Of a DNA stretch of 64,000 bases, positions 1 through 64,000 are shown in pieces (the stretch's first letter is position 1; each line of letters begins with the position of its first letter). The DNA comes from an uncultured Clostridia bacterium. GTDB lineage: Bacteria; Bacillota; Clostridia; Christensenellales; Borkfalkiaceae. The DNA lies in contig CANRCK010000001.1 of assembly GCA_947629095.1 (NCBI GenBank), positions 1-64,000 on the forward strand, read 5' to 3'. Under the pieces are notes generated by a model. That model was not told the DNA's origin. It ran no database searches and worked only from the letters and a program-made list of their open reading frames with translations. The position numbers were made by a program, and so were the translations under genes.

Positions 1-75
1 GTTGAGGTGACGGGACTTGAACCCACGACCTTCTGGTCCCTAACCAGACGCGCTACCAAACTGCGCTACACCTCA
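1..75 (-). tRNA. tRNA-Pro (anticodon AGG), 3' end cut by window edge
   Basis: The minus strand folds as a full cloverleaf: acceptor TGAGGTG/CACCTCA, D-arm GCGC/GCGC, anticodon stem TCTGG/CCAGA with loop TTAGGGA, and a T-arm with TTCAAGT. The loop gives anticodon AGG (proline, CCU) with G37, as expected for Pro. The discriminator is A. The next base is C, so an encoded CCA is possible but lies outside the window. Two things are odd: an A34 proline tRNA, where bacteria usually have UGG, GGG or CGG, and a U1-A72 end pair. Confidence 0.93.
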
Positions 76-93
76 ATTTCCTAAGCATTATAA

Positions 94-122
94 ATTATAC
101 TTAATTCATTCAAAAAAATCAA
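94..122 (-). promoter_or_regulatory. promoter of tRNA-Pro
   Basis: On the minus strand TTGATT (117-122) and TATAAT (94-99) are separated by exactly 17 bp. The predicted start is about 12 nt before the mature tRNA 5' end at 75. Confidence 0.75.
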
Positions 123-177
123 CTGCTTTTTATCCGTTTTGGTAAAAAATTTAAAATCTATAAAATTATAATGCATG

Positions 178-212
178 CAAAAATGCAGCCACCGTACGGT
201 GACTGCATTTTT
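178..212. terminator. bidirectional intrinsic terminator after the first surface protein
   Basis: An A-run and T-run flank a hairpin with arms AAAAATGCAG and CTGCATTTTT and an inner CACCGTACGGTG. It lies 15 bp past the stop of the large surface protein gene. Confidence 0.85.
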
Positions 213-226
213 AACATTAGTTACGA

Positions 227-3200
227 TTAATCGTTTCCGTCATCCTTCGTGTTTTCGGTATCCTTGCTTTTAGGTGCCGCGAAGGTGCTGGTTGTATACT
301 TTACCTTTACAAGTCCTTCCTCGATAAGCACCTTAGTGGACTTATATCTCGGTCTGTACTTATTGGTGGGCGTATCACCGCGTTGAACGCCGAGCCTCTC
401 CATAAGGATTGCAACAAGCTGCTTGGCATACTTGAGCGAACGAGGCTTTCTTATCTTGAGCATTGTGGGAACGTCCTGATAACGCGATTTATCGGAAACG
501 TCACTCACGTGATACTTTTCGGGAAGCTCAGCCGCAGGCAACGCAATGTACATATACATTGATTTACCGCGCAACTGAAGCTTGATGCACTTGGTTCTGC
601 CCTTATTGAAGGAATCGAAGTGCCAGCTTACACGCGACTTAACACCCTTGTAGGAAAGAATATCGTTTTTTAACTCGGTGTAGTAATCTTTCATTAAGCT
701 AGGCGACTGCGACAGACGGGCGCTGAAACTCTTGTCGTAAACTATTCTGCTGCCGTCCGCCGCAACTAAGGGCATAAGCCCTTCGTTATCAGACTCTTCG
801 GCAACCGCTACTGCAGTTTCGTCCTGTGCGGGCGTCTCCTCTGGCGCTTCCTCGGGTTCGGCTGTTTCCTCAGGCGTATCTTCCTCAACCGGCTCTTCAT
901 TCTGCTCAACGACTTCGTCCGTTTTGATGATTACTACGTTGGGACGAGCGTCATCTACAGGTCCATTCGGCTTGTGGAGAAGATAAATAATAAGAACTAT
1001 TATTACTATGAGAAGCACTATGATAATTGCTATAAGCAACCAAATCCACCAGGTTGATCCAGAATCGGCAGCCTCGGGAGTATTCGGCTTGTCGGGATTG
1101 TCGGGGTTATCAGGATTGTCAGGATTGTCAGGTTCCTGCTTATCATTAATGCCTATCGAAGCAAATTCCGAGAAACCGGAAACAACAAAGGAAACTTTGT
1201 TGCCTTCTACAGTAACTTCCAGCTTTTCGATCTGTCCGTCATGAATGTGGAAGACTACCACTTCTTTTTGTTCGGCATAAGCAGGATTTTCCAATGAAAC
1301 CTTGAATTCGCCTTCATAAGTTTTTTCGAAACTTATATCAAGCACACTTAAAAGCACGGCTTCCTGCTTATCAGTAAGATTTAACCGATTTTCAAAATCA
1401 GCCAAAGTATAGCTTGTAACCGGATTAACAATAATGTGTTGATTATCGGGGTCACTTACTACACCATTATTATCTACAACGGTGATATCTGTACCGTTGA
1501 CACTTGCCGTGAATTTAGAGCCGGGTTTGCCATCCGGAACTTCAGCAGCTTTTATCGTCCATTCCAGGGGGTTAGCTTCAACACCCTTTATGGGAGGATT
1601 AGAAACTTCATATTTGTCGTTGAAGATTGCATATACCTTATATGTGCCCGCATCGGTTTTAACAACCGCATCTATACAAGTCTCACCCTGCTGCTCGTTT
1701 TCACCAATTACATAATATCCCGTAAGCAAATCGCTGGGTATTTTGCCGGCACATCCGCTAAAGCTAAGGGTAAGTCTATATTCCTTACCTGTATATCCAT
1801 AGATGGCATTATCCAAATCATCAACTGCAGACGTTTTACCTGTAGAAGCATCATACACCATCCACTCGGCGCCATCAAGATCAACCTTTTCCTTTTCAAC
1901 AGGCGGTATTACCGACTTTTCTTTTATAGACCACGCAATCGGACTATCTTCAACGCCGGCACGAGGAAGTGTTACATGATAATTGCTGTTAACGTTATCA
2001 AATGTAACGTATACCTCATAACTGCCGGGTTCGGTAGCTTCCCTATCGCCATGGTAAGTAGGTTCACTCAGTAACTTGCCTTCATCAAAATAGTCTTCCC
2101 AACCAACGAAACTCAAAATATACGACTCACCCGTATATTCATATTCATTTTCATCGGAAATGTAGTCGCGTGTTTCACCTGTGGAGGTATTCGTCACTGT
2201 CCACTTTGTAATGGGTTCAAGAAGATTTACCTCGGCAGGTGTTATCGTTATATTAACTTGTTCTGTCCATGCGTCAAGAACTATATTGCCGCCATTGTTG
2301 ACGGTGATGGTGTATGTTATATTGCATGCATATTCCCCACTTTGGAGAACATCTTGTATTACACACGCGCCATCGACGTCAATATCATCTTCAGAAACCT
2401 GAACCTGTTCACCGCTAATGGTTTTATACCACTGATAATTTATACTTACGTAGGAAGCGATTTCATCGCTATTATAGCCAATACCGCCAACAGTTGCTGC
2501 CGAAAGCTTGAATGCCTTTTGAGGATCATACTCCTCTGTGGGCATATTTATATCAACAGACGAACCATCATATTCCACCGCCAACTCTGCATTGAAGCCC
2601 GTGATGGCGTGAAGAGTTACGTCCTTTGAAGGCATTTCGAGCTTATCCTCTGCGTTATAAACATAACCTTCCTGGTCGCTCCAAGCCTTGATATCAAAGA
2701 CGCCCGATTCCGTTTCCACAGACGACTTGTTGGCAAAGAAGATAACATCCGCACCTACGGGCAGTAGTCCCGTTCCAACCACCTCGTCTTCAGCCATGTA
2801 GGTTATTTTGTAGATATCGGGGACGTACATGGAAAGGTCAACGCTTACATTATAATTAAGGTCGCCTTCCATTTTGCCGAGAGCGGTATCCACCATTGTT
2901 TCGAGTTCGGCATGCGTACCGTTCTTGTTAACAAGCTGCATAAGCTTGGTAACGATTTTCTTTACGTCAATATTAGCTTCGCCAGCCCACGTGAAAGTGT
3001 TTGTATCGTCATAAAGATTGATTATTTTCCCGTTTTGAAGTCTTTGGGGAAGCTTGTTGAATAACTTTTCGGAATATTCAACAAATTTGTTATAGAGCAT
3101 TTCAACCTGATAACTTCCTTCGATTCTTTCAATGAAGTTAGTTATTCTGTCCTTGCTCGTGAGGAAGTTTCTTATTTCGGTTGCATCGTAACGCTCATAA

Positions 3201-4732
3201 TCGATTTTGTTAAGAAGATCAAGGAATTTCTGCACGGCTTTTTCAAGCTCGGTAGGGATTCCGGAAATGCCATAACGCTGCAGGAACTCTTCAACGCCGT
3301 CTACCGTCTGCTTGTTTGCAAGCTTTTCGGCATAGTTGAGAACACCGTTAAGCAACCTGTCGATATGCGCGTCGGTCAAAGACTCGATATTAATTCCGAA
3401 TCCTTTAAAAAACCCCCTCAAATATTCGGCATTGAGAACATTTGCAAACAATCTATGGAACTCGATACCCTTTACATATTCAAGAATATCCTCATAGGTA
3501 TAATCGCCTACTTTATCCACAATTTCGTTTGCGGGCATGCTCAACATATTGAACATTGCGTGCTTGATATTAACGGGCACGGCATTGGAATTTGCAGCTT
3601 TTAAAAGCACTGCGGCAAATTCGGCGGGCATCTTAACGCTGATACGATACGTGCCGTTGTCGTTGGCAACGTCAATATGATCGGCAATAAACTTTGCTGC
3701 GGTTCTTACGTGTGAGAAACCGCTCTTAAGCCCGAGGGTCAATGTAAAGTCAATTTCGCCGAACCTGGTGTTAACGTCGATATAGTAGCTGAGGCGCATA
3801 TCCTCGTCGGAGAAGTCGGCAATTTGCGCGGGCTTGGGAAGGGAAAGCAAAAGATTCTTTATCGCCGCAAGGCTTACCTTGCCGCCGCTGTATACAGTGC
3901 TGTGGTCGATGGCGATTGAATCGATTGCCTTGACAAGCTCCGTAACGGTTATGGATGCAGAACCGTTTTCAACGACTTCGGTTACAAGCTGTTCCACCTT
4001 GGAACTGTTCTTATTCTTAGCAGCCCCCCACTCGGCTTCTATCTCTGCTCTCTCATTATCGGTAAGAGTTTCGTCTTTGAGAAGTTCCTCGTATTTGTCA
4101 TCAATGACTTCCTTGACAATGTCCCGAACCTTTTCCTGAACCTTGCCGATAAACTCCTCGGTAATCTCTTCGCTTTCTTCCTGGCTGAGATATCTGTCTA
4201 CCGCATATTTTATGAGGACATCGTATTCCCCATTCAGATATTTGTCAAGCTCGTCACCCTGTTTTAAACGGTCCTTTATGTATTGCTCATACTGCGCCAG
4301 GGTGCTGCCGTTAAAGTCGGGGAGTTCGGGTAACTGCTCGGCTTGATTTACGGGTGCATCAACCGTCACCGCAGAATAGAGAGCTGCCGTTGAAGGGTCG
4401 TCCTGTCCGCCCCCCATGCTAAGCAGCCTGTCGATAACGATTCTCTTGACCGCGTCATACAGCTTTTCCTTGATATCGGTCAAATCCTTTTTTGACAGAT
4501 CAGCATAGCTACCCACCGTACCGTCAATCAAAATCGTGAGCGACTTATTATCGTCGCCTACCGTAATCTCATACCATGATTCATCTTCGCTCCGCACAAG
4601 CGATTGCGCGGAAGGCTCTGCCGCGTCGGCAGAAGCGGTTGCCGTAATCAGCAGGGATACCGAGCTGATTACCATAACAAGCGAAAGCAACATGATCAAA
4701 ATTACTGTTAATCTGCTATAAAGTTTTTTCAT
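227..4732 (-). CDS. large secreted membrane-anchored surface protein
   Basis: Predicted protein of 1501 aa. I chose ATG 4732 because AGGAG lies 10 nt upstream; the in-frame ATG at 4762 has no SD. The N-terminus MKKLYSRLTVILIMLLSL is a signal peptide. A long helical, charged region (about 60-620) follows, then an InlB-like repeat (about 644-707), then two tandem related beta-type repeats (about 838-935 and 950-1062, each with a WT.../Y.G motif and ending in L/I-x-W-x-IK). Next come a PDN tandem linker (about 1197-1219), one transmembrane helix (about 1226-1252) and an acidic, Glu/Pro-rich stretch. The last part is a basic cytoplasmic domain (about 1329-1454) that I do not recognise by name. 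With its tail inside the cell and its body outside, it could link the surface to a cytoplasmic partner. Adhesion or cell-wall binding is a guess. Confidence 0.85.
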   Translation of the reverse strand: MKKLYSRLTVILIMLLSLVMVISSVSLLITATASADAAEPSAQSLVRSEDESWYEITVGDDNKSLTILIDGTVGSYADLSKKDLTDIKEKLYDAVKRIVIDRLLSMGGGQDDPSTAALYSAVTVDAPVNQAEQLPELPDFNGSTLAQYEQYIKDRLKQGDELDKYLNGEYDVLIKYAVDRYLSQEESEEITEEFIGKVQEKVRDIVKEVIDDKYEELLKDETLTDNERAEIEAEWGAAKNKNSSKVEQLVTEVVENGSASITVTELVKAIDSIAIDHSTVYSGGKVSLAAIKNLLLSLPKPAQIADFSDEDMRLSYYIDVNTRFGEIDFTLTLGLKSGFSHVRTAAKFIADHIDVANDNGTYRISVKMPAEFAAVLLKAANSNAVPVNIKHAMFNMLSMPANEIVDKVGDYTYEDILEYVKGIEFHRLFANVLNAEYLRGFFKGFGINIESLTDAHIDRLLNGVLNYAEKLANKQTVDGVEEFLQRYGISGIPTELEKAVQKFLDLLNKIDYERYDATEIRNFLTSKDRITNFIERIEGSYQVEMLYNKFVEYSEKLFNKLPQRLQNGKIINLYDDTNTFTWAGEANIDVKKIVTKLMQLVNKNGTHAELETMVDTALGKMEGDLNYNVSVDLSMYVPDIYKITYMAEDEVVGTGLLPVGADVIFFANKSSVETESGVFDIKAWSDQEGYVYNAEDKLEMPSKDVTLHAITGFNAELAVEYDGSSVDINMPTEEYDPQKAFKLSAATVGGIGYNSDEIASYVSINYQWYKTISGEQVQVSEDDIDVDGACVIQDVLQSGEYACNITYTITVNNGGNIVLDAWTEQVNITITPAEVNLLEPITKWTVTNTSTGETRDYISDENEYEYTGESYILSFVGWEDYFDEGKLLSEPTYHGDREATEPGSYEVYVTFDNVNSNYHVTLPRAGVEDSPIAWSIKEKSVIPPVEKEKVDLDGAEWMVYDASTGKTSAVDDLDNAIYGYTGKEYRLTLSFSGCAGKIPSDLLTGYYVIGENEQQGETCIDAVVKTDAGTYKVYAIFNDKYEVSNPPIKGVEANPLEWTIKAAEVPDGKPGSKFTASVNGTDITVVDNNGVVSDPDNQHIIVNPVTSYTLADFENRLNLTDKQEAVLLSVLDISFEKTYEGEFKVSLENPAYAEQKEVVVFHIHDGQIEKLEVTVEGNKVSFVVSGFSEFASIGINDKQEPDNPDNPDNPDNPDKPNTPEAADSGSTWWIWLLIAIIIVLLIVIIVLIIYLLHKPNGPVDDARPNVVIIKTDEVVEQNEEPVEEDTPEETAEPEEAPEETPAQDETAVAVAEESDNEGLMPLVAADGSRIVYDKSFSARLSQSPSLMKDYYTELKNDILSYKGVKSRVSWHFDSFNKGRTKCIKLQLRGKSMYMYIALPAAELPEKYHVSDVSDKSRYQDVPTMLKIRKPRSLKYAKQLVAILMERLGVQRGDTPTNKYRPRYKSTKVLIEEGLVKVKYTTSTFAAPKSKDTENTKDDGND

Positions 4733-4824
4733 GACCAAATTACTCCTGTTAAATACTGACATTTTACGGCATTGCGCCGTGTGTCAAACAAAGATATTAT
4801 ACTAAAAGTATAATTGCAATTTTC

Positions 4825-4853
4825 ATTATACTACTTATGAAAATAGTTGTCAA
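4825..4853 (-). promoter_or_regulatory. consensus sigma-A promoter of the first surface protein
   Basis: TTGACA (4848-4853) and TATAAT (4825-4830) are spaced 17 bp on the minus strand, a perfect match. The predicted leader to ATG 4732 is about 86 nt and contains a small ACGGC/GCCGT hairpin at 4765-4779. Confidence 0.88.
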
Positions 4854-4946
4854 TAATTTTTTTGATATTTCGACACGTTATCGTGTTTTTTTCAATGCCC
4901 GAAGGACATTATTGAATACAAATTACATTTTTGTTGACTGCTTATA

Positions 4947-7900
4947 TCATTTTTGCGCTTTTTTGCGCTTCTTCCTGCGAACCAAAATAACGATAATTGT
5001 TACAATTGCCGCCACAAACACGAACAAAACGGCAGACGCCACGCAAATTACCGTTACCGTTATTTTTGAAAGCCCCTGTCCTTCCCCTTCGTAATGCGGC
5101 AAGGGAACGGCGTCAAATACGGCATTATAGGTTACATTGCCCGTCACGGGCATCAATTCGGTGTCCCAACCCACAAAGACGTAGGAATTGACTCCGTCAG
5201 GCGCCTTTATGGGGTTTGCGGGTGGTGTGATTTCATCGCCATAGAAATAAGTCATACGGCTGATGGTTTTACTCTCCGAGCAAAAAGTGACAACGTATTG
5301 CAAATTCCCGAGGACTACGCCCACCGTGACGTCGCTTGCTGGCATTGTAAAGCTCATATCTTCGATATTCAGTGGTTTGACGCCTGTGTCCGTTACGTAA
5401 TAAGCATAAACTCTTTCGAGGTATTTGCCCTTTGGCAAATCCCCAAGGATTATTTGTATTGTATCCTTTTTCCTTGCAAGCTCTTTGTCTACCGTGATAA
5501 GACCGTCGGCTTGATCTATGTTTACGTATACATATACGTTAAACATCGGATAAATGTCATACCTGCCCGTGCCGCGCATGTTAAATATTGACACGTTGTT
5601 ATCGTCGAACGAAAACCGTGTTTCAACCGGCTCCTGCCCCTCCACAATATGAAACATGTGGGAATTTTTGTAATCGAATTGTCCGGAAAACATAAACGAC
5701 AATGTGCCGTCATAACCCACTTCTGCGCCGTCGGCATTATAAAACGTAACGTAACAGCTGTATCTGTATGAACCCGCTCCTCCCCACTCTATGGAAGCTT
5801 CAATATACTCAACGCCAAGCTCGGCAAGGTTGTAAACCTCCGCGTAAGAAAATGTTGCAGTATAGCTTGATCCGCGCACTATGCGCACGCCTGAAATATG
5901 AACGGCAGCCGTTTGAAGAAGCAAACCGATATTTAATTTTGACGAATCGGCTTCTCCGCAATCGGCTTGATAATATACATTTTCGTTGAGCGTTAGCTGC
6001 GTTATCCTGGCGAAGTTGTTGCCCAGCGGAACCAGATATTCGCCTGTAAATTGCGCAGTATATTTTTCATCCCGACTTGCAGGAGCGAGAGGTTTATCCC
6101 AGCCGGTAAAAACGTATGCGGACAATATGTTGTCCGGTTCACGATAGGGCGTTCCGTCATATTCGGGCATATCGCCCTTCCATACGGAGGTTACCAAATC
6201 GGCTTTGCCCTGCACCGACCACGTGATGAGGAAGCTGCTTTCAAATTGCGCGACGTATCTCACGGAGGAATCGGTCATGACTTGTAAATCTCTGTCCCAA
6301 TGAACAAATCGGTATTGCCGCCCATCCTTATCGGGAGCCTTTTGCGGTTCTCCGTCGAATTGGGGAATGGAGTCATATGCAGCCTTTCGGGGGTATTCAA
6401 CACCGTCTATAACCCAAATCACATCGTATAAATTGGGGGTTTGGATAAACGACGGATAAACATTTACGGCTTCTTCCCCTTTCGGAAGATTATTGAAATC
6501 AACGGGCGTGCCGTCGTAATATTCCCAGCCCGAGAACGTAAAAGTATAACCTCTTAAGGTTTTTTGCGGTTGGGGTGCGTCGGGCGGATATTCTATGTAA
6601 GATCCGTTTATGCTTTCTTCGAAATACAGATATTCCGATGAATCTTTGTCGGGATAAAAGTAGACTGTAACGCCATTGTAATTTCTGAAATATTTTTTTA
6701 CATCGGTTGTCAATTTAAGGCTATATCCGCTTCCGTAAGGTTGTCTGTACTCTATTTTACCGTCGGCAGCGGCAAGCTTCGATTCCCATTCCGTGGGGGC
6801 ATACGGTTCATTTAGTTCGGGTATGCCGGCAGGTTTCACAGGCTGGGGCACTTTTTCGGGCGCGGCGCCAGGCGAACCGACTTCCTCGGGAGGAACGGGC
6901 TTTGCGGGACGCTCGTATAATGTGAGATCGGGTTCTTCTACTCTTTCGGGTTCAACAGGCTCGGGAGGCAATAGCGGATATCCGTTTTTAAGCGGCTCGG
7001 GGCTGTCGGTGTAATCAAGCAATGCGCTGCCGAGAATCTGGGCGGGCGTTCTGCCGTTTATTTTATATGAAGGACCAAAGGCAGACGACGCAGGGTCCTT
7101 CCACCTATGAGCGGCCTCGTAGTTGGTTACGGGGTCAACGCTGAGAGCGTCGGTTATTTCATAGAGTTGGGCGACCAAAATGCAGAACTTTTCGTTTTTA
7201 CCGCTTTTTTCAATAAACGTTCTTACGGCGCTTATCCTGTAAAAATAGTCAAGCACGCGCAGCAATTCGTTAAGATTATCGCTCAGGCTGCTATATGTAG
7301 TAACGTAAAAAGCATATTTTGCCGCCTCGTCTTTGATAGAGTTGTAATTGGAAAACAAATTGCGAAGATTTTTTGTTGCAACGCTTGCTATATCTACCGC
7401 GTCTCCGTCTGCGCCGGCAAGCTTAAGATCGTCTTTTCTGGCAAGCACTTCCGTTACGGTATCGCCCATTACTGCATTATAAATCGTACGGTTATCGCCG
7501 GCTACGGCATAAATATAATCGATTATGCCTATCTGGGCTTTTACCTTATCCATTTCGGGGGTATTGATACAGGCAAGATATTCGTCGTATAACTTCAGAT
7601 AATTTTCGTAAGCAACCTGATATTCAAGATATCGTTGCCAAGCCTCGTTGTATTCTTGCTGCTTGGCTTCGTAGTTATAACTGTTATATTCTTCAAGCTC
7701 TTCAAGATATTGGTTATACTCTCTAAGATACGCCTGATATAGCTCGTTGTCACGATTCCATTTAGCATATTGTTCCAGATACTCTTCATACCTTTTGCTT
7801 TCATTAACATAATTTTGGTAAGCGTTATACTTTTCGTTTTCGATACGTATTTTTTCAGCCGCCGAGCGAGCCGCGTTATAGTATTGGTTGAGTAAGGAGT

Positions 7901-8366
7901 TTATATACGACTTATCTATGTAGAGCGTAGTTCCGTATTTAACTGTTACGTAGTCCTCCGTCATTCCGGAAATGGGGAAACTCCACGTACCGCTCCCGGA
8001 AGCAAGCCCTTCAGCCGACTCCGGCGACCATATAACTTTACTTCCGTTTGCGGCGGTATATTCATACTTTGTTGCGGAAACTTTGAGATCAGCGCCATCC
8101 GCAACCGCATTTATATATCTGCCTGCAATATTAGCGTTGTACTTTATGGTAAAATCGGGGAAAGCTTCAAGATATTCCTCTTCGTCTGCCGAAATGCTTA
8201 TGCCGAGTTTTTCGGTTAAGAATTCGGTTGCGGACACGGTGGAACAATCATAGCCGGCACGTGAAAAATCAAGCCCTGCGGGCGACTCAGCCGAGGCGTA
8301 GCCGGCATTGGCAAAGGTTATTGCTAAAAGAATACCGCATACTGCGGGAAACGCCGATTTTTTCAC
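4947..8366 (-). CDS. large secreted Tyr-rich coiled-coil surface protein with InlB-like repeats
   Basis: Predicted protein of 1139 aa. The start is GTG 8366, which has a near-perfect SD (AAAGGAGGTG) 6-7 nt upstream; in-frame codons upstream at 8396 and 8408 lack one. The signal peptide is MKKSAFPAVCGILLAITF, with probable cleavage after the ASA motif. Residues about 159-269 form a helical segment with about 22 tyrosines per 100 residues. A Pro-rich linker lies at about 462-525. Four Listeria-Bacteroides (InlB B-type) repeats with GW/HW-D motifs sit near 615, 692, 752 and 1065. A single transmembrane helix (about 1100-1124) is followed by a short Arg/Lys tail. It lies directly upstream of the other surface protein on the same strand but has its own promoter. 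The exact role is unknown; a cell-surface or adhesin-like role is inferred from architecture. Confidence 0.87.
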   Translation of the reverse strand: MKKSAFPAVCGILLAITFANAGYASAESPAGLDFSRAGYDCSTVSATEFLTEKLGISISADEEEYLEAFPDFTIKYNANIAGRYINAVADGADLKVSATKYEYTAANGSKVIWSPESAEGLASGSGTWSFPISGMTEDYVTVKYGTTLYIDKSYINSLLNQYYNAARSAAEKIRIENEKYNAYQNYVNESKRYEEYLEQYAKWNRDNELYQAYLREYNQYLEELEEYNSYNYEAKQQEYNEAWQRYLEYQVAYENYLKLYDEYLACINTPEMDKVKAQIGIIDYIYAVAGDNRTIYNAVMGDTVTEVLARKDDLKLAGADGDAVDIASVATKNLRNLFSNYNSIKDEAAKYAFYVTTYSSLSDNLNELLRVLDYFYRISAVRTFIEKSGKNEKFCILVAQLYEITDALSVDPVTNYEAAHRWKDPASSAFGPSYKINGRTPAQILGSALLDYTDSPEPLKNGYPLLPPEPVEPERVEEPDLTLYERPAKPVPPEEVGSPGAAPEKVPQPVKPAGIPELNEPYAPTEWESKLAAADGKIEYRQPYGSGYSLKLTTDVKKYFRNYNGVTVYFYPDKDSSEYLYFEESINGSYIEYPPDAPQPQKTLRGYTFTFSGWEYYDGTPVDFNNLPKGEEAVNVYPSFIQTPNLYDVIWVIDGVEYPRKAAYDSIPQFDGEPQKAPDKDGRQYRFVHWDRDLQVMTDSSVRYVAQFESSFLITWSVQGKADLVTSVWKGDMPEYDGTPYREPDNILSAYVFTGWDKPLAPASRDEKYTAQFTGEYLVPLGNNFARITQLTLNENVYYQADCGEADSSKLNIGLLLQTAAVHISGVRIVRGSSYTATFSYAEVYNLAELGVEYIEASIEWGGAGSYRYSCYVTFYNADGAEVGYDGTLSFMFSGQFDYKNSHMFHIVEGQEPVETRFSFDDNNVSIFNMRGTGRYDIYPMFNVYVYVNIDQADGLITVDKELARKKDTIQIILGDLPKGKYLERVYAYYVTDTGVKPLNIEDMSFTMPASDVTVGVVLGNLQYVVTFCSESKTISRMTYFYGDEITPPANPIKAPDGVNSYVFVGWDTELMPVTGNVTYNAVFDAVPLPHYEGEGQGLSKITVTVICVASAVLFVFVAAIVTIIVILVRRKKRKKAQK

Positions 8367-8398
8367 TTTGTCCCACCTCCTTTGGAATTTACTCATAT

Positions 8399-8427
8399 AT
8401 TCTAACACATTAGATATGACAATGCAA
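8399..8427 (-). promoter_or_regulatory. probable promoter of the Tyr-rich surface protein
   Basis: TTGCAT (8422-8427) and TAGAAT (8399-8404) are 17 bp apart on the minus strand, giving a leader of about 25 nt to GTG 8366. Confidence 0.65.
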
Positions 8428-8496
8428 ACGTTACACGCAAAAAAATAAATGTAAGGTTTTTACAATGTGAGCAATATCGGCGGTCATTGCGCACGA

Positions 8497-8526
8497 AAAA
8501 GAAAAACTCCCGTCCTGCGACGGGAG
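8497..8526 (-). terminator. terminator of tRNA-Gly
   Basis: On the minus strand a hairpin with arms CTCCCGTC/GACGGGAG and loop GCAG is followed by TTTTTCTTTTT, 20 nt after the tRNA. Confidence 0.92.
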
Positions 8527-8546
8527 CAATAGCGTAAACACGCAGT

Positions 8547-8621
8547 TGGAGCAGGTGACGGGAGTCGGACCCGCCAGAATCAGCTTGGGAAGCTGACGCC
8601 ATACCGCTAGGCGACACCTGC
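8547..8621 (-). tRNA. tRNA-Gly (anticodon CCC)
   Basis: The acceptor is GCAGGTG/CACCTGC with discriminator U, typical of glycine tRNAs. The anticodon stem TCAGC/GCTGA holds loop TTCCCAA, so the anticodon is CCC (codon GGG). The CCA end is encoded (8547-8549). Confidence 0.96.
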
Positions 8622-8624
8622 ATA

Positions 8625-8667
8625 TGTTTGTGATATTCAATATATCACAAACATTATATGTTGTCAA
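8625..8667 (-). promoter_or_regulatory. promoter of tRNA-Gly with overlapping palindrome
   Basis: TTGACA (8662-8667) and TATATT (8639-8644) are 17 bp apart on the minus strand. A perfect inverted repeat with 12-bp arms TGTTTGTGATAT / ATATCACAAACA and a 5-bp spacer (8625-8653) covers the -10 box and start point. No T-run follows it, so it looks more like an operator or RNA 5' hairpin than a terminator. Confidence 0.75.
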
Positions 8668-8734
8668 CCCGTTTGCGGATACAATTTTGGGTTCTCGTTG
8701 CAAATAATCCCGAAAAAAGTTGCCATTTTTACTT

Positions 8735-9994
8735 CTAACGCACCTGCCCCGCGCCCTTTATAACGTATTTGTATGTTGTGAGTTCGTTTATGCCCATAGG
8801 TCCGCGAGCATGCAGTTTTTGGGTGGAAATTCCTATTTCGGCGCCGAGGCCGAATTCCCCGCCGTCGGTAAAACGGGTTGAAGCGTTTACGTATACCGCC
8901 GCGCTGTCGACAGTGCGGGTGAATAATTCGGCGTTCTTTTCGTTTTGCGTAACAATGCAGTCGCTGTGACCCGTGCCATGGATTGCAATATGGGTTATTG
9001 CCGCTTTGACGTCTTCCACCACTTTTACCGCTGCTATGTAATCCAAAAACTCCGTGTCAAAATCGTTTTCGCCTGCCGGCAAGCAGTTTTGCAGACCGTT
9101 CAAAATACCGCGGGAAGCTTCGTCGAGTTTCAAAGTGACTTTATTTTCCGCCCTGTCAATAACGAGGCGCCTGTGGAGTACGGGGAGAAAATCACGGGCA
9201 ATATTCTTGTTTACAAGGCACACCTCCATTGCATTGCATACGGAAGGTCTGCTGCATTTTGCGTTTTCGATTATATCGAGCGCCTTGTCAAAATCTGCCG
9301 ATTCGTCCACATATACGTGGCAAATGCCCGTGCCTGTTTGTATGCAGGGCACTTTTGCATTCTCAATACAGCTCTTTATAAGATTGTTCCCGCCCCTCGG
9401 AATCAATAGGTCTACGTAGCCAACCGCCCCCATAAGCGTTTTTGCGCTTTCGTGGGTTGTATCTTCGATTAAATTGACCAAACTGCGGGATACGCCTGCC
9501 TTTTTCAAGCCCTTGTTCATTGCGCTCACTATTGCGCGGGCGGAGCCGTACGCCTCCTTGCCAATCCTCAGAACGCATACGTTGCCGCTCTTTATAGTAA
9601 GCGCAACGGCGTCTGCGGTTACATTGGGGCGGGCTTCGTAAATTATTGCAACTACGCCCAAAGGCACCCTTACCTTTTTAATTATAAGCCCGTTGGGACG
9701 GACGGTCTCTTCCGGCAGCGCGCCCAAAGGATCGTGGAATTTGGCAATTTCGCGCATGCTGTCAGCCATGGCGCGCACGCGCTCCTCGGTCAACGTCAAT
9801 CTGTCCAGAAGCGACGGATTCAAAATACCTTTTGCCCCTTCAACGTCTATGGCATTTGCCCTCAAAATCGGCTTTGCGTCGTCGACAATCGCCGCCGCCA
9901 TATTGATTAAGGCGGCGTTGCGCTGTTCGCTTGACATAAGCGCGGCATAATTTTTTGCCGATTTTGCGTTTTCGAGAATTTCAAGAGTTGTCAT
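8735..9994 (-). CDS. proA: gamma-glutamyl phosphate reductase
   Basis: Second step of proline synthesis: NADPH-dependent reduction of glutamyl 5-phosphate to glutamate semialdehyde in the cytosol. The 419 aa length is normal. The catalytic cysteine lies in the PSVCNAMEV motif, and the C-terminus has the family motif FTDGGEFGLGAEIGIST. It overlaps the end of proB by 4 bp (ATGA type), so the two are translationally coupled and the labile glutamyl phosphate can be handed on directly. It probably shares the proB promoter. tRNA-Gly follows downstream with its own promoter. Confidence 0.97.
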   Translation of the reverse strand: MTTLEILENAKSAKNYAALMSSEQRNAALINMAAAIVDDAKPILRANAIDVEGAKGILNPSLLDRLTLTEERVRAMADSMREIAKFHDPLGALPEETVRPNGLIIKKVRVPLGVVAIIYEARPNVTADAVALTIKSGNVCVLRIGKEAYGSARAIVSAMNKGLKKAGVSRSLVNLIEDTTHESAKTLMGAVGYVDLLIPRGGNNLIKSCIENAKVPCIQTGTGICHVYVDESADFDKALDIIENAKCSRPSVCNAMEVCLVNKNIARDFLPVLHRRLVIDRAENKVTLKLDEASRGILNGLQNCLPAGENDFDTEFLDYIAAVKVVEDVKAAITHIAIHGTGHSDCIVTQNEKNAELFTRTVDSAAVYVNASTRFTDGGEFGLGAEIGISTQKLHARGPMGINELTTYKYVIKGAGQVR

Positions 9995-10755
9995 TTCCGT
10001 TTAAACCTCGTTCCGACATTCTCTCCGTTTACCGCCCCGTATAAAATTTGCGGGTCGGCGCCGTTGGCGATTATCATATCTATCCCCGCCTGCATACACC
10101 TCTTTGCCGCGGAAAGCTTGGTTGCCATACCACCCGTGCCCAACGAGCTGCCCGCTCCACCTGCAAGCGACTCGATTTTATCGTCTATATCATTTACCTC
10201 CGGAACAATCCGCGCGGCAGCGTCCCTGTGCGGATCAGCCGTATACAACCCGTTGATATCCGAAAGAAGGACGAGCAAATCCGCTTTTACTATTACGGAC
10301 ACTACGGCGGCAAGCGTGTCGTTATCTCCAACAACTATTTCGTCGGTAGCTACCGTGTCGTTTTCATTGATTATAGGGATAGCCCCAAAGCCAATCAAAC
10401 GGAAAAGCGTGTTTTCGAGGTGTGCTCTGCGTACGGGATTTTCAACGTCGTCGCCCGTAATTAAAATTTGTGCGACAGTATGATTATATTCACCGAAGAG
10501 CTTATCGTATACATACATAAGCTCACACTGACCAACGGCTGCTGCCACCTGTTTTGAGGGCACGTCCTCAGGGCGTGAAGAAAGACCGAGCTTACCCACT
10601 CCCATTGCAATTGCGCCGGACGACACAAGCAACACCTCGTGCCCTGCGTTCTGCAAATCGGAAATAACTTCACAAAGCTTGCCCACCCGGCGTATATTCA
10701 ATTTTCCGTTTGGGTACGTTAGCGTTGACGTACCAACCTTTACTACAATCCTCAT
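9991..10755 (-). CDS. proB: glutamate 5-kinase, short form without PUA domain
   Basis: Phosphorylates glutamate with ATP, the first and feedback-controlled step of proline synthesis. Predicted 254 aa from ATG 10755. Motifs seen: VKVGTSTL (N-terminal nucleotide/substrate loop), SSGAIAMG, INENDTVAT, GDNDTLAA and GTGGMATKLSAAK. The protein ends where the amino acid kinase domain ends, so the C-terminal PUA domain of the E. coli enzyme is absent; short forms are known in other Firmicutes. An in-frame TTG at 10794 lies inside the -35 box and is not a plausible start. No SD precedes ATG 10755 and the -10 box ends 10 nt before it, so the mRNA is predicted to be nearly leaderless. Confidence 0.95.
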   Translation of the reverse strand: MRIVVKVGTSTLTYPNGKLNIRRVGKLCEVISDLQNAGHEVLLVSSGAIAMGVGKLGLSSRPEDVPSKQVAAAVGQCELMYVYDKLFGEYNHTVAQILITGDDVENPVRRAHLENTLFRLIGFGAIPIINENDTVATDEIVVGDNDTLAAVVSVIVKADLLVLLSDINGLYTADPHRDAAARIVPEVNDIDDKIESLAGGAGSSLGTGGMATKLSAAKRCMQAGIDMIIANGADPQILYGAVNGENVGTRFKRK

Positions 10756-10765
10756 ATTTTTATCT

Positions 10766-10794
10766 AAAATACAACTTTTTTGCCGTTCCGTCAA
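10766..10794 (-). promoter_or_regulatory. proBA promoter abutting the start codon
   Basis: TTGACG (10789-10794) and TATTTT (10766-10771) are 17 bp apart on the minus strand. The -10 box ends 10 nt before ATG 10755, predicting a 5' UTR of about 3-4 nt. Confidence 0.7.
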
Positions 10795-10827
10795 TAAATT
10801 TCTTTAAAAAGTATTGCTGTAACGCTT

Positions 10828-10857
10828 AAAACGGCAGAGCGTTAATTGCCCTGCCGC
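10828..10857 (-). terminator. terminator of gdhA
   Basis: On the minus strand a stem CGGCAG(GGC)/(GCT)CTGCCG with an AT loop is followed by TTTT. It lies between gdhA and the proB promoter. Confidence 0.75.
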
Positions 10858-10876
10858 AGTATAAAATGTTCTTTAA

Positions 10877-12229
<1,353 letters not shown>

Positions 12230-12264
12230 TTATGCGCATAATTATATAAATTTTATTTATGGAC

Positions 12265-12293
12265 ATTATAACATAGGCTTAATTTTTTATCAA
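12265..12293 (-). promoter_or_regulatory. gdhA promoter
   Basis: TTGATA (12288-12293) and TATAAT (12265-12270) are 17 bp apart on the minus strand. The predicted leader is about 47 nt. Confidence 0.85.
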
Positions 12294-12498
12294 TCAATAG
12301 CGCGCGCAGATACTATTCCGATAACTTATACATAGTATAAACTACACTTATAGTTTGGGGGCTAAATTTGCCTTACCGTCGGAAAATTATCTGCTTTATG
12401 TCCAATATAAAAATTCAGACTATGTGCAACAAATATTAACATATGCAAATTGCTGAATTAGCAAGGCTTGGGGGAGGGCAGGTTTTCTCACGTTTTTA
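12294..12498. other. non-coding spacer between gdhA promoter and tRNA-Ser terminator
   Basis: This is the middle part of a gap of about 326 bp between gdhA and tRNA-Ser. It is AT-rich, with a weak palindromic run near 12328-12346 (TTATACATAGTATAA). I see no credible ORF or RNA gene in it. Confidence 0.5.
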
Positions 12499-12531
12499 TA
12501 AAAAAAGAACGCAAGTTTGTTCAACTTACGT
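12499..12531 (-). terminator. terminator of tRNA-Ser
   Basis: On the minus strand arms ACGTAAGTT and AACTTGCGT around GAACA are followed by TCTTTTTTT. The sequence is closely related to the tRNA-Leu terminator at 26112. Confidence 0.9.
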
Positions 12532-12537
12532 CCCACT

Positions 12538-12628
12538 TGGCGCAGAGAAGAGGATTTGAACCTCCGGACGGGTATCAGCCGCCACACGATTTCCAATCGT
12601 GCGCCTTAAGCCACTCAGCCATCTCTGC
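12538..12628 (-). tRNA. tRNA-Ser (anticodon GGA)
   Basis: The acceptor is GCAGAGA/TCTCTGC with discriminator G and an encoded CCA (12538-12540). The anticodon stem CACGA/TCGTG holds loop TTGGAAA, giving GGA. A long variable arm is present, as expected for serine tRNAs. Confidence 0.96.
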
Positions 12629-12662
12629 ATCGTTGCCCGGCATTTTTCAGCCCAGCTATTTA

Positions 12663-12691
12663 ATGATATAAAATTTCTTTGAAAAAATCAA
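12663..12691 (-). promoter_or_regulatory. promoter of tRNA-Ser
   Basis: TTGATT (12686-12691) and TATCAT (12663-12668) are 17 bp apart on the minus strand. The start is predicted about 28 nt before the mature tRNA. Confidence 0.7.
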
Positions 12692-12742
12692 GTATTTTTA
12701 TTATTTCTCAACGATTTTATCTCAAAATTTATTAACTTATAG

Positions 12743-13132
12743 TCACAGGACGGCATAATCCGTAAGCAAAAGCTTATCAAGAGCGCGGAAGTTTTCTGGG
12801 TAAGCGTTTTCTCCGCGATATCTGATTATTTTGCCGTCGGAAAATTTTATTGAAAGTTCCCAAATACGCTCGCTTAAGCACCGCTCCTTAATTAAGTACC
12901 TCTTCTTCCACTTATTTACGTGCAATCCACTGAACGCAACCAAAAATTCTTTCTTTTTGCCGCCGTAAAACCGCAGCAGTTCACCCGTGACGTGCCTTTT
13001 ATAATATCCAACGTCGCTGCCGTCGGCTCTTACCACGATGTTTACAGCACGAAGATATTTATTTGTTGAAAATGATATTTCCGTGAACTGCTGCATACGC
13101 TTGTCAAAACCGTTTATTCTTTTGCTTATCAT
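12743..13132 (-). CDS. hypothetical protein, 129 aa
   Basis: I do not recognise this protein. It is soluble, basic and rich in aromatic residues, without a signal peptide or transmembrane segment. Its C-terminal half (IKFSDGKIIRYRGENAYPENF) looks like beta strands ending in a short helix. SD AGAGG precedes ATG 13132. It is divergent from the thioesterase gene, and a 25-bp inverted repeat lies between them. Nothing in the context assigns a function. Confidence 0.75.
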   Translation of the reverse strand: MISKRINGFDKRMQQFTEISFSTNKYLRAVNIVVRADGSDVGYYKRHVTGELLRFYGGKKKEFLVAFSGLHVNKWKKRYLIKERCLSERIWELSIKFSDGKIIRYRGENAYPENFRALDKLLLTDYAVL

Positions 13133-13166
13133 ATTTTTATCCTCTTTTAATTATATTTTAAGGCAT

Positions 13167-13191
13167 AAATATGACGAAAAACGTCATATTT
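13167..13191. promoter_or_regulatory. 25-bp inverted repeat between divergent genes
   Basis: Perfect 10-bp arms AAATATGACG and CGTCATATTT flank AAAAA. It lies between the hypothetical gene and the thioesterase promoter (-35 box at 13208). There is no T-run on either side, so an operator is more likely than a terminator. Confidence 0.6.
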
Positions 13192-13207
13192 AAAAATAAA
13201 TTTAAAG

Positions 13208-13236
13208 TTGACAGCAAAATTTTTATATGATAAAAT
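13208..13236 (+). promoter_or_regulatory. thioesterase promoter abutting the start codon
   Basis: TTGACA (13208-13213) and TAAAAT (13231-13236) are 17 bp apart. The -10 box ends 7 nt before ATG 13244, which predicts a leaderless mRNA. Confidence 0.8.
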
Positions 13237-13243
13237 CATCTAT

Positions 13244-13744
13244 ATGAAAGTTCTAAAAAAACAAAGAAACAGTAAGATGTGCATTATGTGCGGACTTGAC
13301 AATGAGTACGGAGTGCGCGCGCCTTTCTATTCGATGGAGGACGGAACCGTTACCACTCTCTTCTCCTACCGCGAACAGCATCAGAGTTACCCGGGCAGGG
13401 TTCACGGCGGACTTATAACGGCAATGCTGGATGAACTTGGGCTTAGGGCGCTTTGGGCGACGGAGCTTGACGAAAAAACATTCGGAGTTACGCTGTCGCT
13501 TGAAACAAAGTACAGAAAACCCGTACCCTACGGTGTGGAGCTTTTGGGGCACGGAAAGATAGTTAAGGATACGGGTAATTTTTTAACCGCAGAAACGCGC
13601 ATACTTGACAGGGACGGGCAGGTGCTTGCCAACGGCATAATCAAGTACGTAAAGCTCGATCCGCAGAAGATTCAGGCAGGAGTTGTAACGCACGAGGAAA
13701 TGTGTTACCTGATTGACGACGGGATATCCGAAATCGATATATAA
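13244..13744 (+). CDS. PaaI-type hotdog-fold thioesterase
   Basis: Predicted 166 aa protein of the acyl-CoA thioesterase hotdog superfamily. The core shows HGGLITAMLDELGLRA, where the helix-capping HGG and the acidic D/E of the active site lie, followed by the strand VTLSLETKYRKPVPYG. An N-terminal CxxC (MCIMCG) is shared by some clostridial members. The substrate is unknown. The in-frame TTG at 13208 is the -35 box and is not the start. ATG 13244 has no SD and fits a leaderless transcript; ATG 13277 is the alternative. A shared terminator separates it from hom. Confidence 0.88.
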   Translation: MKVLKKQRNSKMCIMCGLDNEYGVRAPFYSMEDGTVTTLFSYREQHQSYPGRVHGGLITAMLDELGLRALWATELDEKTFGVTLSLETKYRKPVPYGVELLGHGKIVKDTGNFLTAETRILDRDGQVLANGIIKYVKLDPQKIQAGVVTHEEMCYLIDDGISEIDI

Positions 13745-13756
13745 AATTGCATTATA

Positions 13757-13783
13757 AAAGCCTCCGGACAATCCGGAGGCTTT
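13757..13783. terminator. bidirectional terminator between thioesterase gene and hom
   Basis: Arms AAAGCCTCCGGA / TCCGGAGGCTTT with a 3-nt loop, between convergent genes. Confidence 0.93.
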
Positions 13784-13799
13784 ATGGTTTTTACGGGAA

Positions 13800-15089
13800 T
13801 TATGAAACAACGCGTATCACAGCCGCCACGCGCGTTTCGGTTAAATCTTTATCTATTGCCGCTACAGCCTTTTTTATATTGGACTCGCGCGTGGAATGCG
13901 TAACCAAAATAAGGTTGACTGCACCTTCCTTGTCGTTCCCATCGATATCCTGCACTACCTGCGCAACGCTTATGCCATATTTGCCGAGAACAGACGTAAC
14001 CTTTGAAAGCTCGCCCGCCTTGTCGGCGGCAAGAAATCTAAGATAATAAGCGCTTTGGAAATTTGTTATAAATTTGGTATCGGGAGCGGCGGTTTCGGTG
14101 TTTTCAAATGTGGAATACCTGTGCTGTGTGTGGGTTGCGCAATAGATTACGTCGCCTACAATCGCACTGCCTGTGGGAAGCGCGCCTGCGCCGCGACCGT
14201 ATAACATAACGTCCCCCACGCTGTCGCCCGTGATATAGACGGCATTATAGCTGTCGTTTACGCTTGCAAGCGGATGATTTACTCGTACAAAAGAAGGATG
14301 CACACGGACTTCAACTCCCTTTTCGGAATCCTTGCCTATGGCAAGAAGCTTAATCACGTAGCCAAGCTTTTTGCCGTAAGCTATGTCCACGGGAGAAATG
14401 TTTGTGATGCCCTCGCGATAAATTTCGGTGTAGGGTATTTTTTTATTGAAACAGATGCTGGAAAGAATGGAGAGCTTATAAGTTGCGTCATATCCATCCA
14501 CGTCCGAAGTGGGATCGGCTTCGGCATAGCCGAGAGCCTGCGCTTCCTTTATTACTTCCCCGTACGACTTGCCGTCGTTGGTCATCTTTGTGAGAATATA
14601 ATTGGTGGTGCCGTTGATAATGCCTATAAGGGAAGTTATTTTGTTGCCCTGAAGGTTATCCAAAAGAGCGCGTATTACGGGAACGCCGCCTACGCATGTT
14701 GCTTCATAGAACAAACCTACGTGATTGTGCTTTGCGGCTTTTTCAAGCTCGTAGCCGTATTTGCAGTAGAGTTCCTTGTTGGAAGTTACAACCGACTTGC
14801 CGGCATTCAACGCGGCAAGGACGTAGGATTTTGCAGGTTCAACGCCGCCCATTACCTCTATAATAATATCAACCTCTGGATTAGAGCAAACCTCTGAAAT
14901 GTTTGAGGCTACTTTGCTTTCATCGACGCCGAGGGCATGAATACGCTCCTTGCGCACTTCGAGAACGGACTCTACAGATATATCTACACCGTGGGTCTGA
15001 ATATATTTTTGTCTGTGCTCGGTAAGGATTTTATATGTTCCTCCGCCCACAACGCCGAGTCCCAAAATGGCAACGCCGACTTTTTTCAT
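13800..15089 (-). CDS. hom: homoserine dehydrogenase with ACT domain
   Basis: NAD(P)H-dependent reduction of aspartate semialdehyde to homoserine, on the route to threonine and methionine. Predicted 429 aa from ATG 15089, which has GGAGG 7-8 nt upstream. The N-terminal Rossmann motif is AILGLGVVGGG. The catalytic domain has ADPTSDVDGYD. The C-terminal ACT domain (about 350-420, beginning YYLRFLAADKAGELSKV) suggests allosteric feedback. It overlaps coaX by 4 bp and is the last gene of a three-gene operon with coaX and a probable vitamin transporter. No other threonine gene is nearby. Confidence 0.95.
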   Translation of the reverse strand: MKKVGVAILGLGVVGGGTYKILTEHRQKYIQTHGVDISVESVLEVRKERIHALGVDESKVASNISEVCSNPEVDIIIEVMGGVEPAKSYVLAALNAGKSVVTSNKELYCKYGYELEKAAKHNHVGLFYEATCVGGVPVIRALLDNLQGNKITSLIGIINGTTNYILTKMTNDGKSYGEVIKEAQALGYAEADPTSDVDGYDATYKLSILSSICFNKKIPYTEIYREGITNISPVDIAYGKKLGYVIKLLAIGKDSEKGVEVRVHPSFVRVNHPLASVNDSYNAVYITGDSVGDVMLYGRGAGALPTGSAIVGDVIYCATHTQHRYSTFENTETAAPDTKFITNFQSAYYLRFLAADKAGELSKVTSVLGKYGISVAQVVQDIDGNDKEGAVNLILVTHSTRESNIKKAVAAIDKDLTETRVAAVIRVVS

Positions 15090-15868
15090 TTTTTTGCCTC
15101 CGTACAATTGAGATTATATAGATAGTTCAATCCGTTCAATGTAAGCAACTTGTCTACCTCGTCAATGCAAGAAATTTCTTTGGCTATCACTTCGGAAAAG
15201 CCGCCGGTTGCAATAACCTTTACGTTCTCGCACTTCATTTCACGTTTGATCCTTTTGACAAGATATTCAACCAGCCCGGCAAAGCCGTAAAAAATTCCGG
15301 ACTGCATATTGGTTACGGTATTTTTACCTATAACCCTTTCAGGGCGCTCTATTTCCACCCTCGGAAGTTTTGCCGTGCCGTTTACAAGACTGTCAAGCGA
15401 ACCTTTTATGCCCGGAGCTATTACACCGCCTATAAAATGACCGCGCTCATCGATTACGTTAAAAGTTGTTGCCGTTCCGAAATCCACCACAATCAAAGGA
15501 TAGCCGTATTTTTTAACCGCAGCTACGTTGTTGACAACCCTGTCGGCGCCTACTTCCTTTGCGTCGTCAACCTTTAAATTCAAACCCGTTTTAAGACCGG
15601 GTCCAAGCATAAGCGGCTTAATTTGCAGATATGTACGGCACATCCTGTCGAGCGTATAATCCAAAGACGGCACAACCGACGAAATTATTCCGCCGGTAAT
15701 CTGCTCCGCTTCTATTCCGTTATTGTTTAAAATGGATATGAGTTGAACGCCGTATTCATCGGAAGTGCGCTTGTGCTCGGTAGCTATGCGGAAGCTGAGT
15801 TTAAGCGTTTGCCCGTCAAATACGGCATATTTTATATTGGTATTGCCTACGTCAAGACAAAGTATCAT
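15086..15868 (-). CDS. coaX: type III pantothenate kinase
   Basis: Commits pantothenate to coenzyme A synthesis. The 260 aa protein has the ASKHA-fold motifs LCLDVGNTNIKYAVF (phosphate 1), GADRVVNNVAA, and VVDFGTATTFNVID, typical of CoaX, which is insensitive to CoA feedback. SD GAAGGTG precedes ATG. It overlaps the upstream membrane protein by 4 bp and hom downstream by 4 bp, so the three are co-translated. The upstream S-component-like protein may supply its substrate. Confidence 0.96.
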   Translation of the reverse strand: MILCLDVGNTNIKYAVFDGQTLKLSFRIATEHKRTSDEYGVQLISILNNNGIEAEQITGGIISSVVPSLDYTLDRMCRTYLQIKPLMLGPGLKTGLNLKVDDAKEVGADRVVNNVAAVKKYGYPLIVVDFGTATTFNVIDERGHFIGGVIAPGIKGSLDSLVNGTAKLPRVEIERPERVIGKNTVTNMQSGIFYGFAGLVEYLVKRIKREMKCENVKVIATGGFSEVIAKEISCIDEVDKLLTLNGLNYLYNLNCTEAKK

Positions 15869-16533
15869 TTAACACCTTCGGAGTCCGCGCTGTGCGCCGA
15901 ATTCAGCGTGGCTTCCGCCACAAAATCATTTTGAGCCGTGCTGTTTGCCGCTTTCTTGGGGGCTATCTTTTTGCCTATTTTCTGTAAAACCATTACATAT
16001 ATGGGTACAAGAATAAAGCAAGCCGCCAACTCAATAGGAAAATAGATGGCTATAGCTACCTCAAAAAGTTGGCTGAAAATACCCAATGCGTTGCCCGTCC
16101 AAATATTCACGGCAGAAATATATAAGACAGTATTCGTTACGGAGCCGACCACACCTGCAATTGCCGCGGGCAATTTTTCCTTTATGAATTTATTTTTACA
16201 TTTTCCGAAAAGCCGCGAAAGCCCGAAGTATGTCCAATAGGCGGTCACACCGATAAACATACGGGGCAAAACGCTGATCAGCGGATTTGCATAAAATACG
16301 AACGAGGGTAATATCAAGCAAAACAGGCAGCTTGCAAACCCAAGCAATGTGCCTCCGAGAAAGCTCTTGTGCCAATCGTCGTAAATACTCAAGGCTATAG
16401 AAACGGGAAGCGATAAAATGCAAGCCGTCACTCCCACTCCCGCCAACAACGTGCTCTCAAGAATAAAAAGCACGAAAATGAGCGCAGCCATTACACCGAC
16501 AAACGCGATAAAATGCGCCTTGTCCTTTTTCAT
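15865..16533 (-). CDS. ECF-type transporter S component, probably for pantothenate
   Basis: Predicted 222 aa, five to six transmembrane helices. The start is ATG 16533, with GGAGG 5 nt upstream; a longer in-frame ORF extends to 16572 without an SD. Size, topology and the conserved helical hairpins fit the substrate-binding S component of energy-coupling factor vitamin transporters, which use a shared EcfA/A'/T module encoded elsewhere. The 4-bp overlap with coaX suggests pantothenate as substrate (PanT-like); this is inference from context. The tail after the last helix is Ala/Ser-rich and of low complexity. Confidence 0.8.
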   Translation of the reverse strand: MKKDKAHFIAFVGVMAALIFVLFILESTLLAGVGVTACILSLPVSIALSIYDDWHKSFLGGTLLGFASCLFCLILPSFVFYANPLISVLPRMFIGVTAYWTYFGLSRLFGKCKNKFIKEKLPAAIAGVVGSVTNTVLYISAVNIWTGNALGIFSQLFEVAIAIYFPIELAACFILVPIYVMVLQKIGKKIAPKKAANSTAQNDFVAEATLNSAHSADSEGVK

Positions 16534-16639
16534 AAAAACCTCCGTCGGGTTCCGTATGGATACCCGCAGCAAAAAATATTATACTTTAACACGGTCGGAT
16601 TGACAGATATCCGCCGAAAGTACCTTAAAAATATGCTTT

Positions 16640-16668
16640 ATTATAACATCTGCAAAAAAGTTTGGCAA
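16640..16668 (-). promoter_or_regulatory. promoter of the transporter-coaX-hom operon
   Basis: TTGCCA (16663-16668) and TATAAT (16640-16645) are 17 bp apart on the minus strand. The leader is about 100 nt. A second TATAAT-like box with a poor -35 (CTGTCA) lies nearer the gene. Confidence 0.8.
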
Positions 16669-16785
16669 GCGATTGAGCGCAGTGTAACATTTTAACGAAA
16701 AAATAAATATTATTTAATATAAACTATACTGCACGCACTCCATACAATATTACATACGCCGTGCAGCTTTATCAAAGGAGGAATT

Positions 16786-17007
16786 ATGAACATTTTTTCG
16801 CAGTTTTGCGGCAACAACGGATGCCTTTGGATTTTGATCCTTTTACTTCTTGCGGCAAGTTGCAGCGGTAACGGGATAGAAAGCGTACTTGCAGGAAGCT
16901 GTACGCCCATACTTATAGCGCTGGTATACAGCATGTGGAGGAACGGTACGCTTGCAAATTTGCTCTACGGAAGCAACAACGGTTGCGGTTGCGGATGCAA
17001 CGGCTGA
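16786..17007 (+). CDS. Cys/Gly-rich small membrane protein
   Basis: 73 aa with a hydrophobic core (WILILLLLAASC) and a second hydrophobic segment, and the cysteine tail GCGCGCNG at the C-terminus. The SD AAAGGAGG is very strong. Similar Cys-rich micropeptides occur widely in Clostridia and are often annotated as high-cysteine proteins without a function. The CGCGC tail could bind metal or form disulfides; that is inference. It is a monocistronic unit closed by a strong terminator. Confidence 0.8.
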   Translation: MNIFSQFCGNNGCLWILILLLLAASCSGNGIESVLAGSCTPILIALVYSMWRNGTLANLLYGSNNGCGCGCNG

Positions 17008-17021
17008 GCCATAAGCAAACC

Positions 17022-17056
17022 AAAAGGGGTGCCCGCGGGCGCCCCTTTAATTTTGT
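17022..17056. terminator. terminator between micropeptide and Nudix gene
   Basis: Arms AAAGGGGTGCC / GGCGCCCCTTT (one G-T pair), then a T-rich run on the plus strand. It also overlaps the 3' end of the convergent Nudix gene. Confidence 0.88.
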
Positions 17057-17577
17057 TTTTTTAAAAGATACCCATATACAGCCGCAACCGTTTTAGCATC
17101 GGAAATTTCTCCGTTTTCAATCATTTCCCGCACGCGCTCCAAGGGAACGAACGAGAGATTCAAAAATTCGCCGTCATCCAGCTTTTGCGCAATATATATT
17201 GCGTTTTTTGCAAAAAACAGATGAATGATTTCGTCGGTATATCCAGGCGAAGGATATATAAAACCGAGCGGCTCCATTTCTGCGCGGTATCCCGTTTCTT
17301 CTTCAAGTTCCCGTACTGCCGCGGCGACAGGCTCCTCTCCTTCGTTTATCATTCCGGCGGGAATTTCATACAATTCTTTGCCATAGGCATAGCGGAATTG
17401 CTTTACAAGCAGAACTTTGCCGTCATTTATAAAAAGCACCGCCGCACCGCCCGCATGGCGGACAATCTCTCTTTTGGCGGCGCTTCCGTTAGGCAGGCGG
17501 ACGTCGTCCACAACAAGATTGAGAATTTTTCCACGGTAAATGGTTTTTCCGCCTGTCTTTTCTTCCTTAAAACTCAT
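17047..17577 (-). CDS. nudF: Nudix hydrolase, ADP-ribose pyrophosphatase type
   Basis: Cytosolic hydrolysis of ADP-ribose to AMP and ribose 5-phosphate is the expected activity. The 176 aa protein carries a complete Nudix box beginning GEEPVAAAVRELEEETGY (about residues 73-95), and a Pro residue downstream (PSPGYTDE) fits the ADP-ribose branch. The ATG overlaps the stop of the upstream hypothetical gene by 4 bp, so the two form an operon. Activity on another NDP-X substrate is possible. Confidence 0.9.
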   Translation of the reverse strand: MSFKEEKTGGKTIYRGKILNLVVDDVRLPNGSAAKREIVRHAGGAAVLFINDGKVLLVKQFRYAYGKELYEIPAGMINEGEEPVAAAVRELEEETGYRAEMEPLGFIYPSPGYTDEIIHLFFAKNAIYIAQKLDDGEFLNLSFVPLERVREMIENGEISDAKTVAAVYGYLLKKQN

Positions 17578-18317
17578 AAAAGCTGCTCGTACGAAGTAAT
17601 TTCACGAAGAAGATTAGCCAAAGTATCGCTTACGCATTTATTGTAGAGCGCATAATAATTATATCCGCATATAAGTGCGTTTATCAGGGCAACGTTTTCG
17701 TTTTTTATCGCCTCGAAAAGCTGAGTAAGCATTGCCATGCCACCCGCCTTTTCCTCTTCGGGAATGTTGCGGTTGGTGGATATATTTTGCTTTTCTTCGG
17801 AAATGGACAAATCAAGCGCCGAAATTAAACCGGTTTTTGCGGAATTTAGCGTGATACCGTTCCCCGACAAAGCCGACGGCTCTTTAAGTTCTTCGGAGAA
17901 CACTTCGGCTATTGCGTCCTGCATACCCTTTACAACCGTATCGCAAAATGCATGATAGCTTGCAAAATAGCTGCCGTCTTCGGGGAAATATATTCTTAAA
18001 AACTCGTTGAAATCCAACGTTTCCTTGTCAAATTCAACAAAAAGGCAAAAGCAAAAGGCAAGCCTGCGGTCTATCTGTTGAGGCAAAATGCAGTAGCTGC
18101 GCTTGTAGATCCCGTCGGTTTGGGTGACAAGACATTGCGCGCGGGTTGCAGGATAGTTGAAATTTTGGGTTACCTCGGCGAACAGGGCGTACAGATCGGG
18201 ACAGTTTACTATACATTTTAAAAGATCCCGTATTTTAGAAGTCGCCATAATAAATTTACAGTTTTTAATTTCTTCGCACTTTTCAAAAAACGATAAAACC
18301 TGCTCTTTTGTGCCCAT
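17574..18317 (-). CDS. hypothetical protein, 247 aa, coupled to the Nudix gene
   Basis: I do not recognise this protein. It is predicted cytosolic and mostly helical, with many cysteines in the N-terminal half (KNCKF, KCIVNCPDL, CFCLF) that do not form a clear metal motif. SD AAGGAA precedes ATG 18317. A promoter TTCAAA-17-TATAAT (18347-18375, minus) gives a leader of about 22 nt. The 4-bp overlap with the Nudix gene suggests a shared physiological role. It is divergent from the DUF4364 gene. Confidence 0.8.
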   Translation of the reverse strand: MGTKEQVLSFFEKCEEIKNCKFIMATSKIRDLLKCIVNCPDLYALFAEVTQNFNYPATRAQCLVTQTDGIYKRSYCILPQQIDRRLAFCFCLFVEFDKETLDFNEFLRIYFPEDGSYFASYHAFCDTVVKGMQDAIAEVFSEELKEPSALSGNGITLNSAKTGLISALDLSISEEKQNISTNRNIPEEEKAGGMAMLTQLFEAIKNENVALINALICGYNYYALYNKCVSDTLANLLREITSYEQLL

Positions 18318-18395
18318 AATTTTTTCCTTATCGATATATTTTTTTTATTATAACATACATTTAATGAAATTTGAATTAATTTTTAAACAAATATC

Positions 18396-18424
18396 TTGAT
18401 TTTCGCAAAAATATTATGTATAAT
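18396..18424 (+). promoter_or_regulatory. promoter of the DUF4364-TSCPD operon
   Basis: TTGATT (18396-18401) and TATAAT (18419-18424) are 17 bp apart. The leader is about 31 nt and has no obvious SD. Confidence 0.8.
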
Positions 18425-18461
18425 GTTTTCACGTTTAATTTTTGGTATAAAATAAATAATT

Positions 18462-18986
18462 ATGTTGAATACCGGCGAAACTTCGATAAACAAGTTAATA
18501 ATTTTGTTTGTTTTCGATAAAATGGAGAGCGCGCTTTCCGAGCGCACCATAGTCGATATGTGTACCTCCTCCAACTCGTGGATGGGATATATGGACTGTG
18601 TGAACGTTATCCATAAGCTTATCGACGACAATTTTATTTATGCCGTAAACGAGGGCGAGGACACCCTTTACACCATTACCCCAGACGGCAGGGAGACGCT
18701 GGCAAATTTTTATATAAATATACCCAAGAGCGTGCGCGAAGAAATTTCCATATTCGTTAAAAAGAACAGCGCGCGTTACAGAAACCGTCAGGAATGCCAC
18801 AGCGACTACTACCAGAATATGGACGGAACCTATACCGTTGCCCTAAAAATTTTAGCGCCTGTCCAGCCGCTGCTGGACTTGAAATTTGTTGTTCCCGATA
18901 AAAAGACGGCAAAGACAATATACAAAAAATGGGAAGAAAAAGCCGCCGACCTGTACTCGGTCATTTACGAAAATTTGTGCGATTAG
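18462..18986 (+). CDS. DUF4364 family winged-helix protein
   Basis: 174 aa. The N-terminal part (INKLIILFVFDKMESALSER, then a helix-turn-helix-like region and YTITPDGRETLANF) matches the DUF4364 family, predicted to be PadR-like winged-helix DNA-binding regulators common in Clostridia. The target is unknown. It has its own promoter and is followed 10 nt later by the TSCPD gene with a strong SD, so they form an operon. Confidence 0.82.
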   Translation: MLNTGETSINKLIILFVFDKMESALSERTIVDMCTSSNSWMGYMDCVNVIHKLIDDNFIYAVNEGEDTLYTITPDGRETLANFYINIPKSVREEISIFVKKNSARYRNRQECHSDYYQNMDGTYTVALKILAPVQPLLDLKFVVPDKKTAKTIYKKWEEKAADLYSVIYENLCD

Positions 18987-18996
18987 GAGAAAAATA

Positions 18997-19251
18997 ATGT
19001 TTACATACGCCACTTCGGGAACGTGTTCCAGACAAATAATTTTTGACGTAAAGGACAATAAGCTCTACAATGTTAAATTTATGAGCGGCTGCAGCGGCAA
19101 CTTGCAGGGTATTGCAAAGCTTGTTGAGGGCAGAGATTTGGACGAAGTTGAAAAATTGCTTGCCGGCATAAGATGCCGCAACGGCACATCCTGCCCCGAC
19201 CAGCTTTCCAAGGCAATTGCAGCCTACAAAAAAGCTCAGGAAAACAAATAA
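18997..19251 (+). CDS. TSCPD domain protein (TIGR03905 type)
   Basis: 84 aa from ATG 18997, with SD TAGGAG 8 nt upstream; the in-frame extension upstream overlaps the previous gene and lacks an SD. The protein consists of a single TSCPD domain: the cysteines of ATSGTCSRQI and MSGCSGNLQGI, and the signature GTSCPDQL. TSCPD domains also occur at the C-terminus of some ribonucleotide reductases and probably bind metal. The function of the stand-alone form is not established. Confidence 0.88.
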   Translation: MFTYATSGTCSRQIIFDVKDNKLYNVKFMSGCSGNLQGIAKLVEGRDLDEVEKLLAGIRCRNGTSCPDQLSKAIAAYKKAQENK

Positions 19252-19298
19252 TTACAAAAAACGGCGGTTGATACTCTTCCGCCCCTCCCAAAAATATC

Positions 19299-19324
19299 AG
19301 CGGCGGATATTTCCGCCGCTTTTT
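19299..19324. terminator. bidirectional terminator
   Basis: Arms AGCGGCGGA / TCCGCCGCT with loop TATT, followed by TTTTT. It lies between the TSCPD gene and the convergent hypothetical gene. Confidence 0.9.
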
Positions 19325-19734
19325 CATACGCTTGTCAAAACGCTATAAAAATCACTCATATCGCCGTTTATGTCAAAATAATAACACCTTCCCGCATAGC
19401 CGTTTTCGGAGTTATAGCGCACAACATTAAAACCGGTGTATTCCGCGGCCACCTGCACGAGAAGCTTTTCAAAAGGCATTTCGCTGTAATACAGTTTTTG
19501 CCCGAAACAAAACTCAACCCACAGTCCCCTATTCATTGCACTGCGCGTTTCGTCATTGAGGCTAACGCCGAATGCGGGCATCTGCCTTGCGCCTGCAAGC
19601 ATATTTTTAAACCCGTTTATAACGAGCTTAAATCCAATTTGCGATGGAAGAAGACACGATTGCAAGCCGTTGCGGTAAATATCTATTTCGCCGACTTCGT
19701 CAAAGATTTCCGATATAGTCATTTCCATATTCAT
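19324..19734 (-). CDS. hypothetical protein, 136 aa
   Basis: I do not recognise this protein. It is small, soluble and acidic at the N-terminus, with no membrane segment. It starts 22 bp after nfnB on the same strand, so it is probably the last gene of the nfn transcript. No SD is visible at ATG 19734; nearby in-frame ATGs (19728, 19722) are alternatives. The stop touches the terminator hairpin. Confidence 0.68.
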   Translation of the reverse strand: MNMEMTISEIFDEVGEIDIYRNGLQSCLLPSQIGFKLVINGFKNMLAGARQMPAFGVSLNDETRSAMNRGLWVEFCFGQKLYYSEMPFEKLLVQVAAEYTGFNVVRYNSENGYAGRCYYFDINGDMSDFYSVLTSV

Positions 19735-19756
19735 ATTTTTTTACGGATTTGTATTT

Positions 19757-21169
19757 TTATTCCTTTGCGGACAGATATTCATCGATAGCTTTTGCAGCAG
19801 TTTTTCCCGCGCCCATTGCCAAAATTACCGTTGCCGCGCCCGTAACGGCGTCACCGCCGGCGTATACTCCCTCTTTGGAAGTTTGCCCGGTGTTCTCTTC
19901 CACTATTATTCCGCCGTGCCGGTTGACTTCAAGCCCTTCGGTAGTGTTTTTGATAAGCGGGTTGGGACTGGTTCCGATAGCCATTATAACACAGTCCGCA
20001 TCGATAATATATTCGCTGCCGGCAACCTCTACGGGACGGCGGCGCCCTTTTTCATCCGGCTCACCGAGTTCGCATTTTATCACTGTGATACCGCAAACGT
20101 AGCCGTTTTGGGGATCGCGGCGGTCGTCGGGATTGTTGTAGCCCAAAATTTCAACGGGATTGCGCAAAAGCTCAAACCTGATTCCCTCTTCTTCCGCATG
20201 TTCAACCTCTTCCTTCCTTGCAGGAAGCTCTTCCATTGAGCGGCGATAGATAATGCGGACCTCGGCGCCCAGACGTAGAGCCGTACGCGCGGCGTCCATG
20301 GCAACATTCCCGCCGCCGATTACGGCAACTTTTTTTGCATGCATTATGGGGGTGTGCGCACCTTCACGATATGCTTTCATCAGATTGGAACGGGTTAAAA
20401 ATTCGTTTGCGGAATATACGCCCTTCAACGATTCCCCGGGTATGCCCATAAACCGCGGCAAACCTGCGCCGCTGCCGACGAACACAGCCTCATATCCCTC
20501 TCCGAACAGCTCGTCGACCGTGAGAGTTTTGCCTATAACTACATTTGTCTGAATGTCAACTCCGTATTTTTTTAAGGTTTCAACTTCTTTTTGTACTATT
20601 GTCTTCGGCAAACGGAATTCCGGAATGCCGTATACAAGTACACCGCCGGCTATATGCAGAGCTTCGAAAACCGTAACTTTATAACCTTTTTTTGCAAGGT
20701 CACCCGCACAGGTCAATCCCGAAGGACCCGAACCGACCACGGCAACTTTATGCCCGTTTGGCTCGGGGACAGCTATATCGCCCGAAAAATTTACATTATG
20801 ATAATCGGCAACAAAACGCTCGAGCCTGCCTATCCCAACCGGTTCAAACTTGATTCCGAGGGTGCACTTGCTCTCGCACTGGGTCTCCTGCGGACAAACC
20901 CGCCCGCACACCGCAGGCAGAGACGAACTTTTTGAGATGATCTGATAGGCACCCTCAAAATCGTTTTGTTTTACCTTTGCAATAAATTCCGGAATGGAAA
21001 TATTCACAGGGCACCCCTCCACGCAGGGGCGGTTTTTGCAATTCAGGCAGCGCTGAGCTTCGGATACTGCTGTTTTATCGTCGTATCCCAGCGCCACTTC
21101 GCCGAAATTACGGGCGCGGACTTCGGGGTTTTGCACGGGCATAGGATGTTTTTTAGGTTGCAGAGCCAT
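19757..21169 (-). CDS. nfnB: NfnB-type NADPH:ferredoxin oxidoreductase subunit (GltA-like flavoprotein)
   Basis: 470 aa. The N-terminus has two Cys-rich [4Fe-4S] motifs (RCLNCKNRPCVEGCPVNI and CGRVCPQETQCESKC). FAD- and NADPH-binding Rossmann motifs follow (VAVVGSGPSGLTCAGDLAKK; VAVIGGGNVAMDAA). This is the glutamate synthase small-subunit family. Because it sits directly after an NfnA-like subunit with a 1-bp overlap, and no GltB large subunit is here, I read it as the large subunit of NADH-dependent reduced ferredoxin:NADP oxidoreductase. That enzyme couples NADPH, NADH and ferredoxin by flavin-based electron bifurcation. The older annotation would be homotetrameric glutamate synthase or SudA. 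Confidence 0.88.
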   Translation of the reverse strand: MALQPKKHPMPVQNPEVRARNFGEVALGYDDKTAVSEAQRCLNCKNRPCVEGCPVNISIPEFIAKVKQNDFEGAYQIISKSSSLPAVCGRVCPQETQCESKCTLGIKFEPVGIGRLERFVADYHNVNFSGDIAVPEPNGHKVAVVGSGPSGLTCAGDLAKKGYKVTVFEALHIAGGVLVYGIPEFRLPKTIVQKEVETLKKYGVDIQTNVVIGKTLTVDELFGEGYEAVFVGSGAGLPRFMGIPGESLKGVYSANEFLTRSNLMKAYREGAHTPIMHAKKVAVIGGGNVAMDAARTALRLGAEVRIIYRRSMEELPARKEEVEHAEEEGIRFELLRNPVEILGYNNPDDRRDPQNGYVCGITVIKCELGEPDEKGRRRPVEVAGSEYIIDADCVIMAIGTSPNPLIKNTTEGLEVNRHGGIIVEENTGQTSKEGVYAGGDAVTGAATVILAMGAGKTAAKAIDEYLSAKE

Positions 21170-22011
21170 CAGTTTGCCTCCTTTTTAAAGAGATTGCAGA
21201 ACGCGTCTCTTTCGCGTTTTTCAAAGTCGGCATACATTGAGGAGCGAGCCATTGCTTCGTCAAAATCAACCTCAAAGCCATTGAAATCCGGTCCGTCCAC
21301 ACAGGCAAATTTGGTCTTTCCTCCAACGGTCAGGCGGCAGCCACCGCACATTCCCGTGCCGTCGATCATTATGGGATTCATCGATACGGTCGTGGGGATA
21401 TTATAGGGTCTCGTTGTGGCGACCACAAACTTCATCATAATGAGAGGTCCTATTGCAATCACCTCGTCATAGCGCTCGCCGCTTTCGATTGTCTCCTTTA
21501 AAGGCAAAGTTACAACGCCCTGCTTACCGTAACTGCCGTCGTCGGTCATTACGGTGAGCTTGCTTGAACAAGCTTTAAATTCATTCTCCAAAATAAGCAA
21601 ATCTTTATTTCTGAAACCTATAACAGAATGTACCTCGGCGCCCTGCTCATATAGCTTTTGAGCTACAGGAAGGGCAATTGCACAACCAACGCCTCCGCCT
21701 ACGATACAAACTTTTTTAAGTCCCTCGGTTTTTGTGGCGCAGCCGAGAGGTCCCACAAAATCGGCAATAAACTCCCCCTCGTTCTTTTGGTTAAGGCGCA
21801 TCGTAGTGCCGCCAACTATCTGAAATATAATTTTAACAGTGCCTTTTTCACGATTATAGCCGGCAACGGTAAGTGGAATCCTTTCGCCGTCGTCGTCCAC
21901 GCGGAGTATTATAAACTGCCCCGCCTGCGCCTTTTTTGCAACGAGCGGTGCATAAATATCCATCATTGTGACGGTGGGATTGAGTTCCCGTTTATTAAGA
22001 ATCCTGTACAT
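21169..22011 (-). CDS. nfnA: NfnA-type FAD/NAD-binding subunit with [2Fe-2S] cluster
   Basis: 280 aa ferredoxin-NADP reductase-like protein. It has a FAD-binding beta-barrel (about 1-100), a nucleotide-binding motif VCIVGGGVGCA, and a C-terminal [2Fe-2S] site with cysteines in GTGMCGGCRLTV and KFACVDGPDF, as in dihydroorotate dehydrogenase B electron transfer subunits, SudB and NfnA. SD AAAGG lies upstream of ATG. It overlaps a small upstream gene by 17 bp and nfnB by 1 bp. With nfnB it should form the bifurcating complex in the cytosol. Confidence 0.88.
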   Translation of the reverse strand: MYRILNKRELNPTVTMMDIYAPLVAKKAQAGQFIILRVDDDGERIPLTVAGYNREKGTVKIIFQIVGGTTMRLNQKNEGEFIADFVGPLGCATKTEGLKKVCIVGGGVGCAIALPVAQKLYEQGAEVHSVIGFRNKDLLILENEFKACSSKLTVMTDDGSYGKQGVVTLPLKETIESGERYDEVIAIGPLIMMKFVVATTRPYNIPTTVSMNPIMIDGTGMCGGCRLTVGGKTKFACVDGPDFNGFEVDFDEAMARSSMYADFEKRERDAFCNLFKKEAN

Positions 22012-22258
22012 TGTTCCAAACCTTTTTATAGCTTTTTATACGTTTTATAAGGTAGAACGGAAATGGAGAATCGAACTCCGTGGCATACACGGTTTTGCGC
22101 ACAACGCCCTCTTGCAGGCGGTTATGCCTGCCCAAAGGCGCAGTTACAACGTCTCCTGCCGTCACTTCTTCAAAGTCGCACAAATACCAATACGTTAAGC
22201 CAACCACGTTTGGGTCGTCAACAAATTCAACTGCGGCAAAATAGTACCTATCTACCAT
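21995..22258 (-). CDS. small conserved-looking protein upstream of nfnA
   Basis: 87 aa. The segment GLTYWYLCDF...GDVVTAPLGRHNRLQEGVV resembles the small N-terminal beta domain of PriA-like proteins and looks like a compact beta fold; the resemblance is weak and I assign no function. It overlaps nfnA by 17 bp, so it is the first gene of the nfn operon. ATG 22258 has no SD, and a consensus promoter ends 9 nt before it, predicting a leaderless mRNA. Confidence 0.72.
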   Translation of the reverse strand: MVDRYYFAAVEFVDDPNVVGLTYWYLCDFEEVTAGDVVTAPLGRHNRLQEGVVRKTVYATEFDSPFPFYLIKRIKSYKKVWNNVQDS

Positions 22259-22267
22259 AATAAGAAT

Positions 22268-22296
22268 ATTATATCAATATATATACATAAATGCAA
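22268..22296 (-). promoter_or_regulatory. promoter of the nfn operon abutting the start codon
   Basis: TTGCAT (22291-22296) and TATAAT (22268-22273) are 17 bp apart on the minus strand. The -10 box ends 9 nt before ATG 22258. Confidence 0.85.
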
Positions 22297-22329
22297 TAAA
22301 ATATAAAAAATTTTTTATCGTGTAATCTA

Positions 22330-22371
22330 TAAAAAATATGCACACCACGCGCAGATTCGGGAGTGCATATT
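22330..22371 (-). terminator. terminator of the adhE-kinase operon
   Basis: On the minus strand arms AATATGCAC / GTGCATATT with an 18-nt loop are followed by TTTTTTAT. Confidence 0.8.
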
Positions 22372-22411
22372 ATTTTATGTCTAAATTAATTTTTAAACGA
22401 ACACTTAAATG

Positions 22412-23158
22412 TTATTCGTAATCCACCACGTCCGTCCAGCGGTGCAGCAGCTCCCGTTCGCCGTCCTGAGCTTTTACAAGGCGGCTGGCGGCAACGATGG
22501 GAATCCAGCGCTGAACGTACTGGATTGCCGTATCGCTCTTTTTGCAGTACAGTTTAAGATATTTTTCGGCAAGCTGCGGATTGGAAATATAGAACAGCAT
22601 ATAGCTGCGGGCGACGTCAGCCGAGGAGTTTCCCTGCGTAGCGTGCGACCAGTCTATTATATACGGCGTGCCGTCAGCCGTGATTATTATATTTGTGGGA
22701 TTGAAGTCACCGTGGCACAGATTGTTGTGGCGGGGCATAGAATCCAAACGGGTATGCAGTTCGTATCTGGTTGTTGCGTCGAGGTCTGTTTTGGAAATTT
22801 TTGCGTTAAACTTTTCCCTCATTCTGTTGAGCATAGGTACTTTATGGCTGAGAACGTCCATCTGTAAATCTATAAAGAAGTTAAGATATTCATCCTCCTT
22901 TCCGGGGTTAGAATCCATAAGCGATTGCAGGGTTGTGCCTTCGATATAATCAAGTATTATAGCCCACTTGCCTCCAACGGTTTCAACCGAACGAAGCTTT
23001 GGAATGTTAAGATTCGTTTCCTCCACGCGCGCGTGGTTGAGAGCCTCGTTCAAAATATCAGCCTTTGAGTATTCGGCGTCAAATCTTTTTATAAGACAAT
23101 CGCCGCTCCTTAAAATCTGCTTGTGTTCGCGGGTTAAAATAAGTTCTTCGTTATTCAT
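22412..23158 (-). CDS. APH/choline kinase-family phosphotransferase
   Basis: Predicted 248 aa from ATG 23158, which has GGAGG 6 nt upstream; a longer in-frame ORF extends into adhE without support. Kinase-like motifs: catalytic loop LCHGDFNPTNIII (His-Gly-Asp...Asn) and metal-binding IDWSHATQGN (in place of the usual DWE). The family includes aminoglycoside, choline and fructosamine kinases; the substrate cannot be read here, and I have no reason to call it a resistance gene. It overlaps the adhE stop by 8 bp and is therefore co-transcribed with adhE. Confidence 0.85.
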   Translation of the reverse strand: MNNEELILTREHKQILRSGDCLIKRFDAEYSKADILNEALNHARVEETNLNIPKLRSVETVGGKWAIILDYIEGTTLQSLMDSNPGKEDEYLNFFIDLQMDVLSHKVPMLNRMREKFNAKISKTDLDATTRYELHTRLDSMPRHNNLCHGDFNPTNIIITADGTPYIIDWSHATQGNSSADVARSYMLFYISNPQLAEKYLKLYCKKSDTAIQYVQRWIPIVAASRLVKAQDGERELLHRWTDVVDYE

Positions 23159-25775
23159 TTTTTCCTCCATTATTTCCGTAATACGCATTGAGATACATCT
23201 GCCTGATTTCCTCCACAAGCGGATATCTCGGATTCGCGCCCGTGCATTGGTCGTCAAACGCATTTTCCGACATTTCGTCTAATTTAGCTAAAAATTCCTC
23301 TTCCTCTATGCCGTAATCTTTTATCGTGCGTCTTATGCCCGTTTTTTCTTTGAGCGCGTCAATTGCCTTTATAAGATTTTCAACCTTTTCGTCGTCAGTC
23401 TTGCCGCCGAGATTGAGCGCTTCGGCAATTTCGGCATACCGACGCTTTGTATGCGGATAGGCATATTGGCTGAATGTGCCCATTTTGGTGGGAACTTCAG
23501 CGGCGTTGAATCTTATGACTTCATCCAAAAGAAGCGCGTTGGCAATGCCGTGCGGCAAATGAAAATATGCGCCGAGCTTGTGCGCCATGGAATGGCAAAC
23601 TCCCAAAAACGCGTTGGCGAACGCCATGCCTGCAATAGTTGCCGCGTTTGCCATTTTTTCGCGGGCGACGGCGTTTGCTCCGTCGGCGTAAGCTGCAGGC
23701 AAATACTCAAATATTATTTTAAGCGCGTGAATCGCAAGCCCGTCCGTAAAATCGCTTGCCATCACCGAGACGTATGCTTCTATTGCGTGGGATACCGCGT
23801 CGATACCCGAGGCGGCAGTCAACCCCTGCGGCGCAGACATATGCAAATCAACGTCCACTATAGCCATATCCGGCAACAGCTCATAGTCTGCAAGAGGATA
23901 TTTTACGCCTGTTTTTTCATCGGTGATAACGGCAAAAGGAGTAACCTCGGAACCCGTTCCGGCGGAAGTGGGGACGGCAACAAAATAAGCCTTTTCGCCC
24001 ATCTTGGGGAAAGTATAAATTCTCTTCCTGATATCCGAAAAGCGCATCGCCATATCGGCAAAGTCAACTTCCGGGTGCTCGTAAAGCACCCACATTATTT
24101 TTGCTGCGTCCATAGCGCTTCCGCCACCCAGCGCAATTATCACGTCGGGCTTAAAGGCAGCCATAAGCTTTGCGCCGTTCTTGGCGCTTTGAAGCGTCGG
24201 ATCAGGCATTATGTCTGAAAAAGTACTATGCAAAATGCCAATTTCATTCAATTTTTCGGTTATACGGCTTGTAAAACCGCTTTCGGCGAGAAATTTATCT
24301 GTAACTATAAACGCGCGCTTTTTATCCATAACGGTCTTTAATTCTTCCAACGCCACGGGTAAACAGCCGCGTTTAAAATAAATTTTTTCGGGTGCGCGGA
24401 ACCAAAGCATATTCTCCCTCCTATGCGCAACAGTCTTTATGTTAAGCAAATTTTTTATTCCGACATTCTCGGAAACGGAGTTGCCGCCCCAGCTTCCGCA
24501 CCCCAGCGTGAGCGACGGCGCAAGCTTAAAATTATATAAATCACCTATGCCGCCGTGGGACGAGGGGGTGTTTATGAGTATGCGGCAAGTTTTCATATTT
24601 TCGGAAAACTTTTTGATTTTGTCCCCGCATTTCCTCACGTCGATATAGAGCGAGGACGTATGACCTATGCCGCCGTCCGAAACAAGTCTGTCAGCTTTTT
24701 CGAGGGCGTCGTCAAAACTCTTTGCGCGATACATAGCCAGCACCGGGGAAAGTTTTTCGTGGGCGAACTCCTCAGAAATATCAACGCTCTCCACTTCTCC
24801 TATTAAGATTTTTGTGTTTTCGGGGACGTCAACGCCTGCCAGCGCCGCGATTTTATGGGCGCTTTGACCTACAATCTTTGCATTTACCGAACCGTTTATG
24901 ATTATCGTCTTTCTTACTTTATCTATCTCCTCACCGCGCAAAAAATAACAACCGCGGGCGGCAAATTCCGATTTGACCTTATCGTAAATTTTATCCGAAA
25001 CGATTACGGACTGCTCCGAAGCGCATATCATACCGTTATCAAAAGTTTTTGAATGAATAACCGAGCTTACGGCAAGCAAAACATTGCAGCTTTCATCGAA
25101 GATTGCAGGCGTATTGCCTGCGCCAACGCCTATTGCGGGCTTCCCGCTTGAATATGCGGCGCGCACCATTCCGGGTCCGCCCGTCGCTAAAATCGTGTCG
25201 GACTCTTTCATCAGAATATTCGTCATTTCCAGCGACGGAACATCAATCCAGCCTATTATTCCTTTGGGTGCGCCGGCTTCTATTGCGGCTTCGTAAATCA
25301 CCTTGGCTGCGGCTATCGTGGACTGCTTAGCCCTGGGGTGAGGGCTTAAAATGCAGCCGTTGCGGGTTTTTAAACAGATCAACGTTTTGAATATTGCCGT
25401 TGACGTGGGGTTTGTTGTTGGTATTATAGCGGCGATTACTCCTATCGGTTCGGCATATTTGGCTATACCGTAGGCGGCGTCCTCTTCTATAATCCCGCAG
25501 GTCTTTTCGTTTTTATATTTGTTGTAAATATACTCGGAAGCAAAGTGATTTTTTATCACCTTATCTTCCATTACTCCCATTCCCGTCTCTTCCACTGCAA
25601 GCTTGGCAAGGGAAATCCTCTCCCTGTTCGCCGCCGCAGCACATGCCTTAAATATGGCATCAACTTTTTCCTGCGGAAATTCGGAGTACTCCAGCTGCGC
25701 TCTTTTTGCCCTTTCGATAACTTTTGCAAGTTCTTCCGGGCAGTCGCAAATATGATATTCTTGTTTGAACTGCAT
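23151..25775 (-). CDS. adhE: bifunctional acetaldehyde-CoA / alcohol dehydrogenase
   Basis: Reduces acetyl-CoA to acetaldehyde and then ethanol with two NADH. The 874 aa length is full. The N-terminal aldehyde dehydrogenase half has its catalytic cysteine in NGMICASEQSV and the cofactor region near GVGAGNTPAI. The C-terminal iron-dependent alcohol dehydrogenase half has GGGSAMDAAK and the metal-binding histidines of CHSMAHKLGAYFHLPHG. Such proteins assemble into spirosome filaments. SD AAAGGAG precedes ATG. It is followed by an overlapping kinase-family gene. Two palindromes lie over the promoter and may serve redox control. Confidence 0.97.
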   Translation of the reverse strand: MQFKQEYHICDCPEELAKVIERAKRAQLEYSEFPQEKVDAIFKACAAAANRERISLAKLAVEETGMGVMEDKVIKNHFASEYIYNKYKNEKTCGIIEEDAAYGIAKYAEPIGVIAAIIPTTNPTSTAIFKTLICLKTRNGCILSPHPRAKQSTIAAAKVIYEAAIEAGAPKGIIGWIDVPSLEMTNILMKESDTILATGGPGMVRAAYSSGKPAIGVGAGNTPAIFDESCNVLLAVSSVIHSKTFDNGMICASEQSVIVSDKIYDKVKSEFAARGCYFLRGEEIDKVRKTIIINGSVNAKIVGQSAHKIAALAGVDVPENTKILIGEVESVDISEEFAHEKLSPVLAMYRAKSFDDALEKADRLVSDGGIGHTSSLYIDVRKCGDKIKKFSENMKTCRILINTPSSHGGIGDLYNFKLAPSLTLGCGSWGGNSVSENVGIKNLLNIKTVAHRRENMLWFRAPEKIYFKRGCLPVALEELKTVMDKKRAFIVTDKFLAESGFTSRITEKLNEIGILHSTFSDIMPDPTLQSAKNGAKLMAAFKPDVIIALGGGSAMDAAKIMWVLYEHPEVDFADMAMRFSDIRKRIYTFPKMGEKAYFVAVPTSAGTGSEVTPFAVITDEKTGVKYPLADYELLPDMAIVDVDLHMSAPQGLTAASGIDAVSHAIEAYVSVMASDFTDGLAIHALKIIFEYLPAAYADGANAVAREKMANAATIAGMAFANAFLGVCHSMAHKLGAYFHLPHGIANALLLDEVIRFNAAEVPTKMGTFSQYAYPHTKRRYAEIAEALNLGGKTDDEKVENLIKAIDALKEKTGIRRTIKDYGIEEEEFLAKLDEMSENAFDDQCTGANPRYPLVEEIRQMYLNAYYGNNGGKNE

Positions 25776-25834
25776 GCCTGCTCCTTTATGCTTATTTAAT
25801 TTTGTAGCCGTTTGATAAAGATTTTATTCTTTAT

Positions 25835-25880
25835 TCGATATAATTATATCGATATATAAATATCTTTCAAAGAATTGAAA
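25835..25880 (-). promoter_or_regulatory. adhE promoter with two palindromic operator candidates
   Basis: TTTGAA (25866-25871) and TATAAT (25843-25848) are 17 bp apart on the minus strand. The perfect 18-bp palindrome TCGATATAATTATATCGA (25835-25852) covers the -10 box and start. A second perfect repeat, TTTCAA-AGAA-TTGAAA (25865-25880), covers the -35 box; its 4-bp-spaced geometry recalls Rex sites but the half-site is not the Rex consensus. Confidence 0.7.
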
Positions 25881-25983
25881 TCAAAAAATTACAAATTCCC
25901 TAAGAGTGTTAAATTCTGCCAAAATCTGTACGATTGAAAACTGCGCGTACAGTAAAAATTGCTACTTTATACCTTGTTATTGC

Positions 25984-26012
25984 TTGACAAAGAAATTTAA
26001 ATTTATTATAAT
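25984..26012 (+). promoter_or_regulatory. consensus promoter of tRNA-Leu
   Basis: TTGACA (25984-25989) and TATAAT (26007-26012) with 17-bp spacing, 12 nt before the tRNA. Confidence 0.93.
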
Positions 26013-26024
26013 TTGCTTGTTTTT

Positions 26025-26107
26025 GCGGACGTGGCGAAATTGGCAGACGCGCAGGTTTCAGGTTCCTGTGGGAGACCATGGGGGTTCAAGTCCCTTCGTC
26101 CGCACCA
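26025..26107 (+). tRNA. tRNA-Leu (anticodon CAG)
   Basis: Acceptor GCGGACG/CGTCCGC, discriminator A, encoded CCA. The D-arm has the leucine-type GGCGAAATTGGCAGACGCG. The anticodon loop TTCAGGT gives CAG, and a long variable arm is present. Pair 31-39 of the anticodon stem is a T-T mismatch. Confidence 0.95.
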
Positions 26108-26111
26108 CTTT

Positions 26112-26149
26112 GAGCGTAAGTTGAACCATTCGGCTTGCGTTCTTTTTTT
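26112..26149 (+). terminator. terminator of tRNA-Leu
   Basis: Arms AGCGTAAG / CTTGCGTT around TTGAACCATTCGG, then TCTTTTTTT. Its sequence is related to the tRNA-Ser terminator. Confidence 0.88.
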
Positions 26150-26157
26150 GTGAACAC

Positions 26158-26186
26158 TTGCATTTCTTCTGTTTTTATGGTATAAT
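26158..26186 (+). promoter_or_regulatory. promoter of the Nudix-like membrane protein gene
   Basis: TTGCAT (26158-26163) and TATAAT (26181-26186) with 17-bp spacing. The leader is about 60 nt. Confidence 0.8.
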
Positions 26187-26251
26187 TCCTGCAATAAGCA
26201 AAAAACGATGTTTGGGAAGAAAAAATAAATTATAAGCTTACGGGATTTATT

Positions 26252-27850
26252 ATGAAAAAAGGGAAAAAGTACTCATCGGGAAAAATCCGCATTTATACGT
26301 TTTTGCGTTCCGGATTATTTTACGCTTTGTTGGCGTTTGCCGCAACGTTTGCATTTTCTTTATCAAGTTTGGCTGCAAATATTTATTTCTATGCCGTGAA
26401 TCCGGAAGCCAAAACTCTTACAGATATGCTGCTTTCGCTTGCCGCCACTTTTATAACGGGCTTCGGCACATATAAATCAAGCAAAAATTTAACTTACGCC
26501 TTTAAATATCGCCGCATCGTCACGCCTGATTCAATAAAAAAAGAAATCAACGACAATATCCCCGCAAATATGACGCCTTCATACGGCAAAAACGGCTATG
26601 TTTGGAAAAAGTTCAATAACGAGTATTACCTTAGTTCCGACTTGGTTGACGACTTTTTGCGAGACAATTCCCAAAAACTCACGCTGAAAATCTATCCTAA
26701 AAAGTCCAGAATGAGCGAAGACCAAAAATGGACGATATTTCACGTTGTAAATAAAAAACTCAGGCACGGAAAAAATATTTTCAACAGCAATCTCGTAAAA
26801 TTGCGCAGCGATTTGCTTTGCGACGATTTATTGAATAACCCCACCGTTATCGTGCAAAAAACAGATTATTTTTATAATATAACTTCCAACGACCTTATAT
26901 ATTCCCGTATTCTCGACGGAGATTATTCCAAAATTTTTGAAGGAAAAGCCATGACCGTAGACGGCGGCAAATTTCTCTACAGCCTTTCGGACAGCCCTGC
27001 CGCAAATATTATAGGCGCCACAACTTTGGCAATCACCTCCGACGGATACGCCATAATAAACGTGCAAAACACTCATAACGACATAAATAACGGTTGTCTC
27101 GTTCCAAGCGGTTCAGGTTCAGCCGATTTTGACGACCTGAAAGCATTTAAAATTAAAAATAAAACGGCGCTAAAAAAATCAGAAATCGACAAAGCGCGGA
27201 AAGAAATGGAAAACGCAAAAAAGGACTATACAGAAACGAAAAATAATATTTACGGAAAGTACACAAGCGCCGTGGAAGCGCTTAAAGGCGATAATAACGC
27301 GGAAATTTCAGCTTATGTTGCCAACGCCGAAACCGAAGCCGAAGAGCTGAAAGGTTACGAGAAAGCAGCAAAAAATTATTTGCAGAAACGTGAACATTAT
27401 AAATATATTAAAAAGACGCGTAACTACGAGATTGGGTTTAAACCTTTTTTAACAAAAGCAATGGAGCGCGAACTGAGTGAAGAGAGCCATATCCCCGCAA
27501 AAAACATTATAAAAACGGAAATTTGCGGATACATAAGAATTTTGGAGCGCGGCGGGAAACCGGATTTTTTTGGAATTACTTTCCTCTCCTGCACGAAAGA
27601 AGAAGCGGAAGATTTATTTATCCGCAAAAAAACAGAAGTTGTTTACGAGGAAATAAAAAAGAACAGGGATATTATGGACTTCGATGAGGTATATTGCCAG
27701 CATTACGTGCCGGTGGCTGAATTGTTCAATAAAAAAACTATCAACGAACTTTCGCAAAAAAATCCCGCGTCTTTGCAGCTTCATTGCCTTGAAAATATTA
27801 TTTTGAGAAACAAACAACTTTTAATTGATAACGGAATCAAAATAGACTGA
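26252..27850 (+). CDS. membrane protein with split Nudix-like domain
   Basis: 532 aa. Two transmembrane helices lie at about 20-48 and 56-75. A cytosolic part follows, with TTLAITSDGYAIINVQN and the Gly/Ser loop VPSGSGSADF (about 284-293), as in sugar-nucleotide Nudix enzymes. A charged, lysine- and glutamate-rich helical stretch (about 303-385) comes next, then AMERELSEESHIP (about 402-414), which keeps the REUxEE core of the Nudix box but lacks the usual upstream E and the G after EE. The domain assignment is inference. The gene is transcribed alone between a tRNA-Leu and a strong terminator. A membrane-tethered hydrolase or sensor that has lost activity would both fit. Confidence 0.78.
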   Translation: MKKGKKYSSGKIRIYTFLRSGLFYALLAFAATFAFSLSSLAANIYFYAVNPEAKTLTDMLLSLAATFITGFGTYKSSKNLTYAFKYRRIVTPDSIKKEINDNIPANMTPSYGKNGYVWKKFNNEYYLSSDLVDDFLRDNSQKLTLKIYPKKSRMSEDQKWTIFHVVNKKLRHGKNIFNSNLVKLRSDLLCDDLLNNPTVIVQKTDYFYNITSNDLIYSRILDGDYSKIFEGKAMTVDGGKFLYSLSDSPAANIIGATTLAITSDGYAIINVQNTHNDINNGCLVPSGSGSADFDDLKAFKIKNKTALKKSEIDKARKEMENAKKDYTETKNNIYGKYTSAVEALKGDNNAEISAYVANAETEAEELKGYEKAAKNYLQKREHYKYIKKTRNYEIGFKPFLTKAMERELSEESHIPAKNIIKTEICGYIRILERGGKPDFFGITFLSCTKEEAEDLFIRKKTEVVYEEIKKNRDIMDFDEVYCQHYVPVAELFNKKTINELSQKNPASLQLHCLENIILRNKQLLIDNGIKID

Positions 27851-27862
27851 CTTAATTGCACG

Positions 27863-27910
27863 AACAGCCCCGCTTATGGCTTTACCCATAAGCGGGGCTG
27901 TTTAATTTAC
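27863..27910. terminator. strong bidirectional terminator
   Basis: A perfect stem of about 17 bp, with core arms CAGCCCCGCTTATGG / CCATAAGCGGGGCTG and a 6-nt loop, then TTTAATTT. It separates convergent genes. Confidence 0.93.
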
Positions 27911-27927
27911 AGAGCTGCGCCGAGCGT

Positions 27928-28404
27928 TCAAAGCAAAGCCTTGAGACTCGCCTCTATTGCCTCCGGTTTGGTTGTGGGGGCAAATCTCTCCACAACTTTC
28001 CCCTCCCTGTCAACTAAAAACTTGGTAAAATTCCATTTGATGTATTTGCCGAATGATCCGCGCTTTTGTGATTTGAGATAGGCATAGAGAGGCTCCTCAT
28101 TTTTACCGTTCACTTCGATTTTTGCAAATTGTGTAAACGTTACACCGTAGCGGGTTTGGCAGAATGAAACAATTTCGCCCTCGGTGCCCAGTGCCTGATG
28201 TCCGAATTGGTTGCAGGGGAAATCGAGTATTTCAAGCCCCTGTTCCTTATATTTTTCGTAAAGCTCCTGCAAGCCGGCGTACTGCGGGGTAAAGCCGCAG
28301 CCTGTTGCGGTGTTTACAATCAAAAGCACCTTGCCCTTATACTCAGATAGCGCCACCTCCCGTTTGTTAATGTCTTTTACGGTAAAATCATATATGCTCG
28401 ACAT
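27928..28404 (-). CDS. gpx: glutathione peroxidase-family thiol peroxidase
   Basis: Reduces peroxides in the cytosol, in bacteria usually with thioredoxin. The 158 aa protein has the active-site Cys in ATGCGFTPQYAGL (Cys, not Sec), the Gln in FPCNQFGHQ and the Trp in IKWNFTKF, so the catalytic triad is complete. SD AAAGGAG precedes ATG. Its promoter carries a 15-bp palindrome of the kind bound by Fur/PerR-family proteins, consistent with peroxide control. Confidence 0.95.
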   Translation of the reverse strand: MSSIYDFTVKDINKREVALSEYKGKVLLIVNTATGCGFTPQYAGLQELYEKYKEQGLEILDFPCNQFGHQALGTEGEIVSFCQTRYGVTFTQFAKIEVNGKNEEPLYAYLKSQKRGSFGKYIKWNFTKFLVDREGKVVERFAPTTKPEAIEASLKALL

Positions 28405-28432
28405 ATCGGTCTCCTTTTAAATTTATATTTGA

Positions 28433-28470
28433 TACAATTTAATTGTAGTCCGTTTTAGTTTAAACGTCAA
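28433..28470 (-). promoter_or_regulatory. gpx promoter with 7-1-7 palindrome
   Basis: TTGACG (28465-28470) and TACAAT (28442-28447) are 17 bp apart on the minus strand. The perfect palindrome TACAATT-T-AATTGTA (28433-28447) overlaps the -10 box and start site and has the 7-1-7 layout of Fur/PerR/Zur boxes. Confidence 0.75.
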
Positions 28471-28528
28471 AGAAATCCGCGTGAAATTTCTACTTACGGT
28501 AGAGTTGCGCAACGTGAAAGAAAGTATC

Positions 28529-28557
28529 TTGCTTTTCAGAGGGACGAAATATATAAT
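28529..28557 (+). promoter_or_regulatory. promoter of the XRE membrane regulator
   Basis: TTGCTT (28529-28534) and TATAAT (28552-28557), 17-bp spacing. The leader is about 20 nt. Confidence 0.78.
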
Positions 28558-28582
28558 CATTATTGACGGAGGAAGAAAAAAT

Positions 28583-29074
28583 ATGACTTTCGGAGAAAAA
28601 ATAAAAAAACTGAGAACGGAAAACAATCTCACACAGGAACAGCTTGCCGAAAAACTATACGTGACCCGCACAGCCGTTTCAAAATGGGAAACGGACAGAG
28701 GTTTGCCGGCAATAGACACGCTGAAAGAGATTGCGGAACTCTTTAACGTAAGTCTTGACAGCTTGATTTCGGACGATGACGTTAAAAGCAAAAAGCTTGC
28801 CGACGAAAAACGGGCAAGAATATTTTATATAGTGGCGATTGCGTTTCTTGCGCTTACGGTGGGCTTTACGCTGACCGCATACTTCACTTCAAATAAATAT
28901 TTTGCCATAGGAAGCTGCTTGGCGACGGCAGCCTACGTAGTGTTTGCCTTGCTCTCCCGCCCCAAATACAAGCGGATGGCTGCAAAAAAAGTGATTTTAC
29001 CCTATATAATTTCGCGGCTGGTAATTTTGGCGGCTGTAACCGGAGCTATAATTTACGCGTTGGTTACGCTGTAG
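28583..29074 (+). CDS. XRE-family regulator with C-terminal membrane helices
   Basis: Predicted 163 aa from ATG 28583, which has GGAGG 10 nt upstream; an in-frame extension to 28481 runs across the promoter and is not real. The N-terminal Cro/C1-type helix-turn-helix is clear (FGEKIKKLRTENNLTQEQLA...VTRTAVSKWE). It is followed by a short linker and about three hydrophobic helices (about 78-160). Membrane-tethered XRE proteins of this kind are common in Firmicutes and may sense membrane or small-molecule signals. It is divergent from gpx and could regulate it; this is inference. Confidence 0.9.
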   Translation: MTFGEKIKKLRTENNLTQEQLAEKLYVTRTAVSKWETDRGLPAIDTLKEIAELFNVSLDSLISDDDVKSKKLADEKRARIFYIVAIAFLALTVGFTLTAYFTSNKYFAIGSCLATAAYVVFALLSRPKYKRMAAKKVILPYIISRLVILAAVTGAIIYALVTL

Positions 29075-29075
29075 C

Positions 29076-29107
29076 AAAACAGCGGAGAGACTTTCTCCGC
29101 TGTTTTA
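29076..29107. terminator. bidirectional terminator
   Basis: AAAAC then arms AGCGGAGA / TCTCCGCT, then TTTTATTTT. It lies between the XRE gene and the convergent spo0A. Confidence 0.92.
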
Positions 29108-29109
29108 TT

Positions 29110-29880
29110 TTATTCAAGCGACTCCAAAAGCAGCTTGTCCGCAACGAGGGCGATAAATTCGCTGTTTGTGGGACGCTCGCTTCCGATATAAACTTTTGCG
29201 CCGAAAATCGAGCTGACCGCATCCGTTCTGCCCTTGTTCCAAGCTACCTCAATGGCGTGACGTATAGCTCTTTCAACCTTGCTTGCAGAAGTTTGGAATT
29301 TTTCGGCAATTTTGGGATAAAGCTCCTTTGTTACCCTATTGATTATGCTCTGGTCCTCCACCGTCATCTTTATACCTTCGCGGAGATATTTATATCCTTT
29401 GATATGAGGCGGAACTCCTATGGTGACAAAGATATTGCTGATCTTTTCGTCCAAAGAATTGATTTTGCGCCTGTCGCGCACATTGGTACTTATTTTATAA
29501 TCTACCGCGCGCTCTTCGGTGAGATCGCGAATTCTATCGACTACGGTCTCCGCATCAACCGGCTTGACGAGATAATATACCGCTCCGCTCTCGATTGCGG
29601 AGTTTATTATTTTATCTTCCAAATAACTGCCGATTGCAATCGATATGCATGGCAAACCGGAGCTTTTTATGTACTTTAAAACGCTCAACCCGTCCTTGCC
29701 GCTCAAAACCAAATCGACTATTGCCACGTCGGGCTTGGTGTGAGCCAAAAGTTCAATTGCCGTGTTACCGTTTGAAGTTGCGGCACATACCGTGAAGCCG
29801 TCCACGCCCTCTACGTAATTTTTTAATTCGTTAAGAAACTCCTCATTATTTTCAAAAATTGCCACATTCGCTGTTTTCAT
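29110..29880 (-). CDS. spo0A: sporulation response regulator Spo0A
   Basis: Master regulator of endospore formation. The 256 aa protein has a receiver domain (about 1-120) with acidic pocket, phospho-acceptor Asp in VAIVDLVLSGKDG and Lys in YLVKPVD. The diagnostic Spo0A DNA-binding domain (about 150-256) contains GVPPHIKGYKYLREGI, SKVERAIRHAIEVAWNKG and RPTNSEFIALVADKL. SD GAGGG precedes ATG. It is monocistronic, with TTTACA-17-TATAAT upstream. Its presence suggests a spore-forming ancestor at least; no other sporulation gene is in the window. Confidence 0.97.
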   Translation of the reverse strand: MKTANVAIFENNEEFLNELKNYVEGVDGFTVCAATSNGNTAIELLAHTKPDVAIVDLVLSGKDGLSVLKYIKSSGLPCISIAIGSYLEDKIINSAIESGAVYYLVKPVDAETVVDRIRDLTEERAVDYKISTNVRDRRKINSLDEKISNIFVTIGVPPHIKGYKYLREGIKMTVEDQSIINRVTKELYPKIAEKFQTSASKVERAIRHAIEVAWNKGRTDAVSSIFGAKVYIGSERPTNSEFIALVADKLLLESLE

Positions 29881-29915
29881 CGTTTTTACCCTCTTCTTTT
29901 TTGATTTACAACAGC

Positions 29916-29944
29916 ATTATACAATAAATTTTCGAAAATGTAAA
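29916..29944 (-). promoter_or_regulatory. spo0A promoter
   Basis: TTTACA (29939-29944) and TATAAT (29916-29921) on the minus strand, 17-bp spacing. The spacer carries the palindrome ATTTTCGAAAAT, loosely like a 0A box (TGTCGAA). Confidence 0.8.
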
Positions 29945-30027
29945 GGAATATTGTAAAATATTAAATAATTATTTTTAAATAATTTAAATTATTTTGTCTA
30001 ATTTTGTAAAAACTTGCAACTGAAACC

Positions 30028-31602
30028 TCAAGTAACCAAATCAATATACTCGTCGTAGGTAACTTTTTTATCAAACGTTTTTGTTCCGTTTATCTCTATA
30101 ATCCTGTTTGCCACGGTGTTCATAAGCTCCTGGTCGTGCGATGTAAGGAGCATGCAGCCGCGGAAGTTCTTCATACCGTTGTTGAGAGCGGTGATAGATT
30201 CAAGGTCGAGGTGGTTTGTGGGTTCGTCGAAAATCAAAAAATTACCGCCCTCGAGCATCATCTTCGCCAGCATACAGCGGACCTTTTCGCCGCCCGAAAG
30301 AACCTTTGCCTGTTTAAGAGCCTCCTCGCCCGAAAACAGCATTCTGCCGAGCCAACCGCGGAGATATTCCTCGTAATGGTCGGTAGAGAACTGCGAAATC
30401 CAGTCTACCAGCGTCAATTCGCAGCCCTGGAAATATTCGCTATTGTTTTCGGGGAAGTATGAAAAAGATATTGTTTTGCCCCATTTTACCGTACCTGCGT
30501 CAGGCTCGATTTTGCCTGCAAGTATATCGTAGAGCATTGAAACCGTGGTGCTCTTATCTGAAACTATGCCTATTTTTTCGTCTTTTTGAACGGTAAAGGA
30601 AAGATTTTCGAAGTAGCCTTTTTTTGTAAGCCCCTCCACCATCAGAATATCGTTGCCTATTTCCTTTTCGAACTTGAAATCAATATACGGATACTTTCTT
30701 AAAGAGGGCTTAAAATCGGCAAGCGTAAGCTTTTCAAGCTCCTTTTTTCTTGAAGTTGCCTGCCGCGACTTTGAAGCGTTTGCCGCAAACCTTGCAATAA
30801 ATTCCTGCAATTCCTTTGCGCGCTGCTCGTTCTTTTTATTTTGTTCGCGCTGCTGGCGGGCAAGCAATTGGCTCGTTTCATACCAAAAATCGTAGTTGCC
30901 GAGCATCATATTTATTTTACCGTAATCTACGTCGCAGATATAGGTGCATACCTTGTTCAAAAAGTGACGGTTGTGGGAAACGATTATTATAGTATTTTCA
31001 AAATCAAGCAAATAATTTTCAAGCCAACGGGTAGTTTTTATGTCGAGGTTATTCGTAGGCTCGTCCAAAAGCAAAATATCGGGATTGCCGAAAAGCGCCT
31101 GCGCAAGCAAAACTTTGATTTTGAGTTTTGCGTCGAGGTCGCGCATATATATATTATGGTATTCTTCGGTTATGTCGAGCGCGTTTAAAAGAGTTTGCGC
31201 CTCGTACTCCGCATCCCAGCCGCCGAGTTCGGCAAATTCGCTTTCAAGCTCGCTTGCGCGCACACCGTCCTCTTCCGAAAAGTCGGCTTTGGCGTATAGA
31301 GCGTCCTTTTCGTCCATTATATCCACAAGCCGCTTATGCCCGAGCATAACCGCGCGGAGAACGGTTACGTTGTCAAAGGCGTTCTGATTCTGTTGCAAAA
31401 CGGACATTCTCTCCGTTTTATCCATGGTGACATCGCCCTTATTCGGCTCGATTTCCCCGCTCAAAACCTTTAAAAAGGTGGACTTGCCCGCGCCGTTTGC
31501 GCCGATTATTCCATAGCAGTTACCCTTTGTGAATTTGAGATTAACATCCTCGAAAAGTTTTTTGCTGCCGTACTGAAGCGATACGTTGTTTACCTGAAGC
31601 AT
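30028..31602 (-). CDS. ABC-F ATPase, YbiT/YkpA type
   Basis: 524 aa with two fused nucleotide-binding domains and no membrane segment; ABC-F proteins act on the ribosome. NBD1 (about 1-250) has Walker A GANGAGKST and Walker B ILLLDEPTNNLD, with a poor signature (DLDAKLKIKV), as is usual in the YbiT branch. The linker motif FAANASKSRQATSR is typical of this branch. NBD2 (about 320-510) has signature LSGGEK and Walker B FLIFDEPTNHLD, but its P-loop reads GIVSDKSTTVS near residue 346 instead of GxxGxGKS/T. SD AAGGAG. It lies 29 nt after the ABC exporter pair and is probably in the same operon. Confidence 0.9.
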   Translation of the reverse strand: MLQVNNVSLQYGSKKLFEDVNLKFTKGNCYGIIGANGAGKSTFLKVLSGEIEPNKGDVTMDKTERMSVLQQNQNAFDNVTVLRAVMLGHKRLVDIMDEKDALYAKADFSEEDGVRASELESEFAELGGWDAEYEAQTLLNALDITEEYHNIYMRDLDAKLKIKVLLAQALFGNPDILLLDEPTNNLDIKTTRWLENYLLDFENTIIIVSHNRHFLNKVCTYICDVDYGKINMMLGNYDFWYETSQLLARQQREQNKKNEQRAKELQEFIARFAANASKSRQATSRKKELEKLTLADFKPSLRKYPYIDFKFEKEIGNDILMVEGLTKKGYFENLSFTVQKDEKIGIVSDKSTTVSMLYDILAGKIEPDAGTVKWGKTISFSYFPENNSEYFQGCELTLVDWISQFSTDHYEEYLRGWLGRMLFSGEEALKQAKVLSGGEKVRCMLAKMMLEGGNFLIFDEPTNHLDLESITALNNGMKNFRGCMLLTSHDQELMNTVANRIIEINGTKTFDKKVTYDEYIDLVT

Positions 31603-31631
31603 AGATACTCCTTAAAATTATTTTATATGCG

Positions 31632-33389
31632 TTAAATGGCAAATTGACTGTTATATAAAGTATAGTAAAAGCCGCCCTGTTTCAAAAGCTCGGCGTGGGT
31701 GCCCTTTTCTATAACGGCGCCGTCCTTCATCACCAAAATCAAGTCGGCTTCCTGTATGGTTGAAAGCCTGTGGGCGACGATAAAGCTCGTTCTGCCGGAC
31801 ATAAGCTTTGCAAAGGCGTCCTGTATACGACGTTCGGTGCGCGTGTCGATTGAAGACGTAGCCTCGTCCAAAATAAGCATCGGGGGAAGCGACAGCATAA
31901 TCCGCGTTATGCACAAGAGCTGCTTTTGCCCCTGCGAAAGGTTTCCGCCATCCTCGGCGATAACCGTGTCATAGCCCAGCGGAAGCTGCATTATAAAGTT
32001 ATGGGAGTGCGAAGCCTTTGCCGCCGCTATCATCTCCTCTTCGGTGGCGCCGGGTTTGCCGAGCAATATATTTTCGCGAACCGTTCCGTTTTTGAGCCAA
32101 GTATCCTGCAATACCATACCGTAGTTTGAGCGGAGAGATTTGCGTGTGACGCCGGTTATTTTTTTGCCGTCCACGGAAATATTGCCCGAAACGGGGTCGT
32201 AGAAGCGCATCAACAGATTAATAAGCGTTGTTTTGCCGCAGCCGGTAGGTCCCACTATTGCGATGCGTTGACCCGCCTTTACGCTGAGATTGAAATCTTC
32301 AATGAGCTTTCTGTCCGCCGTGTAGGAAAAATATACACGATCAAAGTCCACGGAGCCGTTTGCATTTTCCAAAATTTCGGCTTTGGGACTGTCGGGAAGC
32401 TCCGTAGGCTCGTCAATTACTTCGTAAATTCTGCCAGCGCAGGCTAAGGCGTTCTGCAACTCGGTGACGACGCCCGATATTTCGTTGAATGGCTTTGTGT
32501 ATTGGTTTGCATAAGACAAAAGACTTGTCAGCACACCCACCGAAAACGCAAGCGGCAGCGGCGTATTCAAAACAAGCATGAGAGCGCCGGTAAGCGCTAC
32601 CGCGGCATAGACGATTGAGTTGATAAAGCGGGTTGATGGATTGACAAGAGACGAAAAGAATATGGATTTAAGCGACTTTTTTGTGAGGCGCCCGTTGATC
32701 TCGTCGAACTTTTCAAGGTTTTCATCCTCGTGCGAAAATGCCTGTACCACCTTGAGGTTACCTATCATTTCATCGATAAAGGCAGTCTGCTCGCCGCGCA
32801 CTTCCGAGGTTTTTTTGAACATATCGTACGTGCGGGAGGCTATGAATTTTGCAACAAACAGCGAAAGCGGGGTAATTACCACCACTACAAGCGCTATTAT
32901 CCAATTTATTATAAGCATTAACACAAGCGTGCCCAAAATTGTCAAAACGCCCGTGAAAAGCTGTGTAAAGCCCATCAAAAGCCCGTCGGCAAACTGATCT
33001 ACGTCGGCAATTACCCTTCCGACGATATCGCCTTGGGAATGGGCGTCGATAAATCTGAGCGGCAGGCGCTGGATATGGCTGAAAGCTTCCTCACGGATAT
33101 CTTTTACAACGTTATAGGTTATCCTGTTGTTGATTTCGCTCATCAGCCATTGGGCAAGGCAAGTTACGCCTATAACTGCCGCAATTATTATGATTTTATT
33201 TATAATCGCCTTGAAATCCGTTCCGCCGCCGTCAATTATAAGGTCAACTATCTGCCCGAAAAATATGGGAACGGCGAGAGTCCCGGCAACCGTTATAATC
33301 GCAAAGAAAATTGTTGCCGCTATCCAAAGCTTATAGCGTTTAAGTTGTTTGAATATGCGCCTTAACACGCTTTTACGGGAGGTTGACAT
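31632..33389 (-). CDS. ABC exporter, consensus half (heterodimer partner)
   Basis: Predicted 585 aa from ATG 33389, which has GGAGG 9 nt upstream. N-terminal six-helix exporter domain, then an ATPase domain with GPTGCGKTTL (Walker A), LSQGQKQ (signature) and MLILDEATSSID (Walker B with catalytic Glu). It starts 1 bp after the stop of the other half-transporter. The pair fits the heterodimeric multidrug/lipid exporter type (BmrCD, LmrCD, TM287/288). The substrate is unknown. Confidence 0.93.
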   Translation of the reverse strand: MSTSRKSVLRRIFKQLKRYKLWIAATIFFAIITVAGTLAVPIFFGQIVDLIIDGGGTDFKAIINKIIIIAAVIGVTCLAQWLMSEINNRITYNVVKDIREEAFSHIQRLPLRFIDAHSQGDIVGRVIADVDQFADGLLMGFTQLFTGVLTILGTLVLMLIINWIIALVVVVITPLSLFVAKFIASRTYDMFKKTSEVRGEQTAFIDEMIGNLKVVQAFSHEDENLEKFDEINGRLTKKSLKSIFFSSLVNPSTRFINSIVYAAVALTGALMLVLNTPLPLAFSVGVLTSLLSYANQYTKPFNEISGVVTELQNALACAGRIYEVIDEPTELPDSPKAEILENANGSVDFDRVYFSYTADRKLIEDFNLSVKAGQRIAIVGPTGCGKTTLINLLMRFYDPVSGNISVDGKKITGVTRKSLRSNYGMVLQDTWLKNGTVRENILLGKPGATEEEMIAAAKASHSHNFIMQLPLGYDTVIAEDGGNLSQGQKQLLCITRIMLSLPPMLILDEATSSIDTRTERRIQDAFAKLMSGRTSFIVAHRLSTIQEADLILVMKDGAVIEKGTHAELLKQGGFYYTLYNSQFAI

Positions 33390-33390
33390 A

Positions 33391-35112
33391 TTATGCACCC
33401 TCCTTGGCGTATTGCGAATAGTGAATTTCACGGTACAGCCCGCACGATTTCAATAGTTCCTCATGCGTTCCCACACCAAGCATTTTGCCGCCGTCGAGCA
33501 CGATTATTTTATCGGCGTGGCGAATGGACGACGTTCTTTGGGATACAATGAACACCGTGGGATTGTAATCGAGAGTTTTTAAAGCCGAACGGAGCTTTGC
33601 GTCAGTTGCGTAGTCGAGCGCGGAGGAACTGTCGTCTAAAATTAGAATTTCCGGCTTTTTGACCAAAGCGCGGGCAATGGTAAGCCTTTGTCGCTGTCCG
33701 CCCGAAAAATTCTTGCCGCCCTGTTCTACACCTTCGTCAAGCCCGCCGTCCTTAGATGTTATTACATCCAAAGCCTGTGCAACCGTAATGGCGGCGCTTA
33801 TTTCTGCATCAGTCGCGTCTTTTTTGCCCCACTGCATATTTTGGCGGATCGTTCCCTCGAACAATACCGCGCGCTGGGGAACCACGCCGCACCTTTCGCG
33901 GAGAGCTTCGTCGCCTATGGCGTTCACATTTACGCCGCCGATCAGTATCCTGCCTGCGGAAACGTCATAAAAATGCGGAATGAGATTCACAAGAGTTGTT
34001 TTACCCGCGCCTGTGCCGCCTATGATGCCAATCGTCTGACCGCGTTCGGCGGTGAAGCTAATATCATCGAGAGCGTTCACGGCGGCATTGCCGTAATTTA
34101 CGCATACGTTTTCAAAACGGATATAAGCGCCGTCCTCCCGCTCCCGGCTGTTACCGTTTGCAAGCGACGGTTTCATTTCAAGAATTTCGGCAATCCTTCC
34201 TGCGCTGGCAAAGGATTTTGTTACGGTTATTATGAGATTGGCAAGCTTTATAAGCTCCACCAAAATCTGAGACATATAGTTATAGAGAGCTATCACCATG
34301 CCCTGCGTTAAAATTCCGTCCTCCACGCGGATTGCGCCGACATATAACAAAATAATTATTGCGGCGTTGATTACGGCGTAAGTGAGCGGATTCATTAAGG
34401 CGGAAATTCTGCCTACGAAGAGCTGTGATTTTTTGAGTTCGGTATTTCGGGCGTTGAATTCACTTATTTCATCCTCTTCCTTACAGAATGCGCGCAGTAC
34501 GCGGGCGCCTGCCAACGTTTCCCGCGTGGTAGCGGTGACCGAATCAAGCTTGCCCTGCGATTTTTTGTACAGAGGAATGCTGACGAGCATAATTGTGAAT
34601 ACGATAACGCACAGAACGGCAATGGATACCGCAAATATGCCGCCCGCCGCAGAGTCTATTATAAACGCCATTATCATAGCCCCGAAAACTATGAATGGCG
34701 AGCGCATAAATAATCTCAAAACAAGATTTACGCCCGACTGGATCTGGTTTACGTCGCTCGTCATACGGGTTATCATGCGCGGCGTGCCCAAAGAATCTAT
34801 CTGGCTGTAGGAAAGCGACTGCAATTTGGAGAACAAATCGTGCCGTAGCTCTTTTGAAAAGCCGACGGCGGCGCGAGCGGCAAAATATTGGGCGGCGACG
34901 GCGGCAACAAGCCCGACAACGCCCAGGGCAAGCAAAATAAGGCAGGCATAAATTATATAGCTGACGCCCACCCCCGCCTTTACGCCGTTATCCACAATAG
35001 CCGCAACGATTATGGGAACAAACAGCTCAAAACACGCCTCAAGCAGTTTGAAAAGAGGCGCAAGCACCGACTGGACCTTATAATTTTTTAAATACTTTAA
35101 AAGCTTGCCCAT
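33391..35112 (-). CDS. ABC exporter, degenerate-site half (heterodimer partner)
   Basis: Predicted 573 aa from ATG 35112. Six-helix exporter domain (about 15-310) and an ATPase domain with GGTGAGKTTL, FSGGQRQRL and ILILDDSSSALD. The catalytic Glu after Walker B is Asp, the hallmark of the degenerate ATP site in heterodimeric exporters, so it must pair with the downstream half. No SD; a promoter ends 8 nt before the ATG, predicting a leaderless mRNA. An in-frame TTG at 35118 is less likely. It is divergent from the rRNA methyltransferase gene. Confidence 0.93.
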   Translation of the reverse strand: MGKLLKYLKNYKVQSVLAPLFKLLEACFELFVPIIVAAIVDNGVKAGVGVSYIIYACLILLALGVVGLVAAVAAQYFAARAAVGFSKELRHDLFSKLQSLSYSQIDSLGTPRMITRMTSDVNQIQSGVNLVLRLFMRSPFIVFGAMIMAFIIDSAAGGIFAVSIAVLCVIVFTIMLVSIPLYKKSQGKLDSVTATTRETLAGARVLRAFCKEEDEISEFNARNTELKKSQLFVGRISALMNPLTYAVINAAIIILLYVGAIRVEDGILTQGMVIALYNYMSQILVELIKLANLIITVTKSFASAGRIAEILEMKPSLANGNSREREDGAYIRFENVCVNYGNAAVNALDDISFTAERGQTIGIIGGTGAGKTTLVNLIPHFYDVSAGRILIGGVNVNAIGDEALRERCGVVPQRAVLFEGTIRQNMQWGKKDATDAEISAAITVAQALDVITSKDGGLDEGVEQGGKNFSGGQRQRLTIARALVKKPEILILDDSSSALDYATDAKLRSALKTLDYNPTVFIVSQRTSSIRHADKIIVLDGGKMLGVGTHEELLKSCGLYREIHYSQYAKEGA

Positions 35113-35120
35113 ATGCAAAA

Positions 35121-35149
35121 ATTATAACATTTGCCGTTTAAAAAAGCAA
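35121..35149 (-). promoter_or_regulatory. ABC exporter promoter abutting the start codon
   Basis: TTGCTT (35144-35149) and TATAAT (35121-35126) on the minus strand, 17-bp spacing. The -10 box ends 8 nt before ATG 35112. Confidence 0.8.
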
Positions 35150-35165
35150 ATTATTATAAATGCGT

Positions 35166-35194
35166 TTGCAATTATTATTATAATTTGGTAAAAT
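35166..35194 (+). promoter_or_regulatory. rRNA methyltransferase promoter abutting the start codon
   Basis: TTGCAA (35166-35171) and TAAAAT (35189-35194), 17-bp spacing. The -10 box ends 6 nt before ATG 35201. An alternative TATAAT lies at 35179-35184. Confidence 0.75.
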
Positions 35195-35200
35195 TCGGGT

Positions 35201-36364
35201 ATGGGTTATTCGGTATATTTAAAAAAGAATGAAGAAAAAAGAATTATCGGCGGTCACAGCTGGGTATATGCAAACGAAGTTGCAAGAACGGAAGGTAAAG
35301 ACAAAAACGGAAGCCTTGCCTCGGTTTTTGCTTCGGACGGAAGATTTATTGGCAAGGGCTATATTAACCATGCGTCTAAAATATTGGTGCGCATATTTAT
35401 CCGCAACGACGAAACGGACGACAGAGCTTTTTATCTAAAAAAAATACGCGAAGCAAACGATTATCGCCTCAGGCTGGGATATTCAAACTGTTACAGAATG
35501 GTATTTGCGGAGGCTGACGGACTGCCCGCGCTGATCATTGATAAATACGGCGACTATCTCGTTATGCAGTGTCTCTCGCTCGGCATCGATATGAGGAAAG
35601 CAATGATATGCGATTGCCTTATTGAACTTTTCAGCCCAAAGGGAATTTACGAGCGGAGCGACGTTGCCGTGAGAAAAAAAGAGGGGCTTGCCGAGGTTAA
35701 GGGACTGTTATACGGCGAAGTTCCCGACTATTGTGAAATATGCGAAAACGGCATAAAAATGCTTGTGGACGTAAAAAACGGACAAAAAACGGGCTACTTT
35801 TTGGACCAAAAAGAAAACAGACTTGCGGCAAGGAGATATGCAAAAGGCGAAGTTTTGGACTGCTTTTGCAACAGCGGAGGATTTTCGCTGAATGCCGCAA
35901 CCGTTGCACAAAAAGTTATTGCGTGTGATATATCGGAGCTTGCATTAAAAAACGTGCGCGATAACGCGGAGTTGAACGGGTTTATCAATATCGAAACGCT
36001 GTGCGGCGACGTGTTCGATACCCTGCGCGCTTTCAAAAAAGAAAAACGGCAATTCGATACTATAATTCTGGATCCTCCCGCCTTCTGCAAAACAGCCGAC
36101 GAGGTGCGGGACGCTTACCGAGGCTATAAGGACATAAACCTTACGGCTATGAAAATTGTTAAGAGCGGCGGATTTTTGATAACCTGCTCCTGCTCGCACT
36201 ATATGACCGCAAATCTGTTTGAAAAAGCATTGCAGGAAGCCGCGCGTGAAAGCGGGCGGCAGGTGCGTTGCGTTGAAATAAAATCACAGGCACCCGACCA
36301 CCCAGCCGCACTCGGCGCCGAAGAGACAAGCTATTTAAAGTTCTACGTTTTGAATATAATTTAG
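35201..36364 (+). CDS. 23S rRNA m5C methyltransferase, RlmI family
   Basis: 387 aa: N-terminal PUA-like domain (about 1-75: HSWVYANEV), a middle RlmI-type domain (FAEADGLPALIIDKYGDYLVMQ) and a SAM-dependent methyltransferase domain. The latter has GYFLDQKENR, the SAM loop VLDCFCNSGGFSLNA, DPPAFCKT (motif IV) and a Cys-containing ITCSCSHYM. The E. coli homologue RlmI makes m5C1962 in 23S rRNA; the position used here is inferred. No SD; leaderless start predicted. It is divergent from the ABC exporter. Confidence 0.93.
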   Translation: MGYSVYLKKNEEKRIIGGHSWVYANEVARTEGKDKNGSLASVFASDGRFIGKGYINHASKILVRIFIRNDETDDRAFYLKKIREANDYRLRLGYSNCYRMVFAEADGLPALIIDKYGDYLVMQCLSLGIDMRKAMICDCLIELFSPKGIYERSDVAVRKKEGLAEVKGLLYGEVPDYCEICENGIKMLVDVKNGQKTGYFLDQKENRLAARRYAKGEVLDCFCNSGGFSLNAATVAQKVIACDISELALKNVRDNAELNGFINIETLCGDVFDTLRAFKKEKRQFDTIILDPPAFCKTADEVRDAYRGYKDINLTAMKIVKSGGFLITCSCSHYMTANLFEKALQEAARESGRQVRCVEIKSQAPDHPAALGAEETSYLKFYVLNII

Positions 36365-36429
36365 CGCAAATCCCCAGCAAACAGTGTATTTATGTGTGAC
36401 ATAGTACTATATAAACACATTAAAATTGC

Positions 36430-36460
36430 AAAAAGCCGCGGCAATGCCGCGGCTTTTTAT
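36430..36460. terminator. bidirectional terminator
   Basis: AAAAAGCCGCGGC / GCCGCGGCTTTTT with a 3-nt loop, between the methyltransferase gene and the convergent serS. Confidence 0.95.
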
Positions 36461-36477
36461 TATGGATTTTTACATTT

Positions 36478-37767
36478 TTATTTAACAGCTATTTTATCTA
36501 TACCGCCCATATACTTGCGTAAAGGCTCGGGAATATAAACGCTGCCGTCCGCCTGAAGATGATTTTCAAGGAAGGCAATAAGCATTCTGGGGGGCGCCAC
36601 CACTGTGTTATTCAAGGTGTGCGCATACTCGTTTTTGCCGGTCTTTTCATTTTTGTATTTGATGCCCAGACGGCGCGCCTGCGCGTCGGTAAGATTTGAG
36701 CAGCTACCCACTTCAAAGTACTTGCCCTGCCTTGGACTCCACGCCTCCACATCGCAGCTCTTATACTTTAAATCGGCTAAATCGCCCGAGCAACAGATGA
36801 GCTGGCGAACGGGGATTTCGAGAGATACGAAAAGCTCTACGGTGTAGCGCCACATTTTTTCATACCACTCGTCACTCTGCTCGGGTTTGCAGATGACTAT
36901 CATTTCCTGCTTTTCGAACTGGTGAATGCGGTAAATGCCGCGCTCCTCTATGCCGTGCGCGCCCTTCTCCTTTCTGAAACAAGGGGAATATGACGTTAGC
37001 GTGAGAGGCAGGGAGCTTTCCGGAATCGTCTGCCCCATAAATCTGCCTATCATAGAGTGCTCGGAGGTACCTATAAGATACAGGTCTTCGCCCTCTATCT
37101 TATACATCATTCCGTCCATCTCTTCAAAGGACATAACGCCCGAAACAACGTCGCTTCTGATCATAAAAGGCGGTATGCAGTAAGTGAACCCCTTGTCTAT
37201 CATAAAGTCACGGGCATAAGTCAAAATGGCGGAATGAAGCCGCGCAATATCGCCCGTCAAATAATAGAATCCGTTTCCGCTTGTGCGCCTTGCGCTGTCG
37301 AGGTCGATGCCGTTGAGTCTTTCGAGGATATCTACATGGTAGGGAACCTCAAAAGGCTTGGGTTCTGCCTTTAAAAATACTTCGCCCTGAACATTTTCGC
37401 CGTCGTCCTTGCCGATTGGAACGTCGTCCGCAATGATATTGGGGATAGAGCACAGCGCCTTTTTTAAGACCACCTCTATTTCGGAGCTCTCCTTCTCTAT
37501 TTCGGCAACGCGGTCGTTATTGGCTTTGGAAGCCTCCTTTGCCGCCTCCGCCTCTTCCTTTTTACCCTCACGCATGAGCGAACCTATGGATTTTGCAAAC
37601 TTGTTGCGGTCGGCGCGGCGGCTGTCGCCCTCCTGCTGGAGTTCGCGGCGCTTTTTATCGAGTTCCAACACTTCGTCCACGAGGGGAAGCTTGTGGAACT
37701 GAAACTTCTTTTTGATGTTCTCCCGAACGGCGTCGGGATTTTCACGTATAAAATTGATGTCTAACAT
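36478..37767 (-). CDS. serS: seryl-tRNA synthetase
   Basis: Charges tRNA-Ser. The 429 aa protein has the N-terminal coiled-coil arm (about 1-115) that grips the long variable arm of tRNA-Ser. The class II core follows: TSEHSMIGRF, motif 2 CFRKEKGAHGIEERGIYRIH, and motif 3 near APPRMLIAFLEN. No T-box leader is present. ATG 37767 has no SD and the promoter -10 box ends 7 nt upstream, so this essential gene is predicted to have a leaderless mRNA. It is divergent from a P-type ATPase gene. Confidence 0.97.
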   Translation of the reverse strand: MLDINFIRENPDAVRENIKKKFQFHKLPLVDEVLELDKKRRELQQEGDSRRADRNKFAKSIGSLMREGKKEEAEAAKEASKANNDRVAEIEKESSEIEVVLKKALCSIPNIIADDVPIGKDDGENVQGEVFLKAEPKPFEVPYHVDILERLNGIDLDSARRTSGNGFYYLTGDIARLHSAILTYARDFMIDKGFTYCIPPFMIRSDVVSGVMSFEEMDGMMYKIEGEDLYLIGTSEHSMIGRFMGQTIPESSLPLTLTSYSPCFRKEKGAHGIEERGIYRIHQFEKQEMIVICKPEQSDEWYEKMWRYTVELFVSLEIPVRQLICCSGDLADLKYKSCDVEAWSPRQGKYFEVGSCSNLTDAQARRLGIKYKNEKTGKNEYAHTLNNTVVAPPRMLIAFLENHLQADGSVYIPEPLRKYMGGIDKIAVK

Positions 37768-37774
37768 ATTTCTA

Positions 37775-37803
37775 ATTATAATTCAAAATTTTTCCAAATG
37801 CAA
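37775..37803 (-). promoter_or_regulatory. serS promoter abutting the start codon
   Basis: TTGCAT (37798-37803) and TATAAT (37775-37780) on the minus strand, 17-bp spacing. The -10 box ends 7 nt before ATG 37767. Confidence 0.85.
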
Positions 37804-37822
37804 TTAATTTATTCTCAATATC

Positions 37823-37851
37823 TTGAAAATCGCTATTTTTTGTGTTATAAT
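37823..37851 (+). promoter_or_regulatory. P-type ATPase promoter
   Basis: TTGAAA (37823-37828) and TATAAT (37846-37851), 17-bp spacing. The leader is only about 8 nt and has no SD. Confidence 0.82.
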
Positions 37852-37865
37852 ATGATTTAAGTATT

Positions 37866-40517
37866 ATGAGTAAAATATTTTTCAGAAGCCAAGATAAAAA
37901 ATCCGAAAAAAATGAAGCCGTAACCGAGGAAACCGCGGCAAGCGACAGCGTTCAGACTACTATTTTTCCTTCGGAGGAATTTACCGCGACCGAAGCCGAG
38001 CCAGCCGGGCAGGAGACCGTTGACAAGGAAAAAATCATTAAGTACTTTAAACGCCACCCCGGGAAGCAGATTAACTCCAAGGTTGAACGTTTTTCTCCAA
38101 AACTCAATATGGGACTAACCGCCGCGCAGGTGGAAACTAGGTTCGGTCAATTTTTATTCAACACGACCAATAAACAGTACTCCCGTTCCTATGCAAGCAT
38201 TTTTGTAGGGAATATTTGCACGTTTTTCAATCTCCTCTGCCTGCTTGCGGGAATAGCCTTAATACTTGCTCACACTCAAGGTATTTCAAACTACCTTGTG
38301 CTGGTTATAACCACGTTAAATATTGCAATAGGCATATTTCAGGAAATCCGTTCCAAACGCTCCATAGATAAGCTTGCCATTCTTGCCACGAGCACGGTGA
38401 AAGTTGTTCGTGACGGAGAAATTATGGACGTGCCGACCAAAGAAATAGTTTTGGACGACATAATAATCCTTGAAACGGGAAACCAGGTGCCTGCCGACTG
38501 TATTCTTGCCGAAGGCTCGGTTGAAGTTAACGAAAGTCTTTTAACAGGCGAAAGCATTGCCATTAAAAAGTCAATAGGCGACACGCTGTATGCGGGCAGC
38601 TTTATTGCGAGCGGAAGCGGAAAATTCAGGGTTGACAAGGTGGGCAAGGACACCTATCTTGAAAAGCTGACCGCGAAGGCAAAAAAATATAAGCGACCCA
38701 ACTCCGAGCTTATGAACTCCACAAAGCTCATAATAAAGTGCATTACAATACTTATTATACCTATAGCAATAGGGAGTTTTTTGATTGCTTTGCACAATCC
38801 CGTGCCCGATGAGGCGTGGATATTCCCCGCAGAAGTAAATTCTGCGTTAAAGCGCACCTGTACGGTGGTTATAGGTATGATTCCTTCTGGAATGTTGCTT
38901 TTGACTTCGGTTGCCCTTGCCATGGGTATTTTGAGATTGACAAAGAGCCGCACTCTCGTGCAGGATATGTACTCTTTGGAGATGCTGGCAAGGGTCAACG
39001 TGCTCTGCCTCGACAAAACGGGCACCATAACAGACGGCAGAATGAGGATAAACGACTGCGTGATTTTGAACAGCGTGGGCGATTTATCCTTAAACGACAT
39101 AATGGGAAGTATGCTTGCCAGCCTGCAGGACAACAACCAGACGGCAATTGCTCTCTATAATCACTTCGGATACAGCGATAAATTGACGCCGGTCACCAAA
39201 ATAAATTTCTCTTCAAAGCGGAAGCTTTCGGCGGTTACTTTTGACGAAGTGGGAACTTTTGTGATGGGAGCGCCCGAGTTTGTTCTTAAACCCTATCCCG
39301 CAAAGGTTGAAAGGATAGTAAAACAGTACGCGCAAATGGGATTGAGGGTACTTGTCGTGGCGCACTCCAACTCGCCTATTGTATCCGACAAGCTGCCCTC
39401 CGTTCTTAAACCGATTGCCATAATTTCAATTGCAGACAATATCCGCGACGACGCCATTAATACCATAAAATGGTTTAAAGACAACGACGTGAACGTTAAA
39501 GTTATTTCCGGCGACAACCCCGTAACCGTTGCGGAAGTTGCAAAGCGTGCGGGGATACAGGGCGCGGATAAATTTATTTCGCTTGACGGACTTAACGAAA
39601 AAGAAGTTGAAAACGTTGCCAATAAATATACCGTGTTCGGAAGAGTTTCCCCCGAGCAAAAGGCAATTTTGGTGCGTTCGATAAAAGCTGCGGGAAATAC
39701 AGTTGCAATGACGGGCGACGGCGTAAACGATATTCTGGCTTTGAAAGAAGCCGACTGCGCCGTATCGGTTGCTTCGGGAAGCGAAGCGGCAAGAAACGTA
39801 AGTCACCTCGTGCTAATGGACAATAACTTTAACTCTATGCCGAAAGTTGTTGCAGAGGGCAGACGGGTTATAAACAATATCAAAAATTCTTCGTCGCTCT
39901 ACATAATGAAAACGCTGTTTACGGCGCTGCTTGCGATTATTTGCATTGCAATGGGGCAGCCCTATCTGTTTATGCCGCAGAATATGCTGCTTTTGGAAAC
40001 GGCGATAATTGCGGCACCCTCCTTCTTCCTTTCCCTGCAACCTAACAAAGACAGGGTTCAGGGCAAATTTATTACGCACGTTATGAGCGGCGCAATAACC
40101 GGCGCATTGACGATGATAATATGCGTTATGTCTATGTACACAACATATCACATAAACCACTTTATATATGGAATGGATATGTTTGACCGGTTTTACAGAC
40201 CGATGTGTATGCTTGCGCTGACATTCTCGGGCTTTGTTATGGTCTACAGAACGTGCCAGCCCCTGAACGCTTACCGTGCGGTGCTGTGCCTTGTTGTGTT
40301 GGCTATTTGCGTGACGGCGTACTCCGTGCCGCTGATAACGGACTCCCTGTTCTACACGGGCTGGAAAGACCTTGAATGGGACTATGCCTATGTGCTGATA
40401 GTCGTGGTAGTGATAGAGGCGGCGTTCCCCATTTCGGGCTGGCTTATGAAGCTGATGCAGGTAATTATGCCTTCGGCAAACAAACAGCAGTCCAAAGCGC
40501 AAAAGACTTTTAATTGA
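37866..40517 (+). CDS. P-type cation-transporting ATPase, CtpE-like
   Basis: 883 aa with an acidic, variable 75-residue cytosolic N-terminus, the actuator motif LTGES, the phosphorylation motif CLDKTGTITD (Asp near 385), the hinge TGDGVND (about 616-622), and about ten membrane helices. M4 carries IGMIPSGMLL. The layout fits the P-type ATPase group of mycobacterial CtpE (a calcium transporter) rather than heavy-metal pumps, as there is no CPx motif. The ion is not certain; Ca or Mg is likely. Very short 5' leader. A long hairpin follows the gene. Confidence 0.9.
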   Translation: MSKIFFRSQDKKSEKNEAVTEETAASDSVQTTIFPSEEFTATEAEPAGQETVDKEKIIKYFKRHPGKQINSKVERFSPKLNMGLTAAQVETRFGQFLFNTTNKQYSRSYASIFVGNICTFFNLLCLLAGIALILAHTQGISNYLVLVITTLNIAIGIFQEIRSKRSIDKLAILATSTVKVVRDGEIMDVPTKEIVLDDIIILETGNQVPADCILAEGSVEVNESLLTGESIAIKKSIGDTLYAGSFIASGSGKFRVDKVGKDTYLEKLTAKAKKYKRPNSELMNSTKLIIKCITILIIPIAIGSFLIALHNPVPDEAWIFPAEVNSALKRTCTVVIGMIPSGMLLLTSVALAMGILRLTKSRTLVQDMYSLEMLARVNVLCLDKTGTITDGRMRINDCVILNSVGDLSLNDIMGSMLASLQDNNQTAIALYNHFGYSDKLTPVTKINFSSKRKLSAVTFDEVGTFVMGAPEFVLKPYPAKVERIVKQYAQMGLRVLVVAHSNSPIVSDKLPSVLKPIAIISIADNIRDDAINTIKWFKDNDVNVKVISGDNPVTVAEVAKRAGIQGADKFISLDGLNEKEVENVANKYTVFGRVSPEQKAILVRSIKAAGNTVAMTGDGVNDILALKEADCAVSVASGSEAARNVSHLVLMDNNFNSMPKVVAEGRRVINNIKNSSSLYIMKTLFTALLAIICIAMGQPYLFMPQNMLLLETAIIAAPSFFLSLQPNKDRVQGKFITHVMSGAITGALTMIICVMSMYTTYHINHFIYGMDMFDRFYRPMCMLALTFSGFVMVYRTCQPLNAYRAVLCLVVLAICVTAYSVPLITDSLFYTGWKDLEWDYAYVLIVVVVIEAAFPISGWLMKLMQVIMPSANKQQSKAQKTFN

Positions 40518-40530
40518 TTGAAAATTATCA

Positions 40531-40578
40531 TATAAGCAAGCGCGGCTGCCCTAAATCGGGCAGCCGCGCTTGCTTATA
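40531..40578. terminator. 21-bp perfect hairpin between convergent genes
   Basis: The left arm begins TATAAGCAAGCGCGG and the right arm ends CCGCGCTTGCTTATA. The 21-bp stem is perfect, with loop TAAATC. T-runs are weak, but the position between two convergent genes fits a bidirectional terminator. Confidence 0.85.
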
Positions 40579-40591
40579 TTAAATTCTTTAC

Positions 40592-41815
40592 TTATATAGC
40601 CCAGTTGCCGTCCTTGAAAATTTGTATGCGCTCACCGCTTTCGGTTTCACCTACAATGGACATATCCTTGCTGCCTATCATAAAGTCAACGTGAATCATT
40701 GAGTCGTTTATGCCCGCCTTTTTGCACTCCTCTCCCGTCATATTTTCAAAGCCCTGCAAGGTTTCGTTAAAGCCTCTGCCTACCGCCAAATGGCAGCTTG
40801 CGTTTTCATCGAAAAGAGTATTGTAGAAGAGTATTCCCGTATTGTTTATGGGGCTGTCGTAGGCGATAAGGGCTACTTCGCCGAGCATTGACGCGCCCTC
40901 ATCCATGGCAACCATCTTTTCGAGCACGTCCTGATTCTTTTCGGCGTGCACCTCCACTACCTTGCCGTTTTCAAAACGCATCCAAAAGTTTTCTATAAGC
41001 TTGCCTTGATAGGAAAGCGGTTTTGTAGAGACGACTTTACCCTCAGCGCGCCCCTTCATAGGCGAAGTAAAAACTTCTTCGCTGGGAATGTTGGGGTTGA
41101 ATATTTTTTTACTTAAAGTCCTTTCGCTGCCGCCCACAAATTTACCTTTGGGGTTGAGCCAAACCTTGAAGTCGGTGCCATTGGCGCTCTTGTATTCGAG
41201 GCTTGCAAGTTTAAAGCCGTTTAAAAGTTCGCAATGCTTTGCAAGCTCGGCGTTGTGCTTTTCCCACGCCGCCACGGGGTCGTCGTCCACACGGGCGGTT
41301 AAAAGTATTGCCTCCCACAGCTTTTCCACAGCCTCGTCAATGGGCAACCCTGGGAAAATTTTATGCGCCCACTCCTTGCCCGGAACAGCGGCTATACACC
41401 ACTGATATTTGTTTTCGAGAGCCTCGCGATAAGGCTTGATTATGGGGAAGCGGTTGATATTCGACTGTGATATTTTTTCGTTATCTACACCCGTCAAACC
41501 GTCGGGGTCATCGGAATCTATCCAAAGCATACAGGGAAGCTTATCAACCTTGTGCTGCCACTGCGCTTTTTCTACATCGTTCACCTCGGACAGGGATTCA
41601 AGCGTTCTGTAAGTGTAGTTTAATTTAGCGAGAGGCATGTGTACCCACTCCACTTTCACGCGCGAAGCCCCGCGCTTGTAGCACTCTTCAACAACCGTCA
41701 TAACAAATTCGGGCTGGTCCAGCCCCGCCTGAATTATAACCTCCTGCCCCTCCTGAACATTAATTCCGGATTTTACAAGCAATTCGGCATATTTTTGTAA
41801 TCTTTCTTTCTGCAT
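40592..41815 (-). CDS. M29-family metallo-aminopeptidase
   Basis: Predicted 407 aa from ATG 41815, with SD AAGGTG upstream; the in-frame GTG at 41824 belongs to the SD itself. It belongs to the thermophilic aminopeptidase family (AmpS/PepS/aminopeptidase T): metal-site residues lie in GEVALIAYDSPIN, the His of CHLAVGRGF and the C-terminal HVDFMIGSKDMSIVG. It removes N-terminal residues from peptides in the cytosol. It is monocistronic. A 14-bp palindrome TTAAAGTACTTTAA (41859-41872) lies upstream and may be an operator. Confidence 0.93.
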   Translation of the reverse strand: MQKERLQKYAELLVKSGINVQEGQEVIIQAGLDQPEFVMTVVEECYKRGASRVKVEWVHMPLAKLNYTYRTLESLSEVNDVEKAQWQHKVDKLPCMLWIDSDDPDGLTGVDNEKISQSNINRFPIIKPYREALENKYQWCIAAVPGKEWAHKIFPGLPIDEAVEKLWEAILLTARVDDDPVAAWEKHNAELAKHCELLNGFKLASLEYKSANGTDFKVWLNPKGKFVGGSERTLSKKIFNPNIPSEEVFTSPMKGRAEGKVVSTKPLSYQGKLIENFWMRFENGKVVEVHAEKNQDVLEKMVAMDEGASMLGEVALIAYDSPINNTGILFYNTLFDENASCHLAVGRGFNETLQGFENMTGEECKKAGINDSMIHVDFMIGSKDMSIVGETESGERIQIFKDGNWAI

Positions 41816-41914
41816 TAAACTCACCTTCTTAATTATTCCATATTATTTGTAAACGGGTTTAAAGTACTTTAAGCCGATTTTATGCAACTTTTTTGAATAA
41901 ATTCAAAATTTTCC

Positions 41915-42856
41915 TCACTTTTTTCTGTTAGAAAGCACCACTATGGAAATATACGCCGCCAAAAGCACGGCGCAGGCGCCGAGAAGAATTATAAACATTG
42001 CCCATACGGGTATTTGCGTTCCGCCCTCATAGACGACTTTATTGAACGCGCCGCCAAAGGTTAAATTGCAGTCAAAACCATCTTTGAGCGCCTCTGTTCC
42101 CGCGGCAGGCAATCCAAGTTCGGTAAGCTTGTTTACATAGCCGGACATAAAATGATTTCTTAAAATTCCTACGCTGTACGTGCCCGGCAGGCAGCAAATG
42201 ACGTTGCGCATTCCGTCGGCAAATTGGGAAAGGGGCATATATGCGCCGCAGATAAAGCCGTACATACCCGAAACGAGCGTTGAAATTGCCGAAAGCGCGC
42301 CCTGCGTGGAGACAAAGCTCTCCACAACGCCCGCAACCAAAGCGCCGAACAGCACGCAGCATAAAATATCAAGCAAAATCAGCAGAACGTCGGTAAATGA
42401 CAAATACCAGCCGACGACGGCGAGATAAATAAATCCCACTGAAAGTACGGCAAGCTCCACTATAAGCGTAACAGTAAAATTAGCTATAAAATAACTTATG
42501 GAAAGAGTGGTGCGCTTTACGGGCGCAATTAAAAAATCGTTGAGGCTGTTTTCTATTTTATCGTTTACCATTACGGCGTTTGAGCAAATGGCAACCGTTA
42601 CCGCGCTCACGGCAAGAATGGACGAAAGCAACCAGCTCCCCGCAAGTCCCTCCAGAACCCGTTGTTCGGCAAGTTGAAAGCCGAACGCTGCAAAAATTTG
42701 CTTAAAAATATCCAGATATACCCCGCGCAGGAAAGTTATGAAGAGCACAAGCAAAATCATCGGCGTTATAAGCGACACAAAAAACAGAAATTTATCCTTG
42801 AAATAACACTTCATATTGCGGCTGACGAGCGCGCATAATTTTTTAAATTCCGTCAT
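41915..42856 (-). CDS. ABC-2 type transporter permease
   Basis: 313 aa with six predicted membrane helices. It has an N-terminal cytosolic helix, a long extracytoplasmic loop after TM1, and the ABC-2 core (SLNDFLIAPVKRTTLSISYFI; SGMYGFICGAYMPLSQF). It is the membrane half of an exporter with the ATPase encoded 5 bp upstream, under a TetR regulator. The substrate is unknown; such systems often export drugs, lipids or polysaccharide. No clear intrinsic terminator follows; an AT-only hairpin is at 41891-41908. Confidence 0.92.
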   Translation of the reverse strand: MTEFKKLCALVSRNMKCYFKDKFLFFVSLITPMILLVLFITFLRGVYLDIFKQIFAAFGFQLAEQRVLEGLAGSWLLSSILAVSAVTVAICSNAVMVNDKIENSLNDFLIAPVKRTTLSISYFIANFTVTLIVELAVLSVGFIYLAVVGWYLSFTDVLLILLDILCCVLFGALVAGVVESFVSTQGALSAISTLVSGMYGFICGAYMPLSQFADGMRNVICCLPGTYSVGILRNHFMSGYVNKLTELGLPAAGTEALKDGFDCNLTFGGAFNKVVYEGGTQIPVWAMFIILLGACAVLLAAYISIVVLSNRKK

Positions 42857-42861
42857 TTTGG

Positions 42862-43770
42862 CTATGCCTCCCTTATATCCTTGCCCGTGATATTTAAAAA
42901 TACGTTGTCCATATTTCCCTTTAACACCTCAAAATCTTCAAATAGCTGCGGATAGCTGCATATATATTTGGTTATTTGGCTTGTGCCTTTGACTTCCACT
43001 TCCAAAAAATCGCGCTCCCGCTTTACTGCATACCCCAAATGTGCAAACAAATCTTCGGCTTCGTTTAAACGGCTGTAAAAACGTATAAAATCGGCGGCAT
43101 AATTATTTTTTAAATCGTGTGGCGTGCCCTCGGCAACCTTCCTGCCGCCGTCGATTATAACCACATAGTCTGCAACGGCAGCTTCCTCCATATAATGTGT
43201 GGTGAGCAGAACGGTTAACTCCCGCTCCCTGCGGTATTTTTCTATTACGTTCCAAACAGTTCGTCGGGTCTTGGGGTCAAGCCCCGTAGTCGGCTCGTCC
43301 AGAATGAGAAGCTCCGGGTCGTTGACGAGGGCGCGGGCGATATCTATGCGACGCTTTTGACCGCCGGAAAGCTTGATAAGCGGACGGTTGATAATTTCGC
43401 CCAGGTCCAGAAGCTCGGTGAGCTCTTCAAGCTTCTTTTTGAAATTTTGTCCGAAAATACCGTACGCAGCGGCGCGGCTTTTGAGGTTATCGATGGCGGA
43501 CAGGCGTTTATCCAAAACCGAGTTCTGAAAAACTATGCCTATTTTTTGCTTGATCAAAGCGGCGTTGCCGTCGATATCCTCTCCGCACACTTTAACGGTG
43601 CCGCCGTCGCGCTTAAGCACTGTGCTTATAATGTTTATCGTGGTGGACTTGCCCGCACCGTTTTCGCCGAGAAACGCAAAGAGTTCGCCCTCCCGCACGG
43701 CAAACGAAAGGTTGTCAACCGCTTTTACTTCCTTAAACGACTTTGTGAGGTTGTTGATTTCTATTATCAT
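42862..43770 (-). CDS. ABC transporter ATPase (DrrA/CcmA type)
   Basis: 302 aa with Walker A GENGAGKST, Q-loop region IGIVFQNSVLD, signature LSGGQKRRID, Walker B LLILDEPTTGLDP and switch His in LLTTHYMEEA. The C-terminal domain of about 80 residues is typical of drug-export ATPases. SD AAGGAG. It is the middle gene of a TetR-ATPase-permease operon, 9 bp after the regulator. Confidence 0.95.
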   Translation of the reverse strand: MIIEINNLTKSFKEVKAVDNLSFAVREGELFAFLGENGAGKSTTINIISTVLKRDGGTVKVCGEDIDGNAALIKQKIGIVFQNSVLDKRLSAIDNLKSRAAAYGIFGQNFKKKLEELTELLDLGEIINRPLIKLSGGQKRRIDIARALVNDPELLILDEPTTGLDPKTRRTVWNVIEKYRRERELTVLLTTHYMEEAAVADYVVIIDGGRKVAEGTPHDLKNNYAADFIRFYSRLNEAEDLFAHLGYAVKRERDFLEVEVKGTSQITKYICSYPQLFEDFEVLKGNMDNVFLNITGKDIREA

Positions 43771-43779
43771 AATCTCTCC

Positions 43780-44334
43780 TTAAATCCCCAAACGCTGCTT
43801 TATGCCCATGAAAGCGTCTGTCAGCATTTTACTGACGGTCTCCCAATCCCAATTGAGATAGCCCGTTGCGTACATCGTGGCTATGCCGTGCACCCATACC
43901 CACATATGCGCGTGGAGTTCGCTTGCCTTGCCCTGCGGTATGCCAATTTGCCCCATTATTTTAAAGACTTCGTCGTTAAAATCGGATTGCACGTTTATGG
44001 TTGAAGCGCCGCTTCTGCTCATAAACAGATATTTGAACAGCTGCGGCTCCTCTTTGGCAAAAAGGATATACCCCATACCGGTGGCTTTATAGGGGGGATA
44101 TTTACCCGAGGCGACTTCGCCGTTAATATATCCCTTATAAATTTCCACAATCCGCGCGCCGACCGCGGCTTTAAGCTCTTCAACGCCAGAAAACGAAATG
44201 TAAATTGGCTGTGTTGAACAGTTGCACGCCTTTGCAAGCGAGCGCACGTTAAGCCCCTCCATTCCCTCCTTGCGGACAATGCCGAGGGCGGCTTCAACTA
44301 TGTTCCCTTTTGAGATTATTTTTTTTGCAGTCAT
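43780..44334 (-). CDS. TetR/AcrR-family regulator of the ABC-2 exporter
   Basis: 184 aa. The N-terminal helix-turn-helix (about 8-53: IVEAALGIVRKEGMEGLNVRSLA...IYISF) and the helical ligand domain are TetR-like. It is the first gene of the exporter operon, so it most likely represses itself and the transporter. Two abutting 16-bp palindromes at its promoter are the obvious operators. The ligand is probably a transporter substrate; this is inference. Confidence 0.93.
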   Translation of the reverse strand: MTAKKIISKGNIVEAALGIVRKEGMEGLNVRSLAKACNCSTQPIYISFSGVEELKAAVGARIVEIYKGYINGEVASGKYPPYKATGMGYILFAKEEPQLFKYLFMSRSGASTINVQSDFNDEVFKIMGQIGIPQGKASELHAHMWVWVHGIATMYATGYLNWDWETVSKMLTDAFMGIKQRLGI

Positions 44335-44346
44335 ATAGACCCCATA

Positions 44347-44404
44347 AATAACATTTGTTATTAATAACGATTGTTATTTTATCATTAACAAAAAAATTTG
44401 TCAA
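44347..44404 (-). promoter_or_regulatory. TetR-operon promoter with tandem operators
   Basis: TTGACA (44399-44404) and TAAAAT (44376-44381) on the minus strand, 17-bp spacing. Two identical-arm palindromes, AATAAC-N4-GTTATT, lie head to tail at 44347-44362 and 44363-44378 and cover the start point and the edge of the -10 box. Confidence 0.88.
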
Positions 44405-44426
44405 GAGGTTTTATTAAAAATTTGCA

Positions 44427-44452
44427 GCGGCGCTAAAATTTTTTCGCGCCGC
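44427..44452. repeat. left flanking palindrome of the XRE/membrane protein module
   Basis: Arms GCGGCGC / GCGCCGC with an A/T loop (TAAAATTTTTTC). In inverted orientation it closely matches the palindrome at 47084-47109. There is no T-run directly after the stem on the minus strand, so it is not a standard terminator. Confidence 0.65.
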
Positions 44453-44486
44453 CGCTTTAAAACTTATTCATTTCATTTATAAATTT

Positions 44487-46601
44487 TTAATCCGCGGAAA
44501 GCTCTTCACAGATATGTTCATAATTCAAATTGTAACATTTTTCCCTGTCTCTGAATACTTCCCCTACCCAGTATATTGCGACTATTAACATATCTATTCC
44601 AAAGAATACGCCCACAATTACCGAAATCAACTGGGCGTTGATTTCCCATTCCTCACTTTTTTCAGTTGCGCGGGTGTTAAGAGAATTAATTTCAAACTCC
44701 ATATTATTCAAATCCTGCCCAATGGCTTCAAGTGTGGAGATGTTATACAGACCTGTTTGGGCTTTGACAATTATATTCTGTGAATTGTAGTAATAATCAC
44801 GCAGAGTGTCCGTTATGCCGAGCTTTATATCCGCCCCGTTTTTGTGAGTTCCGCACAAATAATACATGAGCAGGCTTTCACCCGATTCATTATAAAAATT
44901 TACGTCCACGCAGGTATAATATTGCATAAGAGTTTCGGCAGCGTGCGCGCTGACAAGATATATTGAATTTTCAAATACTCCGCTGTTGCAGACTTTATTT
45001 ATCTTCGCCGTGTTTTCTACGATTTGGTCTACATAATCCCCGAAAGACGTTATGTTTGCGGACAATGTGGAAAGATTGGAATCGGGAGTGTCCTTGGAAT
45101 CGTAGTTTTGAGTTACAAATTTTTTGAGAGCCTTTTCATACTCTTCTGCGAGATTTACCGTTTCATTTTTGTTCTCAACCGTTCTTTCTTCATAAACTGC
45201 GGCAAATTTGTCAGCCAGCCCGGTTGCGGTGTAATTGTGGGACATGGTTTGCAGAATGGAAACCACCTGTGGAATCATAGATTCTTCTCCCGCTTCCCCG
45301 GAAAGGCTGTCAAGATTCTGCAAAACATATGCCATTGATTCTTCAAAACTTTTCGGCGTATCTTGCCCTTCTATTGTTTTGGGGCTAAATACGTTGTACG
45401 CCGAATTTATTGCTTCATATACACCGCCGTCCACAACATTATCAACAATTTCCTTTATTGACGCCATATCCGGGAGAATGTTTTCCGAAATATAATTTGC
45501 GCGACCGGTTACGGCCGGAACAAGATTGATAAATTCATTAAGATTATATCCGTTTGATTTATAACATTCTTCAATCTCGGCAATTGCTTTTTCCAACTCT
45601 TCAAAAGCAAATTCTTGTGTTTCTATCGCCTGAATTTTTAAAAGATTTTGCAAATCGAGAGCTTGAAGCCACTCAACATAATCATTAAGATTTTTATATT
45701 CCAATATGTTTATATAGCCAATGAGTAAATTTATATTTTCTACGAGTTCTTGATTATCCTTCACGTTGTCTTCACCGGCAACCGCGGCAAGTTTTTCAAC
45801 TAACGATTTTTCGGTTTTCTCCCCGTTTTCCTCATCTTTCATTTCGGGAAAAACCGTTACAAGCGCCGAATAAATATCATTTATTGCGTTGGTATAACTT
45901 GCGTAGTTATATTTAGCGGGGGCATCGTTACCGTCGCCGCATAAATTATCAAAACCGGCAAAAACCGCATTGATAGCCTTACAGCTGTCTGTCAATATGT
46001 AATCTCCCGCCGGATTATTGTATAGCGTCCTGAGATTGGCGCTGTCCTCGGAAATTTTATCAATGTATGTTTTCAAATCGTCCAATGCTCTGCCGAACAA
46101 CTCTGAAGCAGCGTTTATATTATCGGAAAAGCCACGGTCGCAAAGCGCCGACTCATTGGTCGGCGAACCTTCGGAGCTTTCTGAACCGTCAATCGTATCG
46201 TTACTGTCGGTTAAATTGTAATCATATTTAAAATCCGACAAATCTGCCGTCATTGAAGCCGAGAATGCAATATATTGCGCGCTCTGTTCACTGTATTGCC
46301 TATTCATAGGCGCAAGCCAAAACAAAAAAATTATAGCTACAGTAAAAGGAACTATTACGTTAAACAACACCTTACATAACCCGCGTCTAACCTGTCCGAG
46401 ATAAAAACTACCACCTCCAAACAAACCAAAAACAGCTGACAGCGCAACCGTTTTTTTGGCGCTTATCAATTTTATCTGCCTGATATCGCGTACACGGTCA
46501 TCCGGAACCGATTTAAGCTTTTTTTCGGTCTCTGCCGCCTGTTGCTGCGAAATATTTTCTTTAAATTTTTTCATGCATAATTTCGCGTTATGACTATTCA
46601 T
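44487..46601 (-). CDS. large membrane protein with TM2-like N-terminus and helical extracytoplasmic domain
   Basis: 704 aa. A charged cytosolic N-terminus (1-48) is followed by a two-helix hairpin (about 50-103) containing LFGGGSFYLGQVRRGLCKV, which resembles a TM2 domain. A long acidic, mostly helical extracytoplasmic part follows (about 105-650), then a final membrane helix (about 654-680) and a short tail. The SD (GGGGGA) is strong. I do not recognise the extracytoplasmic domain. The layout resembles YhgE/Pip-type surface proteins in outline only. It is divergent from a small XRE regulator, which probably controls it. Confidence 0.82.
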   Translation of the reverse strand: MNSHNAKLCMKKFKENISQQQAAETEKKLKSVPDDRVRDIRQIKLISAKKTVALSAVFGLFGGGSFYLGQVRRGLCKVLFNVIVPFTVAIIFLFWLAPMNRQYSEQSAQYIAFSASMTADLSDFKYDYNLTDSNDTIDGSESSEGSPTNESALCDRGFSDNINAASELFGRALDDLKTYIDKISEDSANLRTLYNNPAGDYILTDSCKAINAVFAGFDNLCGDGNDAPAKYNYASYTNAINDIYSALVTVFPEMKDEENGEKTEKSLVEKLAAVAGEDNVKDNQELVENINLLIGYINILEYKNLNDYVEWLQALDLQNLLKIQAIETQEFAFEELEKAIAEIEECYKSNGYNLNEFINLVPAVTGRANYISENILPDMASIKEIVDNVVDGGVYEAINSAYNVFSPKTIEGQDTPKSFEESMAYVLQNLDSLSGEAGEESMIPQVVSILQTMSHNYTATGLADKFAAVYEERTVENKNETVNLAEEYEKALKKFVTQNYDSKDTPDSNLSTLSANITSFGDYVDQIVENTAKINKVCNSGVFENSIYLVSAHAAETLMQYYTCVDVNFYNESGESLLMYYLCGTHKNGADIKLGITDTLRDYYYNSQNIIVKAQTGLYNISTLEAIGQDLNNMEFEINSLNTRATEKSEEWEINAQLISVIVGVFFGIDMLIVAIYWVGEVFRDREKCYNLNYEHICEELSAD

Positions 46602-46654
46602 ATTTTTCCCCCGAGTAAAACGTTTTAATGATTAGAAAATTTAATCACATTGTT

Positions 46655-46684
46655 ATTATATAACTAAATAATCTAATAAGTCAA
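46655..46684 (-). promoter_or_regulatory. promoter of the TM2-like membrane protein with operator in the spacer
   Basis: TTGACT (46679-46684) and TATAAT (46655-46660), 18-bp spacing, minus strand. The spacer contains ATTAGATTATTT (46666-46677 on the minus strand), which recurs on the plus strand at the start of the XRE gene (46767-46778). Confidence 0.75.
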
Positions 46685-46763
46685 GCCGTTTGATTAAAAA
46701 AATTAATATAATTTTCATTGTATACGGCAATAAAATTAAATGATTGTTTAAGCAGGGAGAAAA

Positions 46764-47078
46764 ATGATTAGATTATTTGAATTAAGAACCGAAAGAGAAC
46801 TGTCGCAGCGAAACGTTGCAAAAATAATGAACGTAAGTCAAGGAACCTATAACAATTGGGAAAATTCCAATACCCAACCATCTATTGAGCAACTTATTGC
46901 GCTTGCGGATTTTTTTGAGGTCACGGTTGACTATCTCATAGGACATTCCAACAATTTTGAATCAAACAAAAATAATTTATCTGATAGACAACGTGAAATT
47001 TTGAAATTGACTTATAACGCCGAACCGGAAGTACAAGATGCGGTTATAACTATTTTAAGTTCACGATTAAATTCATAA
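46764..47078 (+). CDS. small XRE-family repressor
   Basis: 104 aa. The Cro/C1-type helix-turn-helix occupies most of the N-terminal half (IRLFELRTERELSQRNVA...VSQGTYNNWE, then DFFEVTVDYLIG). The short C-terminal helix (about 75-102) is probably for dimerisation. SD GGGAG. It is divergent from the large membrane protein; the shared 12-bp motif suggests it represses that gene and perhaps itself. This is inference from site placement. Confidence 0.92.
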   Translation: MIRLFELRTERELSQRNVAKIMNVSQGTYNNWENSNTQPSIEQLIALADFFEVTVDYLIGHSNNFESNKNNLSDRQREILKLTYNAEPEVQDAVITILSSRLNS

Positions 47079-47083
47079 AATAG

Positions 47084-47109
47084 GCGGCGCGAAAATTTTT
47101 TCGCGCCGC
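47084..47109. repeat. right flanking palindrome of the XRE/membrane protein module
   Basis: Perfect 12-bp arms GCGGCGCGAAAA / TTTTCGCGCCGC with TT between, just after the XRE stop. It has no following T-run on the plus strand and is an inverted near-copy of 44427-44452. Confidence 0.7.
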
Positions 47110-47120
47110 TGTTGTACGGT

Positions 47121-47153
47121 AAAAGCTCTTCGGAATGAGTCCGAAGGGCTTTT
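47121..47153. terminator. terminator of the malic enzyme gene
   Basis: Arms AAAAGCTCTTCGGA / TCCGAAGGGCTTTT with a 5-nt loop. Confidence 0.88.
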
Positions 47154-47175
47154 GTAAATTTAAAATTATTTAATT

Positions 47176-48348
47176 TTAAAGCTTTGCAACGCCCGTTGCG
47201 CGGGCTGCGGCAGCCACCGCCTCCGCCACTTTTTTGTGCGCGGATTTATCGTAGGCATAAGGCAAAATAAATTCTGCGGAAAGTTTATCTTCGGGCACGC
47301 AGCTTGCAATTCCATGCGCCGCCGCTATCATCATTTCGGAATTTATTGTGGTGGCACGGACGTCGAGAGCGCCGCGGAACAGCCCCGGGAATACGAGGAC
47401 GTTGTTGATTTGGTTTGGATATTCGGAAGAACCCGTGCCCACTACCTTTGCGCCCGCGGCAAGAGCTTCGTCGCGGGGGATTTCCGGCACGGGATTTGCG
47501 CAGGTGAATACTATTGCGTTTTCTGCCATAGATGCAACCATTTCGCGGGTGACGCAGTTTGCAACGGAAACGCCTATGAATACGTCGGCGCCGACCATGG
47601 CGTCGGCAAGTTTGCCCTTAAGTTTTTTGCGGTTTGTCACCTTTGCAATTTCCTGCTGGGCGGGATTGACGGACGTGTCGCCCTCGCAGATTATGCCGCG
47701 GCTGGCGCACATTGTTATATCCTTAACGCCCATATTCAACAGGAATTTTGCTATTGCAATACCCGCCGCGCCTGCGCCGTTTATAACTATTTTAAGACCC
47801 GACAACTCTTTTTTTACAATTTTGAGGGCATTAATGAGCGCTGCCGCCGTTACTATTGCCGTGCCGTGCTGGTCGTCGTGGAATACGGGAATGTCAAGTT
47901 CCTCCTTGAGCCTCGTTTCAATTTCAAAGCATCTGGGCGCGCTTATATCTTCAAGATTTATGCCGCCGAAAGAACCTGCAATCAGTTTGATTGTGCGGAT
48001 TATTTCTTCGGTATCCTTTGAACGGATGCAAATGGGGAAAGCGTCTACGTCGCCAAACTCTTTAAAAAGCGCGCACTTGCCTTCCATTACGGGCATACCT
48101 GCCTCGGGACCGATATCGCCCAAACCGAGGACAGCCGTGCCGTCTGTTATGACGGGAACGGTATTCCAGCGGCGGGTAAGCGTGAAGGACTTTTCTATAT
48201 CGTCGTGAATGGCAAGGCAAGGTTCGGCAACGCCCGGAGTATAAGCAAGGGAAAGCTCCTCCCTGCTTGAAACGGGCACGCGTACTTTGGTTTCAATTTT
48301 TCCCTTCCATTCGGCATGTTTTTTAAGCGATTCCTGTCTGTAATTCAT
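47176..48348 (-). CDS. malic enzyme (oxaloacetate-decarboxylating malate dehydrogenase)
   Basis: Oxidative decarboxylation of malate to pyruvate and CO2 with NAD(P). Predicted 390 aa from ATG 48348 with SD AGGAG; the in-frame ORF to 48363 runs through the SD. This is the short bacterial form without a phosphotransacetylase domain. Motifs: SLAYTPGVAEPC, GLGDIGPEAGMPVMEGK, FHDDQHGTAIV (metal site), and the Rossmann motif IVINGAGAAGIAIAKF. Coenzyme preference cannot be read with certainty. It is monocistronic with its own promoter. Confidence 0.95.
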   Translation of the reverse strand: MNYRQESLKKHAEWKGKIETKVRVPVSSREELSLAYTPGVAEPCLAIHDDIEKSFTLTRRWNTVPVITDGTAVLGLGDIGPEAGMPVMEGKCALFKEFGDVDAFPICIRSKDTEEIIRTIKLIAGSFGGINLEDISAPRCFEIETRLKEELDIPVFHDDQHGTAIVTAAALINALKIVKKELSGLKIVINGAGAAGIAIAKFLLNMGVKDITMCASRGIICEGDTSVNPAQQEIAKVTNRKKLKGKLADAMVGADVFIGVSVANCVTREMVASMAENAIVFTCANPVPEIPRDEALAAGAKVVGTGSSEYPNQINNVLVFPGLFRGALDVRATTINSEMMIAAAHGIASCVPEDKLSAEFILPYAYDKSAHKKVAEAVAAAARATGVAKL

Positions 48349-48377
48349 ATATTTCTCCTGCACTTGAAGTCAAATAT

Positions 48378-48406
48378 ATTTTATCACCGCAGAGCATAAA
48401 AGTAAA
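48378..48406 (-). promoter_or_regulatory. malic enzyme promoter
   Basis: TTTACT (48401-48406) and TAAAAT (48378-48383), 17-bp spacing, minus strand. Confidence 0.72.
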
Positions 48407-48420
48407 GCAATTTATAAGAC

Positions 48421-48452
48421 TGCGGGCGCGGCTTATAAAAGCCGCGCCCGCA
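48421..48452. terminator. hairpin downstream of ppa
   Basis: A perfect 14-bp stem TGCGGGCGCGGCTT / AAGCCGCGCCCGCA with a 4-nt loop. It lacks a clear T-run but sits where the ppa transcript should end. Confidence 0.65.
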
Positions 48453-48481
48453 CTGCAAATTGCGCCGTGTTGGCATTTATA

Positions 48482-49012
48482 TTATCTTTTAAAGGTATTT
48501 TTGTAATTTTCCACGCAGCGCTCGATTACTTTTACCGCTTCATCGGCGGTCATAAGCTCTTCCACAGTCGTATCCTTGTGCTCGAGCGCTTTATATACGG
48601 CAAAAAAGTGCATGGTTTCGTCCAGAATATGCCGCGGAAGCTCGGTCAGCGTTTTATAATCCTTATACGTAGGGTCGCCGAGGCAGACGGCGATTATCTT
48701 TTCGTCGGCTTTTCCGCCGTCGAACATTTTGAGCACGCCTATAGGCGCGCACTTGACGAGCGTCATGGGAAGAATAGGTTCGGTGCAGAGGACGAGAACG
48801 TCCAGCGCGTCGCCGTCGTCAGCCAAAGTGCGCGGTATAAAACCGTAGTTGGCGGGATAAACCGTTGAAGTATATAAAATTCTGTCGAGGCGAAGCATGC
48901 CCGTAGATTTATCAAGCTCGTACTTAGCCTTGCCGCCCTTTGAAATTTCTATCACAGCCTCAAACAGTTCGCCCGTTACGCGGCTTGCCTCCAAATCGTG
49001 CCAGATATTCAA
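48482..49012 (-). CDS. ppa: inorganic pyrophosphatase, family I
   Basis: Hydrolyses pyrophosphate in the cytosol. The 176 aa protein has the substrate/metal motifs ELDKSTGML, YPANYGFIP, DGDALDVLVL (Asp cluster) and GGKADEKIIAV. The start codon is TTG (49012), decided by AAAGGAG 7 nt upstream; there is no ATG in reach. It lies directly downstream of the 6S RNA on the same strand. A promoter-like TTTACA-17-TGTAAA lies within the hairpin between them, so it may have its own start or be read through from 6S. Confidence 0.95.
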   Translation of the reverse strand: MNIWHDLEASRVTGELFEAVIEISKGGKAKYELDKSTGMLRLDRILYTSTVYPANYGFIPRTLADDGDALDVLVLCTEPILPMTLVKCAPIGVLKMFDGGKADEKIIAVCLGDPTYKDYKTLTELPRHILDETMHFFAVYKALEHKDTTVEELMTADEAVKVIERCVENYKNTFKR

Positions 49013-49045
49013 ATTTTTTCTCCTTTTGTAATTTTTATGATTTAA

Positions 49046-49088
49046 GCGGATTTTTACAGACCGATTTGGTCGGGCTGTAAAAATCCGC
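49046..49088 (-). terminator. 14-bp hairpin between 6S RNA and ppa
   Basis: Perfect arms GCGGATTTTTACAG / CTGTAAAAATCCGC with a 15-nt loop at the 3' end of the 6S RNA. It is followed on the minus strand by TTAAATC and an A/T run. It may end or process 6S RNA, and it touches the ppa leader. Confidence 0.65.
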
Positions 49089-49250
49089 CTGTGCCGTGAT
49101 ATGAAAAAGTTTTAACCCGCTTCTCGCAGGTGGGTGCGGCGGAGCGAAACCTCGGACTTTCCGAAACCAGACCTTGCCTATTTCCGCAAACGACCGCTCC
49201 CTTTTGTATATTGTGGATTACGAATTCCCCATACCACGAACACCGCAGAC
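49087..49250 (-). ncRNA. ssrS: 6S RNA
   Basis: The minus strand folds into the 6S shape. A closing stem pairs GTCTG...TTCGTGGTATG with CATATCACGG...CAGGC. There is a central bubble with a small hairpin CCTGC-GAGAA-GCGGG on its 3' side, and a distal arm closed by GGAGCG/CGCTCC. The bubble sequence GCGAGAAGCGGGTTAAAACT closely matches the conserved E. coli segment CGAGAAGCCTTAAAACT. At about 164 nt it is slightly short; the ends are approximate. 6S RNA binds the housekeeping sigma RNA polymerase, here presumably with SigA, whose gene is also in this window. Confidence 0.83.
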
Positions 49251-49263
49251 TCTATTAATTCAT

Positions 49264-49303
49264 ACAAATTCCGCAATAAATGAAATTTGTGGGCGGAATT
49301 TGT
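49264..49303. promoter_or_regulatory. inverted repeat upstream of 6S RNA
   Basis: Perfect 11-bp arms ACAAATTCCGC / GCGGAATTTGT with an 18-nt spacer, just upstream of the 6S start. The 6S promoter itself is not clear: TATGAAT at 49258-49264 (minus) is the best -10 candidate. Beyond the repeat, up to the aspS promoter at 49398, I see only AT-rich sequence. Confidence 0.5.
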
Positions 49304-49397
49304 TTATCGAATATTATTTTAACATATATAAACCAAAAACGCAACAAGAAAATTTTTACATATGGCAAATTATTTTGCCGGGGCATTTTTATTTTGC

Positions 49398-49426
49398 TTG
49401 ATTTTTGAAGGCGTTTGCCGTAAAAT
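49398..49426 (+). promoter_or_regulatory. aspS promoter
   Basis: TTGATT (49398-49403) and TAAAAT (49421-49426), 17-bp spacing. The leader is about 20 nt. Confidence 0.8.
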
Positions 49427-49453
49427 TATAAAAAAATCATTGCGAGGCTTTGT

Positions 49454-50785
49454 ATGCAAGAGATTACGGGCGTTATTCCATGCTCCTCCACTCCTTATTC
49501 CGAATTCAAAAATCATGTGGGCGAAACAGTCACAATTAAAGGCGCTATCCATAATATAAGGGATATGTCCGACTTTGCCTTTATTCTTGTAAGAACGGCG
49601 CGCGAACTCATTCAGTGCGTTTATTCTCCCGAATTTTCGGACTATCGCCTCACCCCCGAAGTGGTTGAGCAGGCGGCGGCAAAAATTACGGGAAAGGTTG
49701 TTCCGAGCGAAACCAGAGACGGCAGCGAAAGATACGAGTTGCAAATACACAACATAGAGCTTTTGTCGGTGCCTGCGGATATTCCGCCCGTTGTAATTTC
49801 CAAAAAGCAGGTAGTGTGCGATTTGGCTGTGAACCTTGACTATAGACCCGTGACGCTCCGCAACCCCAAAGAGCGCGCAATATTCAAGATTCAGGAGGGT
49901 ATACAGCGCGGATTCCGTGAATATTTGCAGAGCCAGAACTTCACCGAGATACACACGCCCAAAATCAACTTTGCGGGCGCCGAAGGCGGTACAAACGTAT
50001 TTAAATTAGACTATTTTGGCAAAACCGTGTTCCTTGCGCAGAGTCCCCAGCTCTACAAACAGGCTTTGGTGCCGGTATATGAGCGAGTGTTTGAAATTGC
50101 GCCCGTATTCCGTGCAGAGCACCACGACACCTCGAGGCACCTGAACGAGTATATTTCAATGGACTTTGAAATGGGATACATTGAAAGCTTTACCGACATA
50201 ATGAATATGGAGACGGGTGCGCTGAAATATATAATGAATCTCCTGAAAACGGAGTACAAGCCCGAGGTTGAGTTGCTTAAAGTGGATATCCCCGAGATTG
50301 CTTCTATTCCCTGCATAAAATTTAAGGACGCTAAGGAGCTTTGCGTTAAAAAGCTGAAAAATATAACCGATATGAAGGACTTTGAGCCTGAGGAAGAGGC
50401 ATTTTTGGGAAAGTGGGCTAAACAGCAATATAATTCGGACTTTCTGTTCGTGACCCACTACCTCTCGAAAAAGCGCCCGTTCTACACGATGGACGACCCC
50501 GAGGACCCCGAAATTACGCTGTCTTTTGACCTTTTATTCCGCGGCATAGAAATTACGAGCGGCGGGCAGCGTATTCACGACTACAATATGCAGGTTGCGA
50601 AGATGAAAAAACTTGGAATGAACCCGGACGAGTTTGAAACATATCTTATGCTTCACAAGTACGGCGCGCCCCCTCATGGCGGCTTGGGATTGGGGCTTGA
50701 ACGGCTTACGATGCACCTTTTGGGCTTCAAGAATGTGCGCTATGCCGCTATGTTCCCCAGAGATATAAACAGGGTTACTCCTTAA
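49454..50785 (+). CDS. aspS: archaeal-type aspartyl-tRNA synthetase, probably non-discriminating
   Basis: 443 aa, about 150 residues shorter than bacterial AspRS because the GAD insertion domain is absent. An N-terminal OB-fold (about 15-105) is followed by the class II core with QSPQLYKQ, FRAEHHDTSRHLNEYISMD (motif 2) and GGLGLGLERLTM (motif 3). Sequence and length match the archaeal/eukaryal AspRS group, which in bacteria is usually a second or non-discriminating enzyme making Asp-tRNA-Asn for GatCAB. A GAGG SD lies 6 nt before ATG. It could be mis-annotated as AsnRS, but the motif 2 region is AspRS-like. Confidence 0.88.
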   Translation: MQEITGVIPCSSTPYSEFKNHVGETVTIKGAIHNIRDMSDFAFILVRTARELIQCVYSPEFSDYRLTPEVVEQAAAKITGKVVPSETRDGSERYELQIHNIELLSVPADIPPVVISKKQVVCDLAVNLDYRPVTLRNPKERAIFKIQEGIQRGFREYLQSQNFTEIHTPKINFAGAEGGTNVFKLDYFGKTVFLAQSPQLYKQALVPVYERVFEIAPVFRAEHHDTSRHLNEYISMDFEMGYIESFTDIMNMETGALKYIMNLLKTEYKPEVELLKVDIPEIASIPCIKFKDAKELCVKKLKNITDMKDFEPEEEAFLGKWAKQQYNSDFLFVTHYLSKKRPFYTMDDPEDPEITLSFDLLFRGIEITSGGQRIHDYNMQVAKMKKLGMNPDEFETYLMLHKYGAPPHGGLGLGLERLTMHLLGFKNVRYAAMFPRDINRVTP

Positions 50786-50807
50786 AATTATTTCACTGTA
50801 AAAGTTT

Positions 50808-50840
50808 GCGGCGGAGCGCACTATGCGCTCCGCCGCTTGA
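50808..50840. terminator. bidirectional terminator
   Basis: A 13-bp perfect stem GCGGCGGAGCGCA / TGCGCTCCGCCGC with a 3-nt loop, then TTGATTT, between aspS and the convergent flavodoxin-type gene. Confidence 0.9.
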
Positions 50841-50850
50841 TTTATATCGC

Positions 50851-51474
50851 TTATCTTATAAAATTGGTTGTTGCCTTTGGAATATCCAAGGGTTTTTCGA
50901 GTTCGGTGCCCTTTGCGCTTTCAAGCAATTTTAAAAGCCATGCCATATTGCTGCCGACGGTGCGCATAACCGAAAGCCCCTCCTCGTCTTTGGCGACGTC
51001 CTCCGGGGTATAGCCGTGAACCATATTCCAATATTTAGAGGGCACCTGAATCATATTGTTTATACCTATATACTTATTCAAAACGTCGTATGAAGCCGTT
51101 GTCCCTGCCCGTCGCGCCGAAACGACGGAAGCTGCGGGCTTGAGACGCATATGCGAACCATAAGCCATAAATAATCTGTCCATCGCCGAGACCATTGCAC
51201 CGTTTGGTGAAGAATAATGTACGGGCGCACCGAACACGTAGCCGTCTGCCGTTTTTATTTTTTCACCGATGGCGTTTATAGGGTCGTCGGAATAGACGCA
51301 CTTGCCGAGCTTTTTACAAGCCCTGCACCCCACGCAGCCGCGCACGGGACCGTTGCCCAGCCAAATCAGCTCGGTTTCTATCCCCTGTGAGTTGAGTTCA
51401 TTTTCTACTGCGACAAGCGCAGTATGCGTGCAACCGTTTTTATTCGGACTGCCGTTTATAAGCAAAACTTTCAT
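50851..51474 (-). CDS. flavodoxin-fold NAD(P)H oxidoreductase (iron-sulfur flavoprotein-like)
   Basis: 207 aa. The FMN phosphate-binding loop is INGSPNKNGCTHTAL and the isoalloxazine loop is GAPVHYSSPNGAM. Between them lies a Cys cluster (GCVGCRACKKLGKCVY) as in the multimeric flavodoxin/iron-sulfur flavoprotein family of anaerobes, which may bind a compact FeS cluster. Expected role: electron transfer or quinone/nitro reduction in the cytosol. SD CGAGG. It is preceded by a leader of about 116 nt with a perfect hairpin. Confidence 0.9.
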   Translation of the reverse strand: MKVLLINGSPNKNGCTHTALVAVENELNSQGIETELIWLGNGPVRGCVGCRACKKLGKCVYSDDPINAIGEKIKTADGYVFGAPVHYSSPNGAMVSAMDRLFMAYGSHMRLKPAASVVSARRAGTTASYDVLNKYIGINNMIQVPSKYWNMVHGYTPEDVAKDEEGLSVMRTVGSNMAWLLKLLESAKGTELEKPLDIPKATTNFIR

Positions 51475-51503
51475 TTTTTACCTCGGATTTTTTGTTAAAG
51501 ACA

Positions 51504-51530
51504 AGGTTGGCGAAATTTTTCCGCCAACCT
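51504..51530 (-). promoter_or_regulatory. hairpin in the flavoprotein leader
   Basis: On the minus strand AGGTTGGCG / CGCCAACCT with a 9-nt loop, about 30 nt before the start codon, followed by TTGTCTTT. It may be an attenuator or a 5' stabilising structure. Confidence 0.6.
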
Positions 51531-51596
51531 CTCTTTTCCCCTATTTATTCAGCTTTTCCGCCGTTTGAAATAAGTACCCTTTACAGGTTACATAAA

Positions 51597-51625
51597 CTTA
51601 TATCACAGTTATGTCGTTTTGTCAA
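51597..51625 (-). promoter_or_regulatory. flavoprotein promoter
   Basis: TTGACA (51620-51625) and TATAAG (51597-51602), 17-bp spacing, minus strand. The -35 box follows directly after the T-run of the upstream terminator. Confidence 0.83.
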
Positions 51626-51626
51626 G

Positions 51627-51667
51627 AAAAAAGGCGGATATTTGTGCAAATTGCACAAATATCCGCC
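51627..51667 (-). terminator. terminator of the dgt-dnaG-rpoD gene cluster
   Basis: A perfect 35-bp palindrome, arms beginning GGCGGATATTTGTGCAA, followed on the minus strand by TTTTTT. It ends the long minus-strand transcript. Confidence 0.93.
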
Positions 51668-51677
51668 ATTAAATGTT

Positions 51678-52379
51678 TTACGGCTTATATATAAATCTGT
51701 GACAGTTATCGCACTCCACAACTCCGCCGGTAAGCAACTTTTCCTTGCCGGCAAGGGAAAGCTCCGAGCCGCACTTTGAACACCTTCCCGCCTGCTCGGG
51801 GCATAAAATGGGAAAAATCCGCTCGCTGCGCTTTGATTGATAGCGCTGCATAACTTCGGGCGCAACATCCTGCGAAAGTTTTGCAAGCTCGGCTTTGATT
51901 ATATCGCTCTCCTTGCGCTTTTCGGCTTTGAGCTTTTCATACGCCTCCTGATATTCCTTGCCCTGCTTCTGCATTGCCCTGTTCTTGGTGTAGAGGGTTT
52001 GGAATTCCTCGTTACTATCCTTTATGGCTTTGGTGAGCGCGGCAACCTCCTGTTTGATGGATTTGAGTTTTTCGGAAATCTGCGCCAGATTCTTTTTATA
52101 GAACGATATATCGGCGCCGCCCTCCAACAGCTCGTCAAGATTTTCAAATTCGGCAAGCGTTTCAGAAACGTCTGCATATTTTTTGTTGAGCTCCTCGAGC
52201 GTTGAAGCAAGAGAGAGCGCCTTGCCGTCGAGAGCTTCAAGCCGCTCGGTTGCCTTAGTTACAAAATTGACAGCCTGGGCAAGGTTTTTTCTTTCCTGCG
52301 AGCCTGCAAGCTCGCGCTCGACCTTCAAGAGCTTTTCATCCGCTTCCTGATACTTTAAAAGTTTTTCAACATAAGTCAT
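51678..52379 (-). CDS. coiled-coil protein with C-terminal zinc ribbon (DUF164/COG1579)
   Basis: 233 aa: a long antiparallel coiled coil (about 1-175), then a four-Cys zinc ribbon (CSKCGSELS...VECDNCHRF). This is the COG1579 family, possibly nucleic-acid-binding, of unknown exact role and often encoded next to Nif3-like genes, as here (17-bp gap). It is the last gene of the sigma factor operon before a perfect terminator. Confidence 0.9.
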   Translation of the reverse strand: MTYVEKLLKYQEADEKLLKVERELAGSQERKNLAQAVNFVTKATERLEALDGKALSLASTLEELNKKYADVSETLAEFENLDELLEGGADISFYKKNLAQISEKLKSIKQEVAALTKAIKDSNEEFQTLYTKNRAMQKQGKEYQEAYEKLKAEKRKESDIIKAELAKLSQDVAPEVMQRYQSKRSERIFPILCPEQAGRCSKCGSELSLAGKEKLLTGGVVECDNCHRFIYKP

Positions 52380-52396
52380 ATATTAACTCCCCGAGC

Positions 52397-53179
52397 TTAT
52401 AAAAGGTCTCCGTCGCAAAAGTATGCGGCGGGAACGTTAAGCTCCTCAATTATTTTACCGTAAATTTTATTAAATCCGTAGTTTTCCGCCGCGTAGTGCG
52501 TGAGAACAACTATGGATATCCCGCGCTCAAGAAGGGCGGTTATCTGGTGGTGTTTCATATCCGAGGATATAAACACGTCGGCATTTTCGCTGTGGGCAAA
52601 TTCAATGGCTTCGTCGTCGCAGCCTGCGCCGCAGAATGAAGCCGCACGGGCTACGGTTGAGTTGCCGTCGCCATAATAAATTACCCTTTGCGTATTGAAA
52701 TTGCGTTTTATAAATTCAACGTAATCGTTCAGCTTGCGTGGCTTGATATCGTAAACCCTGCCGTATGCGCCGCCTTCAAGCTTAATTAATGTTTTGCCCG
52801 CGTCGCCGTCGAGACCCTGCATTAACTGATAATCTATGCCCTCGGGGGCGGCGTCGAAGTTGAGATGCATAGATATCACCGTTATGCCGTTTTTTAAACA
52901 TTCGGCAATAAGCTTGCTCTTATAGTCATCCACTTTGACGGCGCTTAAAGGACCGTATATGGCGGGGTGATGGGTGACTATGGCGTTAAAACCCAGCTCC
53001 TTGGCTTTTTGAAGTGATTTTTGGGATAAATCAAGCGAAAAAAGCACGCCTGTTATATCCTCGCCGCTGTCCACAAGTATGCCGCTGTTGTCGTATGCGC
53101 CGCACTTTTTGCAAAAATCGGCGGACAGCGACAACGGACCTACGTATTCAAGCAGTTTTAATAGTTCAGTTGATTTCAC
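52397..53179 (-). CDS. Nif3-like dinuclear metal centre protein
   Basis: 260 aa member of the YqfO/YbgI family, hexameric proteins with two metal ions per subunit; the reaction is uncertain, with GTP cyclohydrolase I type 2 a common but doubtful name. Metal-binding motifs: VTHHPAIYG, the HLNFDAAPEGID region, and the C-terminal HYAAENYGF. The inserted PII-like middle domain of longer homologues is absent. It overlaps trmK by 14 bp. Confidence 0.93.
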   Translation of the reverse strand: MKSTELLKLLEYVGPLSLSADFCKKCGAYDNSGILVDSGEDITGVLFSLDLSQKSLQKAKELGFNAIVTHHPAIYGPLSAVKVDDYKSKLIAECLKNGITVISMHLNFDAAPEGIDYQLMQGLDGDAGKTLIKLEGGAYGRVYDIKPRKLNDYVEFIKRNFNTQRVIYYGDGNSTVARAASFCGAGCDDEAIEFAHSENADVFISSDMKHHQITALLERGISIVVLTHYAAENYGFNKIYGKIIEELNVPAAYFCDGDLL

Positions 53180-53813
53180 CGTTTATAAACTCCTCGATGA
53201 ATTTTATGCTTTCGGTTATTTCGGCGCGGTGTTCGTCGCTTAAATTGCGCGAAAGATAGTCGCGCTTTTTTTTGAGTTCTTCTTTGAGATAATCGCCCAA
53301 AACTCCGCCAAGATCTCCGTTGCCGAATTCCAGACGGGCGGGCGTATATGTATTTTTATTGCCGCTTGCGTTGCCGCAAATAACAAAATAGTACTTGCCG
53401 ACGCTGAAAAATACGTCGTCGCGGGTTATTTCGGCGCCGTGCTCCAAAAGAAATTCCCGCACCCCGCGCACGTTGCGCATGGGCTGTAAAACAAATTTTT
53501 TGGGGATATACGCTTTGCGTAAAATCGAAATAATTTCCTCTCCGCCCATTCCGGCAATAAGAACGAGGTCGGGCGAATTTTCTATTTTATCAAGCCCGTA
53601 ACAGCATACGGACGTGCATTTCCCCGCACGAACATACTTATTCAGCAACAATTCCGCCTTATTTAAACACTTGTCGCTGACGTCGGAAATTATCGCCTTT
53701 TCGCACAAGTTGTTTTTTAGCATATACCGCGTGCAATAGCCGTGGTCGCAGCCCACGTCGGCAAAAGTTTTACACGGGGAGAGATAGCCGCAAAGTTTTT
53801 TTATTCTGTCCAT
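53166..53813 (-). CDS. trmK: tRNA (adenine-22-N1) methyltransferase
   Basis: Methylates A22 of tRNA with SAM. The 215 aa protein has the SAM motif ADVGCDHGYCTRYML, the catalytic-site motif LIAGMGGEEI and LQPMRN, diagnostic of TrmK (YqfN). The stop of rpoD overlaps its ATG by 1 bp. The C-terminal coiled coil (LKEELKKKRDYL) is typical. Confidence 0.95.
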   Translation of the reverse strand: MDRIKKLCGYLSPCKTFADVGCDHGYCTRYMLKNNLCEKAIISDVSDKCLNKAELLLNKYVRAGKCTSVCCYGLDKIENSPDLVLIAGMGGEEIISILRKAYIPKKFVLQPMRNVRGVREFLLEHGAEITRDDVFFSVGKYYFVICGNASGNKNTYTPARLEFGNGDLGGVLGDYLKEELKKKRDYLSRNLSDEHRAEITESIKFIEEFINGEIN

Positions 53814-54871
53814 CAGGTATCGAGGAAATCCTTAAGGTGCTTGGAACGCGAAGGATGGCGAAGTTTTCTTAAAGCCTTTGCCTCTATCTGGCGGATACGC
53901 TCCCTTGTTACATTAAACTCCTTGCCCACTTCTTCCAGAGTTCTGGGTCTTCCGTCGTCAACGCCGTAGCGAAGCCGCAACACTTTCTCTTCACGGGGGG
54001 TAAGGCTGTTGAGAACGCCTAAAAGCGTTTCCTTTAACATAGTGGTAGATACGCTGTCGGAAGGGGTGACGGTTGTTTCATCCTCTATAAAGTCGCCGAG
54101 GTGGCTGTCCTCCTCTTCACCTATCGGCGTTTCGAGTGAGACAGGGTCCTGCGCTATCTTTTGGATTTCACGAACGCGTTCCTCGCTTATGCCCATCTCC
54201 TTTGCAATCTCCGCCGCGGTGGGATCCCTGCCGTATTTTTGAAGAAGTATGCGGGAGACGCGGGTGAGCTTGTTTATTGTTTCCACCATATGCACCGGTA
54301 TTCTTATCGTGCGCGCCTGGTCGGCGATTGCCCTCGTTATTGCCTGCCTTATCCACCATGTTGCGTAAGTTGAAAATTTAAAACCCTTTTGGTAGTCGAA
54401 TTTTTCAACCGCCTTCATTAGTCCGAGATTGCCTTCCTGTATTAAGTCGAGGAAAAGCATGCCGCGCCCGACGTATCGCTTTGCAATGGAAACGACAAGC
54501 CTTAAATTGGCTTCGGAAAGCTTCTTTTTGGCTGCCTCGTCACCCTCCTGCATTCTGCGGGCAAGCTCTATTTCGTCGTCTGCGGAGAGCAGCGGCACCC
54601 TGCCTATATCTTTAAGATACATTTTTACGGGATCGTCGAGACCTATATCCGAGAGCGCCTGTTCGTAAAGTTCCTTGTCGCGCTCGGCTTCGTCGATAAT
54701 TTGAATCCCCGCCTCGGCAATGGACTTATAAACCAAGTCCATCTGTGCGGGAGTTGTTTCGTACTTCTCCATTACGTCGCACAGGCTGTTGGTGGTGATG
54801 GAACCCTTGGCGCCGTGAGCGTCGATGATTTGTTTTATAATTTCATAAAGTTTTTGGTCGGATAAATTCAT
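53813..54871 (-). CDS. rpoD: primary sigma factor SigA
   Basis: Housekeeping sigma-70, 352 aa, without the long non-conserved region of Proteobacteria. Region 1.2 ([17 protein letters not shown]), region 2 with the -10 recognition helix ([17 protein letters not shown]), region 3 and region 4 with the -35 helix-turn-helix ([20 protein letters not shown]) are all present. This agrees with the TTGACA/TATAAT promoters found across the window. It follows dnaG by 14 bp in the classical operon. Confidence 0.98.
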
Positions 54872-54885
54872 TTTTTATCTCCGCT

Positions 54886-56661
54886 TTAAATTTTCCTTTT
54901 GGCTTGTATAAGTTGCTGCATCGTCTCCGCCATTTTCAGGCGGGCGGCGCTGTCCTTTTCCTTTTCGATCAGCGCCTTCAACCGGGCGATTTGCCCGTCG
55001 ATTTTATCTGTTTTAAGCCTTTTTATGCAGTCGTAAAAATACTTTTCGGCAACCTCTGAGTTGAAACGGTCGCCATCGGAATAGTCGAGGATAAGACAAA
55101 GTTCGTTGTATTCTTCGCTTCCCTCTTCAAAAAATTCAAATAGTTCCGCCGGCTGAATCCGCTCTTCCATTAGCTGTTTGGACTGAATATACTTTGCTAT
55201 GATAGAATGGACGTCGTTTGAAAAATCAATAGAAGTTATAGGAACTTCAGACGCAAATTTTGCCCCGAAGAGATAGGCGGCTATAATGTACCGCGAAGCG
55301 CGCTCCGAAACGGTGGCGTTGTCCTTTCGGACCGATGGACTTTGCGGCTCCGCCTTCTCCTCGTTTGGAGAAGAATTTAAATCCCGCTTTAAAGATTCGT
55401 ACGTTATGCCCGAAACGTCGCGCAGGGCTTTTAACAAATCCTCCTGCTCGGTGGCGCTGGAGGCAGTTTTTATTACCTTTAACGCCTCGGCTACAAATTT
55501 GCGTTTTTCTTCGCTTTTTGTTATGTCGTATTGTTTTTTTAATGAATGGAGTTTGAAATCTATCAGGGGCATAGCCCTGTCAAGACAGCTTTGATACCCT
55601 TCTGCGCCGAGTTGTTTTATTACGTCGTCCGGGTCGAGATCGTCCACAAGCGGCACAACTTTTACGTTAAGACCTTCGTTTTTTAAAATTTCAAGACCGC
55701 GTAAATTTGCGTGCTGCCCTGCGGCATCGCCGTCGTAGCTTATGAGAACATTGTCGGTGTATCTTTTTATGAGTCTTGCCTGGTCCTGCGTGAGCGAGGT
55801 GCCCATGCTGGCAACGACGTTTTTGAATCCTGCCTGATAGAGGGATAACGTATCCATATATCCCTCAACCATTATAACTTCCCGTATGGTTTGGGTTGTT
55901 TTGAGCTTTTTTAATAGATTTATGTTGTAGAGAGTTTTGCTTTTGTTGAAAACCAAAGTATCCTTTGTGTTTTTGTATTTGCCGAAGTCTACCTTTTTAA
56001 GCGCCCTGCCGCCGAAGGCGATGACCTCGCCCATTGCATTTATGATGGGAAAAATAAGCCTTCCCCCCTGCGAATCTACAAGTCTGCCGTTGACAGAATT
56101 TATTACGCCGCTGTCAAGCATATCCTGCTTGTTGTAGCCCTTTGAGAGAAGATATGCGGGCAGGCTTGTAAAATCAAGCGAAGCGCCCAAACCGAACGTG
56201 CGGACTACGTTTGAGGGAATCTGTCTCTTTAATATATATTCTATATGCTCGTCCGCCTTGCCCGAATTGAGGTTGTCCAAATAAAAATGTGCGGTGTCGT
56301 TTAAAATTTTGAGCAAAGTATCGCGTTTTCTCTTCTGTTCAACCGTTTTTTGATTGTCGTAGTTGGATTGCGGCATGGGGAGCTTTGCGCGTTCGGCAAG
56401 CAGCTTTACGGCGTCCATAAAGTCGATGTTTTCCATCTCCCTTACAAACTTTATTATATCCCCCGACTCCCCGCAGCCGAAGCAGTGATAGAATTGGTCC
56501 GGCTCGCTCACGGAAAACGACGGTGTCTTTTCGTGGTGGAACGGACAGCACGCCCAATAATTCGTACCGCGTTTTTCAAGACTTATATAGCTTGAAATCA
56601 CGTCGACAATATTCAGTTTTTCTTTTAAAGTTGTGATAAACTCCGAAAAAACGTCTGCCAT
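54886..56661 (-). CDS. dnaG: DNA primase
   Basis: Makes RNA primers at the replication fork. The 591 aa protein has the N-terminal CHC2-type zinc finger (CPFHHEKTPSFSV...YHCFGCGESGD), then the TOPRIM core (MVEGYMDTLSLYQAG; ISYDGDAAG) and a C-terminal helicase-binding region (about 440-591). It starts 1 bp after dgt and precedes rpoD, as in other Clostridia. Confidence 0.98.
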   Translation of the reverse strand: MADVFSEFITTLKEKLNIVDVISSYISLEKRGTNYWACCPFHHEKTPSFSVSEPDQFYHCFGCGESGDIIKFVREMENIDFMDAVKLLAERAKLPMPQSNYDNQKTVEQKRKRDTLLKILNDTAHFYLDNLNSGKADEHIEYILKRQIPSNVVRTFGLGASLDFTSLPAYLLSKGYNKQDMLDSGVINSVNGRLVDSQGGRLIFPIINAMGEVIAFGGRALKKVDFGKYKNTKDTLVFNKSKTLYNINLLKKLKTTQTIREVIMVEGYMDTLSLYQAGFKNVVASMGTSLTQDQARLIKRYTDNVLISYDGDAAGQHANLRGLEILKNEGLNVKVVPLVDDLDPDDVIKQLGAEGYQSCLDRAMPLIDFKLHSLKKQYDITKSEEKRKFVAEALKVIKTASSATEQEDLLKALRDVSGITYESLKRDLNSSPNEEKAEPQSPSVRKDNATVSERASRYIIAAYLFGAKFASEVPITSIDFSNDVHSIIAKYIQSKQLMEERIQPAELFEFFEEGSEEYNELCLILDYSDGDRFNSEVAEKYFYDCIKRLKTDKIDGQIARLKALIEKEKDSAARLKMAETMQQLIQAKRKI

Positions 56662-56662
56662 T

Positions 56663-57691
56663 TCAGTTGCTTTCGTCTATAAAAGTCCACCCGCGCGGAA
56701 CGAAAATCCGGTTGAACATATACACGGCATATCTGTCGGTCATAGACGAGAGATAGTCGCACACAACCTGTTCCGCGGAATATTTTTCGAGAAGTTTGAT
56801 GTATGTATGGGGAAGCTTGTCCACGTTGTTTACAAAGTAGTCGTACATTGCGGTGAGCATCCTCTCCGCCTTTAGCTCCTCCCCCTTGGCGGTGCCCGAA
56901 TAATAAACTCTTTCGAACATGAACGAGCGAAGCTCCTCGCTTGCTTCCTCGGTCTCCTTATCCATTTTTACAAAATTATTGCCGTAACTTGTTTCGTACA
57001 CCGACTTAATAGCCTTACTTATGCGCGCACTCGAGCTGTTGCCGAGCACGGCGCGGATTCTTTCGGGCACGTCGCTCTCCTTTAAAAGTCCCGCGCGGAC
57101 CGCGTCGTCAAGGTCGTGGTTTATATAGGCAATGCGGTCTGCAATGGACACGCACGCGCCCTCCAAAGTTGCGGGCGAGCCGTTTTTAGGGTGATTCAAT
57201 ATGCCGTCGCGCACTTCGAAAGTGAGATTAAGCCCGTTGCCGTCTTTTTCAAGCACGTCCACAACACGCAAAGACTGTTCGTTGTGCTTAAAACCGTTTG
57301 GGGACAGTTTGTTTAATATCTTTTCGCCGCTGTGCCCGAAAGGGGTGTGCCCCAAATCGTGACCCAGCGCGGTGGCTTCAGCCAAATCCTCGTTGAGGCA
57401 GAGCGAACGCGCCATACTCCTTGCTATTTGGGCGACGTCGAAAGTATGTGTCAAACGGGTGATGTAGTGATCGCCTTCGGGTGAAAAGAATACCTGCGTT
57501 TTGTTTTTGAGCCTTCTGAAAGATTTGCAGTAGATAATTCTGTCCCTGTCACGCTGAAAATCCGTGCGCATTTCGCACGGCTGCTCCTCCCTCTGTCTGC
57601 CGCGCGTCCGGTTTGATTTACAGGCGTAAGGCGATAAAAAATTTTCTTCGATGGCGTAAGTACGTTCTTTTAGACGGGGAATCTCTTTCAT
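56663..57691 (-). CDS. dgt: deoxyguanosine triphosphate triphosphohydrolase
   Basis: HD-domain dNTPase, 342 aa: RLTHTFDVAQIARSMA (first His), ALGHDLGHTPFGH (HD pair) and the RTRGRQREEQPCEMR N-terminal segment. It cleaves dGTP or other dNTPs to nucleoside and triphosphate. It is the first gene of the dgt-dnaG-rpoD block. The promoter is not clear: TTGTAA with TAATAA at 18 bp lies in the 72-bp gap after the fabG-like gene, and no terminator separates the two, so read-through from the aro operon is possible. Confidence 0.95.
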   Translation of the reverse strand: MKEIPRLKERTYAIEENFLSPYACKSNRTRGRQREEQPCEMRTDFQRDRDRIIYCKSFRRLKNKTQVFFSPEGDHYITRLTHTFDVAQIARSMARSLCLNEDLAEATALGHDLGHTPFGHSGEKILNKLSPNGFKHNEQSLRVVDVLEKDGNGLNLTFEVRDGILNHPKNGSPATLEGACVSIADRIAYINHDLDDAVRAGLLKESDVPERIRAVLGNSSSARISKAIKSVYETSYGNNFVKMDKETEEASEELRSFMFERVYYSGTAKGEELKAERMLTAMYDYFVNNVDKLPHTYIKLLEKYSAEQVVCDYLSSMTDRYAVYMFNRIFVPRGWTFIDESN

Positions 57692-57763
57692 TTTCTCATT
57701 AATTTTACGAATTTTTTTTCGTTTTTCCTTTTTTTATTAAAAATTAATTAAAATTTTACAAAA

Positions 57764-58486
57764 TTACTTTCCAAAACCGCCGCCGACCGAGAGAACTTCT
57801 CCTGTGACGTAGGGCGTTTCGGCAAGGAATACGCAGGCGTTTGCAACGTCCGCCGGTCTGCCCAGCCTGCCCAAGGGTATCTGGTCGATAAGATCCTCCA
57901 TTTCGGCTGACGAAAGATGGGAATTCATTGCAGTATCGATGACGCCGGGGGATACGCAATTGACGCGTATCCTCGAAGGGGCAAGCTCCTTTGCGAGAGC
58001 TTTGGTAAATGCAATGAGAGCGCCCTTGGAGGCAGAATAAGCCACTTCGCAGCTTGCGCCAACTTCTCCCCAGATAGAGGCTACATTAATGATACAGCCG
58101 TCGTTGCCCAACATTTTATCCACCGCTTCACGGCAACAGAGAAATGCGCCGCGGACGTTGACGGCAAAAATTCTGTCCCACTCGTCGCACGTTGTATTCT
58201 GTATGACGTTTACGCGTGAAATGCCGGCGTTGTTTACAAGGACGTCGAGCCTGCCGAAAACGGAAAAAAACTCCCGCATCATGGCGGTCACGGCGGCTTC
58301 GTCGGAGACGTCGGCACGAAGCAGCAGCGGGCAATAGCCCATCATATTGAACTCTTCCTGTGCGGCAAGGGCGGCAGGCTCGTCGCTGTCGTAGTTGAGC
58401 ACGACTTCATAGCCTTTTTTTAAAAATTCAAGGGCTATAGCCTTGCCGATTCCCTTCGTTCCGCCGGTAATCAGCGCTGTTTTCAT
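57764..58486 (-). CDS. SDR-family oxidoreductase, FabG-like
   Basis: 240 aa classical short-chain dehydrogenase: cofactor motif TGGTKGIGKAI, NNAG, catalytic Ser in NVASIWGEV and the YSASK Tyr/Lys pair. It is most like 3-oxoacyl-ACP reductase, but the N at position about 31 and the lone setting at the end of a shikimate operon leave the substrate open. It overlaps aroK by 4 bp, so it is co-translated with it. Confidence 0.88.
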   Translation of the reverse strand: MKTALITGGTKGIGKAIALEFLKKGYEVVLNYDSDEPAALAAQEEFNMMGYCPLLLRADVSDEAAVTAMMREFFSVFGRLDVLVNNAGISRVNVIQNTTCDEWDRIFAVNVRGAFLCCREAVDKMLGNDGCIINVASIWGEVGASCEVAYSASKGALIAFTKALAKELAPSRIRVNCVSPGVIDTAMNSHLSSAEMEDLIDQIPLGRLGRPADVANACVFLAETPYVTGEVLSVGGGFGK

Positions 58487-58977
58487 TTTATAATCTCCAT
58501 TATTTTTTGGGCAATTGCATCCGGCGAAAGACCGTCGGTAGACAGGGTATAGTCCGCCGCCTGCTCGTAGATATGCGCGCGGCGGGCATACAAATTTTTA
58601 AGATTCGCCTCGGCGTCGCCCTTTAACAGCGGGCGCGTATCGTCGTCTTTAAGCCTGCGGAGCAACTCTGCGATTTCCGTTTTGAGATAAATTATTTTGC
58701 CGTGCCTGCGGAACGTGTTCACGTTTCTGTCGTTTATAAGACAACCGCCGCCTGTGGAAATAACCGCATCGTTTTGCGCCGCGGCGTACTCTGCCGCACC
58801 GCATTCGAGTTTGCGGAAATACTCCTCCCCACGGGTGGCAAAAATATCGGAAATATTGCCGTATTTTTCAACGACCAGCGCGTCCGTATCAATCAGCTTC
58901 CAGCCGAGTTTTTTTGAAAGCGCCGCGCCTACCGTGGTTTTGCCGCAGCCCGGCATTCCGGCAAGTACTATATTCAT
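58483..58977 (-). CDS. aroK: shikimate kinase
   Basis: Phosphorylates shikimate at O3 with ATP. 164 aa: Walker A GMPGCGKTTVG, shikimate-binding DTDALV, REEYFRKLE and GGGCL, and the lid with DDTRPLL. It overlaps aroQ and the fabG-like gene by 4 bp on each side. Confidence 0.96.
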   Translation of the reverse strand: MNIVLAGMPGCGKTTVGAALSKKLGWKLIDTDALVVEKYGNISDIFATRGEEYFRKLECGAAEYAAAQNDAVISTGGGCLINDRNVNTFRRHGKIIYLKTEIAELLRRLKDDDTRPLLKGDAEANLKNLYARRAHIYEQAADYTLSTDGLSPDAIAQKIMEIIK

Positions 58978-59384
58978 AATTTAAAACTTTCGCCTGCAAG
59001 TATATAACTGTTTTTGCCGAAACCGGCTATCACACCCCTGCAGACTGCCGAAATTACCGAGGTGTGGCGGAACTCCTCGCGGGAGTGAACATTGGACATA
59101 TGCACTTCCACCACGGGAATCTGAATAGCGGCGATTGCGTCGCGGATGGCATAACTATAGTGCGTAAACGCGCCCGCATTCAGAATTATTCCGTCGCACT
59201 TTGCGTTTTGGAGCTTAGTGCAGATATCGCCCTCGCAATTGCTTTGATAAAATTCGCATTCGTCATCCTTGAAATGTGCGGCTATTTCCGCATTGATTTC
59301 TTCAAGAGTTTGTACCCCGTACACGCCCTTTTCGCGTATGCCCGTCATATTGAGGTTTACGCCGTTGATAAAAAGAAGTTTCAT
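58974..59384 (-). CDS. aroQ: 3-dehydroquinate dehydratase, type II
   Basis: Dehydrates 3-dehydroquinate. The 136 aa protein has the type II signature in slightly altered form (NGVNLNMTGIREKGVYG, where NGPNLN is usual), NAGAFTHYSYAIRDA and EVHMSNVHSREEFRH with the catalytic His. It overlaps aroE by 1 bp and aroK by 4 bp. Confidence 0.95.
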   Translation of the reverse strand: MKLLFINGVNLNMTGIREKGVYGVQTLEEINAEIAAHFKDDECEFYQSNCEGDICTKLQNAKCDGIILNAGAFTHYSYAIRDAIAAIQIPVVEVHMSNVHSREEFRHTSVISAVCRGVIAGFGKNSYILAGESFKL

Positions 59385-60190
59385 TATATATTCTCCTTCC
59401 GATATTCATTAAACAACCTTTCAGCCTGCGCGCTGTCCGGCGTCGCGCCGAAATATATACATTCCGAAAAGTATGCCTGATAAAAAAGCATACCCTCGCC
59501 GTTGATAATTTTTTTGCCGTATTCTTCGGCAATTTCCAAAAAACGGCTCTTTTGCGGCGTGTAGATAAGGTCTATTGCAACTGCGCAAACCGAGAGTAAA
59601 TCGGCGCCGACAGGTGACTGCCCAACCGACTTATGCATACCCACTCCCGTTGCGTTGACAACAATGTTGTACGGCTTAATTGGTATATTCTTTAAAGCTT
59701 CTATTCCCTTAAATTCTTTCGATAAACTCAACACGTTCCCATAAAACTTATCGTAAACGCTGACTTTTGCGCCGGCTTCGAGGAGTTTTTCAGAAACGCT
59801 TCTGCCTGCGCCGCCCGCGCCGAGAACGAGAACGGTTTTGCCTTCAACTTCCACTCCGTTGTTACGCAACATCATCATAAAACCCAGCCCGTCGGTGTTG
59901 TAACCGCAAAGATTACCCGTGGTGACGGTGTTTACGGCGCCGAAGGTTTTTGCGTCGCCCTCAATGGTTTTCAGGTGCGGAATTATTGCAAGTTTATATG
60001 GAATAGTTACGTTAAATCCGTCAAGATTTTCGATTAAGCCGCTTATTTGCTCTTCAAATTTATCTTCCGGAATGGAAATTCTTTGATAGCAGACTCTGTT
60101 GCCCATTTTTGCCGCTATGAAGTTGTGGATTTGCGGGCTTGTGGAAGCCGAAACGTCCTTGCCTATTACGGCAAGCTTCAATTCTTTCAT
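59384..60190 (-). CDS. aroE: shikimate dehydrogenase
   Basis: NADPH-dependent reduction of dehydroshikimate. 268 aa: substrate-site SASTSPQIHN and NVTIPYK (catalytic Lys), NTDGLGF, and the cofactor loop LGAGGAGRS. It overlaps aroB by 4 bp. Confidence 0.96.
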   Translation of the reverse strand: MKELKLAVIGKDVSASTSPQIHNFIAAKMGNRVCYQRISIPEDKFEEQISGLIENLDGFNVTIPYKLAIIPHLKTIEGDAKTFGAVNTVTTGNLCGYNTDGLGFMMMLRNNGVEVEGKTVLVLGAGGAGRSVSEKLLEAGAKVSVYDKFYGNVLSLSKEFKGIEALKNIPIKPYNIVVNATGVGMHKSVGQSPVGADLLSVCAVAIDLIYTPQKSRFLEIAEEYGKKIINGEGMLFYQAYFSECIYFGATPDSAQAERLFNEYRKENI

Positions 60191-61251
60191 TTGCCCTCCT
60201 TTAAATCAGCCGAACACTCTTCGAGAAGCTTGATATATTCTTCCAATGACAACTTTATTTCCGCGGACTTGCCTTCGCTCTGCGGAACTATCAGCGAAAC
60301 GTTTGCGTCGGTATTCTTTTTATCGAATTTGGCAAGCTTTGCGGCGGTTGCCACGTCTTCGTAAACAGGTACCTTTTTTATTACCGCCGTGATGAGTTCC
60401 CTGAGGCTATCGGCATAGTTTTTGCCGCATATATTCAGTTTTTCGGCAATATACAGTTCATAGTAGGCGCCTATGAGCACATACTCGCCGTGGGATTTTT
60501 TGCGGTAGCAAAGCTCCAGCGCGTGACCCGTTGTATGCCCCAAATTCAAGGTCTTGCGCACGCCGTTCAAATCGTACTCGTCCTCGGTAACCACGTCGGC
60601 TTTGTGTTTTATACAGTGATATGTTATTTCTTCGAGAAACGCCGTTGATTTCAAATCCGCTTTATTTTGGAGAAGCAACTCGTAAATACGGCTGTTCAGC
60701 GCGCCGTATTTTACTATTTCACCCAAACCGCACCGTATCTCCCTGTCCGGAAGAGTGGATAAAAAGCGCGGGTCGACGATTACTTCTTCGGGTTGATAGA
60801 ATGTGCCTATTACGTTTTTGACGCCTTCGAAATCTATTGCGGTTTTACCGCCCACGGAGCTATCCACCTGCGCCAACAAGGTTGTGGGAATTTGAACAAG
60901 GCGAACACCGCGCATAAACAGTGATGCGGCAAGACCCGCCAAATCACCCACCACGCCGCCGCCGAATGCAACGACGGTGCACGTGCGTTTCATGCCGTGA
61001 CTGAGCATTTCGCGCAGAATTGCGGTTAAATAGCGTATACTCTTGCTCGGTTCGCCTGCGGGAATAATGTATATGGGAACGTCTCCGCCGAGCACCCGCC
61101 AGATATCGTGACGATACCAGGCAAACACATTGGAATCGGTTACGACGAACACCTGGCGCAACGCCAGCCCAGGGGCGTATTTTTCAAACGCGCCCTCGCC
61201 GCAGTGAATAACGCTCTTTTGAGCGGGCGTATCTATAATGATATCTTTCAT
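60187..61251 (-). CDS. aroB: 3-dehydroquinate synthase
   Basis: Cyclises DAHP to 3-dehydroquinate; NAD- and metal-dependent. 354 aa: AFGGGVVGDLAGLAASLFMR, QIPTTLLAQVDSSVGGKTAI, and the metal ligands in GLGEIVKYG and LNLGHTTGHALE. It is separated from aroC by 3 bp and overlaps aroE by 4 bp. Confidence 0.97.
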   Translation of the reverse strand: MKDIIIDTPAQKSVIHCGEGAFEKYAPGLALRQVFVVTDSNVFAWYRHDIWRVLGGDVPIYIIPAGEPSKSIRYLTAILREMLSHGMKRTCTVVAFGGGVVGDLAGLAASLFMRGVRLVQIPTTLLAQVDSSVGGKTAIDFEGVKNVIGTFYQPEEVIVDPRFLSTLPDREIRCGLGEIVKYGALNSRIYELLLQNKADLKSTAFLEEITYHCIKHKADVVTEDEYDLNGVRKTLNLGHTTGHALELCYRKKSHGEYVLIGAYYELYIAEKLNICGKNYADSLRELITAVIKKVPVYEDVATAAKLAKFDKKNTDANVSLIVPQSEGKSAEIKLSLEEYIKLLEECSADLKEGK

Positions 61252-61254
61252 AAT

Positions 61255-62385
61255 TTATTTCAGCCTTTTGTAGCGCTCCTTCACTTCACACATATTGTCT
61301 CCGCCCAGCCTTTGGGACACAACCTCGGCAAGAGCTACGGTCACTACGCTTTCAAGCACTATCTCAGCTGCGCAGATTGCCGCGACGTCGCTCCTTTCGC
61401 CCGCTGCCGTGACCGCGTCCTTGGTAATATAGTCTACCGTTCTGAGTCCCTGCATAAGCGTGGGTATAGGCTTCATCGCAGCCCTTAAAACTATCTCCTC
61501 CCCATTGGACATTCCGCCCTCTATGCCGCCTGCGTTATTCGTTTCGCGATAGAATTTATTGTCGTAAAAAATTTTGTCGTGGACGGCGCTGCCCCGTAAA
61601 TCGGCTGCCTTAAAGCCCAACCCGACCTCCACGCCCTTTATGGCTTGTACGCTCATAATTGCGCCGCACAATATTGCGTCGAGCTTGGTTGAGTACTGCA
61701 TACAGCTGCCAAAACCGCTTTTAAGACCCTTTACGCGGATTTCGATTGTTCCGCCGGCAGTGTCACCCTCTTCTTTCAACTCGTCGATTAGCTCCATTGC
61801 AGCCTGCTGTTTTTCGCCGTCTAGCATAAAGAGGGGCTGGGATTTTGCACTTTCAAGCTCTTCAAAGGTATATCGCCTGCCGTCGGCAATCCCGCATACG
61901 CTCCTGACGTATCCCGAAATGTATACGCCCAACCCAGCAAGATATTGCCTCATAATGCTGCCAGCGGCAACGCGCACCGCCGTTTCACGGGCGCTTGCGC
62001 GTTCGAGAATGTTACGGGCGTCCGTTTGGTCGTATTTTATTATCCCTGTTAAATCGGCGTGCCCGGGGCGGACTTTTGTGAGAGTTCTCTTTGTTATGTC
62101 GCAGCCTTCGGGAGCCATAAAGTCGCGCCAGTTGTCATAGTCGTTGTTTTTTATTTGAAAAGCTACGGGGCTGCCGAGAGTGCGAAGATTTCGAACGCCG
62201 CTCAAAATTTCAATTTTATCGCGCTCTATCTTCTGCCTTCCGCCTCTTCCGTAGCCGCTCTGGCGCAGGGCAAGATATCTATTTATTTCGGCAATGTTTA
62301 TTTTTAGATTCGAAGGCAATCCTTCGATTATTCCGGTGAGCGCCTTGCCGTGGGATTCCCCAGCCGTGATGAGTTTCATTCTCAC
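61255..62385 (-). CDS. aroC: chorismate synthase
   Basis: Last step to chorismate, reduced-FMN dependent. 376 aa: AGESHGKALTGIIEGLPS, RQSGYGRGGRQ, RPGHADLTG, and RASARETA. Its ATG overlaps the stop of the upstream MBL-like gene by 4 bp. EPSP synthase (aroA) and DAHP synthase are not in this operon. Confidence 0.97.
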   Translation of the reverse strand: MRMKLITAGESHGKALTGIIEGLPSNLKINIAEINRYLALRQSGYGRGGRQKIERDKIEILSGVRNLRTLGSPVAFQIKNNDYDNWRDFMAPEGCDITKRTLTKVRPGHADLTGIIKYDQTDARNILERASARETAVRVAAGSIMRQYLAGLGVYISGYVRSVCGIADGRRYTFEELESAKSQPLFMLDGEKQQAAMELIDELKEEGDTAGGTIEIRVKGLKSGFGSCMQYSTKLDAILCGAIMSVQAIKGVEVGLGFKAADLRGSAVHDKIFYDNKFYRETNNAGGIEGGMSNGEEIVLRAAMKPIPTLMQGLRTVDYITKDAVTAAGERSDVAAICAAEIVLESVVTVALAEVVSQRLGGDNMCEVKERYKRLK

Positions 62386-63401
62386 TTCTCCTTTGAAATT
62401 TTATAGTCTGCGGCGTATACGGTGACGGTGACAGTGCCGTGCATATCGGTTCGGAACAAATTGTTTCCGACATATAGCTGAAGATTGGCTATATCCGTGA
62501 GAGACGGACAGGACTTGGCGTTTTCGCCTACGGATATTACTGCCGCACCAACTGACAAAATATCGTAGAGCCTCGGCTCGGCATAGTCTGCAGCACAGTG
62601 GTTTGCCGTTTTGATTACCGCGCACGGGGACATTTGTACGGATACGCCATCTACCTTATAAACGCCTTTTTCGAGCCGTATGGTTTCGGCTACGCCGAGC
62701 TGTACCGAATCTGTGGCGTCGCCGAGGAACATAAATCCATGCCCGTCATATTGCAGCCAAAGGACTACCGAGGCGTTGTTGATGTTAAACTCAGTAGGCG
62801 CCGCATTCATGCTGTGATACTCGCACTCGGGAAGCTCGGCGGACATAGGTGACATCACCATAAAACTGTAGCCGTATTCAGAATTGTACGCGCCGACGCC
62901 GAACTGCGCAATCTGTATGTCGGCGCCGCTTTTTGAAAGTTCCGAATAGAACGCGGCAAACTCGTCGGTTATATATAAATTTGTGACCTGCGGCACATAT
63001 GCCGTGCCTATCTTTTTATAGCGCGCAACCTCGGCAAGCGCACCGCAATGTTCGCTCTTTACCGAAGTGCAAAAAAGATAATCGATTTTATCTATATTGC
63101 TTTTATTGAGAACGTCGAGAAGCTTATATACGTTTGAATATGTTCCGGCACCGCCGTCTATAAGCATAGTTTTTCCATCCGGAAGTTCCACCAGAGTACA
63201 GTCGCCGAAGCCGACGTCAAGATAGCGGACGCGCAGCTGTCCCAGAGGGTTTTCGTCCTTTTTAAAGTGGACGTAGGCGGTGAAATATATTACAGGAATG
63301 AAGACGTTAGTTATTATGAGCGCAATCATAACCGCCGCCACTACCGAAAGTGTGACAATTATTTTACGCCTCCTCCTATACGTCTTCTTCTTGCGTTTCA
63401 T
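62382..63401 (-). CDS. membrane-anchored ComEC-like metallo-beta-lactamase-fold protein
   Basis: 339 aa. A basic N-terminus and one membrane helix (about 14-38) are followed by a domain like the C-terminal MBL domain of ComEC: LRVRYLDVGFGDCTLVELPDG, MLIDGGAGTYSN, FLGDAT and KTANHCAADY. The metal motif HxHxDH is degraded to TSVKSEHCGAL (near residue 112), which suggests lost or altered metal binding. No channel domain is present. It is the first gene of the aro operon, so the link to chorismate synthesis may be transcriptional only. Confidence 0.83.
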   Translation of the reverse strand: MKRKKKTYRRRRKIIVTLSVVAAVMIALIITNVFIPVIYFTAYVHFKKDENPLGQLRVRYLDVGFGDCTLVELPDGKTMLIDGGAGTYSNVYKLLDVLNKSNIDKIDYLFCTSVKSEHCGALAEVARYKKIGTAYVPQVTNLYITDEFAAFYSELSKSGADIQIAQFGVGAYNSEYGYSFMVMSPMSAELPECEYHSMNAAPTEFNINNASVVLWLQYDGHGFMFLGDATDSVQLGVAETIRLEKGVYKVDGVSVQMSPCAVIKTANHCAADYAEPRLYDILSVGAAVISVGENAKSCPSLTDIANLQLYVGNNLFRTDMHGTVTVTVYAADYKISKEK

Positions 63402-63448
63402 AGTATTTCTCTTGTATTTTTACATGAAATTATACTTATACAAATTAA

Positions 63449-63477
63449 ATTATACATTAATTTGCGTTGGTTGTAAA
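63449..63477 (-). promoter_or_regulatory. promoter of the shikimate operon
   Basis: TTTACA (63472-63477) and TATAAT (63449-63454), 17-bp spacing, minus strand, about 41 nt before ATG 63401. A second TATAAT lies closer to the gene. Confidence 0.8.
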
Positions 63478-63574
63478 CAGAAAATCCGTTATAAATATTA
63501 TTTTTTAACAAAATTGGTAAAGTTTACACAAAGTTTATATTAATGCCTATTTTTATAATTAAATTAGGTTACAT

Positions 63575-63594
63575 TGTAATAATAAAATATTACA
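63575..63594. promoter_or_regulatory. inverted repeat upstream of the terminal permease gene
   Basis: Arms TGTAATA / TATTACA with ATAAAA between, next to the small palindrome TTACATTGTAA (63569-63579). It is a likely operator; the geometry is longer than a GlnR/TnrA site. Confidence 0.55.
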
Positions 63595-63617
63595 TATAGC
63601 CTGCACGGGGCTTAAAA

Positions 63618-64000
63618 ATGAGGCAGATTTTTTCGCTTATCAGGCGCGAATGCGGGTTTTTGATTGGCTCGATAATTTTGATCGGGCTGATACTTACAAT
63701 TTTTTGCGGGGCATTTCTTTCGGTAATGTCGGTATTTTTGGATGTGCCCGCGGGGATTTACGACTACTTTACGGACGTAATGAGGCTAAATGCCGTGAGT
63801 GTGCCCGACGTAACGTTTGCCGAAGCCAAAAAGCTCGGCGGGGAATGGGTTTACGCTACTAAATCGGGGCTGACCACTAACGTGGAAGTGACGGGCAAAA
63901 AGACTATTATTATAGACGCATATGAAACAAAGGATAAACCGTATGCTTATTCCTCCACCAAAAGAACGTTTGCCTGCACGCCCAAGGACGCTTACCGCTA
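63618..64000 (+). CDS. permease-like membrane protein, 5' part only
   Basis: Open from ATG 63618 to the window end (127 codons) with no stop. It begins MRQIFSLIRRECGFLIG, has a membrane helix (about 14-40), then a soluble stretch (DVPAGIYDYFTDVMRLNAVS...). This is the pattern of the N-terminus and periplasmic-type domain of FtsX/MacB-like ABC permeases. The class is inferred from topology only. The upstream SD is weak (ACGGGG). It is divergent from the shikimate operon. Confidence 0.75.
   Translation, partial: MRQIFSLIRRECGFLIGSIILIGLILTIFCGAFLSVMSVFLDVPAGIYDYFTDVMRLNAVSVPDVTFAEAKKLGGEWVYATKSGLTTNVEVTGKKTIIIDAYETKDKPYAYSSTKRTFACTPKDAYR

What the first reader, a model, noticed from the sequence alone, without database searches (positions are those of the whole stretch)
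10755..37767. Recurrent leaderless-type gene starts in a clostridial genome
Six genes have a sigma-A type promoter with exactly 17-bp spacing whose -10 hexamer ends 6-10 nt before an ATG that lacks a Shine-Dalgarno: proB (10 nt), thioesterase (7), nfn leader gene (9), ABC exporter (8), RlmI-family methyltransferase (6) and serS (7). Bacterial transcription usually starts 6-8 nt after the -10 box, so the mRNAs should begin at or within about 4 nt of the AUG. Other genes in the same window have very strong SDs, so both modes would coexist. Leaderless mRNAs are abundant in Actinobacteria and Deinococcus but are not thought of as routine in Clostridia.
Basis: partly seen in the sequence, partly recalled or inferred. 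Interest (0 to 1): 0.7.

Follow-up and report, generated by a model that had tools for sequence, protein, structure and literature searches.

The report
Leaderless gene starts in gut Clostridia
In this uncultured clostridial bacterium a small but real share of genes carry the promoter so close to the start codon that the messenger RNA should begin at or just before the start codon itself, a layout found across its family but hardly in excess in other Clostridia.

Summary
In detail: all six genes have the stated TTGxxx-17-(-10) promoter ending 6, 7, 7, 8, 9 and 10 nt before an SD-less ATG. It is not chance. In 864 kb of the genome (58%), promoter-to-ATG distances peak at exactly 6 nt, which would put the A of AUG at +1, then fall and give way to a broad leadered class. 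At 5-10 nt there are 34 of 887 candidate starts against 3 of 3711 internal ATGs; 32 of 34 lack an SD, against 24 of 95 at 20-45 nt. About 5.7% of called genes are of this type.

Four of the six recur in relatives: an 87-aa ORF (16 of 16 relatives where found), RlmI, an ABC exporter (three genera), and in close relatives the thioesterase. Two do not: serS (2 of 80 relatives; 68 keep a -10 20-50 nt away) and proB.

The 5-8 nt spacing is twice the 12-15 nt control in the window's family (114 of 121 genomes higher) and in one sister family, against 1.08 over 372 genomes of other clostridial orders. No RNA 5' ends were measured. Known kind of gene start, new lineage.

The parts
13208..13744 (+). 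Thioesterase (4HBT) gene, ATG 13244; -35 13208-13213, -10 13231-13236 (TAAAAT), gap 7 nt, no SD
   Evidence: PF03061, E 1.2e-10; promoter near the ATG in the four close orthologues L238-L241, three by the strict test with -35; not in the more distant ones
21995..22296 (-). 87-aa leader ORF before the nfn-like gene, ATG 22258; -35 22291-22296, -10 22268-22273 (TATAAT), gap 9 nt, no SD
   Evidence: found in 16 of the 19 other loci read; all 16 have TATAAT 6-10 nt before ATG with a TTG -35 at 16-18 bp
33391..35149 (-). ABC exporter gene, ATG 35112; -35 35144-35149, -10 35121-35126 (TATAAT), gap 8 nt, no SD
   Evidence: same layout with -35 in 8 of the 29 other loci read (genera g1, g3, g5); also G006, L001, L002
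35166..36364 (+). RlmI-family rRNA methyltransferase gene, ATG 35201; -35 35166-35171, -10 35189-35194 (TAAAAT), gap 6 nt, no SD; divergent from the ABC exporter
   Evidence: leaderless-type in 6 of 6 orthologues found (G006, L001, L002, L142-L144; score >8); of the three loci also put to the strict test, two pass
36478..37803 (-). serS, ATG 37767; -35 37798-37803, -10 37775-37780 (TATAAT), gap 7 nt, no SD
   Evidence: gap 5-10 only in L001 and L002 of 80 relatives; 68 of 80 have a -10 20-50 nt away (67 with -35)
9991..10794 (-). proB, ATG 10755; -35 10789-10794, -10 10766-10771 (TATTTT), gap 10 nt, no SD; weakest case
   Evidence: one of the 19 other loci read (L279) has a near promoter; L269 has the same -35/-10 pair but a longer leader

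Best explanation
These are real leaderless (or 1-4 nt leader) transcription units. A sigma-A type promoter is placed so that RNA polymerase starts at, or just before, the A of the AUG; the ribosome must then start on a 5'-terminal AUG without Shine-Dalgarno pairing. The mode coexists with ordinary SD initiation in the same genome, covers about 5-6% of called genes (37 of the 169 with a promoter found within 60 nt), is kept at several loci across species and at one across genera, and can arise by loss of the leader between a conserved promoter and the start codon, as at serS. Shown: the spacing peak, SD absence, conservation of the layout at some loci, the missing serS leader. Inferred: the 5' end, the translation mechanism and the direction of the serS change.
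For: Spacing histogram peaks at k=6 (18) with 13 in all over k=11-18; starts 34/887 vs internal ATGs 3/3711; no SD in 32/34 at k5-10 vs 24/95 at k20-45; base before ATG at k=6 is T in 20/20 (G000 and G006), against 20/71 at the same promoter position in leadered promoters; 16/16 relatives for the leader ORF, 6/6 for RlmI, 8 of 29 other ABC exporter loci in three genera; serS promoter aligned with the leader missing; family-wide 2855 vs 1419 matches at 5-8 vs 12-15 nt, 114 of 121 genomes, against 7559 vs 7009 in 372 genomes of other orders.
Against: No 5' ends measured. Turnover is large: of 196 orthologue comparisons of leaderless genes 41 were leaderless-type, 107 had an SD and 48 neither; the 41 count ABC exporter and RlmI from two queries, and at least three are false starts. 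T before ATG is common also at leadered starts (79/113). proB is not supported by relatives. The own genome's 25 vs 15 for the perfect promoter is weaker than the family ratio. The negative control is weak: 1 of 34 promoter-start pairs in two genomes, few genes called, p 0.02. Gene caller and matrices are home-made; in the one-best-per-gene counts the start was chosen with the promoter in view.
Confidence: 0.85

Rival explanations
1. Chance juxtaposition of AT-rich -10-like hexamers and ATG codons in AT-rich intergenic DNA.
For: One search finds many loose matches inside genes; 12-15 nt gaps are also well filled in the family (1419 matches).
Against: Sharp peak at one gap, 18 at candidate starts against 0 at internal ATGs; the spacing recurs at orthologues whose spacer letters differ; the excess is found in 114 of 121 family genomes but is 1.08 over 372 genomes of other orders.
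Confidence: 0.04
2. The near promoters are real but the working mRNA comes mainly from a further upstream promoter, so translation uses a leader.
For: In C. phytofermentans potentially leaderless genes generally had another upstream TSS and kept an RBS (PMC5171806, passages). I did not search systematically for second promoters.
Against: Here 32 of 34 starts lack an SD; the ABC exporter and RlmI genes share an 88-bp divergent gap that leaves little room for leaders; 68 of 80 serS relatives have a -10 at 20-50 nt, and in the four relatives aligned it lines up with the window's near one.
Confidence: 0.08
3. The AT-rich box is a non-SD ribosome-binding or S1-type enhancer, as proposed for other phyla, not a promoter.
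For: AT-rich signals before non-SD genes are discussed as possible RPS1 sites (PMC5397173, passages).
Against: A TTG -35 sits at 16-18 bp in 17 of 17 copies of the leader ORF and in 9 of 11 ABC exporter loci with a near -10; at serS the same -35/-10 pair stays, further away, when there is a leader.
Confidence: 0.03

Closest known systems
Leaderless genes with a -10 motif adjacent to the ORF in Deinococcus-Thermus (PMC12340547, passages)
   Same: A -10 box a few bp before the start codon with spacing requirements, no leader
   Different: There about a third of D. radiodurans genes; here about 5.7% of called genes, in Clostridia; my score includes a -35, so its presence is partly by construction
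Leaderless genes predicted in Firmicutes by Zheng et al. 2011 (PMC3160421, passages)
   Same: TA-type signal upstream of the start, a few per cent of genes
   Different: That survey's table gives Firmicutes 56 (/209), 4.2 (2.4, 16.6), and the text says they concentrate in Lactobacillales and Mycoplasma; the passages do not mention this lineage
Rare leaderless transcripts mapped in Clostridia: C. difficile 15 genes (PMC7438776), C. phytofermentans 4% of one TSS class with RBS retained (PMC5171806), C. autoethanogenum about 70, about 2%, with <10 nt 5' UTR (PMC6873888); passages
   Same: Same class, same kind of mRNA, there measured
   Different: Fewer, and in C. phytofermentans with an RBS and another TSS; here SD-less, predicted only, and in part conserved between species or genera

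Membership tests
leaderless genes (leaderless mRNA) | -10 box at a fixed 5-10 nt before the start codon, more often than chance | tested here: met
leaderless genes (leaderless mRNA) | no Shine-Dalgarno sequence | tested here: met
   32 of 34 without; six of six in the window by sequence
leaderless genes (leaderless mRNA) | AUG start codon | tested here: met
   42 ATG, 4 TTG, 3 GTG at k5-10 in G000 and G006; not clearly different from leadered starts (113, 20, 4); all six window genes ATG
leaderless genes (leaderless mRNA) | start codon is the true start | tested here: met
   for the six window genes orthologous N-termini align from the ATG; no protein data
leaderless genes (leaderless mRNA) | mRNA 5' end at or within a few nt of AUG | not testable with these tools
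   no transcriptome available
leaderless genes (leaderless mRNA) | translation from a 5'-terminal AUG without SD pairing (70S or IF2-assisted route, recalled) | not testable with these tools
   no test here
sigma-A promoter | -35 and -10 hexamers with about 17-bp spacer | tested here: met
   six of six in the window at 17 bp; the proB -10 is weak

The most novel reading that the evidence does not exclude
In this clostridial lineage leaderless initiation is a maintained second start mode, not residual noise: leaders are lost by deletion and then kept away at a set of RNA-modification, tRNA, DNA-repair and transport genes, so that a group of housekeeping genes would escape SD-dependent control and leader-targeting antibiotics.
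Probability: 0.3. Interest if true: 0.7.

Novelty: new member of a known kind. Interest (0 to 1): 0.48.

Why it matters
Gene callers that look for an SD may misplace such starts in a large group of uncultured bacteria. serS gives a natural pair, the same promoter with and without a leader in relatives at 82-93% protein identity, to study how leaderless genes arise. The lineage also offers a clostridial setting in which SD and leaderless starts coexist, with an intact anti-SD in the one same-genus 16S rRNA seen.

Tried and rejected
Loose -10-to-ATG counting and a first free-spacing mixture model were too noisy in this genome: the model's -10 motif drifted to AT-rich stretches, and no clear peak was seen (the serS loci did show one at 6 nt); they were replaced by the promoter-scored tests. 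The idea that leaderless starts are general to Clostridia, suggested alone, was rejected after the matched-gap control. One search had first summed only 205 of the 372 genomes of other orders; one search added the other 167 (2794 against 2811) and lowered the ratio from 1.14 to 1.08. Small samples of G034, G049, G064, G069 and G055 (0-2 cases each) are too small to estimate rates. One search, two genomes of other families, is a weak control (209 genes called in 400 kb). The proB alignment used wrong locus coordinates and is not used. In one search three serS relatives (L011, L035, L074) were flagged leaderless-type at another in-frame codon upstream; none has a -10 at 5-10 nt from the serS ATG. 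Pfam gave nothing for the 87-aa ORF. Papers: PMC6028130 is not held. Searches for leaderless with Christensenellales and with Borkfalkia found no paper.

Full report
What is there. The window lies in a 1.49-Mb, 85% complete genome of 14 contigs. The best SerS relatives are uncultured Clostridia, with Candidatus Coproplasma, Scatosoma and Borkfalkia among the 80 loci kept of 574; NCBI places Borkfalkia in Christensenellales and Coproplasma in Eubacteriales incertae sedis. The GTDB family name Borkfalkiaceae is recalled, not from a call; the search tool calls the family f1. Products: proB and serS by NCBIfam, RlmI-type by NCBIfam below the curated cut-off, thioesterase and ABC exporter by Pfam.

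Is it more than chance. I took 864 kb of the genome, called 645 genes with a home-made caller and scored promoters with matrices learned from intergenic DNA of G000 and G006. Candidate ATG starts with a promoter, by gap: 5 nt 1, 6 nt 18, 7 nt 6, 8 nt 4, 9 nt 3, 10 nt 2; then 13 over gaps 11-18 and a broad class from 19 on. Internal ATGs of the same genes: 3 of 3711 at 5-10 nt, none at 6, against 34 of 887 and 18 of 887 (Fisher 1e-21 and 1e-13). SD: none in 32 and weak in 2 of 34 at 5-10 nt; none in 24, weak in 37, strong in 34 of 95 at 20-45 nt (Fisher 7e-13). With one best promoter per gene and any start codon, 37 of 645 genes (5.7%) fall at 5-10 nt, 12 at 11-18, 108 at 19-59 and 12 at 0-4, so 37 of the 169 genes with a promoter found. 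In 400 kb of G006, the genome of SerS relative L009, 12 of 279 genes. In two genomes of other clostridial families, 200 kb each, 1 of 209 genes called, or 1 of 34 promoter-start pairs against 34 of 185 (p 0.02); this control is weak.

Where the RNA should start. With a gap of 6 the A of AUG is the seventh base after the -10, the usual +1 (recalled). The base before it is T in 20 of 20 cases in G000 and G006 together, as expected for a pyrimidine at -1, against 20 of 71 at the same promoter position in leadered promoters; but T is also common before leadered ATGs (79 of 113), so this is moderate support.

Conservation. Leader ORF of the nfn-like gene: 39 of 41 genus genomes have a match to the downstream gene; 20 loci were read, 19 besides the window, and tblastn finds the ORF in 16 of those 19. 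All 16, and the window, have TATAAT 6-10 nt before ATG and a TTG -35 at 16-18 bp; 16 of the 17 have no SD motif; identities go down to 51%. RlmI: 6 of 6 orthologues found are leaderless-type by score; under the stricter test two of the three relatives tested pass. ABC exporter: all 61 family genomes have a match and 30 of the best loci were read; 9 of 30, the window included, have -10 and -35 at gaps 7-9, in genera g1, g3 and g5; two more have a near -10 without -35, L142 has a weaker -10, and the others show no such promoter there (some may be paralogues or genes inside operons, not tested). G006, L001 and L002 also have it. Thioesterase: in 10 of 41 genus genomes, the window's included; the four close orthologues (88-93%) have a promoter near ATG, three by the strict test; the distant ones do not. 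serS: of 80 relatives only L001 and L002 have a -10 at 5-10 nt; 68 have one at 20-50 nt (67 with a -35), 2 at 51-60, 8 none found; 76 of 80 have a strong or weak SD motif. The alignment shows the promoter core kept and the leader missing. proB: of 19 other loci read one (L279) has a near promoter; the others are leadered or unclear, and L269 has the same TTGACG/TATTTT pair with a longer leader. Over all orthologue comparisons of leaderless genes 41 of 196 were leaderless-type, against 2 of 37 for leadered genes; the 196 are dominated by serS and by an unnamed 317-aa gene, which mostly are not, and the 41 count two genes from two queries and include at least three false starts. Turnover is thus considerable.

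Spread. The perfect promoter with ATG 5-8 nt away was counted in 121 genomes of the family, 18 genera: 2855 matches against 1419 at 12-15 nt, ratio 2.01 (1.89-2.15), more at 5-8 in 114 of 121. The own genome has 25 against 15. Sister family f2: 148 against 70 in 8 genomes. Four other families of the order, 5 genomes: 76 against 69. All 372 genomes of other orders in the class sample: 7559 against 7009, ratio 1.08 (1.04-1.11); the families f21 (1.45) and f34 (1.35) are higher. So the excess is concentrated here, not general.

Machinery. The anti-SD is intact in a same-genus 16S rRNA (G518; 3 of 21 genomes had a 16S match, G000 not among them). A multi-domain S1 match is seen in 10 of 13 same-genus genomes but not in G000, G518 and G524; the genomes are incomplete, so nothing is built on it. 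Leaderless genes elsewhere in the genome include those for TrmL, TrmB, TsaE, a TcdA-like protein, SmpB, RuvX, a PcrA-like helicase, RdgB, IspE, GlpK, an MntR-like protein and YunB; the '-like' ones are below the curated cut-off, and GlpK was scanned as a partial protein. No enrichment test was made.

Literature (passages only). Zheng et al. 2011: Firmicutes 56 (/209), concentrated in Lactobacillales and Mycoplasma. Mapped Clostridia have few: 15 genes in C. difficile, about 2% in C. autoethanogenum, 4% of one TSS class in C. phytofermentans with RBS retained. StartLink cites a prediction of leaderless transcription in 21.6% of bacterial species. Among the rows listed by my searches (several lists were capped at 20) I saw no paper on leaderless genes in this lineage.

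Verdict. A real mode of gene starts, ordinary in kind but concentrated in this lineage, and new for this group as far as my searches go; the RNA evidence is still to be got.

Noticed in passing
window 21995-22258 (-): Conserved 87-aa ORF overlapping the start of the nfn-like gene; no Pfam hit at E 1; it reminds me, from recall, of the N-terminal domain of PriA.
   Followed up: partly
window 37866-40517 (+): An 883-aa ORF with TATAAT 14 nt before its ATG and no clear SD: possibly an ultrashort leader of about 7 nt.
   Followed up: no
G000, G518, G524: No multi-domain S1 protein match in these three of 13 same-genus genomes, while the other ten have one in a frame of about 500-740 aa.
   Followed up: no
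ABC exporter loci L146, L147, L150, L152, L153: At gaps of 8-9 the bases before ATG are CGT in all five, which would fit a start two nt before AUG.
   Followed up: no
class sample: Families f21 and f34 of other orders show a weaker excess (1.45 and 1.35) of near promoters.
   Followed up: no
window vs the 864-kb sample that includes it: Window GC is 45.6% but the sample averages 49%.
   Followed up: no
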